From contig JAJYUA010000011.1 of assembly GCA_021792755.1 (NCBI GenBank), forward strand, positions 1 to 64,000: 64,000 bases of DNA, in the 5' to 3' direction. Positions 1 through 64,000 of the stretch are shown in pieces. Origin of the DNA: Pseudomonadota bacterium (GTDB lineage: Bacteria > Pseudomonadota > Gammaproteobacteria > Steroidobacterales > Steroidobacteraceae). Within the stretch, counting starts at the first letter, position 1. Each line of letters opens with the position of its first letter. Position numbers and translations under genes: made by a program. Below the pieces are notes generated by a model, which did no database searches, had not been told where the DNA came from, and saw nothing but the letters and a program-made list of their open reading frames with translations.

Positions 1-60
1 CGATCGCCCGAGGACATCGCTGCGAAGCGCGGCAAGACGGTCGAAGAGATCACGGGCTGA
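1..60 (+). CDS. rpsE: 30S ribosomal protein S5, C-terminal end (partial)
   Basis: Only the last 19 codons are inside the window. They read RSPEDIAAKRGKTVEEITG and stop with TGA, which matches the conserved C-terminus of bacterial S5. The position directly before rpmD and rplO is the usual spc-operon order. S5 is a small-subunit protein needed for decoding fidelity. The start lies upstream of the window. Confidence 0.93.
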   Translation, partial: RSPEDIAAKRGKTVEEITG

Positions 61-65
61 AGCAC

Positions 66-260
66 ATGGGCAAGCAAGCAAAGGCGCTCAAGGTCACGCT
101 GGTCAGGAGCCTGCACGGGCAGCTCGCCAATATCGCAGCCTCGGCCCGGGGTCTGGGGCTTCGTCGGATCCACCAGTGCGTCGAGGTGCCCGACACACCC
201 GAGAATCGCGGCATGATCCAGACCGCCGTGCACCTGCTGAAAGTCGAGCAGGACGGCTGA
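66..260 (+). CDS. rpmD: 50S ribosomal protein L30
   Basis: A 64-aa protein of the L30 family, slightly longer than the usual 58-60 aa. It has the ferredoxin-like L30 core with KVTLVRS near the start, a GLRR segment in the middle and a C-terminal [12 protein letters not shown] helix/strand. It starts five bases after rpsE and is followed by rplO after 13 bases, so it is cotranscribed in the spc operon. L30 is a large-subunit protein found in only part of the bacteria. Confidence 0.95.
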
Positions 261-273
261 GAGGAAACGAGAG

Positions 274-708
274 ATGCGACTGAACACACTCAAGCCCGCC
301 GCCGGCGCCAAGCGGGCGCGGCTGCGCGTCGGACGCGGCGCTTCCGCCGGCCAGGGCAAGACCTGCGGCCGCGGCGTCAAGGGCCAGCGAGCCCGCAAGG
401 GCGGCTACCACAAGGTCGGCTTCGAGGGCGGCCAGATGCCCATCCAGCGACGCCTGCCGAAGGTCGGCTTTCGCTCGGCCTTGTCGGCCACGCGCGCCGA
501 GGTGCGGCTCGATGAGCTTGCCAAGCTCGGGGATGCGGTCATCGACCTCGAGGCCCTGAAGAAGGCCGGCATCGTTCCGGTGACCGCCGAGCGGGCCAAG
601 GTCATGCTGTCGGGCAAGATCGAGAAGGCCGTGACGCTGAAGGGCGTGGCGGTCACCCGCGGGGCACGCGCGGCCATCGAGGCCGCCGGCGGCAAAATCG
701 AGGCCTGA
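274..708 (+). CDS. rplO: 50S ribosomal protein L15
   Basis: A 144-aa protein, the normal L15 length. The N-terminus [20 protein letters not shown] and the Gly/Arg-rich extension with [18 protein letters not shown] are hallmarks of L15, which threads into 23S rRNA and is a late assembly protein. A GAGAGATG context with a purine-rich ribosome site (gaggaaacgaga) precedes the ATG. It lies between rpmD and secY as in most bacteria. Confidence 0.97.
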
Positions 709-747
709 GGGCTGACGAGGCTCGCATAGGCTAACCCGGTAACCCTC

Positions 748-2097
748 ATGGCCAATACGCTGAACAATCCCGCCATCGCACTGAGCGAAGCGGCCCGCTT
801 CGGACAGATCCGATCGCGGGTGCTGTTTCTCGTGGGCGCCATGATCGTCTATCGCATCGGGACCTTCATTCCGGTCCCCGGCATCAATCCGGTGCAGGTG
901 GCGCGCTTCTTCAGCGAGAAGTCCGGGACGATCCTCGGGATCGTCAACATGTTCTCCGGCGGGGCGCTCGCGCGCCTGTCGATCTTCGCCATGGGGGTGA
1001 TGCCCTATATCTCGGCCTCCATCATCATCCAGATGATGTCCATGGTGGTGCCGAGCCTGATCGAGCTGCGCAAGGAAGGCCAGGCGGGCCAGCGCAAGAT
1101 GACCGACTACACGCGCTGGGGAACGGTCGTGCTGGCTCTGTTCCAGTCGTTCGCGGCCGCCGGCGCCCTGGTCAAGGGCGGCATGACGCTGGTCGGCGGC
1201 TGGCAGTTCATGTTCACCGGGACGGTGACGATGACCACCGGTACAGTGTTCCTGATGTGGCTCGGTGAGCAAATCACCGAGCGTGGCATCGGCAACGGCA
1301 TATCCATGATCATTCTGGCCGGCATCGTTGCCGGCCTGCCGGGAGCCATCAGCAGCACCGCCGAGGCGGTGAGCTCCGGGTCGATGCAGGGCCCCTTTGC
1401 GCTGCTGCTCATCATCCTGGTGGTCGGCACCACCGCCTTCGTGGTGTTCATGGAGCGCGCCCAGCGGCGCATCACGGTCAACTACGCGAAACGCCAGGTG
1501 GGCCGGCGCATGTACGCCGGCCAGAGCAGCCATTTGCCGTTCAAGATCAACATGTCGGGCGTCATCCCGCCGATCTTCGCCTCGAGCATCCTGCTGATGC
1601 CGGCGACGATCGCGAGTTTCCTCGGCACCGGCGCCAAGGGCGGGCTTGCCAGCGTCATGCAGGACGTCGCCGCGGCGCTCGGCTTTGGCCAGCCCCTGTA
1701 CACGGTCCTCTACACCGTACTCATCATTTTCTTTACGTTTTTCTACACCGCCCTGGTGTTCAATTCGCGCGAGACGGCCGACAACCTCAAGAAGTCAGGG
1801 GCCTTCATCCCGGGTATTCGCCCTGGACTGCACACCGCCGAGTACATCGACAAGGTGCTCACCCGGCTGACGCTGTGGGGCGCGCTCTATGTGGCCGCGG
1901 TCTGCGTGCTGCCCATCCTGCTGATTGCACGCGAGGGCGTGAGCTTCAACTTCGGCGGCACCTCGCTCCTCATCGTGGTGGTGGTGGTCATGGACTTCAT
2001 GGCGCAGCTGCAGGCGCACCTGATGTCGCACCACTACCCGGGCCTGCTCAAGAAAGCCAACCTGCTCGGCTATGGCCGCCAGGGGCAGGGTGGATGA
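748..2097 (+). CDS. secY: Preprotein translocase subunit SecY
   Basis: A 449-aa polytopic membrane protein, the core channel of the Sec translocon that moves unfolded proteins across or into the inner membrane with SecE, SecG and SecA. The first helix with [13 protein letters not shown], the [11 protein letters not shown] segment (plug/TM2 region) and the cytosolic loop [14 protein letters not shown] are diagnostic. About ten hydrophobic segments can be counted. It follows rplO by 39 bases in the spc operon and precedes rpmJ. Confidence 0.98.
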
Positions 2098-2191
2098 CGC
2101 GGCAGCCTTTTCAGCCGGCGCGGAGCGCCGCTACGTGGCGCGGGCCCCTTCCGTCCGCAGGACAGTTGCGCGCAGCGCATGGGAAATCCCT

Positions 2192-2305
2192 ATGAAAGTC
2201 AGACCCTCGGTCAAGAAAATGTGCCGGAATTGCAAGATCGTGCGCCGCCGGCGCGTGGTTTACGTCATCTGCTCGGACCAGCGTCACAAGCAGAGGCAAG
2301 GTTGA
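2192..2305 (+). CDS. rpmJ: 50S ribosomal protein L36
   Basis: A 37-aa protein starting [17 protein letters not shown]. It keeps the zinc-ribbon ligands (Cys11, Cys14, Cys27 and His32), so it is the zinc-binding C+ form of L36. An in-frame upstream ATG at 2072 would add 40 residues not found in the family and overlap secY, so the start at 2192 is chosen. It sits between secY and rpsM, the usual place. Confidence 0.96.
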
Positions 2306-2355
2306 TCTTTTTCGGTTAAACTACCGCGTTTTTCGCGCGGTTTTGGTACAGCAAC

Positions 2356-2736
2356 ATGGCACGCATAGCCGGCATCAATATTCCCCTCAACAAGCACGTA
2401 TGGGTCGGGCTCACGCACATCTACGGTGTGGGCCGCGCGCGCGCGCAGTCGGCCTGCCAGGCCGCGGGCATCAGCCCTGATACCAAGGTCAAGGACCTCA
2501 CGGAGGCCGAGATCAATGCGATCCGGGGGCAGATCGCCAGGTACGCCGTTGAAGGCGACCTCAGGCGCGAGGTGTCCATGAACATCAAGCGTCTGATGGA
2601 CCTCGGCTCCTACCGGGGCATCCGCCACCGCCGGGGATTGCCGGTCAACGGCCAGCGCACCCGCACGAATGCCCGCACGCGCAAAGGCCCGCGTAAGCAG
2701 GCCGTGAAGCTCAACGCACCCCCGGGCAAGGCATAA
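2356..2736 (+). CDS. rpsM: 30S ribosomal protein S13
   Basis: A 126-aa S13 protein, a few residues longer than the E. coli form. It begins [26 protein letters not shown] and ends in the basic tail [14 protein letters not shown] that contacts tRNA in the P site. It is the first gene of the alpha operon (S13-S11-S4-RpoA-L17), 50 bases after rpmJ. Confidence 0.98.
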
Positions 2737-2754
2737 CCGGAAGGAATTTGAAGC

Positions 2755-3168
2755 ATGGCTGATCAGAAGCAGCAGCAAGGCGGCGGTGCCGCCGCCAAGA
2801 AGCCGAAGAAGGCGCGCAAGAACGTGCTGGATGCGATCGCGCACGTGCACGCCTCGTTCAACAACACCATCATCACCATCACCGACCGCCAGGGCAACAC
2901 CCTGTCCTGGGCTACGGCCGGGGGCTGCGGCTTTCGCGGCTCGCGCAAGAGTACGCCGTTCGCCGCGCAGGTCGCGGCGGAGAAAGCCGGCGTTGCAGCG
3001 CAGGAGCACGGCGTGAAGAACGTTGAAGTGCGCGTCGGCGGCCCCGGTCCCGGCCGCGAGTCCGCCGTCCGTGCGTTGAACGGCTGCGGCCTGAAGATCA
3101 CCAGCATCGCCGACGTCACGCCGATCCCGCACAACGGCTGCCGTCCCCCGAAGAAGCGCAGAGTCTGA
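2755..3168 (+). CDS. rpsK: 30S ribosomal protein S11
   Basis: A 137-aa S11 protein with an Ala/Lys-rich N-terminal extension of roughly ten residues, followed by the conserved [15 protein letters not shown] and [13 protein letters not shown] segments and the C-terminal [12 protein letters not shown]11 forms the platform of the 30S subunit near the E site. It is preceded by an AAGGAA ribosome site and lies 18 bases after rpsM. Confidence 0.98.
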
Positions 3169-3215
3169 GCGCTTCCTAGTCCGCAAGACAGCCCAGTTAA
3201 GAGAGACCATCCAGC

Positions 3216-3839
3216 ATGGCGCGTTATCTCGGTCCCAAGTGCAAGCTCGCCCGCCGCGAGGGCACGGATCTGTTTCTGAAGAGCGGTGTCAAGCCTCTCG
3301 AGAGCAAGTGCAAGCTCAGCGTTGTGCCGGGCGGCCTGAAGGGAGAGCGGCGGCAACGGCTCTCGGACTACGGTCTGCAGCTGCGCGAGAAGCAAAAGCT
3401 GCGCCGCATGTACGGCGTGCTCGAGCGCCAGTTCGGCAACTACTACACCGAGGCGGCGCGCCGCGCTGGCTCGACAGGCGAGAACCTGCTGCGCCTGCTG
3501 GAGTGCCGTCTCGACAACGTCGTGTACCGCATGGGCTTCGCCGCCACGCGCGCCGAGGCGCGCCAGTTGGTCAGCCACAAGGGCATCAACGTCAACGGCC
3601 GCGCGGTCACCATCGCCTCCTATCAGCTCAAGGCGGGCGACAGCATCGAGGTGCGCGAGAAAGCCCGCAAGCAGCTGCGCATCCAGAATGCGCTCAACAT
3701 CGCCCAGCAGGTCGGGCTTCCCGAGTGGGTGGAAGTGAACGACAAGGAGTTCCGCGGTGTGTTCAAGGCGGCCCCGGGCCGCGATGATGTCTTGCCGGAT
3801 ATCAACGAGAACCTGGTCGTGGAGCTCTATTCGAAGTAA
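3216..3839 (+). CDS. rpsD: 30S ribosomal protein S4
   Basis: A 207-aa S4 protein, the normal length. It starts [21 protein letters not shown] and has the S4 RNA-binding domain at about residues 96-160 ([20 protein letters not shown] and [11 protein letters not shown]). S4 is a primary 16S rRNA binding protein and, in enterobacteria, the translational repressor of this operon. Whether that regulation holds here cannot be seen. Confidence 0.98.
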
Positions 3840-3928
3840 TCGGCTGGACCGTCCGCGGCGTTCGCCGCGGGCAGGCCAGGCCCATGTTTCGGTTTGCGCC
3901 GGCTACCGGCCGGCAAGGTGAGACTGCA

Positions 3929-4930
3929 ATGCAGGGATCCGTCACAGAGTTCTTGAAGCCGCGCGTGGTGAAGGTGCAGCCCGTTGCCCCTCGCCAGGCA
4001 CGGGTCACCATCGAGCCGTTCGAGCGGGGTTTCGGCCATACGCTCGGCAACGCGTTGCGCCGCGTGCTGCTTTCCTCCATGCCGGGCAGTGCCGTTACGG
4101 AGGTTGAGATCGATGGCGTGCTGCACGAGTACACCAGCATAGAGGGCGTGCAGGAAGACGTCGTTGACATCCTGCTCAACCTCAAGTCCGTCGCCATCCG
4201 CATGCACACGCGCGACAACGCCGAGCTGCGGCTGCACAAGAGGGGCCCGGGCCCAGTGACCGCGGGCGACATTCAGGCCGACCACGACATCGAAGTCGTC
4301 AACCCGGATCTCGTGATCGCCAACCTGACCCAGGCGGGCGAACTCAGCATGACCCTGCGTGTAGAGCGCGGCCGCGGCTACCGGCCAGCGGCTTCCCGCG
4401 CGAGCTTCGAGGAGCAGACCCGTCCGATCGGCCGGCTGCAGCTCGATGCGTCCTTCTCGCCCGTGCGCCGCGTGACCTATGCGGTCGAGGCCGCCCGTGT
4501 GGAGCAGCGCACCGACCTCGACAAGCTGGTCATCGATATCGAGACCAACGGCACTATCGACGCCGAAGAGGCCATCCGCCGCGCCGGCAGCATCCTCAAG
4601 GATCAGCTGTCGGTGTTCGTCGACCTGCAGGGCGAGGAGGAGACCGCCACCAAGGTCACGGAGATGCAGTTCGACCCCATTTTGCTGCGGCCCGTGGACG
4701 AGCTCGAGCTCACCGTGCGCAGCGCCAACTGCCTGAAGGCGGAGAACATCCACTACATCGGCGATCTGGTGCAGCGCACCGAGGTGGAGCTGCTTCGCAC
4801 GCCGAATCTGGGCAAGAAGTCGCTCACCGAGATCAAGGAAGTGCTGCACAGCCACGGTCTGATGCTCGGCATGCGGCTCGACGGCTGGCCGCCGGCCAGC
4901 CTCAAGCATGCCGAAGAACACACGATCTGA
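3929..4930 (+). CDS. rpoA: DNA-directed RNA polymerase subunit alpha
   Basis: A 333-aa alpha subunit. The start is set at [12 protein letters not shown], which aligns with the E. coli start and has an AAGGTGAG site before it; an open extension to 3884 is not conserved. The N-terminal dimerisation domain contains [20 protein letters not shown]. The C-terminal domain ([18 protein letters not shown], then [14 protein letters not shown]) binds UP elements and activators. It lies between rpsD and rplQ in the alpha operon. Confidence 0.98.
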
Positions 4931-4942
4931 GGATTTCCTGCA

Positions 4943-5347
4943 ATGCGCCACCATTTGACTGGCCGGCAACTGTCCCGCAACAGCTCGCACCGGCACGCGC
5001 TGATGCGCAACATGAGCGTCGCGCTGCTGCGTCACGAGACCATCCGCACCACGCTGCCCAAGGCCAAGGAGCTACGGCGCGTGGTCGAGCCCCTGATCAC
5101 GCTCGGTAAGAGCGACGGCGATGCCAACCGGCGGCTCGCGTTCTCGCGCCTGCGCGACAGCGCAGTGGTGGAGAAGCTGTTCACCGACCTCGGTCCCCGC
5201 TTCAAGAAGCGCCCTGGCGGGTATACACGGATCCTGCGCATGACGCCCCGTCCGGGCGACTGCGCGCCGATGGCACTGATGCAGCTGGTCGACCGGCCGA
5301 TTACCGCCGAGTCTGCAGCAGCGCCCGCCGAAGAAGGCAAGAAGTAG
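4943..5347 (+). CDS. rplQ: 50S ribosomal protein L17
   Basis: A 134-aa L17 protein that begins [20 protein letters not shown], a near-invariant start, and ends with a short Ala/Glu/Lys tail. L17 sits near the peptide exit tunnel. It is the last gene of the alpha operon, 12 bases after rpoA, and is followed by two GC-rich hairpins that may end transcription. Confidence 0.98.
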
Positions 5348-5350
5348 TCC

Positions 5351-5429
5351 CGCCGCAAGGCTGCGGCGCAAGAGTCGGCCACCCAGCCGGCCTGCGCATC
5401 CGCGAAGGAAGGCCGGGGGAAACCCCGGC
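5351..5429 (+). terminator. Tandem hairpins after the alpha operon
   Basis: Two perfect inverted repeats follow rplQ. The first is CGCCGCA-AGGC-TGCGGCG at 5351-5368. The second is GCCGGGG-GAAA-CCCCGGC at 5412-5429, a 7-bp stem capped by a GNRA tetraloop. Neither is followed by a clear run of T, so they are either terminators of a weak type or RNA-stabilising 3' ends. Position after the last gene of a highly expressed operon supports a 3'-end role. Confidence 0.45.
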
Positions 5430-5799
5430 GCGTGCACTGCACTGCGCTGCGCTGGCGCTGTTTTGGGCGGTGCAGGTGCCGCGTGCCGGCCATATCCCTG
5501 ACGGCGGCGCACCCAGTCCGGACGGGCGCTTGCCGGGGTGGCGCAGCTCACCCGCGAGACGCATGCCCCGCACAGCGCTTGTGAGCAAGACCAGGACGCC
5601 CATCATTGGCCGCCCGCTCGCGGAGCCGCGATGCTTCGCTGAAACACACCGCCTCGTCCTGCGGCGGCGGACACGTCCTCATGCCTATGCTTCAGGCTTC
5701 GGGGTCGCCGGGTGCAAGGGGCGATCCGCGCCCTGGCCTTTTGCCACCCGGGAACGCTTCGGCTACGCTCTCGCAACTGGTTTTTGAGGAGGGTCGTCC
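5430..5799. other. Intergenic stretch between rplQ and mscL
   Basis: About 370 bases without a supportable gene. Short open frames exist on both strands but have no family features or ribosome sites. The last bases before mscL carry its ribosome-binding site (GAGGAGGG). No tRNA or recognisable RNA gene was seen. Confidence 0.5.
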
Positions 5800-6192
5800 A
5801 TGAGCCTGGTATCGGAGTTCAAGGAATTCGCGGTCAAGGGCAATATGATCGACATGGCGGTGGGCATCGTGATCGGCGCGGCATTCGGGAAGGTCGTCAG
5901 CAGCCTGGTTGCCGACATCCTCATGCCTCCGTTGGGCGTGCTGATCGGCCAGATCAGCTTCTCCAAGCTGGCGGTACAGATCGGCGCCAATTCTGCCGGC
6001 AAGCCGGTGATGCTGACGTACGGGATGTTCATCCAGGCGATCCTCGATTTCCTTCTGATCGCACTGGCGATCTTCTTTTTGGTCAAGGTGATCAATAAGC
6101 TGAAACGACCTGCGCCTGCGGCCGCGCCGCCGCCGCCCACCAAGTCCGAGGAACTGCTCGGTGAGATCCGGGACCTGCTGGCCAAGAGGTAG
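5800..6192 (+). CDS. mscL: Large-conductance mechanosensitive channel
   Basis: A 130-aa MscL protein that releases solutes during hypo-osmotic shock. The amphipathic N-terminus [20 protein letters not shown] leads into TM1 with the gate segment [18 protein letters not shown]2 is [20 protein letters not shown], and the C-terminal helix ends [14 protein letters not shown] after a Pro-rich linker. A strong GAGGAGG site precedes the ATG. It is convergent with the peptidase gene, with only three bases between the stops. Confidence 0.97.
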
Positions 6193-6195
6193 CTG

Positions 6196-7599
6196 CTAGC
6201 TTCGGGACAGCTCGGCGCGGAACGCCTCGCGGGTAAGGTTTTCGCAGCCTGTCGCAGTCACTGCCAGATCGTCCTCGATACGGATGCCGCCGAATCTGCG
6301 TAGAGCCTTCACCCGGGACCAATTGATCAGGCTCGCGCGCTTGTCCGCCCGTGCCGCCTCGAGCAGCGGGTCGATGAAGTAGAGACCCGGCTCCATGGTG
6401 ACCACGAAGCCTTCCTCCAGGGTACGCGTCAGGCGCAGGTAAGGGTGTCCTTCCGGTCTGGGGATGTCGCCCCCTTCCGGGGAGCGCATGAAGCCCCCCG
6501 CATCGTGCACTTGCAGTCCCAGCAGATGACCGACGCCATGGGGTAGGAAGACGCGGGTCACTCCTGCGGCGAGGGCCTGCTCGGCGTTGCAAGTGACGAT
6601 CTCCGCCTCCTGCAGCACTTCGGCCGTCAGTCTGTGCGCATGCAAGTGCACTTCGCGCCAATCCACGCCCGCCCGGACGTCCTTGCACAGAGCCTGCTGC
6701 ACGGTGTCCATATGGGCAATCAACGCAGAGAAGTCTCCGTCTCCCGCCGAATATGTCCGGGTGATGTCGCTCGCGTAGCCGCCAAATTCCGCGCCGGCAT
6801 CGATCAGCAGGGAGTGGCGCTCGGCGGGAGCGTGTTTTTCGAGCACTTGGTAGTGCAAGACCGACCCGCTCTCGTTCAGGGCAATGATGGGGTTGTACGG
6901 CAGCTCCTGCTCGCGCAAGCCGCAGGCCGCAAGGAAAGCGAGCTCGATGGCAAATTCCGACTCGCCTGCGGCAAAAGCCCGTTGGGCGGCCAGGTGTCCC
7001 CGGGCGCCCAGGCGGTTGGCTTCGCGCAGACAGGCGAGCTCATAGGCAGACTTGATTGCCCGGCCGAAGTCGAGATGCCGCATGAGGCGGGCAGGGTTGT
7101 GGGCCGCCACGCCCCAGGAGCCGAACTCGGCGAACGCCTCACCCAGGTAAGCGGTGGTGCCGAGGTCGAGCGGCAGTAGAGCACGGGCCGATTCCCGGTC
7201 AGCGCAGATCCGAACGTCGAAATAGCCGGTCCAGTAGCCTTCGGGCGGCGCCGGCGGCTTGTACCAGTAGTCTCCAGGCTGGCTGAACGCCAGAATGGGG
7301 CGTTGACCCGGCTGAAAGTGCACGAAGCAGTCCGGCTCGGCAAGGGGAGTCCAGACCTTGAAGGGCGCGTTGACCTCGAAAGGGTAGGTTCGATCGTCCT
7401 GGAACACGGGCAGCAGGGAGCCCGAGTGCACCAGCAGGGCCTGGTAGCCGCAGGCTCTGAGCGCCTCGGCGGAGCGGTGACAGACGGCCTCCAGATGGCG
7501 GCCGAAGAGCTTGGAGAGCTCACCTGCGGGGGAGGGTGTGGCACCAGGCATCAGATCATCCTCCGTCAACGACATCATTGAATTGTAAGTGCAGTCCAT
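6196..7599 (-). CDS. pepQ: Xaa-Pro dipeptidase (M24B family)
   Basis: A 467-aa metallopeptidase of the M24 pita-bread fold that cleaves dipeptides with C-terminal proline. All five metal ligands are visible: Asp267 and Asp278 (DAGAEFGGYASDITR), His354 (HGVGH), Glu403 (MEPGLY) and Glu442 (RIEDD). The N-terminal half is the non-catalytic domain. The E. coli enzyme has 443 aa, so the real start may be one of the internal Mets at residues 8, 9 or 17. The gene stands alone, convergent with mscL. Confidence 0.92.
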   Translation of the reverse strand: MDCTYNSMMSLTEDDLMPGATPSPAGELSKLFGRHLEAVCHRSAEALRACGYQALLVHSGSLLPVFQDDRTYPFEVNAPFKVWTPLAEPDCFVHFQPGQRPILAFSQPGDYWYKPPAPPEGYWTGYFDVRICADRESARALLPLDLGTTAYLGEAFAEFGSWGVAAHNPARLMRHLDFGRAIKSAYELACLREANRLGARGHLAAQRAFAAGESEFAIELAFLAACGLREQELPYNPIIALNESGSVLHYQVLEKHAPAERHSLLIDAGAEFGGYASDITRTYSAGDGDFSALIAHMDTVQQALCKDVRAGVDWREVHLHAHRLTAEVLQEAEIVTCNAEQALAAGVTRVFLPHGVGHLLGLQVHDAGGFMRSPEGGDIPRPEGHPYLRLTRTLEEGFVVTMEPGLYFIDPLLEAARADKRASLINWSRVKALRRFGGIRIEDDLAVTATGCENLTREAFRAELSRS

Positions 7600-7768
7600 C
7601 CTTTCGGCGACCCGCGCTGTCGTTTAAGAGCGACAGCACTCTGGTTTCAAATCACAGCGTTACCCGATAGAATGCGGACCGGCGCGACCCGTGAAGGACT
7701 CGCGGAACGACTACAACTCGTTCAAATAAATGTGTTACAGTAGCTCTCACTCCACCGGGGTACCATCG

Positions 7769-8134
7769 ATGAATATGAAAGTTGCTCTCAGCGCGCTTGC
7801 CGCCGCCATGCTGTTGACCGCATGCGCCAAGCAGCCGTCTTCTTCCACCAGCACTCCGGCCTCTTCGCCGCCGTCCAGCTCCAGCAGCAGCAGCGGCATG
7901 GGTAACGGTAGCGGCAGCGGCTCCAGCACGAGCGGCAGCGGCACCAGCAGCAGCGGCACCAGCGGCAGCGGTTCCAGCGGCAGCGGTTCCAGCGGCACGA
8001 GCGGCAGCGGCTCCAGCACGAGCGGCAGCGGCACCAGCGGCAGCGGCAGCGGCAGCGGCAGCGGCAGCGGCACCAGCGGCAGCGGCTCCAGCGGCTCCAG
8101 CGGCAGCAACCCGCCGCCGACCAACAAGAAGTAA
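7769..8134 (+). CDS. Lipoprotein with long Gly/Ser/Thr repeat
   Basis: A 121-aa protein of unknown function. The start at 7769 (MNMKVALSALAAAMLLTAC) gives a typical lipoprotein signal with lipobox LTAC, so Cys becomes the lipidated first residue of the mature protein. From about residue 30 to residue 110 the sequence is almost only Gly, Ser and Thr, built on repeats of the codons for GSG, SSG and TSG, and it ends in NPPPTNKK. The repeats are multiples of three bases, so slippage would change length but not frame. It looks like a flexible spacer anchored to a membrane. No domain is recognised. Confidence 0.7.
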   Translation: MNMKVALSALAAAMLLTACAKQPSSSTSTPASSPPSSSSSSSGMGNGSGSGSSTSGSGTSSSGTSGSGSSGSGSSGTSGSGSSTSGSGTSGSGSGSGSGSGTSGSGSSGSSGSNPPPTNKK

Positions 8135-8140
8135 GCGACG

Positions 8141-8172
8141 GATCGCTGGGGCGGGTATCCGCCCCAGCGATC
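8141..8172. terminator. Perfect 14-bp hairpin between convergent genes
   Basis: GATCGCTGGGGCGG, loop GTAT, then the exact reverse complement. It starts six bases after the stop of the Gly/Ser lipoprotein and 57 bases before the uvrA stop, between convergent genes, so it can act as a bidirectional terminator. There is no long T-run on either side. Confidence 0.75.
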
Positions 8173-8228
8173 TCGGTATCTGCGGCCCACCTTGATCCGC
8201 CCGTGCGGGGACGGGGGGCTTTGTCTTT

Positions 8229-11114
8229 TCACCGGGCACTCACCAGCGAGCGAAGGTACGCCCCGGTGTGTGAGCGCGCATTGGCCGCCACCGTCTCGGG
8301 CGTGCCGCAGGCCACGATCTCCCCGCCCCCATCGCCCCCCTCCGGTCCCAGATCGATCAGCCAGTCGGCGCTCTTGATGACATCCAGGTTGTGCTCGATG
8401 ATCACGATGGTATTGCCCTGGTCCCGCAGGCGATGCAGAACTCCGAGCAGCTGGGCCACATCGTGGAAGTGCAATCCGGTGGTGGGCTCGTCCAGGATGT
8501 AGAGCGTACGGCCCTCGGACCGCTTGGCGAGCTCCCGCGAGAGCTTCACCCGCTGCGCCTCGCCGCCCGACAGCGTGCTCGCGTTCTGTCCGAGGTGCAG
8601 GTACGACAGTCCCACCTCGCACAGCGTCTTCAGCCGACTCTCCGCCGCCGGCACGTTTTGCAAGAACTGCCTCGCCTCCTCCACGGTCATTTCCAGTACG
8701 TCGTGGATGGTGCGGCCCCGGTAGCGAATCTCCAGCGTCTCGCGGTTGTAGCGTTGCCCATGACAGATATCGCATGGTACGTACACATCGGGTAGGAAGT
8801 GCATTTCAACCCGGATGACGCCGTCGCCCTGACATGCCTCGCACCGTCCGCCCTTGACGTTGAAGCTGAAACGTCCCGCGTCGTATCCCCGGGCGCGCGC
8901 GTCGGGGACGGCGGCGAACAGCTGACGCACCGTGGAGAAGAGATTGGTATAGGTGGCGGGGTTGGACCGGGGCGTGCGGCCGATCGGACTCTGGTCGATG
9001 TCAACGACCGCCTCGATCTGCTCCAGTCCTTCGATCAGCTCGCAAGGCGCCGCCTCGGTGCGCGGTACGCCATTGACGCTTGCAGACGCGTGGTTGAACA
9101 GCGTGTCGATGATCAGCGTCGATTTGCCGGAGCCGGAAACCCCGGTGACGCAGGTCAGCAGGCCCAAGGGGATTTCCGCGGTGATGTGGCGAAGGTTGTT
9201 CCCCGAGGCGCCGCGGATACGGATCTGCCGCTGCGGCGAGCGCGGCACCCGCCGCCGTGGCGCGGCGACGCGAAGCCTGCCGCTCAGATACTGTCCGGTC
9301 AGCGAGGCTTCGCTCGCCTCTATTTGCGCGGGCGTGCCGCAGGCGACGACTTGCCCGCCGTGTGCGCCGGCGCCGGGCCCGAGGTCCACCACGTAGTCCG
9401 CTTCGCGGATCGCTTCTTCGTCGTGCTCCACCACGATCACCGTGTTGCCCAGGTCCCGCAACCGCTTGAGCGTGGCGAGGAGCTTGTGATTGTCGCGAGG
9501 GTGCAGCCCGATCGAAGGCTCGTCCAGGATATACATCACTCCGGTCAGCCCCGAGCCGACCTGACTGGCGAGGCGGATGCGCTGAGCCTCGCCGCCCGAG
9601 AGCGTCTCGGCGCTGCGGTCCAGCGTCAGATATCTCAGCCCCACGTCGGCCAGAAAGCGCAGCCGCGCGGCAATCTCGCGGACGATCTGGCCGGCGACCT
9701 CGCCGCGCCAGCCGGGGACTGCGAGCGAGCCGAAGAACTGCAACGCCTGCTCCACGCTGAGCTCCGTCAGCTGCGGCAAGGTCCTTTCCCCGACGAATAC
9801 CGACCGCGCGGCGCGGCCGAGGCGCTTGCCCTGACACTGCGGGCAGGGCCTCAGGCTCAGGTATCGCGACAGCTCCGTACGCACGGCGCCCGAGTCAGTC
9901 TGCCGGTAGCGCCGCTCGAGATTGGGCAGAATGCCCTCGAAGGGCTGACGCTTGACGGCAGAGCCTTGGCCACCGGCGGCACCGTAATCGAATTCGATCG
10001 CTTCCTCGCCGCTGCCCTCCAGCAGCACGTGACGCACCCGTTCCGGCAGCTCGGTCCAGGGTGTCTCGATGTCAAAGCCATAATGGCGGGCCAGTGATTG
10101 GATGAGCTGGAAGAAGTGCGGGTTGCGCCGGTCCCACCCGCGCACCGCGCCGCTGGCGAGCGACAGGTCTGGGTGCCCCACCACCCGAGTCGGGTCGAAG
10201 AACTGCTGTGTGCCGAGGCCGTCACAGGCCGGGCAGGCCCCGAACGGAGTATTGAACGAGAACAGCTTTGGCTCGAGCGCCGGTACGCTGTAGCCGCAGA
10301 TCGGGCAGGCATGGCGGCTGGAGAACACCCACTCGTCGTCTTTTTTCGAGGCGCCCTCGGCCTGCTGCTCCTGCGCCTCGGCAGGCCCGTCGGGAGCTGC
10401 GGCAAGCAGAATCACCCGAGCGAGACCATCGGAAAGTCTCAGCGCTGTCTCGAACGATTCCGCCAGCCGCTGCTGCGCGTCCGGTCTCAGCCGTATCCGG
10501 TCTATCACCGCTTCGATCGTGTGCTTGCGCCTGGGATCGAGCTGCGGCAGCGCGTCGAGCTCGACAATCCGCCCATCGATGCGGGCGCGCACGAATCCCT
10601 GGCTGATCAGCATCGACAGCGCTTCGGCGTGTGCGCCCTTGCGGTCCGTCACCACAGGCGCCAGCAGCGCGACCGCCGCGCCGGCCGGCAGTTTCAGGAC
10701 CTGATCGACCATCTGGCTGACCGTCTGCGCCTCCAGGTCAAGGCCGTGGTCGGGGCAGCGCGGTACGCCGGCCCGAGCGAACAGCAGCCTCAAATAGTCG
10801 TAGATCTCAGTGACCGTGCCGACCGTTGAGCGCGGATTGTGCGAGGTCGCTTTCTGCTCGATGGCGATGGCGGGCGAGAGGCCGTCGATGTGCTCCACGT
10901 CCGGTTTGTCCATCACCGAGAGGAACTGGCGCGCGTAGGCCGAAAGCGATTCCACGTAGCGGCGCTGCCCCTCGGCGTACAGGGTGTCGAAGGCGAGCGA
11001 GGACTTGCCCGAGCCGGACAGTCCCGTGATCACGACCAGCCGGTCGCGGGGCAGATCGAGATTGACCGCCTTGAGGTTGTGGGTGCGGGCGCCGCGGATC
11101 CGAATCACTTGCAT
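8229..11114 (-). CDS. uvrA: Excinuclease ABC subunit A
   Basis: A 961-aa UvrA, the damage-recognition ATPase of nucleotide excision repair, which loads UvrB on damaged DNA. The start is set at [15 protein letters not shown], matching the family; a longer frame reaches 11318 but its extra 68 residues are not conserved. Two ABC ATPase modules are seen: Walker [10 protein letters not shown] near residue 31 and GVSGSGKST in the second half, each with an LSGGEAQR signature. Zinc fingers CPIC...CPAC and CEAC...CDIC are present. Monocistronic on the minus strand. Confidence 0.98.
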
Positions 11115-11277
11115 GACCGGCCAGTGTACCCGCTGGCGGGGCTCGGATGCCGAGCGGCAGCGGCCAAAGGAGGGGCGGTCAGGGTGGTCTGCCGAGAAAC
11201 CACCGCCCTGCCGGCGGCCTTGGCCGGCTGGCTTGTTCATTCCCGTCCGCCCAAGGACCTGCAGCGTATCGAGCGGG

Positions 11278-12150
11278 CTATGAGCCCGTGAGCACCTTGT
11301 CCGATGGGATCTCGACACGGAACGTCGAGCCGCGCCCGACGGATGACTGCACCGTCACCGGCAGACCCAATACGCGCGAGACCCGCCGCACGATGCCAAG
11401 CCCCAGCCCGAACCCGTCCCGTGTCGCCCGACGCGCCGCCTCGAGCCGGTGGAAGTCCTCAAAGATCCTCTTGAGATCCGTGCTCGCGATGCCGATGCCG
11501 GTGTCGGACACCTCCAGGCAAAGAGACCCTCCCGCACGCACGTGCGCACGCAGTCGCACTTCTCCAGCGAGCGTATAGCGGATCGCGTTGCTGACCAGAT
11601 TGGCGAGCAGACTGCGCAGCAGGATCGCATCGGTTTGAACCACATGGCCCGCCGGCTCGCATCGAAAAGCAAGTCCCTTTGCGCGGGCCCCAGGGCTGAA
11701 TTGTCGCTGCAGATACTCGAACAATTCCGAAATCCGCAGCGGCTGCTCCTCGATGCCGCCCGCTCCCGCTTCGATGCGGCAGATCTCCAGCAACATCCTG
11801 AGCAGCTCACGCATGCGAGCCACGGAGACGCGAGCAACCACAACGCTCCCGCCGGCACCCCCGGCGCCTATCGTGCGCTCGATCTCTTCGATCGCAAGCT
11901 CGAGCGCCTGCACCGGCTGAGTCAAGTCATGCACGGCCAGCCCAACGAACTCATGCACGGACCGGACACCGGCCTGCTCACTTTCAGCGGCAAAATCGTC
12001 CTGCGAGTGCTGTTGAAATCCTCCGGCCTCGCGCAGGACGGGTCCTTCGCCCGATCTCCCGCAGCGGCGCACCTGCCGTACAACCGAAACCGCCGGGACC
12101 GGCGCCCGCTCCGGCAGGGTGAAGGCATCTCGCAAATGCTTGCCTGTCAT
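11278..12150 (-). CDS. Cytoplasmic sensor histidine kinase
   Basis: A 290-aa kinase. Start chosen at 12150 because a GGGGAG site precedes that ATG; an in-frame start at 12204 would overlap the regulator gene. The first ~65 residues match nothing known and no membrane segment is present. DHp domain: LAVHDLTQP with phospho-acceptor His74. HATPase domain: N box [11 protein letters not shown]1 DTGIGIA and G2 GFGLGLGIV. It follows the OmpR-type regulator by 22 bases, so the two form one operon. The location beside cytochrome genes suggests redox sensing, but no cofactor-binding motif is visible. Confidence 0.88.
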
Positions 12151-12172
12151 GATCACTCTCACTCCCCGAACG

Positions 12173-12886
12173 TCAATCGACAGCCGAAAGCTTGTAGCCG
12201 ACACCCCAAACGGTCAGCAGAAGCTTCGGTCTGGAGGGGTCGCGATCGATCTTGGCGCGCAGCCGGTTGATGTGGCACTCCACCGCGTGGTCGTAGCCGT
12301 CGTGACTGTAACCCCAGACCGCATCGAGCAGCTGGGAGCGGCTGTAAACGCGTCCCGGATTGTGGGCAAACAGCAGCAGAAGATCGTACTCCTTATGTGT
12401 CAGCACCACCGGCTTGCCCCGCACCGTAACTTCGCGAGACGCCGGATCTATGGTCAATGCGTCGCCGAAGCGCAGCACCCGGCGGAGATTTCCGGCCTGC
12501 TCGGACAGTGCATCCACGCGCCGAAAAAGCGACCTCACCCGCGCCACCAGCTCCGCCGCGCTGTATGGCTTGGTCATGTAGTCATCGGCTCCCATCTCCA
12601 GCCCGAGCACCCTGTCAATCTCGCTCGTCCGCGCCGACACCATGAGCACGGGCGTATACGCCCTGCGCGTTCTGAGACGGCGGCATACCTCGAGTCCATC
12701 CAGCCCGGGAAGCATGATGTCCAGAACGATCAGGTCGAAAGGTTTCGCCTGCGCCAGACTCAAGCCGGTATCGCCGGACAGGGCCACCTCGACGTTGCAG
12801 GAGAGCTCTTCCAGCTGGCGCTTGAGAGCACCGGCCACCGCCGGCTCGTCTTCCACGATCAGAACGTTGCGCCTCGTACTCATCAT
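12173..12886 (-). CDS. OmpR/PhoB-family response regulator
   Basis: A 237-aa two-domain regulator. The receiver has the acidic pair in VEDEP, phospho-acceptor Asp56 (LIVLDIMLPG) and conserved Lys in MTKPYS. The winged-helix domain has HKEYDLLLLF, the SRSQLLDAVWG recognition region and the C-terminal TVWGVGYKL hairpin. It is the first gene of a two-gene operon with the histidine kinase and lies on the same strand as, and downstream of, the cytochrome cluster, the likely target. Confidence 0.93.
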   Translation of the reverse strand: MMSTRRNVLIVEDEPAVAGALKRQLEELSCNVEVALSGDTGLSLAQAKPFDLIVLDIMLPGLDGLEVCRRLRTRRAYTPVLMVSARTSEIDRVLGLEMGADDYMTKPYSAAELVARVRSLFRRVDALSEQAGNLRRVLRFGDALTIDPASREVTVRGKPVVLTHKEYDLLLLFAHNPGRVYSRSQLLDAVWGYSHDGYDHAVECHINRLRAKIDRDPSRPKLLLTVWGVGYKLSAVD

Positions 12887-13232
12887 GCAAACCCTCCCTC
12901 GCCTGACTTCGCCGCTCGGCCATCACACCCGGACGAGGTGCGCCGTCCACGACGGGCGCAGGGCCATTGACCACACGATGACCGCGCGGCACATTTCACG
13001 GCGGACCGGCCATGCCTGCGACATCCCCGACCTGCCTTCGCCGGATGCGCCGCACGTACGCGCTCCCTGCGCGCTCACCGCTCTAGCGCCGGCGATCCGT
13101 GCCCCGCAAGCTCGGCAGCGAAGCCTCGGACGACCGGCCGCCGCACGAACGCATCTCCATCCCCCGGCGCCAGGGTCCGGTCCGCTCCTGCCCGTCTGCA
13201 CAAATCGGGCACGCCGCAGGCCGCCGGGACTT
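12887..13232. other. Intergenic stretch upstream of the response regulator
   Basis: About 345 bases with no supportable gene. It probably contains the promoter of the two-component operon on the minus strand. Open frames here have no recognisable features. Confidence 0.4.
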
Positions 13233-13415
13233 CTAGCTTCCGCAGTCCGCATAATCGGGCGTCGCACCCACGTCGTCCGGCCGCCCCGGAATCGCGATGC
13301 ACAGCCTGATGACGTGCCTGGCGCAAGCCGGCATGCGGAGATAACTTGCACAGCTGGCTTCCCCGGCAATCCCGCTCAAGAAGGCCATGCGACTCTCGCC
13401 GCAGCCCCCGCACAT
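13233..13415 (-). CDS. Small Cys-rich protein, translationally coupled
   Basis: A 60-aa frame starting MCGGCGESRMAFLSGIAGEA and ending PDYADCGS, with seven cysteines including a CxxC pair at residues 2 and 5. Its ATG overlaps the stop of the upstream membrane-protein gene as TGATG, a classic reinitiation arrangement, which is the main reason to believe it. No family is recognised. It could be a metal-binding or redox accessory of the cytochrome locus, but it could also be a chance frame. Confidence 0.4.
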   Translation of the reverse strand: MCGGCGESRMAFLSGIAGEASCASYLRMPACARHVIRLCIAIPGRPDDVGATPDYADCGS

Positions 13416-13927
13416 CAGGAAACGACCTCCCGCCGGCCGGATGCGACGGTCACCGCCTGCGCATGGGGCCTCACCCAGATGTCCCAAAGACTGAGCAGGA
13501 TCATGGCCGCGACGCTCAAGACGAATGTGCCGCCGCCGAGAAGCACCAGGTATACCCATCCATAATTCAGCTTGGTGAGGAACCAGCCGGAGACGTCCGC
13601 CAGAAACGCGGCAAACGGCAACACGGCCAGAGTCGCCTTCCAGCGCGGCGGAAAGCTCGAATGCACGAATATGTACCCGACCATGAAGAAGACCACCGAA
13701 AGACCCATCATGTGGATGTGCGCAAGCGACAACAGCGTCACATAGCCGACGCCGGACCCGTAATAGGTTGCGGCAATGTCATGGACCGTGAGCAGCGGGC
13801 TGCCGTTGCTGCCGATGTGGCTGAAGTCCAAGTACGTAAGTGCCATCAATATGGCAACCCCGAGAAACAACAACGTCGCCGTTACAAGCGCTTTCATTTC
13901 CACGGAAAGATCGGCTAACGGTTTCAT
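13415..13927 (-). CDS. Four-helix membrane protein of the cytochrome locus
   Basis: A 170-aa membrane protein with start at 13927 (preceded by GGAGAG) rather than 13975. Four hydrophobic segments are visible, roughly residues 11-31, 58-86, 99-116 and 126-150. Conserved-looking histidines lie in VHDIAATYY and in AHIHMMGLS, at the end of one helix and start of the next, which would suit haem b binding. No named family is certain. The neighbouring genes on the same strand encode periplasmic and lipid-anchored cytochromes c, so a quinol- or cytochrome-linked electron transfer role is inferred. Confidence 0.65.
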   Translation of the reverse strand: MKPLADLSVEMKALVTATLLFLGVAILMALTYLDFSHIGSNGSPLLTVHDIAATYYGSGVGYVTLLSLAHIHMMGLSVVFFMVGYIFVHSSFPPRWKATLAVLPFAAFLADVSGWFLTKLNYGWVYLVLLGGGTFVLSVAAMILLSLWDIWVRPHAQAVTVASGRREVVS

Positions 13928-13988
13928 GATCGACTCTCCAGAATCAGATGACACATGCGGCGGCTTCTGCAGCATCCGGCGCCTGCCG

Positions 13989-14348
13989 CTAGTTTTTCGC
14001 CTTGGTCGCGCTGACCGTGATCGGCACGGTTGAATAATAGGCCGCCACGTTTCTCAGTTGCGCCAGCGACATGGGACGGACCATCTCGTTCATCACGCCG
14101 CTTCTTCGAGTCCCTCCTTTGAAGGCAATGAGCTGCTGCACGAGGTATTCGTAGTGCTGGCCGGCGAGATTCGGCACGTCCGTCGCCACCGAGATGCCGT
14201 CGGACCCGTGACAGGTTGCGCAAATCACCGATTCGACCTTTCCGGCGGCGGGGTCGGGCTGCGCGGCACCGGCCGACGCCGCCACGAGCAAAACTGTCAT
14301 GCCGGTGGCCGCAAGGCCGGCGGCGAATAGAGCGAAATGTGTACGCAT
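13989..14348 (-). CDS. Periplasmic monohaem cytochrome c (class I)
   Basis: A 119-aa protein with a signal peptide of about 29 residues ending ASAGA. The haem attachment motif CATCH follows in VICATCHGSDG. A distal axial Met is likely in the MNEMVRPMS segment, and the C-terminal helix LAQLRNVAAYYS completes the c553-like fold. It sits 61 bases upstream of the membrane protein gene on the same strand, so cotranscription is likely. It probably shuttles electrons in the periplasm. Confidence 0.88.
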   Translation of the reverse strand: MRTHFALFAAGLAATGMTVLLVAASAGAAQPDPAAGKVESVICATCHGSDGISVATDVPNLAGQHYEYLVQQLIAFKGGTRRSGVMNEMVRPMSLAQLRNVAAYYSTVPITVSATKAKN

Positions 14349-14463
14349 GCTTGCTCAAGCTCCTCATCTCAGCGGATCCGTGCTGGATCCCTGTACAACC
14401 AAAACTGACTCGACTTCGCGGCCCGCGGCCCGCGGCCCGTCGCCGCGCGCGCGCGGCAAACGG

Positions 14464-14889
14464 TCAATTGTCGCGTGCTCCCTGATCTATCCATTTTGCG
14501 ATCATGTTCACCTGCGAACCCGGCAGCCGCCTCGCGTGCTCGGATGCGACCGCGCATTTGCGGTCCGCCGTCACCAGGTGCTTGCACATTTTCGGCATGT
14601 TCATCGACGGGTGCGCTCCGTGCCTGAGCAGCCATATGAGGTTGCTCTGCCGACTCGATCCCGGGATCACGAGCGGGCCGAATTTGCTTCCTTTCATGAG
14701 CGTGGCATAACTTTGCACACTGAATCCGCTGATTTCATAGCCAATGCCGCCCGGGCTGTGGCACACCGCACAGTTGTGCTCGAGAACAGGATGAACGTCC
14801 TGCCTGAAGCTCACCGGGTCGGAGCGACAGCCGCTGACAAGAAACGCGGCGGAAAGGGAAGCTAAGGCAATCGCTTTGGGTATGAACAT
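14464..14889 (-). CDS. Lipid-anchored cytochrome c
   Basis: A 141-aa protein with start at 14889 (GGAAGG ribosome site); an upstream in-frame Met adds 11 residues. The signal ends in a lipobox LVSGC, so it is a predicted lipoprotein. The haem motif is CAVCH in HNCAVCHSPGG and a Met-rich stretch (MNMPKMCKHL) may supply the distal ligand. The overall pattern resembles the planctomycete-type cytochrome c domain, seen in many Gram-negative bacteria. It belongs to the minus-strand cytochrome cluster. Confidence 0.8.
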   Translation of the reverse strand: MFIPKAIALASLSAAFLVSGCRSDPVSFRQDVHPVLEHNCAVCHSPGGIGYEISGFSVQSYATLMKGSKFGPLVIPGSSRQSNLIWLLRHGAHPSMNMPKMCKHLVTADRKCAVASEHARRLPGSQVNMIAKWIDQGARDN

Positions 14890-15434
14890 GATAGTGCCTT
14901 CCAATGTGAGCAATCCGGCCATATCCGGATTTCCCGGAAAACCCTGTGCGTGATCTCCAGGAAGTCGGCGCGCTGGTTTTCACGCCGCCCGTGCAGCTTT
15001 CGCCAAAAAACGGAGCTTGCCGGCGGCAACACCGCCGCCCGCTGCGTTCGACAGGCGGTGTTTTGTGATGGCGCTCGTCGTGCCAAACAGCCAAGGCCTC
15101 GTCGGCAAGCCGAGTCAGGCCGTGTCGGCCGCAAACGGTCATCGGCGACTCCGGTCTGACCCAACAGTTCTGCGAAATCTCTTTCCATCTCGGCCATGGA
15201 GGCAGCATGGCGACTCGTTGCGCGAGGGTCCATACGAAGGAGTGCGTATGCCGTTACTCGCCGAATGCCGGATATCCAAGGGCGTGAAGGATATTTTTTT
15301 AGGGCAAAAGGTCAATTCGATTTCTCTGTCGTGTCAGGTGGCCGCACTGCCGTCCGCGCTGGGCGTGTCGCTCATCGAGCGATTCGCGACCGGCGCGTCG
15401 GTTGCGTTCACGGCAACGGCCTGCCGTAGCCGCC
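14890..15434. other. Gap within the cytochrome cluster
   Basis: About 545 bases between two cytochrome genes on the same strand. Long plus-strand frames (for example 15017-15478) are low-complexity and unlike any family. No gene is supported. The distance suggests the gene at 15435-15770 has its own transcript. Confidence 0.4.
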
Positions 15435-15770
15435 TCAGCCGCGGAACCTGCTGCGCACGTAACCGAGCACCAGCTTGATCTGCTGGTCGGTCAACGACGC
15501 GTCGCCGCCTCTCGCAGGCATCGCCATGGGCGCGCCCGGGGCCTGGTAACCGTGCTCGATACGCTTCAGAAGCACGGCGGCCGGCAGGCTGAGCACCCCA
15601 TTTTTTTGGGTGAAATCCGGCACCCCCGGAAACGCCCCTTTGCCGTCACTGCCGTGACAAGCGCTGCAGTGCGTTTCGTAGATCGTTTGCCCGGGACTTG
15701 CCGCGAGCGCACAGCCGGCGATCGTGGACCCGAGTATCAGTGCAATAAGCCGCAACATCGACCTGTTCAT
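15435..15770 (-). CDS. Small periplasmic cytochrome c
   Basis: A 111-aa protein with a signal peptide (MNRSMLRLIALILGSTIAGC, then ALA). The segment SGC could also be read as a lipobox, so it may be lipid-anchored. The haem motif is CSACH in THCSACHGSDGKGAFPGVPD and the Met of APMAMPARGG is the likely sixth ligand, as in short cytochromes c of the c5/c551 type. It is the first gene of the cytochrome cluster, with an AT-rich regulatory region upstream. Confidence 0.87.
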   Translation of the reverse strand: MNRSMLRLIALILGSTIAGCALAASPGQTIYETHCSACHGSDGKGAFPGVPDFTQKNGVLSLPAAVLLKRIEHGYQAPGAPMAMPARGGDASLTDQQIKLVLGYVRSRFRG

Positions 15771-15975
15771 GGTTGCTCCTCGCGACGTCAGTGGCTGACC
15801 AAGTCTCCAGCGCTGCAGAGATGTGCGAGAAGTTTCCCGAACAAACTCTGGTGCGTGAGAAACACTTTACTCGCCAAAGTTTCTCTAATGCCTCTCGCGC
15901 TTCCGAAGGTGTTTTGACTAATGTCAGACACGAACAAAACAGATCGACATTTGTCAGGCATTAATTTTTTTTTGT
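15771..15975 (-). promoter_or_regulatory. AT-rich control region of the cytochrome gene
   Basis: This stretch is much richer in A and T than its surroundings. It contains an inverted repeat GAGAAAC ... GTTTCTC at 15857-15885 (15-base spacer) and a second dyad AATGTC ... GACATT around 15918-15950. Both lie upstream of the cytochrome gene that starts at 15770 on the minus strand. They could be operators, for example for the OmpR-type regulator of the same locus, but this is inference. Confidence 0.3.
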
Positions 15976-16960
15976 AACTCTTAACGCAAGCGCGCCGCAG
16001 ACGCCGTTCTTGTGTGGAGCGCCCGCGGAGGGGCGTGGCGGCCCGAATGCAGGCCGACCGGTTATCGCCGGCAATATCGCGCGCGAGCGCGCGCTTCGCG
16101 GACAGCTCGGCCGCCTTCGGCGCCCGGCGCCAAGCATGTCCTGCAATGCTTCAGGCAGCCATAAGGAGCCGAAGAGCTGAAGACCAGAGGGCCCGGCGGC
16201 GACGTCGTGAAGGCCGAGCCCGCCGGCCGGCGGCTTGCAGCGGTACGGACCATCGGCGTTCATCGGGTCACGCAGCGCAGAGCGCGGATGCCGGCGTGCT
16301 CGTCTCGACAGCCGCAGCGCGGGTCTAGGGCATGCGCAACTTCACTGATGTAACTACGTACTTGAGGAAGGCGAAACGGGGTCGCCGTTCGGAGAAAAAG
16401 TGACGCGCATGCGCGAGCAGGGTGCGGTTGGCGCGCGGATTGAGTGGGTCGGCGGCTCGGCGTCGGGGCGGGGATGTCGCCGGCCGCGCGCAGCTGCGAC
16501 CGTGGTCGCGTCGGGTGGTTGAGGCAGTTGGCTTGATTGCGGCGCCGCGATCCGCTTGGCGCGGCGTGCGCAAGCCTCTCCGGCCGCAAGAGCAGTGCTG
16601 AGAACGCAGGGTGCGAGGCGCTCGCGACCGTCACCGGCGCCGAGCGAGCCGCGGCGGCCGGCAGGCGGCACGGGGTCTCGGAGGCGATGATGCATGCACT
16701 GCCGGCATTGAGGCGGCGGTGCGCGCGAGAATTGATGCCATTCCGCGCTTAAGGTCAGTGTCTCGCTGCGATGAAATGAGCGCGGGAGTACCGGCAGAGC
16801 GGGTCACGGAACCGGTGTTCCGGGTCTTTTTTGGGAGGCGGGGTGAGGCGGCTCGAAGGCCGCTAGGGGTCGCTGGATTTGCGGTAGGATAAAATGTACG
16901 GGTGGCGGCCGGAATCAATGATCGACATTCAGATGAATATTCACACCGGAGGGCTGGCTC
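15976..16960. other. Long stretch without a supported gene
   Basis: Almost 1 kb before ssb. Open frames on both strands are compositionally biased, mutually overlapping and lack signals or family features. No RNA gene or repeat was recognised. The last bases hold the ssb ribosome site (GGAGGG). Confidence 0.4.
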
Positions 16961-17458
<498 letters not shown>

Positions 17459-17724
17459 CGGGAGCCGCGTTCATCCTAGGCCCCCGGTCCGGGTCGCCTG
17501 ACCGCTCGGGCTGGCGTCGAGCCATGCCCTCACGGGTATGGCGCTGCGGGCGCTTCGGCGGTCCGCCACGCCTCTGTGTTGGTGCGTCGCGCCGATGGGC
17601 CATGCGGATGCCCGAGCGCTTGCGGCCGCGACCCTGCGCCCAAGAGCGCTTCAGATGCCAGCTCGACGGGCGCGGCAAAAGCCGCGCAGTGTCCGGCTGG
17701 GAAGCAAGGATGAGGTCAAAGGCA

Positions 17725-18765
17725 TCAGCAATCCGGCTCACCTGCGCCCCTGGCGCCGACCGACGCCCGGTCGGCCGGGTCGCCACGGGGTACGGCCGAT
17801 GATGAGCTAGGCGCGAGGCGGGCCCGGGTCTGGGACGGCAGTTCGCCAAAGAGCAGCTTGTAGTTCTGCGAAAACCGGCTCCAGTGCCACACGCCGTATC
17901 GCGCGGCGATATCCCCGATCGATACCCCGTCCTTGTCACCTGACAGCAAATCGCGTCGCACGCGGTTGAGTTGGAGATTGCGTATGTAGCTGCCCGGGCC
18001 CAAGCCGAGGATCGACTGGAATATACACTCGAGAGAGCGCCGACTGGCGCCGGTGTGTCTGCAGACCTCCGCAACCGAGACTCCATCCGTGATGCGGTGA
18101 TCGATGTACTCCTGTGCGATGCGAAACTGCCGCAGCGCGCGCCGTTTCGCCCCCTGCGGCACGCTCTGAGCGGCGTGCGCCGCGGTGCGCCACACGACCC
18201 GCCGCAGCGCGTCGGCTACCGAGGATTTGAATGCCGTTGCAGCCGCAGATGGCTGTTCCGGCGATTGCACACGCGCAAGGGTCGCAAGCCCGGACTCAAG
18301 GATCCCGCGCAGGCTCTGTACGCCAGGGGCGTCGTGGATGACATCGACGCCGTCGCGCTCGGTGGTCTCCTCTAGCAGGAGCTCTCGAGACACGTCCATG
18401 CAGTAGACGTTGAGTCCGGCCGGTGTCTTGCCGACGAGAGCCTCGCCTCCCGGGCACACCGCCAAATGATCCCGCGTCAGAGACGTTCCGTTTACCGTAC
18501 AGGACGGGGAAGTGTCAGTCAGCAAGCAGATTCCCCACCGGTCGGCAGGCGTGGCCGCCGCCTGGGCGAGCGCTTGATTGGCGGTCTCGAGCTGAACGAT
18601 GAAATCGCAGCCGAAATCGAAAGAAGTTACCCGTCCTTCAAATGCGCCCGCGCTCAACTGCCGGTATTCCTGGCCATAGCCGCGATAGTGCGCCGCCTGC
18701 GAGTCGATATCTGAAAATCGCTCCACGCATACCCAGGGTGGCGAAGTCGCCGGATCGCCGAACAC
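17725..18765 (-). CDS. AraC-family transcriptional regulator
   Basis: A 346-aa regulator. The N-terminal ~200 residues form a sensory part (AraC-binding-like), followed by the double helix-turn-helix: first HTH VSVAEVCRHTGASRRSLECIF, second IGDIAARYGVWHWSRFSQNY with the FGELPSQTR end typical of AraC/XylS. It is divergent from the TonB receptor gene, 86 bases away, so it very likely controls that receptor and the dehydrogenase behind it. A similar regulator at 50290 also precedes a TonB receptor in this window. Confidence 0.9.
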   Translation of the reverse strand: MFGDPATSPPWVCVERFSDIDSQAAHYRGYGQEYRQLSAGAFEGRVTSFDFGCDFIVQLETANQALAQAAATPADRWGICLLTDTSPSCTVNGTSLTRDHLAVCPGGEALVGKTPAGLNVYCMDVSRELLLEETTERDGVDVIHDAPGVQSLRGILESGLATLARVQSPEQPSAAATAFKSSVADALRRVVWRTAAHAAQSVPQGAKRRALRQFRIAQEYIDHRITDGVSVAEVCRHTGASRRSLECIFQSILGLGPGSYIRNLQLNRVRRDLLSGDKDGVSIGDIAARYGVWHWSRFSQNYKLLFGELPSQTRARLAPSSSSAVPRGDPADRASVGARGAGEPDC

Positions 18766-18851
18766 GCATCGTCTCTGCGCAAAGTGGATAACGGACTCAG
18801 TCTATCGCGCGGTACCGTGCCGATCAACAGTGGAATCACAGGGGGTAAAAA
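18766..18851. promoter_or_regulatory. Divergent promoter region, AraC regulator / TonB receptor
   Basis: The 86-base space must hold both start regions. A strong AGGGGG ribosome site lies just before the receptor ATG. No consensus sigma-70 hexamers stand out. Confidence 0.4.
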
Positions 18852-21353
18852 ATGCATCGCCTTCGGCCGGCGCTGCCGGTGGTATCAGCCTGCCTGGGCA
18901 CTTTCGGCTTCATTGGCAGCGCAAGAGCGCAGTCGGTTTCGACCACTCCATCGACGGGCCTACAGCAGATCGTCATCACCGCGACCAAGCGCAGGACCAC
19001 CGTGCAGACGACTGCCATCAGCATCACGGCCCTCACCGGCGCCGAGATGGCGAGCAGGGGACTGACGACACTCGATTCCATCGTCGCGACCGTGCCCGGC
19101 CTCGCCGTGCGCGACTCCGGCAGTCCGGGGACGGACGAATTTGAGATCCGGGGCCTGAATTCCCAGGGCGGCAATACCTCCATGGTGGGCCTCTACCTGG
19201 GGCCGATACCCCTTGCGGCGCCCGCCACATCGGAATTCGGCAAGGTCGCCATCGATCTGAACACCTATGACCTGAACCGGGTCGAAGTGCTGCGCGGCCC
19301 GCAGGGTACGCTGTACGGGTCGAGCTCCATGGGAGGGACCATCCGGCTGATTCCGAACCGGCCTAAGCTGAAGACTTTCGAGGCGAGCGGCGAGGAAGTG
19401 CTTTCCCATACCAGCGATGGCGGCGGCCTCAATCACCGGGAAAATGGGATGGTCAACATTCCATTGGGCAAGACCGCCGCCGTGCGCATCGTCGGCTCGT
19501 TCACGCGCGACAGCGGCTGGATCAAGCGTCTCGTGATACAGGACGGCGCAGTCGCCGTCGATTCGGGCGTCTATCCTAACGTATCGCGCCCGGCCAATTT
19601 CTATACCGCGCCGCTGCAGCAGAGCGTCCCCGGAGTCAATACGACCAACGTCGATCAGATCCGCGCGGAGCTTCTGTGGAAGCCGACAAAGAACCTCACG
19701 ATCTATCCGATGTTGATGTACGAGGGAACGCGCGCCGGCGGTCCTAACGAGGTCGATGTCAATGGGGAGCCCGTCCATCCCCGGTTGCCTTCCGTCCTCG
19801 CGCATTATGAAATCTATGACACTCCGGAGCCGCAGACGGACAGCTTCGGCTTTGGCAGCCTGCACGTCGTATACGACCTGCCGTCAATCTCCTTGACGTC
19901 GGCCACCGGATTCTGGCACCAGAACTCCATACACCAGGAGGACAGCACCGAGGAGATCGCCTCCGCGATCGGTATCCCGGCGTATGACGTCGCCGCAGGC
20001 GGCATAGGTCCGAACGCATCCCCCTACGGCCAGGGCATCGCCAACCAGGACTATACCCGCCAGATCAGCGAGGAATTCCGTCTGGCCTCCATCAAGGCGA
20101 TCCGCCTGCCGAAGGGGCGGCTGCAGTGGCTGCTCGGCTACTTCTACCAAAATCTGTACTCCGAGACGGATCAGGTGGTATCCGCCCCGCAGGCGACTCC
20201 GGTCATCGGCGGCACGGCGCTGTTCGCCAACCTGCAGCCTCAAGACATCGTGCAGAACGCGGTTTACGGCGATGTATCCTGGGAGATCACACGGCACTGG
20301 AAAGTCGCCGCCGGATTGCGGCATTACCGGTACAGCCTGAGCCAGACAAACAGCCAGTGGGGTTTGTTCAGCGTATATCCAACGCCTCCGTATACCCGGA
20401 AATTCAATACCGCGGCCTCGGTTGCGGCGAGCGGCACGATCCCGAGCTTTACCCTGACGTATACGATCAACGACAACGACATGGTTTATGCCAACGTCGC
20501 CGAAGGGTTTCGCCTGGGCGGGGCAAGCCAGCCCGTGCCGGTGCTCGCGGCGACCGCAGCCAACCAGGCCCTGAACGCGGTGGAGGTAAGCAACGAGTGC
20601 GCGATTCAGGCCAAGGTGCTTCTGACGACAACCTGCGATCCGAATATCCTGCTGCAGGCCCCCGCGACCTTCAAATCGGATACCGTGTGGAGCTACGAGC
20701 TCGGCGAGAAGTCGGCATTCTTCCACCGGCGAATGACGGTGGACCTCAGCGCCTATTACGAGCACTGGCTGCACCCGCAGATCGAGACCGCCATGTCGGG
20801 GTTCAATATCACGGTCACGGGCTCCGACGCCGCCATCGCCGGCCTCGACCTGCAGGTGAATGCGCTCCTGCCATGGGGCTTTCGCTTCCTGTTGAGCGGC
20901 GGCTACACGCATGCGCAGTTCCTGTCCGACAGTGCGCTCACCGGCTACCCTGCCGGATACTCGATTCCCGATACCCCGAAGATGACCGCCTCCGGCGTGC
21001 TCAGCTGGCAGCACGAGCTGTCCGACAGCCTGGCGATGTTCGGCTCGATCGAGGCGGATTATGTCGGCGACAGAAGCGAAGTGCCGCTCGTGGTCACCGC
21101 GACGCTGCAGAACATCAATCAGGTATTGATGACGCTGCCGGCGTACACCCTGGCGAGCCTGCGGTTCGGACTGAATGGTGTCACGGACAGGGGAGACTTC
21201 TGGACGGCGACCTTGTTCGTGAACAACGTCACGAGCGACCTGGCTCTGCTCGATCCGCAGCCGCAGATGGCGCTGCAGACTGAAGCGTACACCCGCTTCA
21301 CGATGACTCAACCTCTCACCGCCGGTGTCGATGTGTCCTATGACTTCAACTGA
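18852..21353 (+). CDS. TonB-dependent outer-membrane receptor
   Basis: An 833-aa receptor. A signal peptide (cleavage after SARA, about residue 26) is followed by the plug domain: IVITATKRRTTVQTTAISIT, the EIRGLNSQGG segment and VEVLRGPQGTLYGSSSMGG, all standard for this family. The barrel runs to the C-terminal aromatic end VDVSYDFN. The substrate cannot be read from sequence. The neighbours are a divergent AraC regulator and a PQQ-type dehydrogenase on the same strand, so uptake of the dehydrogenase substrate, its metal or its cofactor is plausible. Confidence 0.95.
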   Translation: MHRLRPALPVVSACLGTFGFIGSARAQSVSTTPSTGLQQIVITATKRRTTVQTTAISITALTGAEMASRGLTTLDSIVATVPGLAVRDSGSPGTDEFEIRGLNSQGGNTSMVGLYLGPIPLAAPATSEFGKVAIDLNTYDLNRVEVLRGPQGTLYGSSSMGGTIRLIPNRPKLKTFEASGEEVLSHTSDGGGLNHRENGMVNIPLGKTAAVRIVGSFTRDSGWIKRLVIQDGAVAVDSGVYPNVSRPANFYTAPLQQSVPGVNTTNVDQIRAELLWKPTKNLTIYPMLMYEGTRAGGPNEVDVNGEPVHPRLPSVLAHYEIYDTPEPQTDSFGFGSLHVVYDLPSISLTSATGFWHQNSIHQEDSTEEIASAIGIPAYDVAAGGIGPNASPYGQGIANQDYTRQISEEFRLASIKAIRLPKGRLQWLLGYFYQNLYSETDQVVSAPQATPVIGGTALFANLQPQDIVQNAVYGDVSWEITRHWKVAAGLRHYRYSLSQTNSQWGLFSVYPTPPYTRKFNTAASVAASGTIPSFTLTYTINDNDMVYANVAEGFRLGGASQPVPVLAATAANQALNAVEVSNECAIQAKVLLTTTCDPNILLQAPATFKSDTVWSYELGEKSAFFHRRMTVDLSAYYEHWLHPQIETAMSGFNITVTGSDAAIAGLDLQVNALLPWGFRFLLSGGYTHAQFLSDSALTGYPAGYSIPDTPKMTASGVLSWQHELSDSLAMFGSIEADYVGDRSEVPLVVTATLQNINQVLMTLPAYTLASLRFGLNGVTDRGDFWTATLFVNNVTSDLALLDPQPQMALQTEAYTRFTMTQPLTAGVDVSYDFN

Positions 21354-21455
21354 TGCGCCGGGCGGGCAGGAGCGACCCGCGAGCAAGACGAGCGTGCGTG
21401 GCTCACGATCCGCGCCCCTTGAATTCGACGCGCTCGAGGCGCGTCCGAGCCGAAC

Positions 21456-23732
21456 ATGAGCGGCATATCCGTGGCCGGCGCCGAAACTCGGAAGTGGCTC
21501 GGCCGGCATGGATGGCCTGCGCGCTCATCGCACAAGCGGCGGCCGATGGGCATCGGGGTGTGCGCTGCGCTTGCGCTGGTGTCGGCCGGCGCCGTGGCGG
21601 CACGGCTGTCGTACGCGAGGGACGCGCTGCCGCCCGGCTGGGTCGACACCGGCCGGCTCGAGAATGCCGCGCTTGAGCCGGGCCAATGGCTCACGGCCGG
21701 CCGGGATGCCGGTCAGACGTATTACTCGCCGCTGCATGCGCTCAACGCGAGGAATGTCGCACGGCTTGGCTTCGCCTGGCAGCACCGGCTAGGCATGCGC
21801 CGGGGGCTCGAGGCGACGTCGATCGTCGTCGATGGCGTCATGTATAGCTCGGGGCCCTGGGGGTATGTCTACGCACTCGATGCCACAAGTGGTAAGCCGT
21901 TGTGGACATTCAACCCGCACGTGCCGGGCGGGTACGCCAAATATGCGTGCTGCGATGTAGTGAATCGGGGCGTCGCGGTCTGGAAGGGCCGCGTCTATGT
22001 CGCCGGCTTGAATGGCTATCTGTTCGCCCTCGATGCACGTACGGGCCGCGTCATCTGGCGGGTGAATACCCTGCCGCCCCACGGGCCTGGGATGCACTAC
22101 TACGTGACCGGAGCGCCGATTGTTGCAGGCGACGTCGTCGTCATCGGCTACGGAGGGGCGGACTTCAAGGGAACCCGCGGGTCCGTTTCGGCCTACTCGA
22201 CCGCCACGGGGAAGTTTCGCTGGCGCTTTTACACGGTGCCGCGCAATCCGAAGCTGGGCCCCCAGGACCGACCGCACCTGCAGGCGGCCGTGAAAACCTG
22301 GCCGTCCGACTACGATTGGGCCATGGGCGGGGGCGCCACGGTCTGGGACGGCCTGGCCTATGATCCGAGACTCCATCTGCTCTATTTCGGCACGGCGAAC
22401 GCATCGCCCTATCACGGCGGGATGAATCCGGCGAAACATGGCGACGATCTCTACGCCGCGTCGATCATCGCGGTGCATGCCGACACCGGCAAGATGGCCT
22501 GGTATTACCAGGAGGTGCCGGCCGAGGGCTGGGATTATGACTGCACGAGCCCGCTGGTGCTGACGCGGTTGATGGTTGGCGGCCGCCCTCGGCGGGTCAT
22601 CATGCAGGCGAGCAAGGATGGCTTTCTGTATGTGCTCGATCGCGCCACGGGCAAGGTGCTCTCCGCCAAGACGTTCACCTACATCAACTGGACCAAGGGT
22701 CTGGACCCAAAGACCCATGAGCCGATTCCGCCCTCAATCGACTGGACCCATTCCCCGGCGCTCATCTGGCCGAGCCCTCTCGGCGGGCACAATTGGCAAC
22801 CGATGTCGTTCGATCGGAAGACGGGTCTCGTCTACATCCCTGTGATCGACACGCCGATGGTGTACGTCAATACGGCCCACCGCCGGGCAGGGCTCATCAA
22901 GGGTAACTTCCACCTGGCGTTCTTCCTCCCCGACCAGTACTCGCCGAAGGCTCTGAAGAGCCTCTTCGGCTCCTTGCCGTCGCTTCGCGATCTCGCGCGG
23001 GGCGGACCGCGCCCCGTCAGTCGCGGCTTCATCAAGGCGATCGAGCCGATGACCGGCAAAGTGGTCTGGAAGCGGCAGACCGCGAGCGACTGGGACGGAG
23101 GGATTCTCTCTACAGGCGGCGGTCTGGTATTCCAAGGCGACGCCGACGGTTACCTCAACGTCTACGCCGCGAATTCGGGCAAACTCCTGAAGCGGATCGA
23201 CGTTGGCACATCAATCATGGCGGCACCCATGACTTACCGCGTGGCAGGGGTGCAATACGTCTCGGTGATGGCGGGCTACGGCGGCGGGATGCTCTATGCG
23301 CCGTTTCCGAAGGCGAGTGCCGCCTATCGGTTCGGTAACGAGGACCGCATCGTCACGTTCCGTCTCGGAGGCGGGTTCACTCCGATCCCGCCGCCCTTCC
23401 GTCCGGCGCCGCTTCCGAAGCTGCCGCCGCGGACGGGGACGCCGAAGCAGATCGCCCGCGGTGGCGTGCTCTACAATCGATTTTGCTCGCGGTGCCACGT
23501 GTTTGGCCGGGGACTCCTGCCGGACCTGCGCCGCTCGCCACCGGCGTTGAGCCCGGCCATCTATGCCATCGTGTTGCACGGCGCCCTTGAGCCGAAGGGC
23601 ATGGGTCGCTTCAACAACGAATTGACGCGCGCTGATGTCGCAGCCATTCAAGCCTATCTGATCGATCAGGCCTGGAAAATGCAATCGGCGCGCCGGTCAC
23701 GCGCCGCCGACGCGCATGCGGGCGCCCGATGA
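21456..23732 (+). CDS. PQQ-dependent quinohaemoprotein alcohol dehydrogenase
   Basis: A 758-aa periplasmic enzyme with an eight-bladed PQQ propeller (about residues 60-640) and a C-terminal cytochrome c domain with CSRCH at 677-681. The vicinal disulfide Cys165-Cys166 over PQQ is present. Catalytic Asp360 lies in GWDYDCTSP. Metal-site residues read Asp236 (GGADF, where the family normally has Glu), Asn315 (GTANAS), Asp360 and Asp362. Asp two residues after the catalytic Asp is the signature linked to lanthanide use in XoxF and ExaF/PedH enzymes; calcium enzymes have Ala, Ser or Thr. The N-terminal signal may start at Met31. Confidence 0.93.
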   Translation: MSGISVAGAETRKWLGRHGWPARSSHKRRPMGIGVCAALALVSAGAVAARLSYARDALPPGWVDTGRLENAALEPGQWLTAGRDAGQTYYSPLHALNARNVARLGFAWQHRLGMRRGLEATSIVVDGVMYSSGPWGYVYALDATSGKPLWTFNPHVPGGYAKYACCDVVNRGVAVWKGRVYVAGLNGYLFALDARTGRVIWRVNTLPPHGPGMHYYVTGAPIVAGDVVVIGYGGADFKGTRGSVSAYSTATGKFRWRFYTVPRNPKLGPQDRPHLQAAVKTWPSDYDWAMGGGATVWDGLAYDPRLHLLYFGTANASPYHGGMNPAKHGDDLYAASIIAVHADTGKMAWYYQEVPAEGWDYDCTSPLVLTRLMVGGRPRRVIMQASKDGFLYVLDRATGKVLSAKTFTYINWTKGLDPKTHEPIPPSIDWTHSPALIWPSPLGGHNWQPMSFDRKTGLVYIPVIDTPMVYVNTAHRRAGLIKGNFHLAFFLPDQYSPKALKSLFGSLPSLRDLARGGPRPVSRGFIKAIEPMTGKVVWKRQTASDWDGGILSTGGGLVFQGDADGYLNVYAANSGKLLKRIDVGTSIMAAPMTYRVAGVQYVSVMAGYGGGMLYAPFPKASAAYRFGNEDRIVTFRLGGGFTPIPPPFRPAPLPKLPPRTGTPKQIARGGVLYNRFCSRCHVFGRGLLPDLRRSPPALSPAIYAIVLHGALEPKGMGRFNNELTRADVAAIQAYLIDQAWKMQSARRSRAADAHAGAR

Positions 23733-24238
23733 GTCTGCGCAGGCCGTTGGAACGGCATGGGCTGGCTCGCCTCGCGCCGCTTCTTGCGCTGTTTGTGCTG
23801 GTCGGCGGCTGCGGGGCGCGGGCCGGCACCGCGGTCCCGATGGCGCGCAAGCGCTTGTGGGAGGCATTCTTCAATCGCGGTGACGCGGTCGCGGGGCTCT
23901 ATGCGAGGAATGCCGAGCTCGTCCTGTCCGGGGCGGCGCCGATCCGCGGCCGTAGCACCATCCGCGCAGCCGTCGCCAAGATGGTGCGATCCGGCGTCAA
24001 AGTGCGCATCGACACGGACCGGAGTGCGGCGGTCGGCGATCTGGCGTACTTCTTCGGCCCCTACAGGGTGTTGCTCAAGCGGCGGGTCGTCGAGCACGGC
24101 ACGTATCTGGAGGTCTGGCGTCGGCACGGCGGGCGCTGGCTCATCGAGCTCGACGTCAATGCAACCGGTACGCCGATTCTGCGAAGGCCGAGGCATTGGT
24201 CGTATTCCGGGCCTCCCCGTCGCCAGGCGCCTAGGTGA
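23729..24238 (+). CDS. SnoaL/DUF4440-like lipoprotein
   Basis: A 169-aa protein whose ATG overlaps the dehydrogenase stop (ATGA), so it is cotranslated with it. The signal ends in lipobox LVGGC at about residue 28. The mature part matches the NTF2-like fold of DUF4440 proteins: an RLWEAFFNRGDAVAGLYARNAELVLSG opening, GRSTIRAA, and a final strand GRWLIELDVNAT. A catalytic role is not evident. It may be a periplasmic accessory of the dehydrogenase. Confidence 0.75.
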   Translation: MSLRRPLERHGLARLAPLLALFVLVGGCGARAGTAVPMARKRLWEAFFNRGDAVAGLYARNAELVLSGAAPIRGRSTIRAAVAKMVRSGVKVRIDTDRSAAVGDLAYFFGPYRVLLKRRVVEHGTYLEVWRRHGGRWLIELDVNATGTPILRRPRHWSYSGPPRRQAPR

Positions 24239-24261
24239 ATGGACGGGCAGCGACGATCTGC

Positions 24262-24286
24262 CAGGCCCGGCGGGACCTGTCCCGGC
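24262..24286. terminator. Hairpin between convergent genes
   Basis: CGGGA-CCTG-TCCCG at 24271-24284, with flanking GCC/GGC bases that may extend the stem. It lies between the lipoprotein stop at 24238 and the amtB stop at 24286. No T-run is seen. Confidence 0.35.
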
Positions 24287-25611
24287 TAATCGTTGTAAGC
24301 GCGCTCGCCGTGCTGGGACAGATCGAGGCCCTCGCGCTCCTGCTCTTCGCTGACCCGTAATCCAACGGTCACCTGCAGCAGCTTCAGGATCAAGTACGTT
24401 CCCACGGCGCACCAGAGGCCGGCTGCCACCACTCCCAGCGCCTGCGCGCCCACCTGCCGGATCATGTCCATGCCGGGAGCGTAGCCCACCCCGCCGAAGC
24501 GCGACGCCACGAACACTCCCGTGAGTACGGTGCCGATCACGCCGCCGACGCCGTGCACCGGCGAGACATCGAGCGAATCGTCGATGTGGAGGCTGCGCTT
24601 GAGGAATTGGGTCGCGAAAAAGCACACCAGGCCGGCGGTGGCGCCGATCACCACCCCGCCGAGGGGCCCGACGAACCCCGACGCCGGCGTTATGGTGCCC
24701 AGACCGGCGACCATGCCCGTGACGATGCCGAGGACGCTCGGCTTGCCGAATTTGAGCCACTCCAACGCCATCCAGGTGAGCGCGCCGGTCGCCGCCCCGA
24801 GCTGGGTCACCAGAATGGCCATGGCCGCGGAGCCGTTGGCCGCCAGCGCGCTGCCGCCGTTGAAGCCGAACCAACCGACCCAGAGCATGCCCGCGCCGAG
24901 AACGGTCAACGACATGTTGTGCGGTGGCATGGCCGTGTGGGGGAAACCCTTGCGCTCCTTGAGCACCAGTGCGCTCACCAGTGCGCCGACACCTGCGGTG
25001 ACATGCACCACGATGCCGCCCGCGAAATCGAGCACGCCGCGCCTGGCGAGCCAGCCGCCGCCCCACACCCAGTGCGCCACCGGCAGATACACCACGATGA
25101 GCCAGAGAGCGGAAAACCACAGCATGGCGCTGAACTTCATGCGCTCTGCGAAGCCTCCGACCACCAACGCCGGAGTGATGATCGCGAAGGTGAGCTGGAA
25201 CATCATGAAGGCCGATTCGGGCGTGTCACCCCGCAATGCGTTGCGGCCGATGTCGCCGAGCCAGCCGCCGTGCAGCGAGCCGATGAGCGCCTGCGCCGCG
25301 CCGCCGTCGCCGAACACGAGACCGTATCCGCCGGCGAGCCACAACACACTGACCAGGCACGTGATCGCGAAGCACTGCATGGCGACCGACAGCACGTTTT
25401 TGTTGCGCACGAGTCCGGAGTAGAAGGCGACCAGTCCGGGCAGGGTCATCGACAGCACGAGCGCCGTCGCGGTGAGCAGCCAGGCGGTGTCGCCCGAATT
25501 CACGGAAACGGCGGCGGGCGCGGACCGATCCACGGCGCGCGCCAGTGGGGAAGCGAGCATGAGCGCAGAAGCGGACACCGCCGCTCGCGCGGCGGAAGCA
25601 AATCGTCGCAT
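24286..25611 (-). CDS. amtB: Ammonium transporter
   Basis: A 441-aa Amt protein that conducts ammonium across the inner membrane. Start set at 25611 (GGGGGG site, then MRRFASAARAAVSASALMLA, a signal peptide as in other proteobacterial Amt proteins) rather than 25692. Eleven membrane segments follow. The twin pore histidines appear in VVHVTAGVGALVSAL and SPVHGVGGVIGTVLTGVF. The usual partner gene glnK is not next to it, which is unusual. Confidence 0.95.
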   Translation of the reverse strand: MRRFASAARAAVSASALMLASPLARAVDRSAPAAVSVNSGDTAWLLTATALVLSMTLPGLVAFYSGLVRNKNVLSVAMQCFAITCLVSVLWLAGGYGLVFGDGGAAQALIGSLHGGWLGDIGRNALRGDTPESAFMMFQLTFAIITPALVVGGFAERMKFSAMLWFSALWLIVVYLPVAHWVWGGGWLARRGVLDFAGGIVVHVTAGVGALVSALVLKERKGFPHTAMPPHNMSLTVLGAGMLWVGWFGFNGGSALAANGSAAMAILVTQLGAATGALTWMALEWLKFGKPSVLGIVTGMVAGLGTITPASGFVGPLGGVVIGATAGLVCFFATQFLKRSLHIDDSLDVSPVHGVGGVIGTVLTGVFVASRFGGVGYAPGMDMIRQVGAQALGVVAAGLWCAVGTYLILKLLQVTVGLRVSEEQEREGLDLSQHGERAYND

Positions 25612-25744
25612 GACCCCCCCCGAGCCGGCATGGCCGGAACGTTCCCGCCCGGTGTTGGACGGGCGCCGCATTGTCGGTGCGGCGGCGCCCAAAAATCAAG
25701 GTGGCGACGGACTGTAGAGAGGCCGGTGCGGACCTCAAACGTCG

Positions 25745-26049
25745 AATGGACAGAGTCCTGCCGCCGCAAGCGCAGCGCGCCCGGGAAGGAGCTGAGGTTG
25801 TCGCCGCTGCCGGCGCCCGCCGGCGGCGTCTTCAGCCGCCTCGCATTGCCGCGCCGCCGAGCAGCGCGTAGACGGCCTCGAACACCGTCTGGAGCCGCTC
25901 GATGACCTCGGCGACGGCCTTACACCATGGCTTGGTGCCCGAGCGCTTGCGGCCGTGCCCATCTGCGGACCTGATCCGAAGCGGCGGACTTCCCCCTCGG
26001 AGCCTATCCGGAACTTCACGCCGGTCCCGCCCCCCTCGATGACCAGCAT
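25745..26049 (-). pseudogene. Decayed polyphosphate-glucokinase/ROK-like gene
   Basis: Remnants in three frames, in order, on the minus strand. The start at 26049 reads MLVIEGGGTGVKFRIGSEGE then FGSGPQMGT, like the phosphate-binding start of Ppgk-like ROK kinases. A second frame reads KPWCKAVAEVIERLQTVF and YALLGG. A third reads NARRLKTPPAGAGSGDNLSS, like the family C-terminus (GGGNA...LPPG...GDNANAF). Roughly 100 residues remain of an expected ~240, so there is an internal deletion plus frameshifts. Identification is by eye only. Confidence 0.55.
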
Positions 26050-26131
26050 GCGGTCGGCGGAGGGCCGGCTCGGGGTGCGGTGGCCGCAAGAGGCGCGAGC
26101 AGTCACCATTGCATTGCGGCTCGAAATTGCC

Positions 26132-26809
26132 TCAGGGCCCATGGGGATGCCGATTGACCTTGTACCGCCGCACCAGCTCCCGACGATAGCGTCCGTACGC
26201 GCGCAGGCGCTCGACGAACCGCTCGCTCGCCGCAGATCCGCCGGAGGCCCTGCACCCGACACTCGACATCTGCGCCTGCCTTTGGATCTGAGACTCGCCG
26301 AGCAGGGGAGGATTCGAGACGACGTAGCAGTGTCTGCCTACCCATGCAACCCGCTGGCCGGTGTGCGTTCGATACGATTCTCCGGCGCGGGGCCCGGAGT
26401 CAGCCGATGAGCCTTTCAAGGCTTGATAGGGGCTCGCGCCCTTCGGAAAGCCCAAGGCCCTCTTTGTCTTGCGGGCGAGGATCGTGGCGACCGCCCGCTT
26501 CGCCGCGGCGATCCAATCGATCGGGCGGGGGACCTCGATGGAAAAGGCGTTTCGCCCAGGTGAGATCATCAGAGGGGTGATGGGTGCGGTGATCGGAGCG
26601 ATGAGCGGGGCTTGCTCAAGTGGCGCAGCCGCGGGGAACGCACGGGGCCGGCGTCGCATCGTGAGGAAGACCATCATCGCCGCCGCGGGCTCGGCGTACG
26701 GATGATCGGCCAACGACTGGGTCTCGATGAAGACGATGACCAGGACGATGTGCAGACCCGCCACCGCCGCCGCGAGGAGATAGCGATTCTTGTTCTCCGC
26801 CCGCGGCAT
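26132..26809 (-). CDS. Hypothetical single-pass membrane protein
   Basis: A 225-aa frame with start at 26809 (MPRAENKNRYLLAAAVAGLH), preceded by a G-rich site; the frame stays open to 27007. One membrane helix spans about residues 9-28, after which come a Pro-rich segment and a C-terminal half with HCYVVSN and a basic end. The layout (short cytoplasmic start, one helix, proline-rich periplasmic part) resembles uncharacterised proteins common in Xanthomonas relatives. It is divergent from miaB. Function unknown. Confidence 0.5.
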   Translation of the reverse strand: MPRAENKNRYLLAAAVAGLHIVLVIVFIETQSLADHPYAEPAAAMMVFLTMRRRPRAFPAAAPLEQAPLIAPITAPITPLMISPGRNAFSIEVPRPIDWIAAAKRAVATILARKTKRALGFPKGASPYQALKGSSADSGPRAGESYRTHTGQRVAWVGRHCYVVSNPPLLGESQIQRQAQMSSVGCRASGGSAASERFVERLRAYGRYRRELVRRYKVNRHPHGP

Positions 26810-27109
26810 CCACCCCCCGCATACCAGTCCTACGCACCCGGTATGGACATTGGGTCGCGGAGCCGGTTCCCCTGCGGTGCGGCGCATCGGCGCACCCTGC
26901 CTGGCGCAAGTGCGAAGTGCCCTGGATAGGCGTCCGGCGCCGCGAAGCCATGCTTCGTCGAAAGACACCGGATCGCCTCGTGCCGGTGCTGTGTTCTGCC
27001 AAGTCATTGATTATATTGGAGCTTAACCGTGGCGCCGGTCCGGCTGCGTTACTTCCCGTGCGGCCGTCCCTTTCAGGCCTTAAAATCCCCCATCCCTCAA
27101 TCGAGCGCC

Positions 27110-28435
27110 ATGCCCCGCCACTACTACATCAAGACCTTCGGCTGCCAGATGAATGAGTACGACTCCGCCCGCATGGCGGACGTACTGCGCGAGGGCGTTG
27201 GACTCACCCCCACCGACGATCCGGCTCAGGCGGACGTGCTGCTCATGAACACCTGCTCCGTGCGCGAGAAAGCGCAGGAGAAGGTGTTCTCGCTGCTGGG
27301 GGAGTGGCGCCGGTTCAAGACTCAGCGTCCTCGCGTGCTCATCGGTGTCGGCGGCTGTGTGGCCAGTCAAGAGGGCGAGGCCATCGCCGAGCGCGCGCCG
27401 TTCGTGGATCTGGTCTTCGGCCCTCAGACCCTGCACCGCCTGCCCGAGATGATCGATGAGCTGCGCCGCAGCGGCCGGCCCCAGGTGGACGTGAGCTTCC
27501 CCGAGATCGAGAAGTTCGACCGGCTGCCCGCCCCGCGCGTCGAGGGAGCCAATGCCTTCGTGTCCGTGATGGAGGGCTGCAGCAAGTATTGCAGCTTCTG
27601 CATCGTCCCCTACACTCGCGGCGAGGAGGTCAGCCGTCCGTTCGAATCCGTCCTCGAGGAAGTCCGCCAGCTGGCCGCCCAGGGCGTTCGGGAGATCACT
27701 CTTCTCGGTCAGAATGTCAATGCCTACGCGGGCGTCATGGCGGACGGGGCCGTGGTCGATCTCGCCACCCTCATCCACCACGTCGCCGCCCTGCCCGAGA
27801 TCGAGCGCATCCGCTTCACCACTTCGCACCCCGTGGACTTCAACGACAGCCTGATCGAGGCATTCGCCCACGTCGAGAAGCTTGCCAATCATCTGCACCT
27901 GGCCGTGCAGAGCGGCTCGGACCGGGTGCTCGCGCTCATGAAGCGCGGCTACACCTCGCTCGAATTCAAGGACAAGATCCGCAGGCTTCGCGCGGTGCGC
28001 CCCGACATCAGCATCTCGTCCGACATCATCGTCGGCTTCCCCGGCGAAACCGAGCGCGACTTCGAGGCGACCCTCGCTCTGGTGCGCGAGGCCGGCTTCG
28101 ATCAGTCCTTCAGCTTTCTCTACAGCCGCCGGCCCGGCACCCCCGCGGCTTCATTCCCCGACGACACGGCTCACGAGGTGAAGCAGGCGCGCCTCGCGCG
28201 GCTGCAGGCGCAGCTGGACGCGCAGGCCCGCGCCATCAGCGAGCGAATGGTCGGCACCGTGCAGCGCGTGCTGGTCGAGCGGCCATCGGTCAAGAACGGC
28301 CGCGAGCTCGCCGGCCGCACCGAGAACAACCGCTGGATCAATTTCGCGGGTCCCGTGGAGCTGATCGGACGCTTTGCACAAGTGGCCGTCACCGCCGCTC
28401 TGGCGCACAGCCTGCGCGGACGCCTGTGCCAGTGA
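27110..28435 (+). CDS. miaB: tRNA-2-methylthio-N6-dimethylallyladenosine synthase
   Basis: A 441-aa methylthiotransferase that adds the 2-methylthio group to i6A37 of tRNA. Start set at [20 protein letters not shown]; the frame is open 27 codons further upstream. UPF0004 domain cysteines: FGCQMN, MNTCSV, VGGCVA. Radical SAM motif CxxxCxx[18 protein letters not shown]-terminal TRAM domain carries the final ~65 residues. It is first in a tightly overlapping operon with phoH-like ybeZ, ybeY, corC and lnt. Confidence 0.97.
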
Positions 28436-29403
28436 CCGCCCCCGACGTGTCGCGCGAGTTCGCTCTGCAGGCGGACAACGCGCGTCTGGCCAATTTGTGC
28501 GGTCCGCTGGACGAGAACCTGCGGCTGCTCGAGGCCCGGCTCGATGTCGAGATTCGCCGGCGCGGCGATAATTTCAGGGTGCGCGGCGCCCGCGCCGGCA
28601 GCGCGGAGGACACCCTGCGCGAGCTGTTCGCGCTCGCCAGGAGCGAGGAAGTGACGCCCGAGCGCGTGCACCTCGCCCTGCGAGAGCACGAGTCCGGCGA
28701 GGACCCCGGCGCGCGGACCGAGGACTCCGGCATCAGTCTGCCCCGGGGCGGTGTCAGGGCGCGCGGCGGTCACCAACGCCAGTACCTCGTCAACATTCGC
28801 GGCGGCGATCTGACTTTCGGCATCGGCCCGGCCGGCACCGGCAAGACCTATCTCGCCGTCGCGTGCGCCGTGCAGGCGCTGCAGGCCGAAGCGATTCGGC
28901 GCGTCGTGCTGGTGCGCCCCGCCGTGGAAGCCGGCGAGCGCCTGGGGTTCCTGCCGGGGGATCTCACCCAGAAGATCGATCCCTACCTGCGGCCCATGTA
29001 CGATGCGTTGTACGAGATGCTCGGCTTCGACCGCGTGTCGCGCTTCATCGAGCGCAACGTCATCGAGGTGGCGCCGCTTGCGTTCATGCGCGGCCGCTCT
29101 CTCAATGACTCCTTTATCATTCTCGACGAGGCGCAGAACACCACCATCGAGCAGATGAAGATGTTCCTCACCCGCATCGGCTTTGGCTCCAAGGCCGTCG
29201 TGACGGGCGATGTCACGCAGACCGACCTGCCCGCCGGGCGCCAATCCGGATTGAGCCACGTGATCGACGTGTTGCGCGGCGTCGAGGGAGTGGCGTTCAC
29301 TTTCTTCGACGCCCGCGACGTGGTGCGCCATCCGCTCGTGCAGCGTATCGTGCAGGCTTACGAGGCGCGCTCGGCCGGCGACCGCAGGGAAGGAGAGCCG
29401 TGA
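28432..29403 (+). CDS. ybeZ: PhoH-like ATPase (YbeZ)
   Basis: A 323-aa PhoH-family protein. The GTG start at 28432 overlaps the miaB stop as GTGA; the frame is open far upstream inside miaB but that part is a shadow. The N-terminal ~110 residues include a KH-like region ([14 protein letters not shown]). Walker A is [11 protein letters not shown] and Walker B is IILDEAQN. YbeZ works with the endoribonuclease YbeY in rRNA maturation and quality control; ybeY is the next gene. Confidence 0.95.
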
Positions 29404-29899
29404 CTCGCGCCGGCAAAGCATCCGGGGCTGCGAGCGCTCGATCCTCTTTGCGGGTCGAGGTGCAAAGGCGCGTGCGCAGCCGGGTGCCGCGTACGGGCGA
29501 CATCGTCCTCTGGGCGAGCGGCGCGCTCGGACGGCGCGCTTCGGGCGCTGAGCTCGGCGTGCGCCTCGTCGGTCCGGCCGAAAGTCGGCGACTCAATGCC
29601 CGCTACCGCGGCAAAGACAAGCCGACCAATGTGCTGTCGTTTCCCGCGCGGTTGCCTGCCGCGCTGACCCCGGGACCCACGCCGCTCGGCGATCTGGTGA
29701 TCTGCGCCCAAGTGGTGCGGGCCGAGGCGCACGCGCAGCGCAAGGAGCTGCGCGCCCACTGGGCTCACCTGGTGGTGCACGGGGCGCTGCATCTGATCGG
29801 CTACGAGCACGAGCACATTCGCGACGCCCGCCGCATGGAGCGCCGTGAGATCGCCGTGCTGCGCCGCCTTGGCTTTGCCAATCCCTACCTGAGCCGCTG

Positions 29900-29900
<1 letters not shown>
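29400..29900 (+). CDS. ybeY: Endoribonuclease YbeY
   Basis: A 166-aa protein for 16S rRNA 3'-end maturation. It uses a GTG start overlapping the ybeZ stop (GTGA). The zinc-binding motif [12 protein letters not shown] matches the family HGxLHLxGYDH with a conservative Glu for Asp, and TNVLSFP is conserved. The first ~15 residues are an extension rich in Ala and Ser. Cotranslation with ybeZ and corC is implied by overlaps on both sides. Confidence 0.95.
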
Positions 29901-30762
<862 letters not shown>

Positions 30763-30766
<4 letters not shown>

Positions 30767-32343
30767 GCGCCGAGCGGTCGGAGCAGATCGCCTCGCGCCT
30801 CGGCCGCTCTCGGGCGGCGTTGGCGCGAGCGGCGGTCTGTTCGGGCGTACGCCGCGCCGCCTTGTCACGCTATGCGCTCGCGCTCGGCAGCGGCGCGCTG
30901 CTCTCATGCGCGTTCGCGCCGTTTCAGTGGTGGCCGCTCGCCGTTCTCTGTCCGGCGGCGCTCATGGGGCTGTGGGAAGGCGTCACGGCGCGCGCGGCGG
31001 CCGGGCTGGGGTTCTGGTTTGGTTTCGGCATGTTTGCGGCCGGCACCTACTGGCTCTACGTCGCCATCCATACGGTCGGCCACGCCCCGATCTGGCTCAC
31101 CCTGGTGGTGGCGGCGGCGCTGATGGGGCTGATGGCCGCCTATCACGCGCTCACCGGCTATGTGGGGGTGCGCTTCTTTCCGGCGGGTCCGGTGCGCTGG
31201 CTGCTCGGGACACCGGCTGTGTGGCTGCTCCTCGAGTGGCTGCGGGGCTGGCTGCTGTCGGGATTCCCGTGGCTGTCGCTCGGGTATACCCAGACCGGCA
31301 CGGCGCTCGCGCGCCTGGCGCCGCTCGCAGGCGTCTACGGCGTCAGCCTGGTGCTGCTGTCGGGCGCAGGCGCTCTGGTGGCGCTGGTGCGCGGTACGGC
31401 GCGGGTCCGGGTCGTTGCGGCGGCGGTGCTGGCGGCGCCGTGGCTCGCCTCGGCCGCCCTCGGTCACATCGCCTGGACCCATCCCTCGGGCGCGCCGGTG
31501 TCCGTAGCCATCGTACAGGCCGACATTCCCCAGCAGGACAAGTGGCTCGCCGCCCACTCCCAGCGGATCCTCGAGCGCTATCAGCGCATGACCGAGTCGG
31601 CGCTCGGCACGAAGCTCATCGTCTGGCCGGAGTCGGCGCTGCCGTATCCGATCAACAACTTGCTGCCCTATGTGGAGCACCTGGACCGGCAGGCGCGCGC
31701 GCGCGGCTCCTCTCTGGTGCTCGGCACGCAGCGTGTCGCCATCCACGGCGGTCACTACGACTACTACAACTCCATTCTCGCGCTCGGCAAGCGCGCCAGC
31801 TGGTACGACAAGGTTCATCTGGTGCCGCTGGTGGAATTCATTCCATTGCCGCGCTTCGTGCGCCAATGGCTGGCGCGGATGAATCTGCCGTCCTCGAGCT
31901 TCACCCCTGGGCGGGCTCACCAGCGGCCGCTGCCGGTCGGAGGGCTCGAGCTCGGGCCGACGGTGTGCTACGAGGTGGCGTACGGCGGGTACATGCTGCG
32001 CATGCTGCCGAGGGCGAACGCCCTGGTGAATGTCACCGACGACGCCTGGTTCGGTAACACCTCCGAGCTCCCCCAGCAGTTTCAGATGGCACGCATGCGC
32101 GCCCAGGAAGAGGGCCGTTACATGATTGTCGCCACCGATGACGGTGTCTCGGGTGTCATCGGCCCGCAAGGACAGGTGATCGCGCGGGCGCCTACCATGG
32201 CGCCTTACCTGCTGCGCTCGGCGGTTACGCCCATGAGGGGGATGACCCCCTTCGCCCGCGTGGGCAACGGGCTGGCCATTGGCCTCGCGGGCGCCGGTCT
32301 CGCCGCGGCGCTGACGGCGCGGCTGCTGCGGCGCCGCACCTGA
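30763..32343 (+). CDS. lnt: Apolipoprotein N-acyltransferase
   Basis: A 526-aa inner-membrane enzyme that adds the third acyl chain to lipoproteins. About seven N-terminal and one C-terminal hydrophobic segments enclose the periplasmic nitrilase-like domain. The catalytic triad is visible: Glu in VWPESALPY, Lys in YDKVHLVPLVEF and Cys in GPTVCYEVAYG. The start overlaps corC by four bases (ATGA). This closes the five-gene overlapping operon that begins with miaB. Confidence 0.97.
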
Positions 32344-32433
32344 GGCCCCGCACCGATGCCCGGGCGTGCGGCGCTCGTGTTATGCTAGCGGTTCAAATGC
32401 TTGCAAAGACAGGTCGGCGGATCACTGCCTTGA

Positions 32434-32556
32434 GCGGGTTTCCCCGGGGCGCTGCAGGTACGTCTCCGTAGCATTTCCCGGGGCCCGTCGCACTTGCGAG
32501 GGCGGCTCTCAGAGGCGCAGCGGCTCCTGCCCTCGGAGCGCCCGGGGGAAGCCCGC
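32434..32556 (+). promoter_or_regulatory. Long-range hairpin in the leuS leader
   Basis: The 20-base arm at 32434-32453 pairs with the arm at 32537-32556: 18 Watson-Crick pairs, one G-U and one G-G mismatch. It closes an 83-base loop that holds further short dyads, including GAGGGC ... GCCCTC. The structure ends 75 bases before the leuS ATG. It matches no RNA family I know (not 4.5S, 6S or a T-box). It may be a cis-regulatory leader or a small RNA gene between lnt and leuS. Confidence 0.4.
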
Positions 32557-32631
32557 TCTTCGGTCGTGCTCCGGCCCGGCTGTTGGGTGGTTCGTGAATA
32601 GTTCAGGCTATAGATTCCAGGCACTTTCCTG

Positions 32632-35247
32632 ATGGACGAGATCTACGATCCGGCCGCCGTCGAGCGCGCCGCGCAAGAGTACTGGGAACGGCATCGCACC
32701 TTCGAGGTGCGCGAGGACGCGGGACGGCAAAAATTCTATTGCCTGTCCATGCTGCCCTACCCATCGGGGCGGTTGCACATGGGGCATGTGCGCAATTATA
32801 CCATCGGCGACGTACTGGCCCGCTTCATGCGCATGCAGGGCCGTAACGTGCTGCAGCCCATGGGCTGGGACGCGTTCGGCCTGCCGGCCGAGAACGCCGC
32901 CATCAGCAACGGTGTGCCGCCCGCGCGCTGGACCCGTCAGAACATCGAATATATGCGCGCGCAGCTGAAGTCGCTCGGCTTCGGCATCGATTGGAGCCGT
33001 GAGCTCGCCACCTGCGACCCGAGTTATTACCGGTGGAACCAGTGGCTGTTCCTGCGCATGCTGGAAAAGGGCATCGCCTACCGCAGGACGGGGGTCGTGA
33101 ACTGGGATCCCGTCGACCAGACCGTGCTCGCCAACGAGCAGGTGATCGAGGGGCGGGGCTGGCGCACGGGGGCTCTCGTGGAAAAGCGCGAGATCCCGAT
33201 GTATTACCTGCACATCACCCGCTACGCCGACGAGCTCCTCGGCGATCTTGAGAAGCTCCCGGGGTGGCCGGAGCGGGTGAAGGTCATGCAGGCCAACTGG
33301 ATCGGCCGCAGCGAGGGCTGCGAAATCGCCTTCCCCTACGCCCCCGATACCCGCGAGGCGATGTCCGCGGACGGGGCGTTGAAGGTGTTCACCACGCGGG
33401 CGGACACGCTGTTCGGCGCCACCTTTCTCGCCATCGCCGCCGAGCACCCGATCGCGCTCGCCGCCGCCGCCGGCAACCCCCGGCTTGCGGCCTTCATCGA
33501 CGAATGCCGCCGCGGCAGCGTGATGGAAGCCGATGCCGCCACCCAACAGAAGAAGGGCCTGCACACGGGGCTGCACGTGCTGCACCCCTTCACCGCAGAG
33601 CCCATCGGGATCTGGGTCGCCAACTACGTGCTCATGGGCTACGGCGAGGGCGCGGTCATGGGCGTGCCCGCCCACGACGAGCGCGACTTCGAGTTCGCGA
33701 CGAAGAACAACTTGCGCATCGCGCCCGTGGTGCGCTCCATGACAGGGGCCTACGAGCGTGTGCAGGCGCCCTGGAATCCTGCCTACTCCGAATACGGCCT
33801 CACCGTCGACTCCGGGGAGTTCTCCGGCCTCACGTTCAAGGCCGCAGTTGACGCAATCGCCGCCGCCCTGGAAAAACGCGGACTCGGCCGCAAGCGCACC
33901 CAGTATCGCCTGCGCGACTGGGGCATCTCGCGCCAGCGCTACTGGGGTTGTCCCATCCCGCTCATCCATTGCGGCCGCTGCGGCGAGGTGCCGGTGCCCG
34001 ATGAGCAACTGCCGGTGCTCTTGCCCGAGGACCTCGCGCCCGACGGCAGCGGCAACCCTCTCAACAAGTCTCCCGCCTTCCACCAATGCGCGTGCCCGAA
34101 GTGCGGCGGCGCGGCGCGGCGCGAGACCGACACCATGGACACCTTCGTCGACTCCTCCTGGTACTACATGCGCTATGCCTGCCCGGACCAGGCGCGCGCC
34201 ATGGTCGATGGGCGCGTCGGCTACTGGTTGCCCGTGGACCAGTACATCGGCGGCATCGAGCACGCGATCCTGCACCTGTTGTATTCGCGCTTCTGGACCA
34301 AGGTGATGCGCGATCTCGGCCTGGTGCGCTGCGAGGAGCCCTTCACCAACCTGCTCACCCAGGGCATGGTGCTCAACCACATCTACTCCTGCGCCACCGC
34401 GGAGGGAAGACGCCGTTACTTCAATCCCGCCGACGTGCGCGCGAAGCGCGAAGACGGCGTCGAGATTTTCGAGGCCACCACGTCCGAGGGCGAGACGATC
34501 CGGGTGCAGTACGGCGGTCTCGGCAAGATGTCCAAGTCCGATAACAACGGCGTCGACCCCGAGGGATTGATTGGCCGCTACGGCGCGGATACGGCGCGCC
34601 TCTTCATCATGTTTGCCTCTCCGCCGGAGCAGACGCTGGAGTGGTCAGACGAGGGCGTGCAGGGCGCCTCACGCTTCATCCGCCGCCTGTGGAGCGCAGT
34701 ATACGAGCACGTGCGCCGTGGACCGGCCGATCGTGTCAAAGGCGCGCAGTCGACGCCGCAGCGCGACCTGCGCCGTTCGGCCCAGCATGCGCTCGCCAAG
34801 GTCACCGATGACATCGGCCGCCGGCGCAACTTCAATACCGCCATCGCGGCGTGCATGGAGCTGCTCAACGCAGTCGGCCGCTTCGATGACCCCTCTCCAG
34901 GCGGGCGGGCGGTCCGGCAGGAAGCGCTGGAGATCATCACGCTCTCGCTCTCGCCCATTATTCCGCACGTGTGCCACGCGCTGTGGCAGGCGCTGGGGCA
35001 CGAGCGCGCGCCGGTCGAGGAGCCCTGGCCCGCGGTCGATGAGGCGGCTCTGGCGCAGGACACTGTGGAGATCGTCGTGCAGATCAATGGCAAGCTGCGC
35101 GGGCGCGTCCACGTCGCCGCCGGCGTCGACGAGGCTGCGGTGCGCGAGGCGGCGCTGGCCGACGAGCAGGTGAGCAAATTCGTCGCCGGCAAGCCGGTGC
35201 GCAAGGTCATCGTGGTGCCGGGAAAGCTGATCAACATCGTCGTCTAG
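32632..35247 (+). CDS. leuS: Leucyl-tRNA synthetase
   Basis: An 871-aa class I synthetase. HIGH motif: [14 protein letters not shown] near residue 45. KMSKS motif: [13 protein letters not shown] near residue 625. The CP1 editing domain ([20 protein letters not shown] and the [10 protein letters not shown] segment) is present, followed by the leucine-specific and anticodon-binding parts. The C-terminal ~60 residues form the LeuS extension. lptE begins four bases after the stop. Confidence 0.98.
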
Positions 35248-35251
35248 GCCG

Positions 35252-35803
35252 ATGAGACCACATACTTCAGGGCTTGAAGCGGCGATTGGGAGCTGCGGAG
35301 CGCCTGTTGCCAGGCGTATTGCACCATTGCTCGCCGCGCTCACGATCGCGGCCACCACGCTGCTCGCCGGCTGCGGCTTTCACCTGGAGGGACGCACGCC
35401 GCTGCCGGCCGTGATGAGTCATCCGTACATCCAAACCCAGGACGAGCAGAGCGACTTCGTGCAGAGCTTGCGGCGCGACCTGCTCATCCGCGGCGCCCAC
35501 CCGGTTGCAGACGCCGCTCACGCCAGCGCCGTCATCAGGATTCTGCAGGACCACGTCGCGTCCCGCGTGCTCTCGGTGTCGGCTACCAACAGGCCCACCG
35601 AGTATGAGGTGAGCTACTCCGTGCGCTTCTCGGTCAGCGCCGGCGGCAAGCAGCTGGTGCGCCCGCAGACACTCTCCGCCCTGCGCTCGTACACCTTCAA
35701 TGAGAGCCTGCTGCTCGCCGATCAGCACGAGAAGACCATCCTCGAGGGCGCCATGGGCCGCGAGCTCGCCGACAACGTGATGCGCAGGCTTGCGAGTCTG
35801 TGA
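35252..35803 (+). CDS. lptE: LPS-assembly lipoprotein LptE
   Basis: A 183-aa lipoprotein that plugs the LptD barrel and helps insert lipopolysaccharide into the outer leaflet. The signal ends in lipobox LLAGC (Cys at about residue 41), followed by the typical GFHLEG start of mature LptE. Leu/Arg-rich helices and paired strands follow. Gene order leuS-lptE is conserved in gammaproteobacteria. The usual next gene, holA, is not found after it here. Confidence 0.93.
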   Translation: MRPHTSGLEAAIGSCGAPVARRIAPLLAALTIAATTLLAGCGFHLEGRTPLPAVMSHPYIQTQDEQSDFVQSLRRDLLIRGAHPVADAAHASAVIRILQDHVASRVLSVSATNRPTEYEVSYSVRFSVSAGGKQLVRPQTLSALRSYTFNESLLLADQHEKTILEGAMGRELADNVMRRLASL

Positions 35804-35879
35804 GCGATGAGCCGCCCGAGGGCGCCGGCGCCGATGCGCCCCCGGGCATCGCGCGGTTTACGCATTGGTTCCGAAGAAA

Positions 35880-36377
35880 ATGATCCCCTCACCCGTCCTG
35901 AGGCTCGCCGACGTCGATCGCGTGTCAGTGGTGTCGCTGCTCGATCGCTACGGCCTGAGCCTGGTGCTGGTGGCGCCGGATGAGCAGATACCGGGGTCCT
36001 ATTGGGGGGAAAGCGAGGCAGGCCTCAAGGCCAACCGCCTCTGCGCCCGGCTCGACACCCCCATTCACTCCATCCTGCACGAGAGCTGTCACTACATCTG
36101 CATGAGTTCCGAGCGGCGCGCGGGCCTCGATACCGATGCCGGCGGCGACGACCCGGAGGAATCCGCCGTGTGCTATCTGCAGATCCTGCTCGCCGACGCA
36201 TTGCCCGGTGTCGGCCGCGAGCGGCTCCTCGCCGACATGGACGCCTGGGGCTACAGCTTCCGTCTCGGCAGCGCCCGCGCATGGCTCGAGCAGGACGCGC
36301 AGGACGCCCGGCTGTGGCTGCGGCGCCATGCCCTCACCGACGGCTCCGATAGGCCGACCGGCCGATGCCGGGACTGA
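35880..36377 (+). CDS. Small HExxH putative zinc metalloprotein
   Basis: A 165-aa protein from ATG at 35880; a TTG at 35865 in frame would add five residues. The motif HESCH at about residues 67-71 is a match to HExxH, the zinc-binding and catalytic signature of many metallopeptidases. A downstream acidic stretch, GGDDPEESAVCYLQ, could supply the third ligand as in gluzincins. No signal peptide or membrane segment is present. No named family is recognised and activity is inferred only. It replaces holA after lptE. Confidence 0.7.
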   Translation: MIPSPVLRLADVDRVSVVSLLDRYGLSLVLVAPDEQIPGSYWGESEAGLKANRLCARLDTPIHSILHESCHYICMSSERRAGLDTDAGGDDPEESAVCYLQILLADALPGVGRERLLADMDAWGYSFRLGSARAWLEQDAQDARLWLRRHALTDGSDRPTGRCRD

Positions 36378-36560
36378 AGGGATCCCGCGACGCAAGTGAC
36401 GGCGGATTTCTCAGCGGTTCGGGGCTATTGGCCGGATTGATCCTTCGCAGCTTCCCGGCGCCCGGTGCTGCCTGTGGGCCGGCTTTGAAGGAGGCGGCCC
36501 GCGGGTCTTCGAGACTGGTCCGAGGCAGGCGCGCTGCCTGCGGCCGGCGCCGCTGCGCAA

Positions 36561-39551
36561 ATGCCGTACTTGCCGCCCGGACTCCTCGAGGGTAAGTTGG
36601 CCCTTGCGTGCCACGGTCAGGTTGGCCCGTGGTCGCGCTCGAACTCCCAACGGGCTCACGCGAGGCTTGGCGTGTCGCACTTCCCATCCAGCCCGCCGGC
36701 GGGCGGACAGGCCGGCGCATCCGGGATCGGTGCCGCCGACGAGGTCTCGATTTCCGCAGAGGCCGTCCTCGCGGTCGTAGGCTCGCTGTACGCGGAGTTG
36801 CACCGCGGGCAGCCGCGGCGCGAGACCGTGGATCTCGCCAGCACGCTGGAGCGGGACCTGGGTTTCGACAGCCTTGCGCGGGTCGAGCTGCTGCGGCGAC
36901 TCGAGGTCCGCTTCGGCCGCAAGCTGCCGGAAGCCACGCTGTCGTCCGTCGACACAGTGGGTGATCTGCTGCGGGCGTGCGGCGCGGCGGAGGTGTCGCT
37001 GCGCCTTGCGCCGTCCTCGGTGCCCGTTGCCGCCCCCGGGATTGCATTGCAGGTGACACGGACCGCCGGCGAGGCGGAGGTGCCGGTGACGGCGGCCACT
37101 CTGATCGATGTCCTGGACTGGCACGCGCAGCGGCAACCCGAGTCCGTCCACGCCGTCGTGATCGTCGACGACGTTCCAACGCCTCTGACGTACGCGGAGT
37201 TGCAGCGTGGCGCTCGCTCGATCGCCGCCGGCTTGCTGCGCACGGGCGTGCAGACCGGCGCGACGGTGGCTTTGATGCTGCCTACCGGGATCGGTTACCT
37301 GCAGGCGTTCTTCGGCGTGTTGCTCGCGGGAGCCGTGCCGGTGCCCATCTATCCGCCGACGCGGCTGTCGCAGCTGGAGGAGCACGTGCGGCGCCACGCG
37401 GGCATCCTCACGAGCGCCGGCGCCACGGCGCTGCTCACCTTTGCGCAGGCTCGCGCGGTCGGACGCCTGCTCGGCTCGATGGCGCCGAGTCTCGAGCACG
37501 TGCTGTCGCTCGAAGACCTGCGGGGCGAGGAGGGCCTGCGCGGCAGCCCGCGCAGCGTCGGGGCCGGATCGATCGCGCTGCTGCAGTACACCTCCGGCAG
37601 CACCGGAGATCCCAAGGGCGTCGTGCTGACCCACGGCGACCTCCTCGCCAACATCCGCGCCATGGGCGAGGCGGGCAAAGTGACTCGCGCCGATACGTTC
37701 GTGAGCTGGCTCCCCCTGTATCATGACATGGGACTGATTGGCGCCTGGCTGGGATCGCTGTACTTCGGCTGCTCCCTCGTCCTCATGTCGCCGATGGCGT
37801 TCCTGGCGCGGCCCGCCCGCTGGCTTCGCGCGATCCACGACTATCGGGCGACGCTGTCCGGCTCGCCCAATTTCGGCTATGAGCTGTGCGCGGCCCGGGC
37901 GCAGGAGGAGGAGTTGCGCGGCCTCGAGCTGTCTTCGCTGCGGATCGCATTCAACGGGGCCGAGCCGGTTCTTCCCCAAACCGTCGAGCGGTTCGAGCGG
38001 CGTTTTGCGCCGTACGGGTTCCGGCGCGAGGCCATGATGCCGGTGTATGGGCTGGCCGAGGCCGCCGTCGGACTGACGTTCTCACCCCTTGGCCGCGGGC
38101 CGAGGATCGACGCCATCGAACGAGCCGCGATCACGGCCGCCGCACGCGCTGTGCCGGTACCCGAGGGCGCAGCCGATGCGCTGCGCATCGTCTCCTGCGG
38201 GCGGGCGCTGCCCGGCTACCGCCTGCGCATCCTGGGGCCGGACGGCTCGGAAGAGCCGGAGCGGATCGAAGGGCGCGTGCAATTCACGGGTCCTTCCGCC
38301 ACATCAGGCTACTACCGCAACGACGCCGCCACGGCGCGCCTGTGCCAGGGCGAGTGGCGGGAGACCGGGGATCGAGGCTACCTCGCGGACGGGGAGCTGT
38401 TCGTGACCGGCCGGGACAAGGACATCATCATCCGACGCGGCCGTCACATCTATCCACAGGAGATCGAGGAGGCCGTCGGGGCGATCGAGGGCGCTCGCAA
38501 GGGGTGCGTCGTCGCATTTGGGGCGAGCGGATCCTCGAGCGCGACCGAGCGGCTCGTCGTTCTGGCTGAGACCCGGTACAGCGATCCGAACCAGCGCCTC
38601 GCGCTGACCACGCGCATCAATGAACGCGTCGTCGACATCATCGGGGAGCCGCCCGAGGAGATCGTGCTCGTCCCCTCGCACACGGTGCTGAAGACCTCGA
38701 GCGGCAAGCTGCGGCGCGCCGCCACGCGCGCCGCCTACGAGGCCGGCTCCCTCGGACGGGCTCGATCCCCTCTCGCCCTGCAGGCGCTGCGGCTGAGCGT
38801 TGCGGCGGCAGTGCCGCTGCTGCGCCGGTTGCGGCGCCGCGTCGCAAGGGTTGCCTACGGCATGTTTGCCCTGCTCGCGGTCGTGACCATCGGAGCACCG
38901 GCCTGTCTGTTGTCGCTGCTCGTTCCCAGCCGGCAGCAGGTCTGGGGCCTGACGCGCCGGGCGGCAAGGTGGACGGTTCGCGCCTGCGGCATACCGTTGT
39001 CCGTCAATCCGATCATGAGCGACCTGCAGCGCCCCCACGTCATCGTCGCCAACCATTGCAGCTACGCGGACGGCCTCCTGCTTGTCGCGCTGCTCCCGAC
39101 TCCCCACCGTTTCCTCGCGACGAGCTGGCTTGCACGAGTGCCCCTGCTCGGCGCGTGGCTGCGCAGATTGGGCACGGTGCTCATCGAGCGCACTGAGCCG
39201 ATCGGCAGCGGCGGCGCACGGGTGAGACCGCCGCTCGATATGGCCGCCGACAGTCTGGTGGTGTTCCCCGAGGGCACGTTCACGGCTGTCACCGGGCTGC
39301 GTCCCTTCCACCTGGGCGCTTTCGAGCTCGCGGCGGCGGCGCGCGTTCCGGTCATTCCGGTGGCGGTGCAGGGCACGCGCACGGTCCTGCGCGACGGACA
39401 GGTGCTGCCGCGCCGCTGGCCGGTCAGAATCACCGTGGGTGCCCCGCTCGAGCGCGCGGGCACCGAAGATGCGTTCGCGGCGGCAGTGCGCTTGCGTGAC
39501 GCCGCCCGCGACCACATTCTCCGCTACTGCGGAGAGCCGGATCTCGGCTGA
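36561..39551 (+). CDS. Carrier protein-acyl-AMP ligase-acyltransferase fusion
   Basis: A 996-aa three-domain protein. An acyl-carrier domain (GFDSLARVELLRRLE, Ser104 as phosphopantetheine site) leads into a fatty-acyl-AMP ligase (YTSGSTGDPKGVVLTHGD, WLPLYHDMGLIG, GRDKDIIIRRGRHIYP). A membrane-tethered PlsC-type acyltransferase follows, with NHCSYADG (HxxxxD) and FPEGT. It could activate a fatty acid, load it on its own carrier and transfer it to a lysolipid or another acceptor. A GTG at 36672 with a GAGG site may be the true start. Its last nine codons lie in the 68-bp repeat. Confidence 0.88.
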   Translation: MPYLPPGLLEGKLALACHGQVGPWSRSNSQRAHARLGVSHFPSSPPAGGQAGASGIGAADEVSISAEAVLAVVGSLYAELHRGQPRRETVDLASTLERDLGFDSLARVELLRRLEVRFGRKLPEATLSSVDTVGDLLRACGAAEVSLRLAPSSVPVAAPGIALQVTRTAGEAEVPVTAATLIDVLDWHAQRQPESVHAVVIVDDVPTPLTYAELQRGARSIAAGLLRTGVQTGATVALMLPTGIGYLQAFFGVLLAGAVPVPIYPPTRLSQLEEHVRRHAGILTSAGATALLTFAQARAVGRLLGSMAPSLEHVLSLEDLRGEEGLRGSPRSVGAGSIALLQYTSGSTGDPKGVVLTHGDLLANIRAMGEAGKVTRADTFVSWLPLYHDMGLIGAWLGSLYFGCSLVLMSPMAFLARPARWLRAIHDYRATLSGSPNFGYELCAARAQEEELRGLELSSLRIAFNGAEPVLPQTVERFERRFAPYGFRREAMMPVYGLAEAAVGLTFSPLGRGPRIDAIERAAITAAARAVPVPEGAADALRIVSCGRALPGYRLRILGPDGSEEPERIEGRVQFTGPSATSGYYRNDAATARLCQGEWRETGDRGYLADGELFVTGRDKDIIIRRGRHIYPQEIEEAVGAIEGARKGCVVAFGASGSSSATERLVVLAETRYSDPNQRLALTTRINERVVDIIGEPPEEIVLVPSHTVLKTSSGKLRRAATRAAYEAGSLGRARSPLALQALRLSVAAAVPLLRRLRRRVARVAYGMFALLAVVTIGAPACLLSLLVPSRQQVWGLTRRAARWTVRACGIPLSVNPIMSDLQRPHVIVANHCSYADGLLLVALLPTPHRFLATSWLARVPLLGAWLRRLGTVLIERTEPIGSGGARVRPPLDMAADSLVVFPEGTFTAVTGLRPFHLGAFELAAAARVPVIPVAVQGTRTVLRDGQVLPRRWPVRITVGAPLERAGTEDAFAAAVRLRDAARDHILRYCGEPDLG

Positions 39552-39586
39552 GGCGTGATGTCTCGCGCAACCAGGGCGCGCCGGCG
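39519..39586 (+). repeat. 68-bp direct repeat, left copy
   Basis: Identical over 68 bases to 57656-57723, same orientation, 18,137 bases apart. It contains a hairpin CTCCGC-TACT-GCGGAG and next to it AGCCG-GATCT-CGGCT. The left copy encodes the last residues YCGEPDLG of the acyltransferase fusion and continues 35 bases past its stop. This arrangement suits an attachment site at the 3' end of a gene. Confidence 0.9.
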
Positions 39587-40003
39587 TCGAAACGTCGGCG
39601 CATCGCGCAAATGCCGCGCGCAGGGGGCAAGACCCCCGGCAAATCCACGTTCGGGCGTCAATTGGTCCGAGACCCCGCCGCATAGTTCCACTTTGTCGTG
39701 TTGAGAGGCATACGGATCAATGACTCGCGTTATGGCCTCAGAGTGGCGGCGTCGATCAGCGCCTGGCGCTGTTGGTGTCGAGCGCGCACTATGGTCATAT
39801 AGCATAGGGCGTTCGCCCGAACAAACCAAGAACCACGCCGATTCGGTCACGCCGGATGCCGACAAGCGGTCAGTGCAGGCCATTGGAGATCCGGCTGGCC
39901 CCGCGGTGAGATCCTCGACAGCGAACGCGACGAGCTTCGAGCGGCGTAGGGCCACGGCATAGCCGAGGAGCAGCAGCGCCCGGTCGCGCAGCTCGCGCTC
40001 GGT
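39552..40003. other. Intergenic stretch after the left repeat
   Basis: About 450 bases without a supportable gene between the acyltransferase fusion and tspO. Apart from the repeat it holds a 15-base word, CGTCAATTGGTCCGA at 39656-39670, that recurs at 57829-57843 downstream of the right repeat. Confidence 0.5.
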
Positions 40004-40522
40004 TCAGCCGAGTGCGGCGGGATTGGCGCGCCAGACGGCCCAGGCGAGCGCGCAGGCAAACAGCACCCAGGCGAGGTAGGGCAGCAGCAGCACGCCTGCG
40101 ACGCTGCTGACCCGCCAGAACGCGGTCACGGTGATCCCGAGCAGGGCCACGAGCAGCACGATCCAGGCGAAGGACAGCGCGCCCATGTGCAGCCGAAAAA
40201 ACAGCCACGACCAGACTGCATTGACGGCGAGTTGCGCAAGAAAGAGACGCACGGGTCTGGAGTTCGTCGGCCGGACCCGCCAGACCCGCCACAGGGCCAA
40301 GGCCATCAGCAGGTACAGGATGGTCCAGACCGGTCCGAACAGCCATCCCGGCGGCGCCCACGCCGGCCGCGCCAGATGCGCATAGAACGCGCCGGCATTG
40401 ATCGAGGCGATGGCGCCGAGGGCGGCAGCCGCGAAGCTCAGCGCCAGCGACATCACGAGCAGCCGCAATGCGTGGGGGCGGGCGCTGCGGCTTTCGCGGT
40501 CGGACGAGTTGGGCTTCGCCAT
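40004..40522 (-). CDS. tspO: TspO/MBR family protein
   Basis: A 172-aa membrane protein with five helices. Start at Met40522 (MAKPNSSDRES); the open frame extends 12 codons further. The TspO signature is clear: RPAWAPPGWLFGPVWTILYLLMALALW, then AVNAVWSWLFF. TspO proteins bind porphyrins and help control stress and tetrapyrrole levels. It lies 105 bases downstream of the dab-cysD operon on the same strand, so it may be cotranscribed. Confidence 0.92.
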   Translation of the reverse strand: MAKPNSSDRESRSARPHALRLLVMSLALSFAAAALGAIASINAGAFYAHLARPAWAPPGWLFGPVWTILYLLMALALWRVWRVRPTNSRPVRLFLAQLAVNAVWSWLFFRLHMGALSFAWIVLLVALLGITVTAFWRVSSVAGVLLLPYLAWVLFACALAWAVWRANPAALG

Positions 40523-40627
40523 CGGTCTAGCCTGCGGCAGTGCACGCGGCGTGGTCAAGCACGGCGGCGGTTCGACATCATCTTCGAAATCGGCCGGGGC
40601 CTTGCGTAGTGCTGGAACGATCGGCGG

Positions 40628-40888
40628 CTATGCCCGCGACATCTGGGGCGTCGCGCCGTGCACGCCGAGGGATCGCCCGGAATACTCCTCACGGGCGATG
40701 CGCGCCTCGGTCCAGGGACGCAGCAGGTGCCCGAGCAGTTCCAGATCGTTGGCGAGGGCGAGCGGGTCGCGCTCGAGGGCGGCACGGAGCGTGTCCTTCA
40801 GCCATTCGCTGAGCGCCGGGTGCGCCAGCGCTTGATGAATCCGCCGCTCGGTGCTGATCAGTTCGATTTCGGCAGGGCCGGGGGACAT
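40628..40888 (-). CDS. Unknown 86-aa protein at the end of the dab-cysD operon
   Basis: Start set at 40888, preceded by a good GGAGAG site; the frame stays open to 40951. The protein is mostly helical and charged, with SEWLKDTLRAALERDPLALA and NDLELLGHLLRPWTEARIAR as its core. There is no signal peptide, membrane segment or metal motif. It begins 22 bases after the cysD stop, so it belongs to the same transcript. No family is recognised. Confidence 0.65.
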   Translation of the reverse strand: MSPGPAEIELISTERRIHQALAHPALSEWLKDTLRAALERDPLALANDLELLGHLLRPWTEARIAREEYSGRSLGVHGATPQMSRA

Positions 40889-40910
40889 GGCATGCTCTCC
40901 TCTCAGGACG

Positions 40911-41861
40911 TTAGAAATAACCTTCGCGCTTTTGCTGCTCGAGCGAACCACCGGCTTCCCGATCGGCCAGTCGGCCGCTGCGTTCGGAGCGGCGTGAGCG
41001 CAGGGTCTGCGCCACGATCGCCTCGAGTGTCTCGGCGTCGGATTCTTCCGCGGCCGTCACCGGCCAGCACCCTAGGGTGCGAAAGCGCACCATGCGCTCC
41101 TCGGGAACCTCTCCCGGACTGAGCGGCATGCGCTGCGGATCGTCGACCACGATGAGCTGCCCGTCGCGCGCCACCACCGGCCGGGGGCGGGCCAGGTACA
41201 GCGGCGCCAGTTCGACGCCGCGGGCCAGGGCATGGGCGAGCACATCGAGCTCTGTCCAGTTCGAGAGCGGGAAGACGCGCGCGCTCTCGTGCGGACCGAG
41301 ACGGAAGTTGAACAGGTTCCACAGCTCCGGCCGCTGACGGCGCGGCTCCCAGGTGTGATTCGGGCCGCGCACCGACACGATACGTTCCTTGGCGCGCGAG
41401 CGCTCCTCGTCACGCCGCGCGCCACCGATGATGATGTCGTAGTGAGCGGCATCGAGCGCGCTTTTCAGCGCCTCGGTGCGCATCACGGCCGTGTAGCGAT
41501 CGCCGTGATCGAACGGGTTGATACCGGCGTCGCGGCCGGCTTCGTTGCAATGCACGCGCAACTCAAAGCCATGCCGGCGCGCGAAGCGATCACGGAACTG
41601 CAGCAGTTCGCGGAACTCCCAGGTCGAGTCGATGTGCAGCAGCGGCACTGGCGGGCGGGCGGGATGAAACGCGCGGCAGGCCAGATGGGCGAGTACCGTC
41701 GAGTCCTTGCCGCCGGAGAACAGCAGCACGGGATTGCGCGCCTCGGCGAGCGCCTCGCGCAGGATGTAGATCGCTTCGGATTCCAGTGCCGCGAGTGCGG
41801 TGTGCGCCAGCTCCGAGCGCGCATCGGGCGGGCGTGTCGTCGGTGCACAGGCGCCCCTCAT
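40911..41861 (-). CDS. cysD: Sulfate adenylyltransferase subunit 2 (CysD)
   Basis: A 316-aa ATP-pyrophosphatase-type protein that makes adenosine phosphosulfate from sulfate and ATP. PP-loop SGGKDS at 49-54, GGARRDEERSRAKERI, FPLSNWTELDV and the C-terminal KREGYF all match CysD. Its ATG overlaps the dabA stop (ATGA), so it is cotranslated with DabA. The GTPase partner CysN, normally the next gene, is absent from the window. Its place in a bicarbonate-uptake operon is unusual. Confidence 0.93.
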   Translation of the reverse strand: MRGACAPTTRPPDARSELAHTALAALESEAIYILREALAEARNPVLLFSGGKDSTVLAHLACRAFHPARPPVPLLHIDSTWEFRELLQFRDRFARRHGFELRVHCNEAGRDAGINPFDHGDRYTAVMRTEALKSALDAAHYDIIIGGARRDEERSRAKERIVSVRGPNHTWEPRRQRPELWNLFNFRLGPHESARVFPLSNWTELDVLAHALARGVELAPLYLARPRPVVARDGQLIVVDDPQRMPLSPGEVPEERMVRFRTLGCWPVTAAEESDAETLEAIVAQTLRSRRSERSGRLADREAGGSLEQQKREGYF

Positions 41862-44344
41862 GCCTGCACTCCGCAGGATTCCACAGCCTCGCCCGGCGAT
41901 GGGGTGTGTTCAGCGCGGCTCACGCCGTGCAGGCGCTCGAGACTCTGCGCGTGCATACAGTACACATACAGCCACTCGTTTTCGATCAACTGCAACACCT
42001 CGGGCTGGCGCCGCAAGGTCCGTTCGATCCGCTCGCGCGGGGCATCGATCAACACCGTCAGGCGCAGTGGGGCGTGGCGCCAAGCGCTGCCGTCATGCAC
42101 GGACTGGCGGGCCAGTCCGATGCGCAGATCGCCGCTGTGTCCCTCCAGCACCCCGATGTGCCCACCGATCACGTTGTGCAGCAGCTTGTTGCCGCTGCCG
42201 AAGCGCTCCGGATCGACGGTCGAGCCGAAGTACTGCAGGTTGATCCAGTGCGCCACGATCAGCGGGCCGGCGAGCACCTGCTCGAGCACGGCGCCGTCCG
42301 TGTCCTGCTGCCAGCGGTACTCGTGCAGGAAGACCCGCCCCTCGAGGTCGATGCCGCGCGTCCGCTCGCGCGGCGCGAGGATGAACGCGGCATTGCCGGC
42401 GAGCCCCCACTCGGGCCGCACTTCGGCCCAGTCCCGCGTGCGCCGCCGCAGGCGGCGCAGCAAGGCCGCCTCATGTCCGGCGAGGTGCGCCAGACCGAGA
42501 GCGGCGGCGCGCTCGCGGCGCACCTGGGCCCCGGCGCGCGCCAGGCTCGCGCGCAGTCGCTTCAGATCGGCCGCATGGCTCGGCGGGAGGTGCTGCGGAT
42601 CGAACAGCTCGACGGTGTCCGTCACGGTGTCGTGCAGTCCGGCGATGACCACGGTGTGCTCGGGAATATCCACGCCGAGTTCGGCGAGCGCGTGCCGTAC
42701 GGTCGAATCGTTCAACAGGTCGGCGAGAATCCGTGCGTTGACATCGCCGCCGTGGCCACCGCAGGCGCCGCAGGCGAGCGCTGCGGCCTGCGGATTGTTG
42801 GTGGTGCGCGCACCGTGCCCGATGAGCACGAGCAGGCGGGCCAAGGGCCGCTCGAGCGCCATGGCGCCGAGGATCCGCGCCGCCAGCCGCGCCTGTTCGG
42901 CGAGCGCTTCGGGGCCGCTACCGCTGAGATGCGGCCGCAGCGAGGCATGCACGGCGCGCGCGAGCCCTGTGCGCGTGAGGTTCTCCGGCGCCCACCCGAA
43001 TGCCCGGGCGAGCAGCTTCGGCAGATAGGCGAGACCGAGGATTTCCACCGTGCTGAACGCGCCGGTGGGCATGCGCGCGAAGGGCTGCAGACTCGCGCGC
43101 TGCCGCAGTGTCCGCTGGCGCTGCTCGGCCAGGCGCTCGTCCTCGGCGGCGTTGCCGCTCGTCTCGAACGCGGTGAGTGTCGGAGCGAGCAGCGCCGGCA
43201 GCTGGGGTCGCTCGAGGGAGGTGCCGAGCGGCGTGTAGCGCAGCGGTAGTCCGAAGAAGCCGGCGAAGCCGTACGTACGCACGCCACGATCGACCTGCTC
43301 GAGGGCGCGGCGCATGCGCTCGGAGCGCACATCGATGCAGAAGACCAGCTGCGCGTGCGGCGGTGCGGGTGGTCCAGTCGAGTCCGCGCCGCCAGGGGCG
43401 CTCAGCGCGGCGAACAGACGCTCCTGGTAGGCGAGCTCATGCGCGCGCTGCCAGAGCAGGTCGATGGCGAGCGATCCGCGCAGCTCGCTGTCGGCCGGCA
43501 CGTTCCACTGCGCAAGCCAGTCTCGCCACACCGAATGCTCATCGTGCCGCCCGTCGTGCATCAGCGCCTCCCAGGCCAGCCGGATCACCAGCAATTGCGC
43601 CAAGTGCCCGTCATCGGCGCCGGCGAGCGTTGCTTCCCAGCGCAGAAAAGCGCACCAGGCGGCCCAGCCCCCGATGCGCTGGACAATCACCTCGAGCAGA
43701 TCGCACAGCTGCGTCTCGCGCATCGCCAGTCGATCGAGCGCCCAGTCGAGTGCCGCGTCGGCCGTCCCGGGCAGCGCCGTGGCACGGGGATGCAGCGGCT
43801 TGAAGCGCCGATCCTCGAGCAGCGCCGCGCGCCAGTCCGCGAACAGTCCGGGCAGGCGCTGCGGCCGCCAGTCGGCCTGCTGCCGATCGAAGTAGGCTGC
43901 GCAGAACTCGCTGATCTGCTGCGTGATGCGCACTCGCCAGGGTACGCCACCGCTGCGGCGAGGGTCGCAGTCGAGCTGGTCGCTGAGCAGCGGCAGCCCG
44001 CGCGCGGCGCCGGCGGGTTGCTCGAGGGCTCGCACCGCGGCCTGCGCGCTCGGCACGGTGGACTGTTCGCGCAGGGCCTGCTCGAGGTGGGCCGGCTGGA
44101 TCTGTCCTTGCCGCCAGGCACGCAGATACTCATCGCGCGCCAGTGTCAGGGGCGCGCCGCACAGCCGCCGCAGCCGCTCGGCCGCCACACCGAAGCGCAG
44201 TGCCCGATATCCCCAGTAGGGGCTGACCGCAACCTGCCGATCGATCGGCCAGGCGGGCGCCACGGTGCGGCAGGCCGCCTCGAGCGCCGCGCGGCGCAGA
44301 TCCGGGGTGCTTCGGCACGCGGCCGCTGTGTTTGCGTCGCTCAA
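41858..44344 (-). CDS. dabA: DabA, inorganic-carbon uptake subunit (DUF2309)
   Basis: An 828-aa soluble subunit related in its zinc site to beta carbonic anhydrases. Zinc residues by alignment with Halothiobacillus DabA2: Cys336 and Asp338 (FCIDVRSE), His510 (IGHGART) and Cys525 (ACGACGG), with matching spacing. With DabB it takes up CO2/bicarbonate using the ion gradient. The start is a TTG at 44344 overlapping the dabB stop (TTGA). The frame is open to 46000, but that part runs over dabB and is a shadow. Confidence 0.93.
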   Translation of the reverse strand: MSDANTAAACRSTPDLRRAALEAACRTVAPAWPIDRQVAVSPYWGYRALRFGVAAERLRRLCGAPLTLARDEYLRAWRQGQIQPAHLEQALREQSTVPSAQAAVRALEQPAGAARGLPLLSDQLDCDPRRSGGVPWRVRITQQISEFCAAYFDRQQADWRPQRLPGLFADWRAALLEDRRFKPLHPRATALPGTADAALDWALDRLAMRETQLCDLLEVIVQRIGGWAAWCAFLRWEATLAGADDGHLAQLLVIRLAWEALMHDGRHDEHSVWRDWLAQWNVPADSELRGSLAIDLLWQRAHELAYQERLFAALSAPGGADSTGPPAPPHAQLVFCIDVRSERMRRALEQVDRGVRTYGFAGFFGLPLRYTPLGTSLERPQLPALLAPTLTAFETSGNAAEDERLAEQRQRTLRQRASLQPFARMPTGAFSTVEILGLAYLPKLLARAFGWAPENLTRTGLARAVHASLRPHLSGSGPEALAEQARLAARILGAMALERPLARLLVLIGHGARTTNNPQAAALACGACGGHGGDVNARILADLLNDSTVRHALAELGVDIPEHTVVIAGLHDTVTDTVELFDPQHLPPSHAADLKRLRASLARAGAQVRRERAAALGLAHLAGHEAALLRRLRRRTRDWAEVRPEWGLAGNAAFILAPRERTRGIDLEGRVFLHEYRWQQDTDGAVLEQVLAGPLIVAHWINLQYFGSTVDPERFGSGNKLLHNVIGGHIGVLEGHSGDLRIGLARQSVHDGSAWRHAPLRLTVLIDAPRERIERTLRRQPEVLQLIENEWLYVYCMHAQSLERLHGVSRAEHTPSPGEAVESCGVQA

Positions 44345-45894
44345 GCCGCCCCGCCCTCGCGTTGGGCCAGCCACTGGCCGAGGCGCCCGTGCGCGCTGCG
44401 CACGCCGCGCCAGGGCCATTGCGAGGTGACCAGCCGCGTGACCGGCTCGTCGAGAAAGTACCCGGCCGCCGCCCAGGCGTACAGGCGCGAGCGATGGGCC
44501 GCGGGGCCGGCGCGCCAGGCGTGCGCCTGCGCCCAGTACAGCCCGAGCAGACAGAGCGCGCCGTACAGCGCGAGTGCCGGTGCGGGCCGCGCCGAGGCGA
44601 CGGCAAGGCCGCGGCTCATCGCCACGTGCCAGAGCAGATACAACTGCACGGCAAGCGCGGCCGCCAGCAGGCTGCGAGCCCGAGTGAGCCGATCCGGCGC
44701 AGCTTCCCACAGGAGCGTCGCGACGCCGAATGTGCACAGCAGCAGTGCGATCCAGGGGAGCGCGGGGGCGTGCAGCACAGCGTGCCACAGCTGCGCCGAG
44801 GATGTGACGAGGCCGGCTGTGACTGCAAGCCCCAACAGGGGTGCGACTCGCGGGCGCGCCCCCGGCTGCGGTTGCATGCGCTCCGCGCCGCTCTCGCGCA
44901 CCGCCTCCCCGGAGGAGAGGAACGCGTGCGCCTTGTAGAGCGCATGCCCGAGCAGGTGCAGCAGCGCCAGAGCGTACAGCCCCAGACCGCATTCGGTTGC
45001 CATGAGGCCCATCTGCGAGCAGGTGGACCAGGCAAGCCGCCCCTTGCGCGTCGGGCAGGTCATCAGGGTCAGTCCGGCGAGCACCGCGGTCGCGCCGCCG
45101 ACGATCACCAGCAGTGCCTGGGCGGGGAGCGATGCGCTGATCAGCGGTGCGAGGCGGATCAGCACGTAGCCGCCGAGGTTGACGACGCCGGCGTGCATCA
45201 GCGCCGAGACGCTGGTCGGCGCCTCCATCACCTGCACCAGCCAGCCATGCAGCGGCAGCTGAGCGGATTTCAGCAGCACGGCTGCGGCGATCAGCAGCGC
45301 CGCGCACTGCAGGTCGGCGCCGGCGGCGCCGTGCGCGCCGGTCAGTTGCGCCAGGCGCGTCAGTTCGAGCGTATGCCAGCGCCGATAGAGCAGCAGCGCC
45401 GCGCCGAGCAGGCAGATCTCGGCGAGGCGGCTGGCGAGGAATTTCTTGCGGGCGGCGACGCGCGCTCCCGGTCGCTCGCGATAGTGCCTCAGCAGCGGAT
45501 GCAGCGCGGCGCTGCTGGCGGCCCAGCCCAGCGCCAGTACCGCGAAGTTGCGTGCCGCAACCACTGCGCTGACGCCGGCGAGCGTCAGCAGCAGCGCACA
45601 GACGAAACGCTGCTCGGTGGCCTCGCCGCTGAGGTTGCCGCGTGAGTAACGGGCGATCACCCAGCCGAGAAACGCGATCAAGGTCATGACTGCGGCCGCC
45701 GGGGCGTTGTGCGGGCCGATGACACGACCTGGCACCAAGTGGCTCGCATCGCCGGCAAGCGCCGCGCCGAGCGCCCCGACCGAGGCGCACGCGAGCGCCG
45801 ACCAGACCGAACGGCGGCGCACCGCCGCGCCGGCCGCCCCGAGCAGGTACAGCAACGGGACGAGCCAGGCGGTCCAGTGCGGGTGATGCGGCAT
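44341..45894 (-). CDS. dabB: DabB, membrane subunit (NuoL-like)
   Basis: A 517-aa polytopic membrane protein with about 13 helices, related to the proton-pumping subunit NuoL of complex I and to Mrp antiporter subunits. Key stretches: KSAQLPLHGWLVQVMEAPTS, SALMHAGVVNLGGYVLIR and LLGHALYKAHAFLSSG. In DAB systems it couples ion flow to CO2 hydration by DabA. First gene of the minus-strand operon dabB-dabA-cysD-86-aa ORF, divergent from a LysR gene 74 bases away. Confidence 0.93.
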   Translation of the reverse strand: MPHHPHWTAWLVPLLYLLGAAGAAVRRRSVWSALACASVGALGAALAGDASHLVPGRVIGPHNAPAAAVMTLIAFLGWVIARYSRGNLSGEATEQRFVCALLLTLAGVSAVVAARNFAVLALGWAASSAALHPLLRHYRERPGARVAARKKFLASRLAEICLLGAALLLYRRWHTLELTRLAQLTGAHGAAGADLQCAALLIAAAVLLKSAQLPLHGWLVQVMEAPTSVSALMHAGVVNLGGYVLIRLAPLISASLPAQALLVIVGGATAVLAGLTLMTCPTRKGRLAWSTCSQMGLMATECGLGLYALALLHLLGHALYKAHAFLSSGEAVRESGAERMQPQPGARPRVAPLLGLAVTAGLVTSSAQLWHAVLHAPALPWIALLLCTFGVATLLWEAAPDRLTRARSLLAAALAVQLYLLWHVAMSRGLAVASARPAPALALYGALCLLGLYWAQAHAWRAGPAAHRSRLYAWAAAGYFLDEPVTRLVTSQWPWRGVRSAHGRLGQWLAQREGGAA

Positions 45895-45968
45895 GCGTAC
45901 TCCGTGGGTGCTGGCGATGCGGCGCAGTATCGGCGCGGGACTGCGAGCTGTAAAATAGAAAGAACAGA

Positions 45969-46898
45969 ATGAATCGTTCCATGAAACAGAACATGCGCAA
46001 CCTTAACTTCCGTCACCTGCTGTATTTCTGGAGCGTCGCTCAGCGCGGGCATCTCACCCAGGCCGCCGAGCAGCTGCGCGTGTCGCAATCGGCATTGTCG
46101 GCCCAGATCCGCCAGCTCGAGACGTATCTCGGTCAGCCGCTGTTCGAGCGTTCCGGCCGTTCGCTGCACCTGACGGAGTTCGGTGCCGTGGTGCTCGATT
46201 ACGCCGACAGCATCTTCGGGCTCGGCCAGGAGCTGATGGCGACGGTGCGCGGTGGACTCGGGCAGCGCCAGCAGCACCTCCGCGTCGGGGTAGTGGCCAC
46301 GCTATCGCGCAACTTCACGGAAAATCTGCTGCGCCCCGTGTTTGGTCGTCCGGAGATCCGCCTGACGCTGCAGTCGGGCAGTCTCGCGGAGTTGCTCGAG
46401 CAGCTGCGCGTGCACAACCTCGATCTGCTGCTCTCGAACCGTCCGGTCGTGGCCGAGGCCGAGCGGCCGTGGCGCTGCATGCCGCTCTCGCGCCAGTCGG
46501 TGTGTCTGATCGGACCACCGCGCCTCGGGCGGCGGCGCTTGCGTCTGCCCGATGACCTGGTCGGCCTGCCGCTGGTGCTGCCCGGACCGAGCAGTGACGT
46601 GCGCACCCATTTCGACTTGTGGTGCGAGCGTAAGCGCATCTCGGTCGAGGTCGCCGCTGAGGTCGACGACATGGCGATGCTGCGTCTGCTGGCGCGCGAT
46701 TCCGGCGCAGTCGCGGTACTGCCCGAGGTGGTCGTCCAGGACGAGTTGCGCGAGGGCCGACTGCAGCGCTACTGCGCGATTCCCGGGGTGTTCGAGCACT
46801 TCTATGCCATCACCGCGTTCCGCCACAGCCCCTCGCCGCTGGTGCAGCGGCTGCTCACGCGAGGCCATTATCGAGCTTCGGCCGGCGCGCCGGTGTAG
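45969..46898 (+). CDS. LysR-family regulator of the dab operon
   Basis: A 309-aa LysR-type regulator. The HTH spans about residues 12-70: FRHLLYFWSVAQRGHLTQAA and RVSQSALSAQIRQLE. The effector domain follows. The start of the HTH (NFRHLLYFW) is like NhaR rather than CbbR. An alternative ATG lies at 45993. Divergent from dabB with a 74-base gap, so it is the likely regulator of that operon. Confidence 0.92.
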   Translation: MNRSMKQNMRNLNFRHLLYFWSVAQRGHLTQAAEQLRVSQSALSAQIRQLETYLGQPLFERSGRSLHLTEFGAVVLDYADSIFGLGQELMATVRGGLGQRQQHLRVGVVATLSRNFTENLLRPVFGRPEIRLTLQSGSLAELLEQLRVHNLDLLLSNRPVVAEAERPWRCMPLSRQSVCLIGPPRLGRRRLRLPDDLVGLPLVLPGPSSDVRTHFDLWCERKRISVEVAAEVDDMAMLRLLARDSGAVAVLPEVVVQDELREGRLQRYCAIPGVFEHFYAITAFRHSPSPLVQRLLTRGHYRASAGAPV

Positions 46899-48094
46899 CC
46901 CGGATTGAGGGTCGGCCCTGCAAGCGGCCGCCCAACCGTTGGATCGGTGCGCTGTGCATGCGCGGATCAGCGGCAGAACCTCGTCGATCGGGGCGTCCTT
47001 CACCACGGCGTTCCCGCAGGCTCAATCCAGGCGCGCGAGCCATTGCGAGATCGTCGCGCGCTGGCGGGCCACGAGGGCGACGCGCACCTTTTTTCCCTGA
47101 GCGGTGAGCGCACCCCGGCGGATCGGCGGGATCTCCCCGCGGTGATCTGGCCGCGGATATCCTCGCGGAAGGCCCGCAGGTAGCCGCGCGATGCGATGCG
47201 GCGCCGGGGCGTGAGCCCGCAATGACTGGCTATGTCGTCAGGGCGTCCGTCACCTGGTCCGGTTGCGCGAGTTCGTCGACGTGGGCGCCAGGAGGCGCTT
47301 CACGCGACTCCGACGGACGCCGACCTGGACGAGGCGACCCTCAAGTCCCAAACCGGCGCGACCGTCACCGTCGAGGGCACACTGAAGAGGTTTGCGCCGT
47401 CATCGCCGCGTACCAGAGGGGATCGTGGTGGGTCGCGCCAAACAGGTGAGGGCGCGCGCGAAGGTGCAGAAGATTGTCGGGGAAGGAGCGCGCCAGCGCC
47501 ACCGGTTCGATCATTGAAATGAGGAAAGCAGGCTTGTTCGACAACCCGGAGATCCCGGGCGAGAGTGGCTCTGCGCTCGAGGAGCGGGGCTTGCCCTGGC
47601 GGGTGACATCCGCCTCGGGCGTCGTGCTCGTTTTGCTCAAGAAGCGAGAACTGCGAGGAAAGAAGCAGGATGGGAAGCGGGTGTATGGAAAGTAGGACAA
47701 AACGGCACGTCATACCGCATGACGTAGCGGGGCGCGCGAGACGTCGAAGGGCGCCGTCGTATCGGGCCGGCGCAGCTGCCGTAGCTATTGCAGCGGGCGC
47801 AGCGAGGTTGGCGTAGGTGGAGGATCCTGGTTCCGGCGGGCGCCGACTGCCTGGAATGTTTCAGGCACTCAGAAACCACGCGGGCGCAAAGCGGGTCGCG
47901 CAGTGGATGAAGTCAGCCCTGCCATCGCAGCGGGCGCCGCGCGAGATACGCAACTCGTGGGGGAAACCCGGTGCCAAGGATCGCTGGCTCGACGACCGAT
48001 ACTTTCGCCTGGCCCAAGACGGTAATGCTTCGTGCGCTTTCGGTGAGGGTGCGTGACCCTGTGTGATTTGCCCTGACCCGCTGGGCAGCGGCGG
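46899..48094. other. Decayed stretch, no intact gene
   Basis: About 1.2 kb between the LysR gene and transposase remnants. Several short frames exist in changing frames on both strands (for example ALHATPTDADLDEATLKSQ near 47300, continuing in another frame), which suggests old, frameshifted coding DNA. No family could be named. Confidence 0.4.
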
Positions 48095-48415
48095 ATGGGG
48101 GTGCCGCTGCCGGCGGCGACCCAGTGGGATTGGGTGAAGGCAGGCGCCGAGAAGTACGTCTCGGTGCACGAAAAGCGCATCCGCCAGGCCGCCCGGGACG
48201 CGCTCGTGCACAACGACGACACGACGATGAAGATCCTGCATCTCAAGCGCGAGCAGCGTGCGGCGGCCCTGGGGAACGACGCCGAGGAGAGCCGCACGGG
48301 GGTGTTTACCTCCGGGATCGTCACGGTCGGTGCCGGCCGCAAGATCGTGCTGTTCTGCACCGCGGTGATACACGCCGAAGAGAGCCTCGATCAAGTCCTC
48401 AAGCGCATCGCCGCT
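48095..48415 (+). pseudogene. IS66-family transposase fragment
   Basis: Residues MGVPLPAATQWDWVKAGAEK, VHNDDTTMKIL and GVFTSGIVTVGAGRKIVLF match the central part of the IS66 transposase (LPASTQW, HNDDTT, GVFTSGI). Both the N-terminal half and the end are missing: the match stops after about 107 residues near LKRIAAKL. It is a remnant, not an active element. Confidence 0.8.
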
Positions 48416-48773
48416 AAGTTAACTTTGGAGGAATTTCTTGGCACCGGCTATCTTATTGTATGAGGTCACGCGAGCACGGCCTGCACAGAAGCGCCGTCGC
48501 TTCCGTTTCTCCTTGCGTTTCTCCAGCAGATGATCTCTGATCCGCACGCGCAACCAGGGCGGTTCGACCCGTATCTCGGGGCGACCGATGCGGGGATGCT
48601 CCGCGTGCACCCGCTCCCATTCCCACTCGGTGCCGAACGCGAAACAGGTGGCTTTGATGTAGTGATCGACCAGGGTGGGAAGGAGCTTGTCGACCGACAA
48701 CAGTTCCGGCGCGATGTCGGTGGTTGCAGCAATTTGTCCCTGCGAGACTTGCAACGTGTCGTACAGAATGGCC

Positions 48774-49609
48774 GTGGCGTAAATTGGGTCCTGTGGTACT
48801 GGAACTCGCAGAAGGAGACCCTCGACCGTCTCGCGCGCGAGCACCGGATCGAGGCGGCCGACAAGGCTCTGCAGGCCCTCGCCGCGCGCGTGGGCGCCCC
48901 GCGCTCGCGCCTAAAGAGCCTCGAGCAGGTCAGCGCCGCAGCGCAGAAGATCCTTCAGGAGAAGCAGGTCGAGCGCTTCATTCGCGCCGAAGTGACGCTC
49001 CTCGAGGAAGAGCGCTTCACTCAGGCTACCCGTGGCCGTCCAGGTCCTCGCACCGCCTACATCCGCCACCCGCATCAGCGTCCCGTGCTGCACTGGCAGT
49101 CCGACGCCCAGGCGCGCCTCGATGAGGCGCGCACCGATGGGGTCTTCCCCTTGGTCACCAACGACGAGAAGCTCACCTTGAAGGAGGCGCTCGAGGCCTA
49201 CAAGCATCAGCCTTCGCTTGAGAAGCGCCACGAGCAGCTGAAATCCGTCCTCGACGTCAGACCCGTGATGCTGAAGAATCACCTGCGCATCGAGGCGTTC
49301 CTGTTCCTGTACTTCCTGGCGCTGATGACCGAGGCGCTCATCGAGCGCGACATCCGCGCGCGCATGCGCACCCTCGGTATCAAAAAACTGCCGCTGTACC
49401 CCGAAGAGCGCCCCTGCGCCGCTCCGACCACCGAGCGGTTGTTCGAGTTGTTCGCCGACCTACGGCGACATCGGCTCGTCGATGAGGCCGGACGCGTGCA
49501 CCAGCGCTTCTACGACAAGCTCACCGAGCCGCAGCGAACCGTCTTGCGGCTCTTCAAGCTCTCAGCGCATGAATACCTCTCGGCCGCCGAGGAACCCGCC
49601 TCCGCCTGA
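48774..49609 (+). pseudogene. IS1634-family transposase, C-terminal part
   Basis: The last ~278 residues of an open frame look like an IS1634 (IS4-group) transposase: coiled region, then DGVFPLVTNDEKLTLKEALE, YKHQPSLEKRHEQLKSVLDV, AFLFLYFLALMTEALIERDI and LYPEERPCAAPTTERLFELF. The frame starts at 48530, but upstream of about 48774 it no longer fits, so the N-terminal half is missing or replaced. It lies next to the IS66 fragment. Confidence 0.8.
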
Positions 49610-50289
49610 ACGGGGCCGCGGAAATTGCCGGGAAATCACGTTCGAGATGCGCGGAATATAGGGTGGAAAGCCCTGAATAATATGAATTATTCAGAACTTT
49701 CAAATACTTAAACGTGACAAGATGGAAGGAGTGAGCTGACCTGCATTCTGAGCGACGCCCGAAATGGGGCCGTGGCGCTGTCGACGCCAGCAGATGAGTT
49801 CGCCACTCTCATCATCGCCCCGGGGCGGCAAGTGCGCTCTTTAACAATCTGTAGTAGGATCACGCGTCAGATAAGACGCGGATTACCCGATGGGTTCGAA
49901 GCATGCAGGTCAGAGGCAGCGATCGCACATCGAAATACCCTGCCGTTGACAGTATCGATTGAGGAGCCTTACGATTCCGCGCACATCAGTTATGAAGCTA
50001 CCGCACGCTTCATCAAAGAAGCGCGCGCAGGCCTGATCACGACAAAGCGGGGGGTGAGTTTGTTGACGATCGTCACGCGGATGTGACGGGCCGCAGCACG
50101 GCCGCTGTCGCGGGGGCTGCGGTAACGCCGAATGCGGCGGACATCGGGGCATCGAGATCTTTGCGATGCTTCGCTGTAGTGCATCTGCAGCAGGATCCTG
50201 CCCGACACCGAAATGAACCCGGACTTGCAGCTCACCGCAGCTGCGGCCGTCGGCGCGTTGCGCCGGGTGAAGTGGCAAGAGGCAAAACC
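49610..50289. other. Non-coding stretch with AT-rich dyad and boxA-like motif
   Basis: About 680 bases before the AraC gene. It holds a perfect inverted repeat CTGAATAAT-ATGA-ATTATTCAG at 49673-49694, a boxA-like motif at 49833-49851 and a small dyad GCGTC-AGATAA-GACGC near 49865. A 104-aa frame (49772-50086) has no family features and was not accepted. Confidence 0.5.
49833..49851 (+). promoter_or_regulatory. boxA-like antitermination motif
   Basis: TGCGCTCTTTAACAATCTG is nearly the boxA core of proteobacterial rRNA leaders (TGCTCTTTAACAAT). No 16S rRNA gene follows in the window. It may be a leftover rRNA leader carried here by rearrangement, or a leader for the gene at 50290. Confidence 0.4.
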
Positions 50290-51276
50290 ATGTGCACAGA
50301 CAGCAACAGGCGAACGCCGGTGACTGTCGCCACCGGATCAGGCGCGATTGCCCACATTTGGCGACGCACGTTCGACGACTCTGAGGAGCAGGCCGGGTGC
50401 GTCGAATCCCTGTTTCCGCAGCGTTACTTTCAGGTCGGCGCCGGGCGATTCTGCGGTGAAATGACGAGCATCAATCTGGACGGTGTGCGGCTTTTCCGGG
50501 AGCGCGTCAATCGGCGCCTCATCCAGGAAGGCATGATGAACGTAGCGAACATTTCCTGGATTCAGGGCCGCACGGGTCTGTTTCGCTGCAACGGCTTGGG
50601 CCTCGAGCCCGAAGGGGTCATGTCTTACGGAGCGCGCGCGGAGTTCGAGGTCGTCCTAGATGCGTGCGAGCTTATCGGCGTCGCCATCGCGCCCGAAGCG
50701 CTCACGAGCCACGGCGAGGAGGCAGCCGCGCCGTCGGCCAGGGTATCAGGCGGCCTTCGCTTTGTGTCAAGGGTCCTGGCCGCCCCCCTATGTCGAGCCG
50801 TGTCGCGGGCCCTCTTCACCGCGGATGTCAGCGGCAGTGCGCAGATGCCGTGCTGGCAGGCGCTGCGCCAGGAAATCCTCAGCTTGGCTTTGCCGATTGT
50901 CAATCTGCCAGAAGCTGCGGACCTCGGTCGTTCTCGCCAAACCCATGCGCGAGTCGTCCGCTCGGCGAAGCGCGCCATCAATTCGGATCTAACGCACGCG
51001 GCGGGAATTTCGGACCTCTGCCGCGTGATAGGCGTATCCCGCCGCAACTTGTTTTACGCATTCGATGCGGTGCTGGGCCTGTCGCCGCACCAGTACCTGA
51101 AAACGGTTCGCCTGCACGCGGCACGACACGCACTAAAGCATCTCGGACCTGACAAAGGGCGCATCAGCGATCTCGCCTGGGATTGCGGCTTCTCGAAACC
51201 CAGTCAGTTTGCCGCCGACTACAAGCGCCGTTTCGGTGAGTTGCCGTCGGAAACGACGCCGTGTTCCCCATCCTGA
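50290..51276 (+). CDS. AraC-family transcriptional regulator
   Basis: A 328-aa regulator. Start at 50290 (AAGAGGC site, MCTDSNRRTPVTVATG); the frame is open back to 50083 but without conserved sequence. The N-terminal sensory part spans ~210 residues. The C-terminal double HTH has ISDLCRVIGVSRRNLFYAFD and ISDLAWDCGFSKPSQFAADY with FGELPSET. Its layout parallels the regulator at 17725. It lies upstream, on the same strand, of a decarboxylase and a TonB receptor. Confidence 0.88.
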   Translation: MCTDSNRRTPVTVATGSGAIAHIWRRTFDDSEEQAGCVESLFPQRYFQVGAGRFCGEMTSINLDGVRLFRERVNRRLIQEGMMNVANISWIQGRTGLFRCNGLGLEPEGVMSYGARAEFEVVLDACELIGVAIAPEALTSHGEEAAAPSARVSGGLRFVSRVLAAPLCRAVSRALFTADVSGSAQMPCWQALRQEILSLALPIVNLPEAADLGRSRQTHARVVRSAKRAINSDLTHAAGISDLCRVIGVSRRNLFYAFDAVLGLSPHQYLKTVRLHAARHALKHLGPDKGRISDLAWDCGFSKPSQFAADYKRRFGELPSETTPCSPS

Positions 51277-51304
51277 CGCCCGACAGACCCCTCCTCGGCT
51301 GATA

Positions 51305-51331
51305 CCGGCGCCACTGCGCATAGGGCGCCGG
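51305..51331 (+). terminator. Hairpin after the AraC gene
   Basis: CCGGCGCC, an 11-base loop and GGCGCCGG, starting 29 bases after the AraC stop. It could end that transcript; there is no T-run. Confidence 0.35.
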
Positions 51332-51505
51332 CGTCCGTGGCGGCGCCGTTTTGCACTTTTCGGGTACCTGCGGCGCAGGTCACTTCGTAAACTTTTCAGC
51401 TAGCCGGCAAGGCGTGGTCCAGGCGCAGGTGCACACCTGTATGGCCGCGCCCGCTTGCGCGCGCGGCACAGGAAATAGCGCCCTTCAAATTCCGGAGAAG
51501 CGGAC

Positions 51506-52750
51506 ATGTTGGATGGTTTTCTCGTCAAATCGCTGCCTCAGAATGGTGCCCCCACCGAAGAAATCCAGGAGCGTCTGACCAAGATCTCCCTCGACGAGCC
51601 GTACGCGCATTTTGCGAGGGCCTTCCGCGGACCCCAGGACGTGCAGAGGCTCGCACAGTGGGCGTTCGACCGATTTTTCGCTGACAACGGTTTTTTTTCG
51701 CTGTACGCGCCCTACATGCAACAAATCGAGCAGGAAGTCATCGCCATGGGCGTGAGTTTGCTGCATCCGGAACGCGACTCCACGGGCAACTTTACCTCTG
51801 GTGGCACGGAGAGCAATTTCTCAGCGATACACGCCGCCAAGGAATGGGCGCGTGAGCGACGGCCTGGCGTAAAAAAGCCGAATGTCGTTGCGCCCCGCAC
51901 CATACATCCCAGCTTCCACAAGGGTGCCCGCTATCTCGATGTGGAGGTAGTCACGACTGACTTCGATAGCAACGGCCGCGGCATCGCGGCCAACATAGCC
52001 AACGCGATCGACGACAGCACGATCATGATTGCCGCTTCGGCACCTTCCTGGGCATACGCCAATATCGATCCGATACCCGAGATTGCAAAGGTGGCGCGCG
52101 ATGCGGGGCTGTGGATGCACGTCGATGCGTGCATCGGTGGCTACCTATCGCCCTTCCTCGAGAAACTCGGCAGAAACCTTACTCCCTGGGATTTCCGCGT
52201 GCCCGGCGTGATGTCGATATCGGCCGATTTGCACAAGTTCGCTTATTGTCCGAAGCCGGCATCAAGCATTTACTGGCGGCACGCCGAGCTGCAGAAATAT
52301 CACTATGTCGAGGTGAATGACCCGTTTCTCGGCCCCTACAAGTTGGCCGGGTTCTCGGGTTCAAGGTCCGCTGGGCCGATTTTCGCGGCTTGGGCGGTGA
52401 TGAACCACCTCGGAGAGGACGGTTACCTGCGCCTGACGCGCCGTCTCATGGACATCCAAGCGCACATCACGCGCGAATTGCGCGCGATCGGTGGCCTGAG
52501 GGTGTGGGATGTGGATGTCATGCCTTTGCATTTCAGCTCCGACAAGCCGCCCACCGAAGCGATTTACCAGGGATTGCAGGAGAAGGGCTGGATAATGCTC
52601 GGCCGGCTGAATCCCTCGGCCATCACCCTGCCGATTGATCCTAGCCTGACAGACGAGGACCTCGAGAGGCTGCTCAGCGACCTGCGGGATATCGTCGATC
52701 GCCTCGGTCACGCGGCTGCACCCAAGGCAGGCGATATCCGCTATGGATAG
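51506..52750 (+). CDS. PLP-dependent group II decarboxylase-like enzyme
   Basis: A 414-aa aspartate-aminotransferase-fold enzyme. The PLP lysine is Lys244 in SADLHKFAYCPKP, the pyridine-binding Asp is Asp207 in MHVDACIGG, and FTSGGTESNF binds the phosphate. This pattern is shared by group II amino-acid decarboxylases and sphingosine-1-phosphate-lyase-like enzymes; the HVDACIGG form is closer to the latter. The substrate is unknown. A GGAG site precedes the ATG. It lies between the AraC gene and a TonB receptor gene. Confidence 0.87.
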   Translation: MLDGFLVKSLPQNGAPTEEIQERLTKISLDEPYAHFARAFRGPQDVQRLAQWAFDRFFADNGFFSLYAPYMQQIEQEVIAMGVSLLHPERDSTGNFTSGGTESNFSAIHAAKEWARERRPGVKKPNVVAPRTIHPSFHKGARYLDVEVVTTDFDSNGRGIAANIANAIDDSTIMIAASAPSWAYANIDPIPEIAKVARDAGLWMHVDACIGGYLSPFLEKLGRNLTPWDFRVPGVMSISADLHKFAYCPKPASSIYWRHAELQKYHYVEVNDPFLGPYKLAGFSGSRSAGPIFAAWAVMNHLGEDGYLRLTRRLMDIQAHITRELRAIGGLRVWDVDVMPLHFSSDKPPTEAIYQGLQEKGWIMLGRLNPSAITLPIDPSLTDEDLERLLSDLRDIVDRLGHAAAPKAGDIRYG

Positions 52751-53140
52751 CCCCCGTGCCGTGGACGCTCGGCTTCAGAGCAAGCAGGGGGCCCCGTCGG
52801 GCGCTCGACCCGCACTGCGGGTCGAGCGAACCGGGATGAGCCTTGCAATCCCGAAACAGGGCAAGTCGTGCAGGCTCGGAAGAGCCGCTGGGGTCGTGCC
52901 AAATCCGGGCACGCGCCGGCCTTGTCGTGCGGCCTGCTCCCGCGCGAAATCGATCCGGCCAATGATCGCCGGGAGCGCAACAAGGCTTCCGCCGGCATCG
53001 CTGGGAACGACGAGGCGCCCCATCAAGACCCGCGCGCGCAAGGGCGGGGACGCCGGCTCCCCGGGCGATTTCCGGGCACTGGACCATGGGCGCACGAACG
53101 AGCGGCTGACGCGCCGAAAGGGCGCAAGCACGAACGAAAT
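52751..53140. other. Gap between decarboxylase and receptor
   Basis: About 390 bases. The receptor frame stays open upstream to 52868, but the extra sequence is Arg/Gly/Pro-rich and precedes the signal peptide, so it is treated as non-coding. No other feature was seen. Confidence 0.45.
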
Positions 53141-55396
53141 ATGAGGCAAACAATCATGTCGCCAGGCTATGAAGCGAGTTTGAGACACGAGTCCGGTTTT
53201 CCGGCGGTACTCGTGTTGACCGTCATTGCGGCCGGTCTTGGGTGCTGCCCTGTGCGGGCACACGCCGCGAAAACGGGCGGCCCGGCGCCGCTCGGTGTGC
53301 AACAATCCGATCGGCTCCATACCGTCGTCGTGACCGCGGAGCACTGGCACGAGAAATTGCAGGCAGTGCCGATCGCCGTAACGGCATTGACCGCAAGCGC
53401 CCTCAGACACTCCGGCATCGAGAGCACGCTCGGGCTGCAGCAGGCAATTCCGGATTTCGTGATGACAACAAACGCGACGATGGGACAGATCTATCTGCGC
53501 GGCGTCGGCACGGACATCATAAATGAGGGCACCGACCCAAGCATCGCGGTCTATCAGGACGGGGTGTATCAGGCACGGGCAGCGGACTCTATTGCCGAAC
53601 TGTACGACGTCAAACGTGTCGAGGTAGTTCTCGGACCGCAGGGCACGTTGTACGGACTCAATGCGGCGGCGGGCGCCATCAGAATCATCACCAATGATCC
53701 CACCGACCGTTTTCAGGCCGACGCGAGCGCGCAATTCGGCAATTACAACCACGTTCGCACGACGGCCATGGCGAACCTTCCGGTGTCCCGACGCGTCGCC
53801 CTCCGTGTTGCAGGCTTTTACGATTATCACGAGGGATTTTCGAAGTACCAGTACATTGTCGGCAAGAGGGACGACGGCGTGGATGCCTGGGGTGCCAGAG
53901 CGAAGCTGAGCATCAGGCCGACACGAAACGTGAGGTTCATTCTCACGGGCGAGCATACGGACGACCGGAGCACGCGGAACATGGCGCCGGTGGTGGATCC
54001 AAGCCTGTTCTCCCCCGCCATTGACGTGTTCGGTGCAAAACCGTACATCAATCCACGGGATGCCCAGAACAACCTTGCGGACGCCGCCGACGTGACACAG
54101 TCGAAAATCTACGGGACTCTCGTGTGGGAAGGAAACGACGTCGAATTGAAGTCTCTGACCTCGTATGAACCGACTGTAAACAACATAATCCGGCTTGATG
54201 TGGACGCCACAAACGTCAATTTTCTGTGGGATTCGCTGTACGAACGCTCGGACGCCTTTACGCAGAAGTTGCAGCTGAGGTCGACCGCGCATCGGGCGCT
54301 GCACTGGGTCGTAGGCCTGTTTTATTTGCATGAAGCCGCATCGCAGATATTTCCGATCCGGGTAAACATACCGGTCATTCCCGGACCGAAGCCCGACGCA
54401 CTCATGAGCTACGACACGGCGATCTTTACGCACGCCTATGCGGCCTACGGACAGACGTCCTATCGCATCGGCAAGATTCGCCTGACCGCCGGCGTGCGCT
54501 ATAACTATGAGCGAAAAAAGTCGGGGTTCCATGAGGCGATCATCGATCCGTACAAGTTGCTGTCGCCCTACGGCAGCGCAATCGTGAACAACCCGCAAAG
54601 CAGGGGCTGGGGCGCATGGACGCCGCGGTTCGTTATCGGCTATTCCGTCAGGCGCGACATCATGCTGTACGTAAGCGCATCGCGCGGTTTCAAGAGTGGC
54701 GGGATGAATCTGGAAGGCTCCGGAGAGGTCTTCCAGCCGGAGACGCTGTGGGATTACGAGGGCGGAATCAAGGCGACATGGTTCGATGACCGGCTGCGCA
54801 CCAACCTGGACGCGTTCTACTATGATTACCGGAATCTTCAGGTCAGCGTTTTCAATGGCGCGGCGTCGGTGGTCACCAATGTGCCAAAATCGCGCATCAG
54901 GGGATTTGAGGCGAATCTGACCGGATTGCCAATGCCGGATCTGCTGCTTGATCTGCACTTGGCTCTGCTCGATGCCCGCATCGGCAGATTCAGTACGCCT
55001 AACCCGAATACGGGTTTGGTGCAGAATGTGAGCAATAACACGCTGCCGCGCGCTCCGAAGACCGCGCTGACCGCCGGAGTTCAATACACCGTGCCGTGGG
55101 TTCATACGGGGCGGCTCACGATGCGCGCCGACATGAAATATCAGTCCAGGATCTATTTCACCTATTGGGACAGTCCGGGAGTTGATCAAGGAGGCTATTC
55201 GCTGTTCAATTCACGCTTGAGCTACCGGATCGGCAACGGCTCGTGGTCCGTGGCGTTGTACGGCAACAATCTCAGCAACAAGCTGTATCGGGCGAGCGTC
55301 GTGCAGTCGCAGTCGCAGATCGGCACGCTGCTGTTTTGGGGCCCGCCGCGGACATTCGGCGTGGAATTCCGATGGCGCCATGTCCGCGGTGAGTGA
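53141..55396 (+). CDS. TonB-dependent outer-membrane receptor
   Basis: A 751-aa receptor from ATG 53141; a second ATG at 53156 has a better ribosome site (GAGG). The signal peptide core is AVLVLTVIAAGLG, ending near AHA. Plug domain: TVVVTAEHWHEKLQAVPIAV, IYLRGVGTD and VEVVLGPQGTLYGLNAAAGA. The barrel ends FGVEFRWRHVRGE, with an aromatic near the C-terminus. The neighbours (decarboxylase, amidase, acyl-CoA ligase) suggest uptake of an amide or aromatic-type substrate; this is inference. Confidence 0.94.
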   Translation: MRQTIMSPGYEASLRHESGFPAVLVLTVIAAGLGCCPVRAHAAKTGGPAPLGVQQSDRLHTVVVTAEHWHEKLQAVPIAVTALTASALRHSGIESTLGLQQAIPDFVMTTNATMGQIYLRGVGTDIINEGTDPSIAVYQDGVYQARAADSIAELYDVKRVEVVLGPQGTLYGLNAAAGAIRIITNDPTDRFQADASAQFGNYNHVRTTAMANLPVSRRVALRVAGFYDYHEGFSKYQYIVGKRDDGVDAWGARAKLSIRPTRNVRFILTGEHTDDRSTRNMAPVVDPSLFSPAIDVFGAKPYINPRDAQNNLADAADVTQSKIYGTLVWEGNDVELKSLTSYEPTVNNIIRLDVDATNVNFLWDSLYERSDAFTQKLQLRSTAHRALHWVVGLFYLHEAASQIFPIRVNIPVIPGPKPDALMSYDTAIFTHAYAAYGQTSYRIGKIRLTAGVRYNYERKKSGFHEAIIDPYKLLSPYGSAIVNNPQSRGWGAWTPRFVIGYSVRRDIMLYVSASRGFKSGGMNLEGSGEVFQPETLWDYEGGIKATWFDDRLRTNLDAFYYDYRNLQVSVFNGAASVVTNVPKSRIRGFEANLTGLPMPDLLLDLHLALLDARIGRFSTPNPNTGLVQNVSNNTLPRAPKTALTAGVQYTVPWVHTGRLTMRADMKYQSRIYFTYWDSPGVDQGGYSLFNSRLSYRIGNGSWSVALYGNNLSNKLYRASVVQSQSQIGTLLFWGPPRTFGVEFRWRHVRGE

Positions 55397-55614
55397 GAAT
55401 CGACCCCTGGGACGGACGGTCAACGGGATCGGGCGGCTGCTCCAGGGACGAAAACGAAGATCGAAGTCGTGCGGGCTCGTGGTGGTAGATCATCTGGTGC
55501 AGCCGCGCCTGCAGCGCGATTCGCGCCTGCGCCGTCGCGCTGGCCCATGCTCGAGCCCGAGTGTGCCGCAGCTTTTTCTGTCTGGTTCCGGCTGTGCCGG
55601 CTTGGGAGACGGGT

Positions 55615-57057
55615 ATGAAGCTCTGTGAATATGCGAGCTATGACGCGCTGGGCCTGGCCGAGCTAGTCAGGAGCGGCGCAGTGAGCGCCGAGGAATTGCG
55701 CGATGCGGCGCTGCTCGCCGTCGAGCAGGTCAATAGTGAGCTCAACGCGGTGATCGGCCTCGCGCCGGAGGAGGCGGAGCGGGCTCTGCGCGGGCGCGAC
55801 CGCGCAGTGCCATTTTCCGGGGTGCCTTTCCTGCTCAAGGACATCGGCGCCCATATGGCCAATGTGCGGAGCGAGCTCGGCTCGCGCTTCGCCAAGGGGT
55901 TGACTCCGCCGACTGACACCGAGCTCGCGGCGCGCTTCAAGAAAGCAGGACTAGTGACCGTGGGGAGGACCAACGTGCCAGAGTTCGGCAACAATGTCTC
56001 GACCGAGTCGCTGCTTTACGGGCCCGCGCACAATCCGTGGAATCTTTTACGAAGCACCGGCGGCTCGAGCGGCGGCGCCGCGGCCGCCGTGGCGGCCGGC
56101 ATCGTGCCCATGGCCCATGGCAACGACGGGGGCGGGTCGATCCGCGTGCCGGCGGCCTGCTGCGGCGTGTTCGGCATGAAGCCCAGCCGCGGACGCAATC
56201 CGGCCGGACCGCAGTACGAGGATCTGATTTTCGGCCTCGGAGTGGAGCATGTGCTGACACGGACCGTGCGCGACAGCGCCGCGATGCTGGATGCCACTCA
56301 TGGCGCCGATGCAGGGGCGCGCTACCTGCTGCCGGGTCCCGAAACCACCTATCTGGCGGCCTGCGAGCGGGACCCGAAGCCGCTGCGCATCGCGTTTTCC
56401 GTGAAGCCGCTTGAAGGCGCGCCCGAGATCGATGCGCTTTGCCGGGAGGCCGTGCTCGAGACGGCCAGACTCTGTGAGAGCCTGGGCCACCACGTGTTCG
56501 AGGGTGCGCCGCTTATCGACCATGACGAGGTCTGCGCCGTCTTTCGTGACGTTGCCGCGCCGTTTATGACCGCATCGTTGAAAACGCTAGCCGAGGCCCT
56601 GGACAAGGAGGTCACGGCGGATGAGCTTGAGTCCACGACCTGGGCAATCTTTATTCATGGCGCTCGGATGAGCGCCGCTGAATTTGCCGGCGCCATCGGA
56701 AATGTCAACGCCGTGAGTCGCAAGCTCGGGCAGTTCTTCACAAGCTGCGATCTGTGGCTCTCGCCCGTTCTGAGCAGGCCGACGGTGAAGCTCGGGGTGC
56801 TAGATGCTAATGAAAAGGGTCTCGATGCGTTCCAATGGGTGAGGAAGATGATGGATTACGCGCCGTTCTGCGCGATGTTCAACGGTTCGGGGCAGCCGGC
56901 GATGTCGGTGCCTCTGCACCAGACACCCGACGGACTGCCTGTCGGGGTGCAGTTTGCAGCGCGATTCGGGGATGAAAGCACGTTATTTTCGCTGGCGGGT
57001 CAACTGGAGCGTGCGCGTCCCTGGGCTGAGCGCCACCCGGAGGTCTTCGTGCGGTAG
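55615..57057 (+). CDS. Amidase (amidase-signature family)
   Basis: A 480-aa Ser-cisSer-Lys hydrolase. Lys75 (FLLKDIG), cis-Ser151 in [19 protein letters not shown] and nucleophile Ser175 in [11 protein letters not shown] are all present. Start at 55615 with a GGGAG site. It cleaves a carboxamide; the family also covers GatA and 6-aminohexanoate-cyclic-dimer hydrolase, and there is no gatB/gatC next to it, so it is a catabolic type. It follows the TonB receptor by about 220 bases. Confidence 0.92.
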
Positions 57058-57433
57058 GTCGCCGGCGAGGACGCGCATCTGCTCAAATGCCGTGTGGGAG
57101 GAATCTACGCGGAGTAGAACTTGAATACGCGATGGCCGGAAAGCGAGCCGACCGTGGTTCAGTGGAGAGCACGGAGATCTAATTGGCACTGCGTCTTCGC
57201 CGATGCCGCGCGCTGAGTGAAATCTGCCGCTGGCAGCCCGTTCACGCCGCCTACCGGACCGCAAACGGGAAGTGGGGTTCAGCACCACCGGCTCGGCGGC
57301 CGGCAAGAGGGAATGGGTTCACCGAATATTTACAAATAGGCTGACGGGAGTGGCATCATGAAAAGCGCGGCAAGCGCAAGTGTCGCAAGTGCGGACTCGT
57401 TGCGCGGATGAGGGCTTGTTCGACGGCGGGCGC
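57058..57433. other. Gap upstream of the truncated ligase
   Basis: About 375 bases, no gene. The words GTGGCATCATGA (near 57350) and the same again near 57868 precede both ligase copies, which suggests that the promoter region was duplicated along with the gene. Confidence 0.45.
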
Positions 57434-57688
57434 ATGAATTGCACGACACAATTCGTAAAGGTGCGCGACAGCCTGCTGCGGTTCAGGCAGGATCTGGCGG
57501 CGGCGCAGCGCGAGTTCGGGTGGCGGGCATTGGAGGAGTTCAATTGGGGGCGGGACTGCTTCGACGCCAGGGGCGCCATCGGCGCGGATGACGATCGGAT
57601 GCCGTTGCGCGTGGTGGACGACGCCGGCGGCGACGAGGCGCTTGCTTTTGCTGACCTCCGCTACTGCGGAGAGCCGGATCTCGGCTGA
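57434..57688 (+). pseudogene. Truncated acyl-CoA ligase fused to the repeat
   Basis: The first ~74 residues match the start of the intact ligase at 57942: FVKVRDSLLRFRQDLAAAQR against FIETRDRLLRLREDLAAARQ, EEFNWGRD against DEFNWARD, and LRVVDDAGGDEALAF against LRVVDDGGHGETLSF. The match ends at ADL, exactly where the right 68-bp repeat starts, and the frame then reads RYCGEPDLG and stops, copying the end of the acyltransferase fusion. The AMP-binding core is missing, so it cannot be an enzyme. Confidence 0.85.
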
Positions 57689-57723
57689 GGCGTGATGTCT
57701 CGCGCAACCAGGGCGCGCCGGCG
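57656..57723 (+). repeat. 68-bp direct repeat, right copy
   Basis: Identical to 39519-39586. Here it follows the truncated ligase rather than an acyltransferase. The first 33 bases are the last codons and stop of the fusion gene, so this copy looks like a displaced gene 3' end. Confidence 0.9.
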
Positions 57724-57941
57724 CTTAGGCTCGGCTCAGTCCCACAGCGATACGCCGGTCGGCCGCCGGCAATGCGGCGCAGCCAAGGTCGAGCTGTGGT
57801 GGCCGCGCGTAGCAAAGAACCCTCCATCCGTCAATTGGTCCGACGAACAGCCGTAATGGGCCGAGCCGGTGGCATCATGACCGGTGTGCGGGATGTCACT
57901 TGGCATCAACAAGGAACGCGGTTCTGCGATAGGGGGGCGTC

Positions 57942-59642
57942 ATGAGCGCCACGAAGCGATTCATCGAGACACGAGACCGGCTGTTGCGGTTGCGGGAGGA
58001 TCTGGCCGCGGCGCGGCAGGAATTCGAGTGGCCGCAATTCGATGAGTTCAATTGGGCGAGAGATTACTTCGATGTGATTGCCCGCGACAACGACCGGCCG
58101 GCGCTGAGGGTCGTGGATGACGGGGGCCATGGCGAGACGCTTTCCTTTGAGCATCTCGCCCGCCGCTCCTCGCAGGTGGCCAACTGGCTGTCCGGGCTCG
58201 GTGTGGGGCACGGCGACCCTATCCTCGTCATGCTCGGGAACGTGACGGCGTTGTGGGAGACGATGCTTGCGGCAATCAAGATCGGCGCGGTGATCGTTCC
58301 GGCGACCACGCTGCTCGAGCACGGGGACCTGGCCGATCGCATCGCGCGGGGTGGTGTCAAGGCGGTCGTGACGCACTCACGATTGACGGGCCGGCTGGAC
58401 GGCATGGATGGAGCGCCGATTCGGATAGCGGTCGGGGAAAAGGTGCCGGGATGGCTCGACTATGCGACCTCCGGGCAGGCCGAGCGGCGGTTCGTCCCCT
58501 CGGTCAACACCAAGGCAGACGATCTGCTGTTTCTTTACTTCACCTCCGGAACCACCGCCCGTCCGAAGCTGGTCGCCCACACCCAGGCGAGCTATCCCGT
58601 CGGACATCTTTCGACCATGTACTGGCTGGGTTTGAAGCCCGGCGACGTCCATCTCAACTTGAGCTCACCGGGCTGGGCCAAGCATGCCTGGTCGTGTTTT
58701 TTCGCTCCCTGGAGCGCGCAGGCCTGTGTGTTGGCCTACCAGTACGAGCGGTTCGATCCCCAGAGGTTGTTGGATCAGCTCGTCCGCAGCCGCGTGACGA
58801 CTTTCTGCGCGCCTCCTACGGTCTGGCGCATGCTGATCCAGCAGGACCTGCGGCGCTGGCCCGTGGCCTTGCGCGAGGCGGTCAGCGCCGGTGAGCCGCT
58901 CAACCCGGAGGTCATCGAGCAGGTTCAACGGGCCTGGGGCCTGACGATCCGCGACGGCTATGGTCAGACCGAGACTACCGCTCAGATCGGCAACTCCCCC
59001 TGTCAGCCCGTCAAGGCCGGCTCCATGGGCCGGCCTCTGCCGGGCTATGAGATCGTGCTGCGCGACCCGGAGGGGCGAATCGGGGAGGAGGGCGAGATTT
59101 GCATCGACCTCTCTCGGCGCCCCGCGAGTCTCATGTGCGGATACCTGGACGATCCGGAGCGCACCGTCGAGGTGATGCGCGACGGGTACTACCATACGGG
59201 CGATGTGGCCTCGCGGGATGCCGACGGCTATCTGTCCTACGTCGGCCGGATGGACGATGTGTTCAAGTCGTCCGATTACCGGATCAGTCCCTTCGAGCTC
59301 GAGAGCGTCCTGGTCGAGCATGCGGCGGTTGTGGAAGCCGCCGTCGTACCGAGCCCCGACGCGCTGCGCCTGGCCGTACCCAAGGCATTCGTGACACTTG
59401 GGGTCGGACACCTTGCCGATGCGGATACGGCGCGCTCTATATTCGAGCACGTCCGCGCGCGTGTCTCTGCCTACAAGCGAATCCGGCGGCTGGAGTTCAA
59501 GGCGCTTCCCAAGACCATATCCGGCAAAATCCGCCGCGTGGAGCTGCGTAACGCCGAGCTGGCGCGCGCCTGCGGTGGGCGCAATGCCAACGAGTTCTGG
59601 GAAGAGGATTTCTCGGAGTTCTCGGCCGGAACGAGGCGTTAG
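57942..59642 (+). CDS. AMP-forming acyl-CoA ligase
   Basis: A 566-aa ANL-superfamily enzyme that activates a carboxylic acid as acyl-adenylate and then forms the CoA thioester. Motifs: FTSGTTARPKLVAHTQ (A3, residues 200-215), GYGQTETT (A5), YHTGDVASRD (A7), and KTISGKIRR (A10 Lys). The N-terminus and overall length resemble medium-chain (ACSM-like) and benzoate/anthranilate-type ligases. Substrate unknown. A partial duplicate of its N-terminus lies just upstream. The FIST gene follows. Confidence 0.92.
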   Translation: MSATKRFIETRDRLLRLREDLAAARQEFEWPQFDEFNWARDYFDVIARDNDRPALRVVDDGGHGETLSFEHLARRSSQVANWLSGLGVGHGDPILVMLGNVTALWETMLAAIKIGAVIVPATTLLEHGDLADRIARGGVKAVVTHSRLTGRLDGMDGAPIRIAVGEKVPGWLDYATSGQAERRFVPSVNTKADDLLFLYFTSGTTARPKLVAHTQASYPVGHLSTMYWLGLKPGDVHLNLSSPGWAKHAWSCFFAPWSAQACVLAYQYERFDPQRLLDQLVRSRVTTFCAPPTVWRMLIQQDLRRWPVALREAVSAGEPLNPEVIEQVQRAWGLTIRDGYGQTETTAQIGNSPCQPVKAGSMGRPLPGYEIVLRDPEGRIGEEGEICIDLSRRPASLMCGYLDDPERTVEVMRDGYYHTGDVASRDADGYLSYVGRMDDVFKSSDYRISPFELESVLVEHAAVVEAAVVPSPDALRLAVPKAFVTLGVGHLADADTARSIFEHVRARVSAYKRIRRLEFKALPKTISGKIRRVELRNAELARACGGRNANEFWEEDFSEFSAGTRR

Positions 59643-59688
59643 TCCGGCAGACGCCCGGGTGACGATCGGCTCGGCATCGGTGGTCAAA

Positions 59689-60855
59689 ATGAGCGTGCGG
59701 CGGCAAGACCCGGAATCCATCGTGCTGATCAGCACGGAGGCCGCCGGCGAGCAGGCTGCGGCAGCGGCCATTGCCACGCAGCTGCCAGGCGGGCAGGACG
59801 GCTTCACGACCCTGTTCTGCGGCGGCCGGTACGATCTGGGTAGGCTCGGCCACGGTTTGAGCGCCGCAGGTCATGACCGCGTGGTCGCGGCAGCCTCCAG
59901 CCGCGCGATCGGGCCCGCCGGATTCCTCGCCAACGGCATCACGGGATTCCATCTGCCGGCCGGTCGTTTCAAGGTGGCGGATGCGCTCATCGAAAATGTC
60001 GCCGAATTCGGCCTGCCTGACGCACGGCACGTGGTCCGCTCGCTGCTGCGCCGCCTGAGACGCGCCACGAACGCCGAGTGGCCTCATCTGTTCGCCATGG
60101 TTCTAGTGGATGCCGAGCCGAGGTGCGAGGAGCGGCTCGTCGCCGCGCTCGGCACCGAGCTGGGGGGCGTGCCCCTGGTCGGCGGCTCGGCGGGAGATGT
60201 CTACTTCAATCCTTTGGGGCAGATCACGACCGCAACCCGTGTGCTGCATCAGCGCCGCGCTGTCCGCGGAGGGGCCGTGTTCTGCATCGTCGCCGGGCGC
60301 GATCCGGTGCTGGCGCTCAGCCATCACAATTTCGTGCCGGGCCGGCGGCGGCTCGTGGTGACCGACGCCGATCCGGACAGGCGGCTCGTGCGCGAGATCG
60401 ACGGACGAAGCGCCCTGAAGGTGTACGCCGCGGCATGCGGCCTGAAATCCGTGCCGAAGGACGCGGGCGTTTTTGCCCCCTTCCCCCTGATGATCAAGGT
60501 CGGCGGCCAATACTTCCCTCGCGGGATGCAACGCATCTATGAGGACGGATCCATGGAATTCGCCTGCGCGATGGAGCCGGGGCTCGTGGTCGCCGTTGCG
60601 AAGCCGGTGGACATGCTTGAGCGGTTGACCGGGGCCTTTGATACCCTGAGCAAAGCGCTCGGCACCCCGGAGCTCGTCATAGGCTTCGATTGCGCGGCGC
60701 GCACGGGGAGCATGGAACGGCACGGTCTGTCAACGGCCGTCTCTGGCCTGTTCGAAAAGCACCGGGTCGTCGGCTTCTCCACACTGGGAGAGCAATTCAA
60801 TACCATTCACGTGAACAACTCCTTCACTTGCCTGGGCGTGGCGCAGAGAAAATAG
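59689..60855 (+). CDS. FIST-domain signal-sensing protein
   Basis: A 388-aa protein with FIST_N and FIST_C domains: LFCGGRYDLGRLGHGLSAAG, VPLVGGSAGDVYF, then PFPLMIKVGGQYFPRGMQ and a final VVGFSTLGEQFNTIHVNNSF. FIST proteins are thought to bind small ligands such as amino acids and feed signal kinases. ATG at 59689 chosen; a GTG at 59659 is possible. It is followed after 13 bases by a hybrid histidine kinase, so the two form a sensing pair. Confidence 0.87.
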   Translation: MSVRRQDPESIVLISTEAAGEQAAAAAIATQLPGGQDGFTTLFCGGRYDLGRLGHGLSAAGHDRVVAAASSRAIGPAGFLANGITGFHLPAGRFKVADALIENVAEFGLPDARHVVRSLLRRLRRATNAEWPHLFAMVLVDAEPRCEERLVAALGTELGGVPLVGGSAGDVYFNPLGQITTATRVLHQRRAVRGGAVFCIVAGRDPVLALSHHNFVPGRRRLVVTDADPDRRLVREIDGRSALKVYAAACGLKSVPKDAGVFAPFPLMIKVGGQYFPRGMQRIYEDGSMEFACAMEPGLVVAVAKPVDMLERLTGAFDTLSKALGTPELVIGFDCAARTGSMERHGLSTAVSGLFEKHRVVGFSTLGEQFNTIHVNNSFTCLGVAQRK

Positions 60856-60868
60856 CGGCGGGCGAATC

Positions 60869-62275
60869 ATGTCCATCTTGGCCACACGCCGACATTCCAA
60901 ACGTTCGGATCTCGAAAGGCGGCTCGCGCGGCTCAAGGAACAAAATCGGGCACTCCGCAAGACCGTTCAAGCCCTGATGGCGCGCGTCGAGCGGGAGGTG
61001 GACGCGCAAGGTACGTCGTTTTCCTGGTTCCAGGCCGCGGCAAAGCTCGAGGAGGCCATCCGCCAGCGCACCGAGCAGTACGAGATCCTCAACGCGCGGC
61101 TCTCGCGGGAGCTCGAGTCGCGTCGCGACATCGAGCTCGCCTTGAAGCAGGCGAAGCAGCGGGCCGAGCTTGCCGATCAGAGCAAGACCCGCTTTCTTGC
61201 GGCGGCGAGCCATGATCTACGTCAGCCGCTCAATTCAGCGGTCCTGTTTCTCGAGTCCATCGACGATGACGCCCTGTCGAGCGGCGACCGCGCCATGGTA
61301 CATCGCTCGCGACTGGCGCTCGCCTCGCTGAACAACCTGTTGGCAACTCTGCTGGACGTGGCGCGGCTCGACTCGGGAGGGATCGAGCCGCAACTGACCG
61401 ATTTTCCGGTCTCGGCGCTGCTCGACCGGCTGGGCCCGGAATTCCAGGCGGTGGCGCGCGCGGCCGGGATCGAGCTGCGCATCATCGCCAGTCACGCACG
61501 GGTGCATACGGACCTGCGCTTGCTGGAAACCGTATTGCGCAACTTGATCAGCAACGCCATCCGCTACACTCCTCGCGGCCGGGTGCTGGTGGGATGCCGG
61601 CGCCGTCCGGACGGCCTCATGATCTGTGTGTACGACACGGGAGTCGGGATCGAGCGCGAGCACCTCAATGCGATCTTCGACCCGTACTACCAAGTCCCGC
61701 ACAGCGCCCGGCCCGATGGCGTCGGGATCGGGCTCGGTCTGTCGATCGTCAGCAGGATCTGCCAGATGCTCTGCCTGCGGCGGGTGCTGCGCTCACGGCC
61801 GGGCAAGGGGTCGCTCTTTGCCGTAATCGTTCCCTACGGGGCGGCTTCGGCGGACTCGCCGGAGGATCTTGCTTGGCCGGGCGTGCGGCGGGCCAAGCTT
61901 GGCTCGCGTCCGCCGACCGTGGTCGTCATCGACGACAGCGCCGAGGCCCTGCTCGGCATGTCGGCGGTGCTCGAGAAGTGGGGCTGCCGGCCGGTCACGG
62001 CGGCCACCGCAAGCGACGCCGTGGTGCAGCTCATATCGGCCGATCTTGAGCCTGACCTGGTGATCAGCGACTATCATCTTGCCGGCCGTCTCAAGGGCGA
62101 TGCGGCGATCGCGCAAATTCGCCGGGAATTCGACCGCTCGCCGGCGTCACTGATCATGACCAGCGATCCGGATCCAGCGCTGCGCGAACGGCTTCAGAGG
62201 CGGGGATTCCGGGTGCTCGACAAACCGCTCAACGTCGCAAAGCTGCGGGCCTTCATTGAGCGCCTGACCGGCTGA
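60869..62275 (+). CDS. Soluble hybrid histidine kinase/response regulator
   Basis: A 468-aa protein without membrane segments. Residues 12-105 form a coiled coil. DHp domain: AAASHDLRQPLNSAVLF with His115. HATPase: NLISNAIRYTP, DTGVGI and GIGLGLSIV. A C-terminal receiver carries Asp401 (LVISDYHLAG) and Lys in VLDKPLN. This resembles the kinases found next to FIST genes; input would come from the FIST protein. The convergent NarL regulator is a likely phosphorelay partner. Confidence 0.9.
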   Translation: MSILATRRHSKRSDLERRLARLKEQNRALRKTVQALMARVEREVDAQGTSFSWFQAAAKLEEAIRQRTEQYEILNARLSRELESRRDIELALKQAKQRAELADQSKTRFLAAASHDLRQPLNSAVLFLESIDDDALSSGDRAMVHRSRLALASLNNLLATLLDVARLDSGGIEPQLTDFPVSALLDRLGPEFQAVARAAGIELRIIASHARVHTDLRLLETVLRNLISNAIRYTPRGRVLVGCRRRPDGLMICVYDTGVGIEREHLNAIFDPYYQVPHSARPDGVGIGLGLSIVSRICQMLCLRRVLRSRPGKGSLFAVIVPYGAASADSPEDLAWPGVRRAKLGSRPPTVVVIDDSAEALLGMSAVLEKWGCRPVTAATASDAVVQLISADLEPDLVISDYHLAGRLKGDAAIAQIRREFDRSPASLIMTSDPDPALRERLQRRGFRVLDKPLNVAKLRAFIERLTG

Positions 62276-62323
62276 GATGCCCGTCAGGGCGACCGGCGGG
62301 TTTCGCGCCCGGGCGCAAACGCC

Positions 62324-62989
62324 CTAGTCGCTTAGGAGCCTGCGGGCCGCATTGGCCGCCTGCGTTCGGTTCGATACCCCGAGCTTTCTGAAGATCGCCG
62401 ACACATGCGCCTTGACCGTGATCTCACTGATCTCGAGGTCGCGCGCGATCTGTTTGTTGGACAACCCCTGGGTCAGCAATCTGAGCACCCGTAACTGCCG
62501 CGAGGTGAGCGGCTCGCCGATCGGATCGGCGGGGGCCGAGCCGAGTGACATCGAATGGCGTAGCGCCGTCGCCGCGGGCAGGTAGGTTCCGCCGGCCATG
62601 ACGAGGCGAATGGCCTGCACGAGGACATCGCCGGGCGCTGATTTGGGAACATAGCCCGCGGCGCCGGCCAGACGCGCTTCGCTCATCGTCGCGGGGTCGT
62701 CATTGCCCGAGACGACGATGATGGGAGTCAAAGGCGCGGCGTCGTGAACGTATCGCAGGCAGGACAGGCCGGTCGCCCCCGGAAGGTTCAGGTCGAGCAC
62801 GATCAAATCAAAATCCGAATCGGACGCGACTTGGTTCATCACCTCGTCCTGGCAGGCAGCCTCGGCTACCTGGGCTCCGCTGCAGGCCCGCGGCAGGATC
62901 GTCTGCAGGGCCGCCCGGTACAGCGGATGGTCGTCCGCAATCAAAACCCGTTTTGCCTGGTCGGTGAGCATCGCGCTGCCGTCTGTCAT
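62324..62989 (-). CDS. NarL/FixJ-family response regulator
   Basis: A 221-aa regulator with a receiver (acidic IADDHP, phospho-acceptor Asp66 in LIVLDLNLPGA, Lys in VPKSAPGD) and a LuxR-type HTH at the C-terminus (TSRQLRVLRLLTQGLSNKQI, SEITVKAHVSAIFRKL). ATG at 62989 chosen; a TTG at 63007 or ATG at 62971 is possible. It is convergent with the hybrid kinase and divergent from a TonB receptor 222 bases away. Confidence 0.9.
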   Translation of the reverse strand: MTDGSAMLTDQAKRVLIADDHPLYRAALQTILPRACSGAQVAEAACQDEVMNQVASDSDFDLIVLDLNLPGATGLSCLRYVHDAAPLTPIIVVSGNDDPATMSEARLAGAAGYVPKSAPGDVLVQAIRLVMAGGTYLPAATALRHSMSLGSAPADPIGEPLTSRQLRVLRLLTQGLSNKQIARDLEISEITVKAHVSAIFRKLGVSNRTQAANAARRLLSD

Positions 62990-63211
62990 GGACGCACGGG
63001 ACAACAAAGGCTATGAACCTTTGACATCATACCAAAGTATCCCCTGCCACCGCCCAATGGGTGATGGCTACGGCCGCCAGCCCGGGGATACTGCGGTGTA
63101 CAGGCACACGAACGCTTGGCAGATCCGATCGATGGCATCGCGCGAACCAAGCGCGGCCTGTGATCGCGGACACCCATCTGCGCCGACCGAATTGGGGGAT
63201 GAATGATAAGC

Positions 63212-64000
63212 ATGGCACGGCCTCGTTTGCGCCCGACCTGGGCGATCCTCGGCATGGCCCTGGGAACGTCTCTCCGTACCGGGCGCTTACAGGCACAACC
63301 GGCGCGGCCGCAGGCGCGACAGCCGGCTGCGGCGGCCGTCGATGCGGACCCGCCGGCCGTGCAAGCGACTGCATCGGTCAGCGTCCCGAGTGGCGCTTTG
63401 CAGGAGGTCGTGGTCACGGCCGAGCGGGTCGCTCAAAACATTCAGCGGGTGCCGGCCTCCATGAATGTGCTGACCTCGAGTAGCCTGAGCCACCTGCAAA
63501 TCACTACGCCCCAGGATCTCATGACGTATATCCCCCAGCTTCAGGCGAACGGCATCGCCGGAGAAGCGACGCCCATGTATTCGATTCGCGGCGTCTCGAT
63601 GATGGATTACAGCGTCGGCCAGCAGGGGCCGGTGGAGGAGTACCTGGATCAGGTTCCGCTCGAGACCCGCGCGCTCAGCGGCGGCGTCAACCTCTTCGAC
63701 ATGCAGCGCATCGACGTTCTGCTCGGCCCGCAGGGCACCCTTTACGGACACAACGCGACCGCCGGCGCGATCAACTTCGTCACCCAGCCGCCGAAATTCC
63801 ACGATTCAGGGTACATCACCCTCGGCGCCGGCAATTACCGCTTCCGCGAGGGAAATGCAGCCCGGTTATGCAATGATTGGGTCTACTTTGCACTTTTTCG
63901 GTATCCGGGTCTTCCACCCTTCCGTAGACTTGCGTTGAATCGCGTCACGTTCCACGTGGGGAGGGGAGCGGCGCAATCCGTGCGCCTGTTGCGCACGGGC
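63212..64000 (+). CDS. TonB-dependent receptor, N-terminal part (possibly interrupted)
   Basis: The frame starts MARPRLRPTWAILGMALGTS, a signal-like N-terminus, followed by plug-domain features: LQEVVVTAERVAQNIQRVPA, MYSIRGVSMMD, IDVLLGPQGTLYGHNATAGA. The match holds to about GNYRFREG at 63850. The next ~145 bases remain open in frame but the encoded residues (ARLCNDWVYFALFRYPGLPP) are unlike a barrel, and the base composition changes. Either an insertion sequence begins there or the gene is rearranged. The rest is outside the window. Confidence 0.75.
   Translation, partial: MARPRLRPTWAILGMALGTSLRTGRLQAQPARPQARQPAAAAVDADPPAVQATASVSVPSGALQEVVVTAERVAQNIQRVPASMNVLTSSSLSHLQITTPQDLMTYIPQLQANGIAGEATPMYSIRGVSMMDYSVGQQGPVEEYLDQVPLETRALSGGVNLFDMQRIDVLLGPQGTLYGHNATAGAINFVTQPPKFHDSGYITLGAGNYRFREGNAARLCNDWVYFALFRYPGLPPFRRLALNRVTFHVGRGAAQSVRLLRTG
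63855..64000. mobile_element. Possible insertion-sequence end inside the receptor gene
   Basis: From about 63855 the DNA turns AT-richer and no longer encodes receptor sequence. It contains TTTGCACTTTTTCGG at 63887-63901, a word type often found near insertion-sequence ends and with an 11-base match at 51350-51360. No transposase can be read in the few bases left. This is a weak call. Confidence 0.3.

Follow-up and report, generated by a model that had tools for sequence, protein, structure and literature searches.

An 18-kb insertion bounded by perfect 68-bp repeats in a member of the Steroidobacteraceae probably arose by import of a cargo-bearing allele

The window analyzed here comprises the first 64,000 nucleotides of contig JAJYUA010000011.1 (contig C10) of a Steroidobacteraceae draft genome, GCA_021792755.1 (G000; 3.76 Mb, 57 contigs, 96% complete). 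Gene searches across relatives covered 58 genomes of the genus, G000 included. At the locus of interest, an insert of 18,069 bp (positions 39587 to 57655) lies between a gene encoding an AMP-ligase/PP-binding/acyltransferase fusion protein and an acyl-CoA synthetase gene, hereafter called the resident ligase (Table 1). The top NCBIfam matches of the fusion protein are fatty acyl-AMP ligases, all those shown being under their curated cutoffs. Upstream, the open reading frame at 35865 to 36377 gave no family in a Pfam search. Fifteen of the 58 genomes, G000 among them, carry the fusion gene (E ≤ 1e-100), and 39 of 58 give a ligase match (E ≤ 1e-60), some of these matches being to distant paralogues only (35 to 38%). 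The window contains no tRNA gene, which rules out a tRNA-borne site.

Table 1. Features at the insertion locus (window coordinates)
Feature	Position	Strand	Basis or remark
AMP-ligase (FAAL-like)/PP-binding/acyltransferase fusion gene, 996 aa	36561..39551	+	Pfam; 3' end within repeat
Left repeat copy	39519..39586	+	Last 10 codons, stop, 35 bp; recipient-type
Left insert end, first half of divergent ligase upstream region	39587..39682	+	Alignment, diagnostic sites; nearest G018
dab block: PAPS-reductase-domain (CysD/H-type) gene, DabA, DabB-like antiporter-domain gene, LysR gene	39866..46973		Pfam
IS debris	46974..50293		IS1634 transposase remnant at ∼48773-49564 (+)
AraC regulator, PLP decarboxylase, TonB receptor, amidase module	50294..57334	+	Pfam; 93.8% identical in G057
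Right insert end, second half of divergent ligase upstream region plus ∼70 ligase codons (gene fragment)	57335..57655	+	
Right repeat copy	57656..57723	+	Continuous with ancestral right flank
CTCCGC at right joint	57656..57661	+	Ligase and fusion-gene sequences
Acyl-CoA synthetase (AMP-binding) gene, resident ligase, ancestral right neighbor	57942..59642	+	Pfam, relatives' synteny

The insert is bounded by two directly repeated sequences that an exact-repeat search of the window found to be identical across 68 bp, with different flanks on both sides. This agrees with a preliminary description of the same DNA, which had placed the repeat at these coordinates and its left copy at the end of the fusion gene; the identity extends no further in either direction. 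Local repeats at 7.9 to 8.1 kb and 17.3 kb aside, no other exact direct repeat in the window exceeds 20 bp, the length of the runner-up, and no exact inverted repeat of at least 20 bp was found. The preliminary description had also proposed a search of the genome for additional copies. In the draft genome, just these two were found, both at this locus, so the repeat is not a multicopy family. Among 40 genomes searched, three carry the repeat (G000, G003, and G018, the latter two in one copy each); G057, from outside that set, also has it, at 97%. In all four genomes, the repeat adjoins the ligase gene, and no other use of it was seen.

Relatives with an empty site are found within the genus. 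In G003 and G018, the fusion gene and the ligase gene are adjacent, ∼250 bp apart, with a single repeat copy between them (84% over 61 bp and 95% over 37 bp, respectively). The G003 alignment consists of two blocks, 32612 to 39579 (90%) and 57656 to 63851 (91%), which abut and overlap in the repeat only; compared with G003, the recipient sequence is intact on both sides, and no loss of DNA is seen at the right joint. G014 and G050 lack the fusion gene at the locus, matching up to position 36377 and then continuing to the ligase within ∼130 bp. Thus, the arrangement that the preliminary description had suggested seeking, a fusion gene followed by one repeat copy and then the downstream flank, occurs in G003 and G018, and we conclude that the 18-kb segment is a genuine insertion beside the fusion gene.

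By gene content and similarity, the cargo is composite, made up of the dab operon, IS debris, and the decarboxylase-TonB-amidase module, and it is foreign in part. Pfam corroborates the gene content previously given for the dab-cysD operon and for the AraC-decarboxylase-TonB-amidase module. The main parts of the dab block are 96.5 to 97.8% identical to G004, G007, and G058, and smaller parts on its left are 89 to 92% identical in G007 and G058; leuS of the same three genomes is only about 80% identical to that of G000. At 1e-80, DabA is matched in 18 of the 58 genomes but in none of G003, G018, and G057. Of the two IS remnants described earlier, the IS1634 transposase stands (NCBIfam, 105.6 bits versus a cutoff of 100) and the IS66 element does not: no match to it was found in six frames of 46900 to 50301 with Pfam and NCBIfam or of 39587 to 39867 with Pfam. 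G057 matches the amidase at 94% and is the one other genome of the 58 with a near-identical copy; three more genomes match it at 43 to 46%, which brings the genomes with a match to five, G000 counted. In keeping with the earlier remark that no integrase is left in the segment, a search for integrase family PF00589 returned 16 matches genome-wide and none on contig C10.

The ends of the insert resemble the locus into which it was inserted. The right end, aligned with the resident ligase over its upstream region and initial codons, scores 165, and the maximum of 200 shuffles is 46. The homology on this side may start near 57327. The left end aligns best with the intergenic region of G018, at a score of 51 that none of 500 dinucleotide shuffles attained; its scores of 36, 28, 42, and 38 against G000's own flank, G003, G056, and G013 were equaled or exceeded by 4, 80, 3, and 9 of 500 shuffles, respectively. 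Both promoter halves are recognizable because a motif, GCAAA..GTCAATTG(G/T)TCCGA..GTGGCAT(C/T)AT, recurs by eye in several ligase upstream regions of the genus. Since the two ends align with two upstream halves, the cargo sits between the halves of a second ligase promoter region; a divergent version of the target locus, cut in two by the cargo, makes up the ends of the insert. A simple transposase insertion with a 68-bp target duplication was rejected because the ends are homologous to the locus. The full-length left end occurs in G000 only, with some match in 9 of the 58 genomes, G000 included, and no intact donor allele was found among the 58. The end of a G020 contig (C320) matches 39585 to 39635 at 84% identity and also aligns with the resident flank, at an uncalibrated score of 53; together, these alignments suggest that the imported allele carries a small deletion.

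To assign the repeat and the insert ends to allele types, we used diagnostic sites, defined as positions at which G018 differs from a state shared by G000, G003, and G057. Of the 12 such sites in the 68-bp repeat, 11 are recipient-like (G000/G003/G057) and 1 is G018-like. Inside the repeats, the balance is reversed, with 15 G018-like, 5 recipient-like, and 11 other sites in the left end, 19, 11, and 6 in the upstream part of the right end, and 33, 16, and 8 in its coding part; these calls are majorities, and none of the insert ends is unanimous. The coding part of the ligase fragment is 79% identical to G018 and 67 to 69% identical to G000, G003, G057, G050, and G014. A maximum-likelihood tree of ligase 5' regions was inferred from 29 rows, the two fragments (G000 and G057) and 27 of the 28 ligase loci L021 to L048 (L047, whose 5' end is missing, was excluded). 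In this tree, the two fragments and the G018 ligase form one group (support, 100/99); a second group (95/88) unites the resident ligases of G000, G057, and G003 with those of G050 and G014. In BLAST comparisons, the G018 ligase is 76% identical to the fragment over 270 nucleotides (nt), and short stretches of ∼108 nt in the G040, G015, and G044 ligases score equally high (77 to 79%); these three ligases do not group with the fragment in the tree. From the diagnostic sites and the tree together, we conclude that the repeat is of the recipient type and the sequence inside it of the G018 type.

The two joints differ in character and in distribution. At the right joint, which truncates the ligase gene inside the coding fragment, the fragment ends in GCT GAC CTC and runs into CGC TAC TGC of the fusion-gene end; the G057 fragment ends in GCT GAG CTC. 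In the four ligases compared, the codon aligned with the joint is CTC in G000, G003, and G014 and CTT in G018. The right joint likely formed at a microhomology of 3 to 6 nt, CTC(CGC), as judged from the ligase and fusion-gene sequences that meet there. On the left, the boundary at 39586/39587 may be either a breakpoint or merely the start of allele divergence. The left joint is observed in G000 only, and the right joint is shared with G057, in which the adjoining fragment is 89% identical, with gaps.

This sharing bears on the age of the joint. G057 is a distant congener (leuS identity to G000, 81%, versus 93% for G003), and it aligns with positions 50294 to 69045 at 95% and 69044 to 73215 at 96% (C10 numbering), right joint included. 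Its block starts near an ISL3-family transposase, ∼2 kb from a tRNA-Pro, and the fusion gene is not matched in G057 at 1e-100. Because the right joint is present in a distant congener and the site is empty in G003, the joint probably arose later than the divergence from G003 but earlier than that from the source of the G057 block. The right joint is thus no younger than the G000/G057 split (∼4.6% divergence), over which time the repeat copies should have accumulated about 3 differences, and 0 are seen (P ∼ 0.04 by a simple Poisson calculation); for repeat copies this old, conversion, constraint, or chance must be invoked to account for their identity.

We consider it rather probable that the insert is the cargo-bearing allele of a related lineage, imported with its flanks and joined by homologous recombination on the left and illegitimately on the right. 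Its source would probably be an inexact recombination event involving incoming DNA, not the action of a dedicated integrating element. The composite cargo would first have lodged in the ligase promoter region of a related lineage whose ligase allele was of the G018 type, and the cargo-bearing stretch of this homologous locus would then have been imported together with its flanks. The left side would have formed by a homeologous crossover between the fusion gene and the ligase gene, at position 39586 or to its left; on the right, ligase codon ∼70 would have been closed illegitimately onto the recipient fusion-gene 3' end at CTC(CGC), and the imported allele would have been added beside the resident one without replacing it. 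On the recipient's own coordinates, the right joint is placed 68 bp upstream of the left one; the 68 bp between them would therefore have been duplicated, and the duplication would resemble an att site or a target-site duplication. The same outcome could be reached by unequal, illegitimate crossing-over between an empty allele and one that bears the cargo, by homology-facilitated illegitimate recombination (HFIR) with a homologous left side, or by circularization and then a single crossover. The empty sites, the two allele halves, the affinity of the ligase fragment to the G018 type, the recipient-type repeat, and the composite cargo are seen directly; the parts of this account that we infer are the donor allele, the microhomology, the sequence of events, and the route of DNA entry. 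Ectopic recombination, the alternative reading in the preliminary description, comes nearer to the truth than the integrase reading preferred there, given that the insert ends are a split allele of the locus.

Three other origins were weighed against import. It is unlikely that a local tandem duplication from the fusion-gene 3' end to ligase codon 70 (∼0.5 kb) received the cargo in one copy and that nothing was imported, even though the insert ends and the right flank formally amount to such a duplication, with CTC at both endpoints. If the duplication were recent and one copy had drifted, the fragment would not be expected to group with the G018 ligase, outside the resident clade, at the support given above. 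If it preceded the split from G018 and was followed by reciprocal loss, leaving one type in G018 and the other in G003, two independent losses would be required and the 68-bp repeat would have had to stay identical and recipient-type.

Integrase-borne islands at the 3' ends of genes or tRNA genes are marked by a repeat containing the gene's 3' end, foreign cargo, and an empty site in relatives, and when islands are called, it is common to interpret direct repeats at the 3' end of a gene as att sites. All three features are present here, including a perfect repeat in two genomic copies and empty-site relatives with a single copy. However, no integrase of family PF00589 was found on the contig, the right joint falls inside a truncated ligase gene, and next to each repeat lies one half of a divergent target-locus allele that has been split. 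Such a split allele is expected from homology-driven import and not from an integrase; a relic site-specific element that used the fusion-gene 3' end as a 68-bp att core and later lost its integrase is therefore decidedly improbable, and the earlier proposal of an integrative element targeting the gene's 3' end is unsupported. Least probable is a misjoin at the 68-bp repeat in this 57-contig draft, the only genome with the left joint, as the right joint recurs in a second genome, G057, beside its own diverged fragment.

The import that we favor has parallels in described systems, and donor-type flank homologous to the target, the mark of HFIR or of additive homology-driven import, is found at the insert ends. 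HFIR is described for naturally competent bacteria and, in PMC3240628, for Escherichia coli conjugation; that paper cites microhomologies of 3 to 10 bp at most HFIR joints, and of its own four HFIR clones, three had joints without homology and one had 1 nt. HFIR resembles the present case in that one side is homologous, the other is an illegitimate joint (in HFIR mostly with 3 to 10 bp of microhomology, here with a likely 3 to 6 nt), and foreign DNA is trapped between them. It differs in that classical HFIR removes a comparable length of DNA, ∼1 kb on average, as it inserts, whereas here 18 kb was gained, 68 bp was duplicated, and the recipient shows no loss. Additive integration by a single crossover is another parallel. 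PMC3240628 reports that 56 of 60 E. coli recombinants tested positive by PCR for a partly duplicated homologous locus, the commonest outcome, with duplications of 109 to 950 bp in 14 sequenced clones, and its authors attribute these to a single crossover with a circular donor lacking part of its homology. Both cases leave a short direct duplication of the homologous locus around foreign DNA; those duplications were made with a laboratory plasmid, whereas the one described here is 68 bp long and arose in nature between diverged alleles. PMC3784515 describes duplications driven by transformation through alternative pairing. Read in this light, the case is a fresh instance of an already known process.

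Examining the sequence just inside the repeats yields a different origin for this segment than the repeats themselves suggest, and other islands that lack an integrase can be examined in the same way. The dab operon, which functions in inorganic-carbon uptake, is 96 to 98% alike over most of its length between species whose leuS genes are ∼80% identical. We tentatively suggest, at somewhat less than even likelihood, that the interval from the leuS-lptE gene group to the acyl-CoA ligase may serve this genus as a hotspot of exchange without integrases, where cargo inserted in one lineage would spread to others through homology of the flanking alleles and be added beside the resident allele, leaving short, perfect, att-like repeats.

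Near-identical versions of the dab block are found in three other genomes of the genus (G004, G007, and G058), where they sit within common surroundings (94 to 97%). When these blocks were compared, some parts of the PAPS-reductase-domain gene had no match in G007 and G058. Near the left end of the insert, a short stretch is 78% identical to a sequence on contig C78 of the congener G003 and 73% identical to one on contig C50 of the source genome (G000); the G003 counterpart lies directly beyond the end of a PQQ-dehydrogenase-like gene.

Compared with G003, a second segment is replaced to the right of the acyl-CoA ligase gene. It interrupts a TonB-receptor gene, whose G003 version encodes 820 amino acids. 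A segment of the insert shares 72% DNA identity with the counterpart of positions 64122-64845 in the distant congener G057. In the latter genome, a tRNA-Pro gene is found ∼2 kb from the start of the block shared with the window, and an ISL3 transposase gene lies in between.

Features of the window and of related loci
Feature	Position
Fusion-gene interval	36400-39551
Short stretch (∼107 bp)	39682-39788
dab block	39866-46973
Segment compared with G057	51580-52305
Element upstream of ligase	57775-57890
Second replacement (two PLP-decarboxylase ORFs, TonB receptor, DDE_Tnp_1 transposase, SDR gene, MFS gene)	63852-64000, continuing to G000 C10 73760 (locus L062)
tRNA-Pro/ISL3 region, G057	locus L053, 6595-8863

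An element upstream of the ligase gene is kept, as judged by eye, in several genomes of the genus and is possibly a regulatory site. On the other side of the insert, the fusion-gene interval lacks the fusion gene in G014 and G050, and a 58% relative is located on a different contig in G050. This interval is repeatedly variable.
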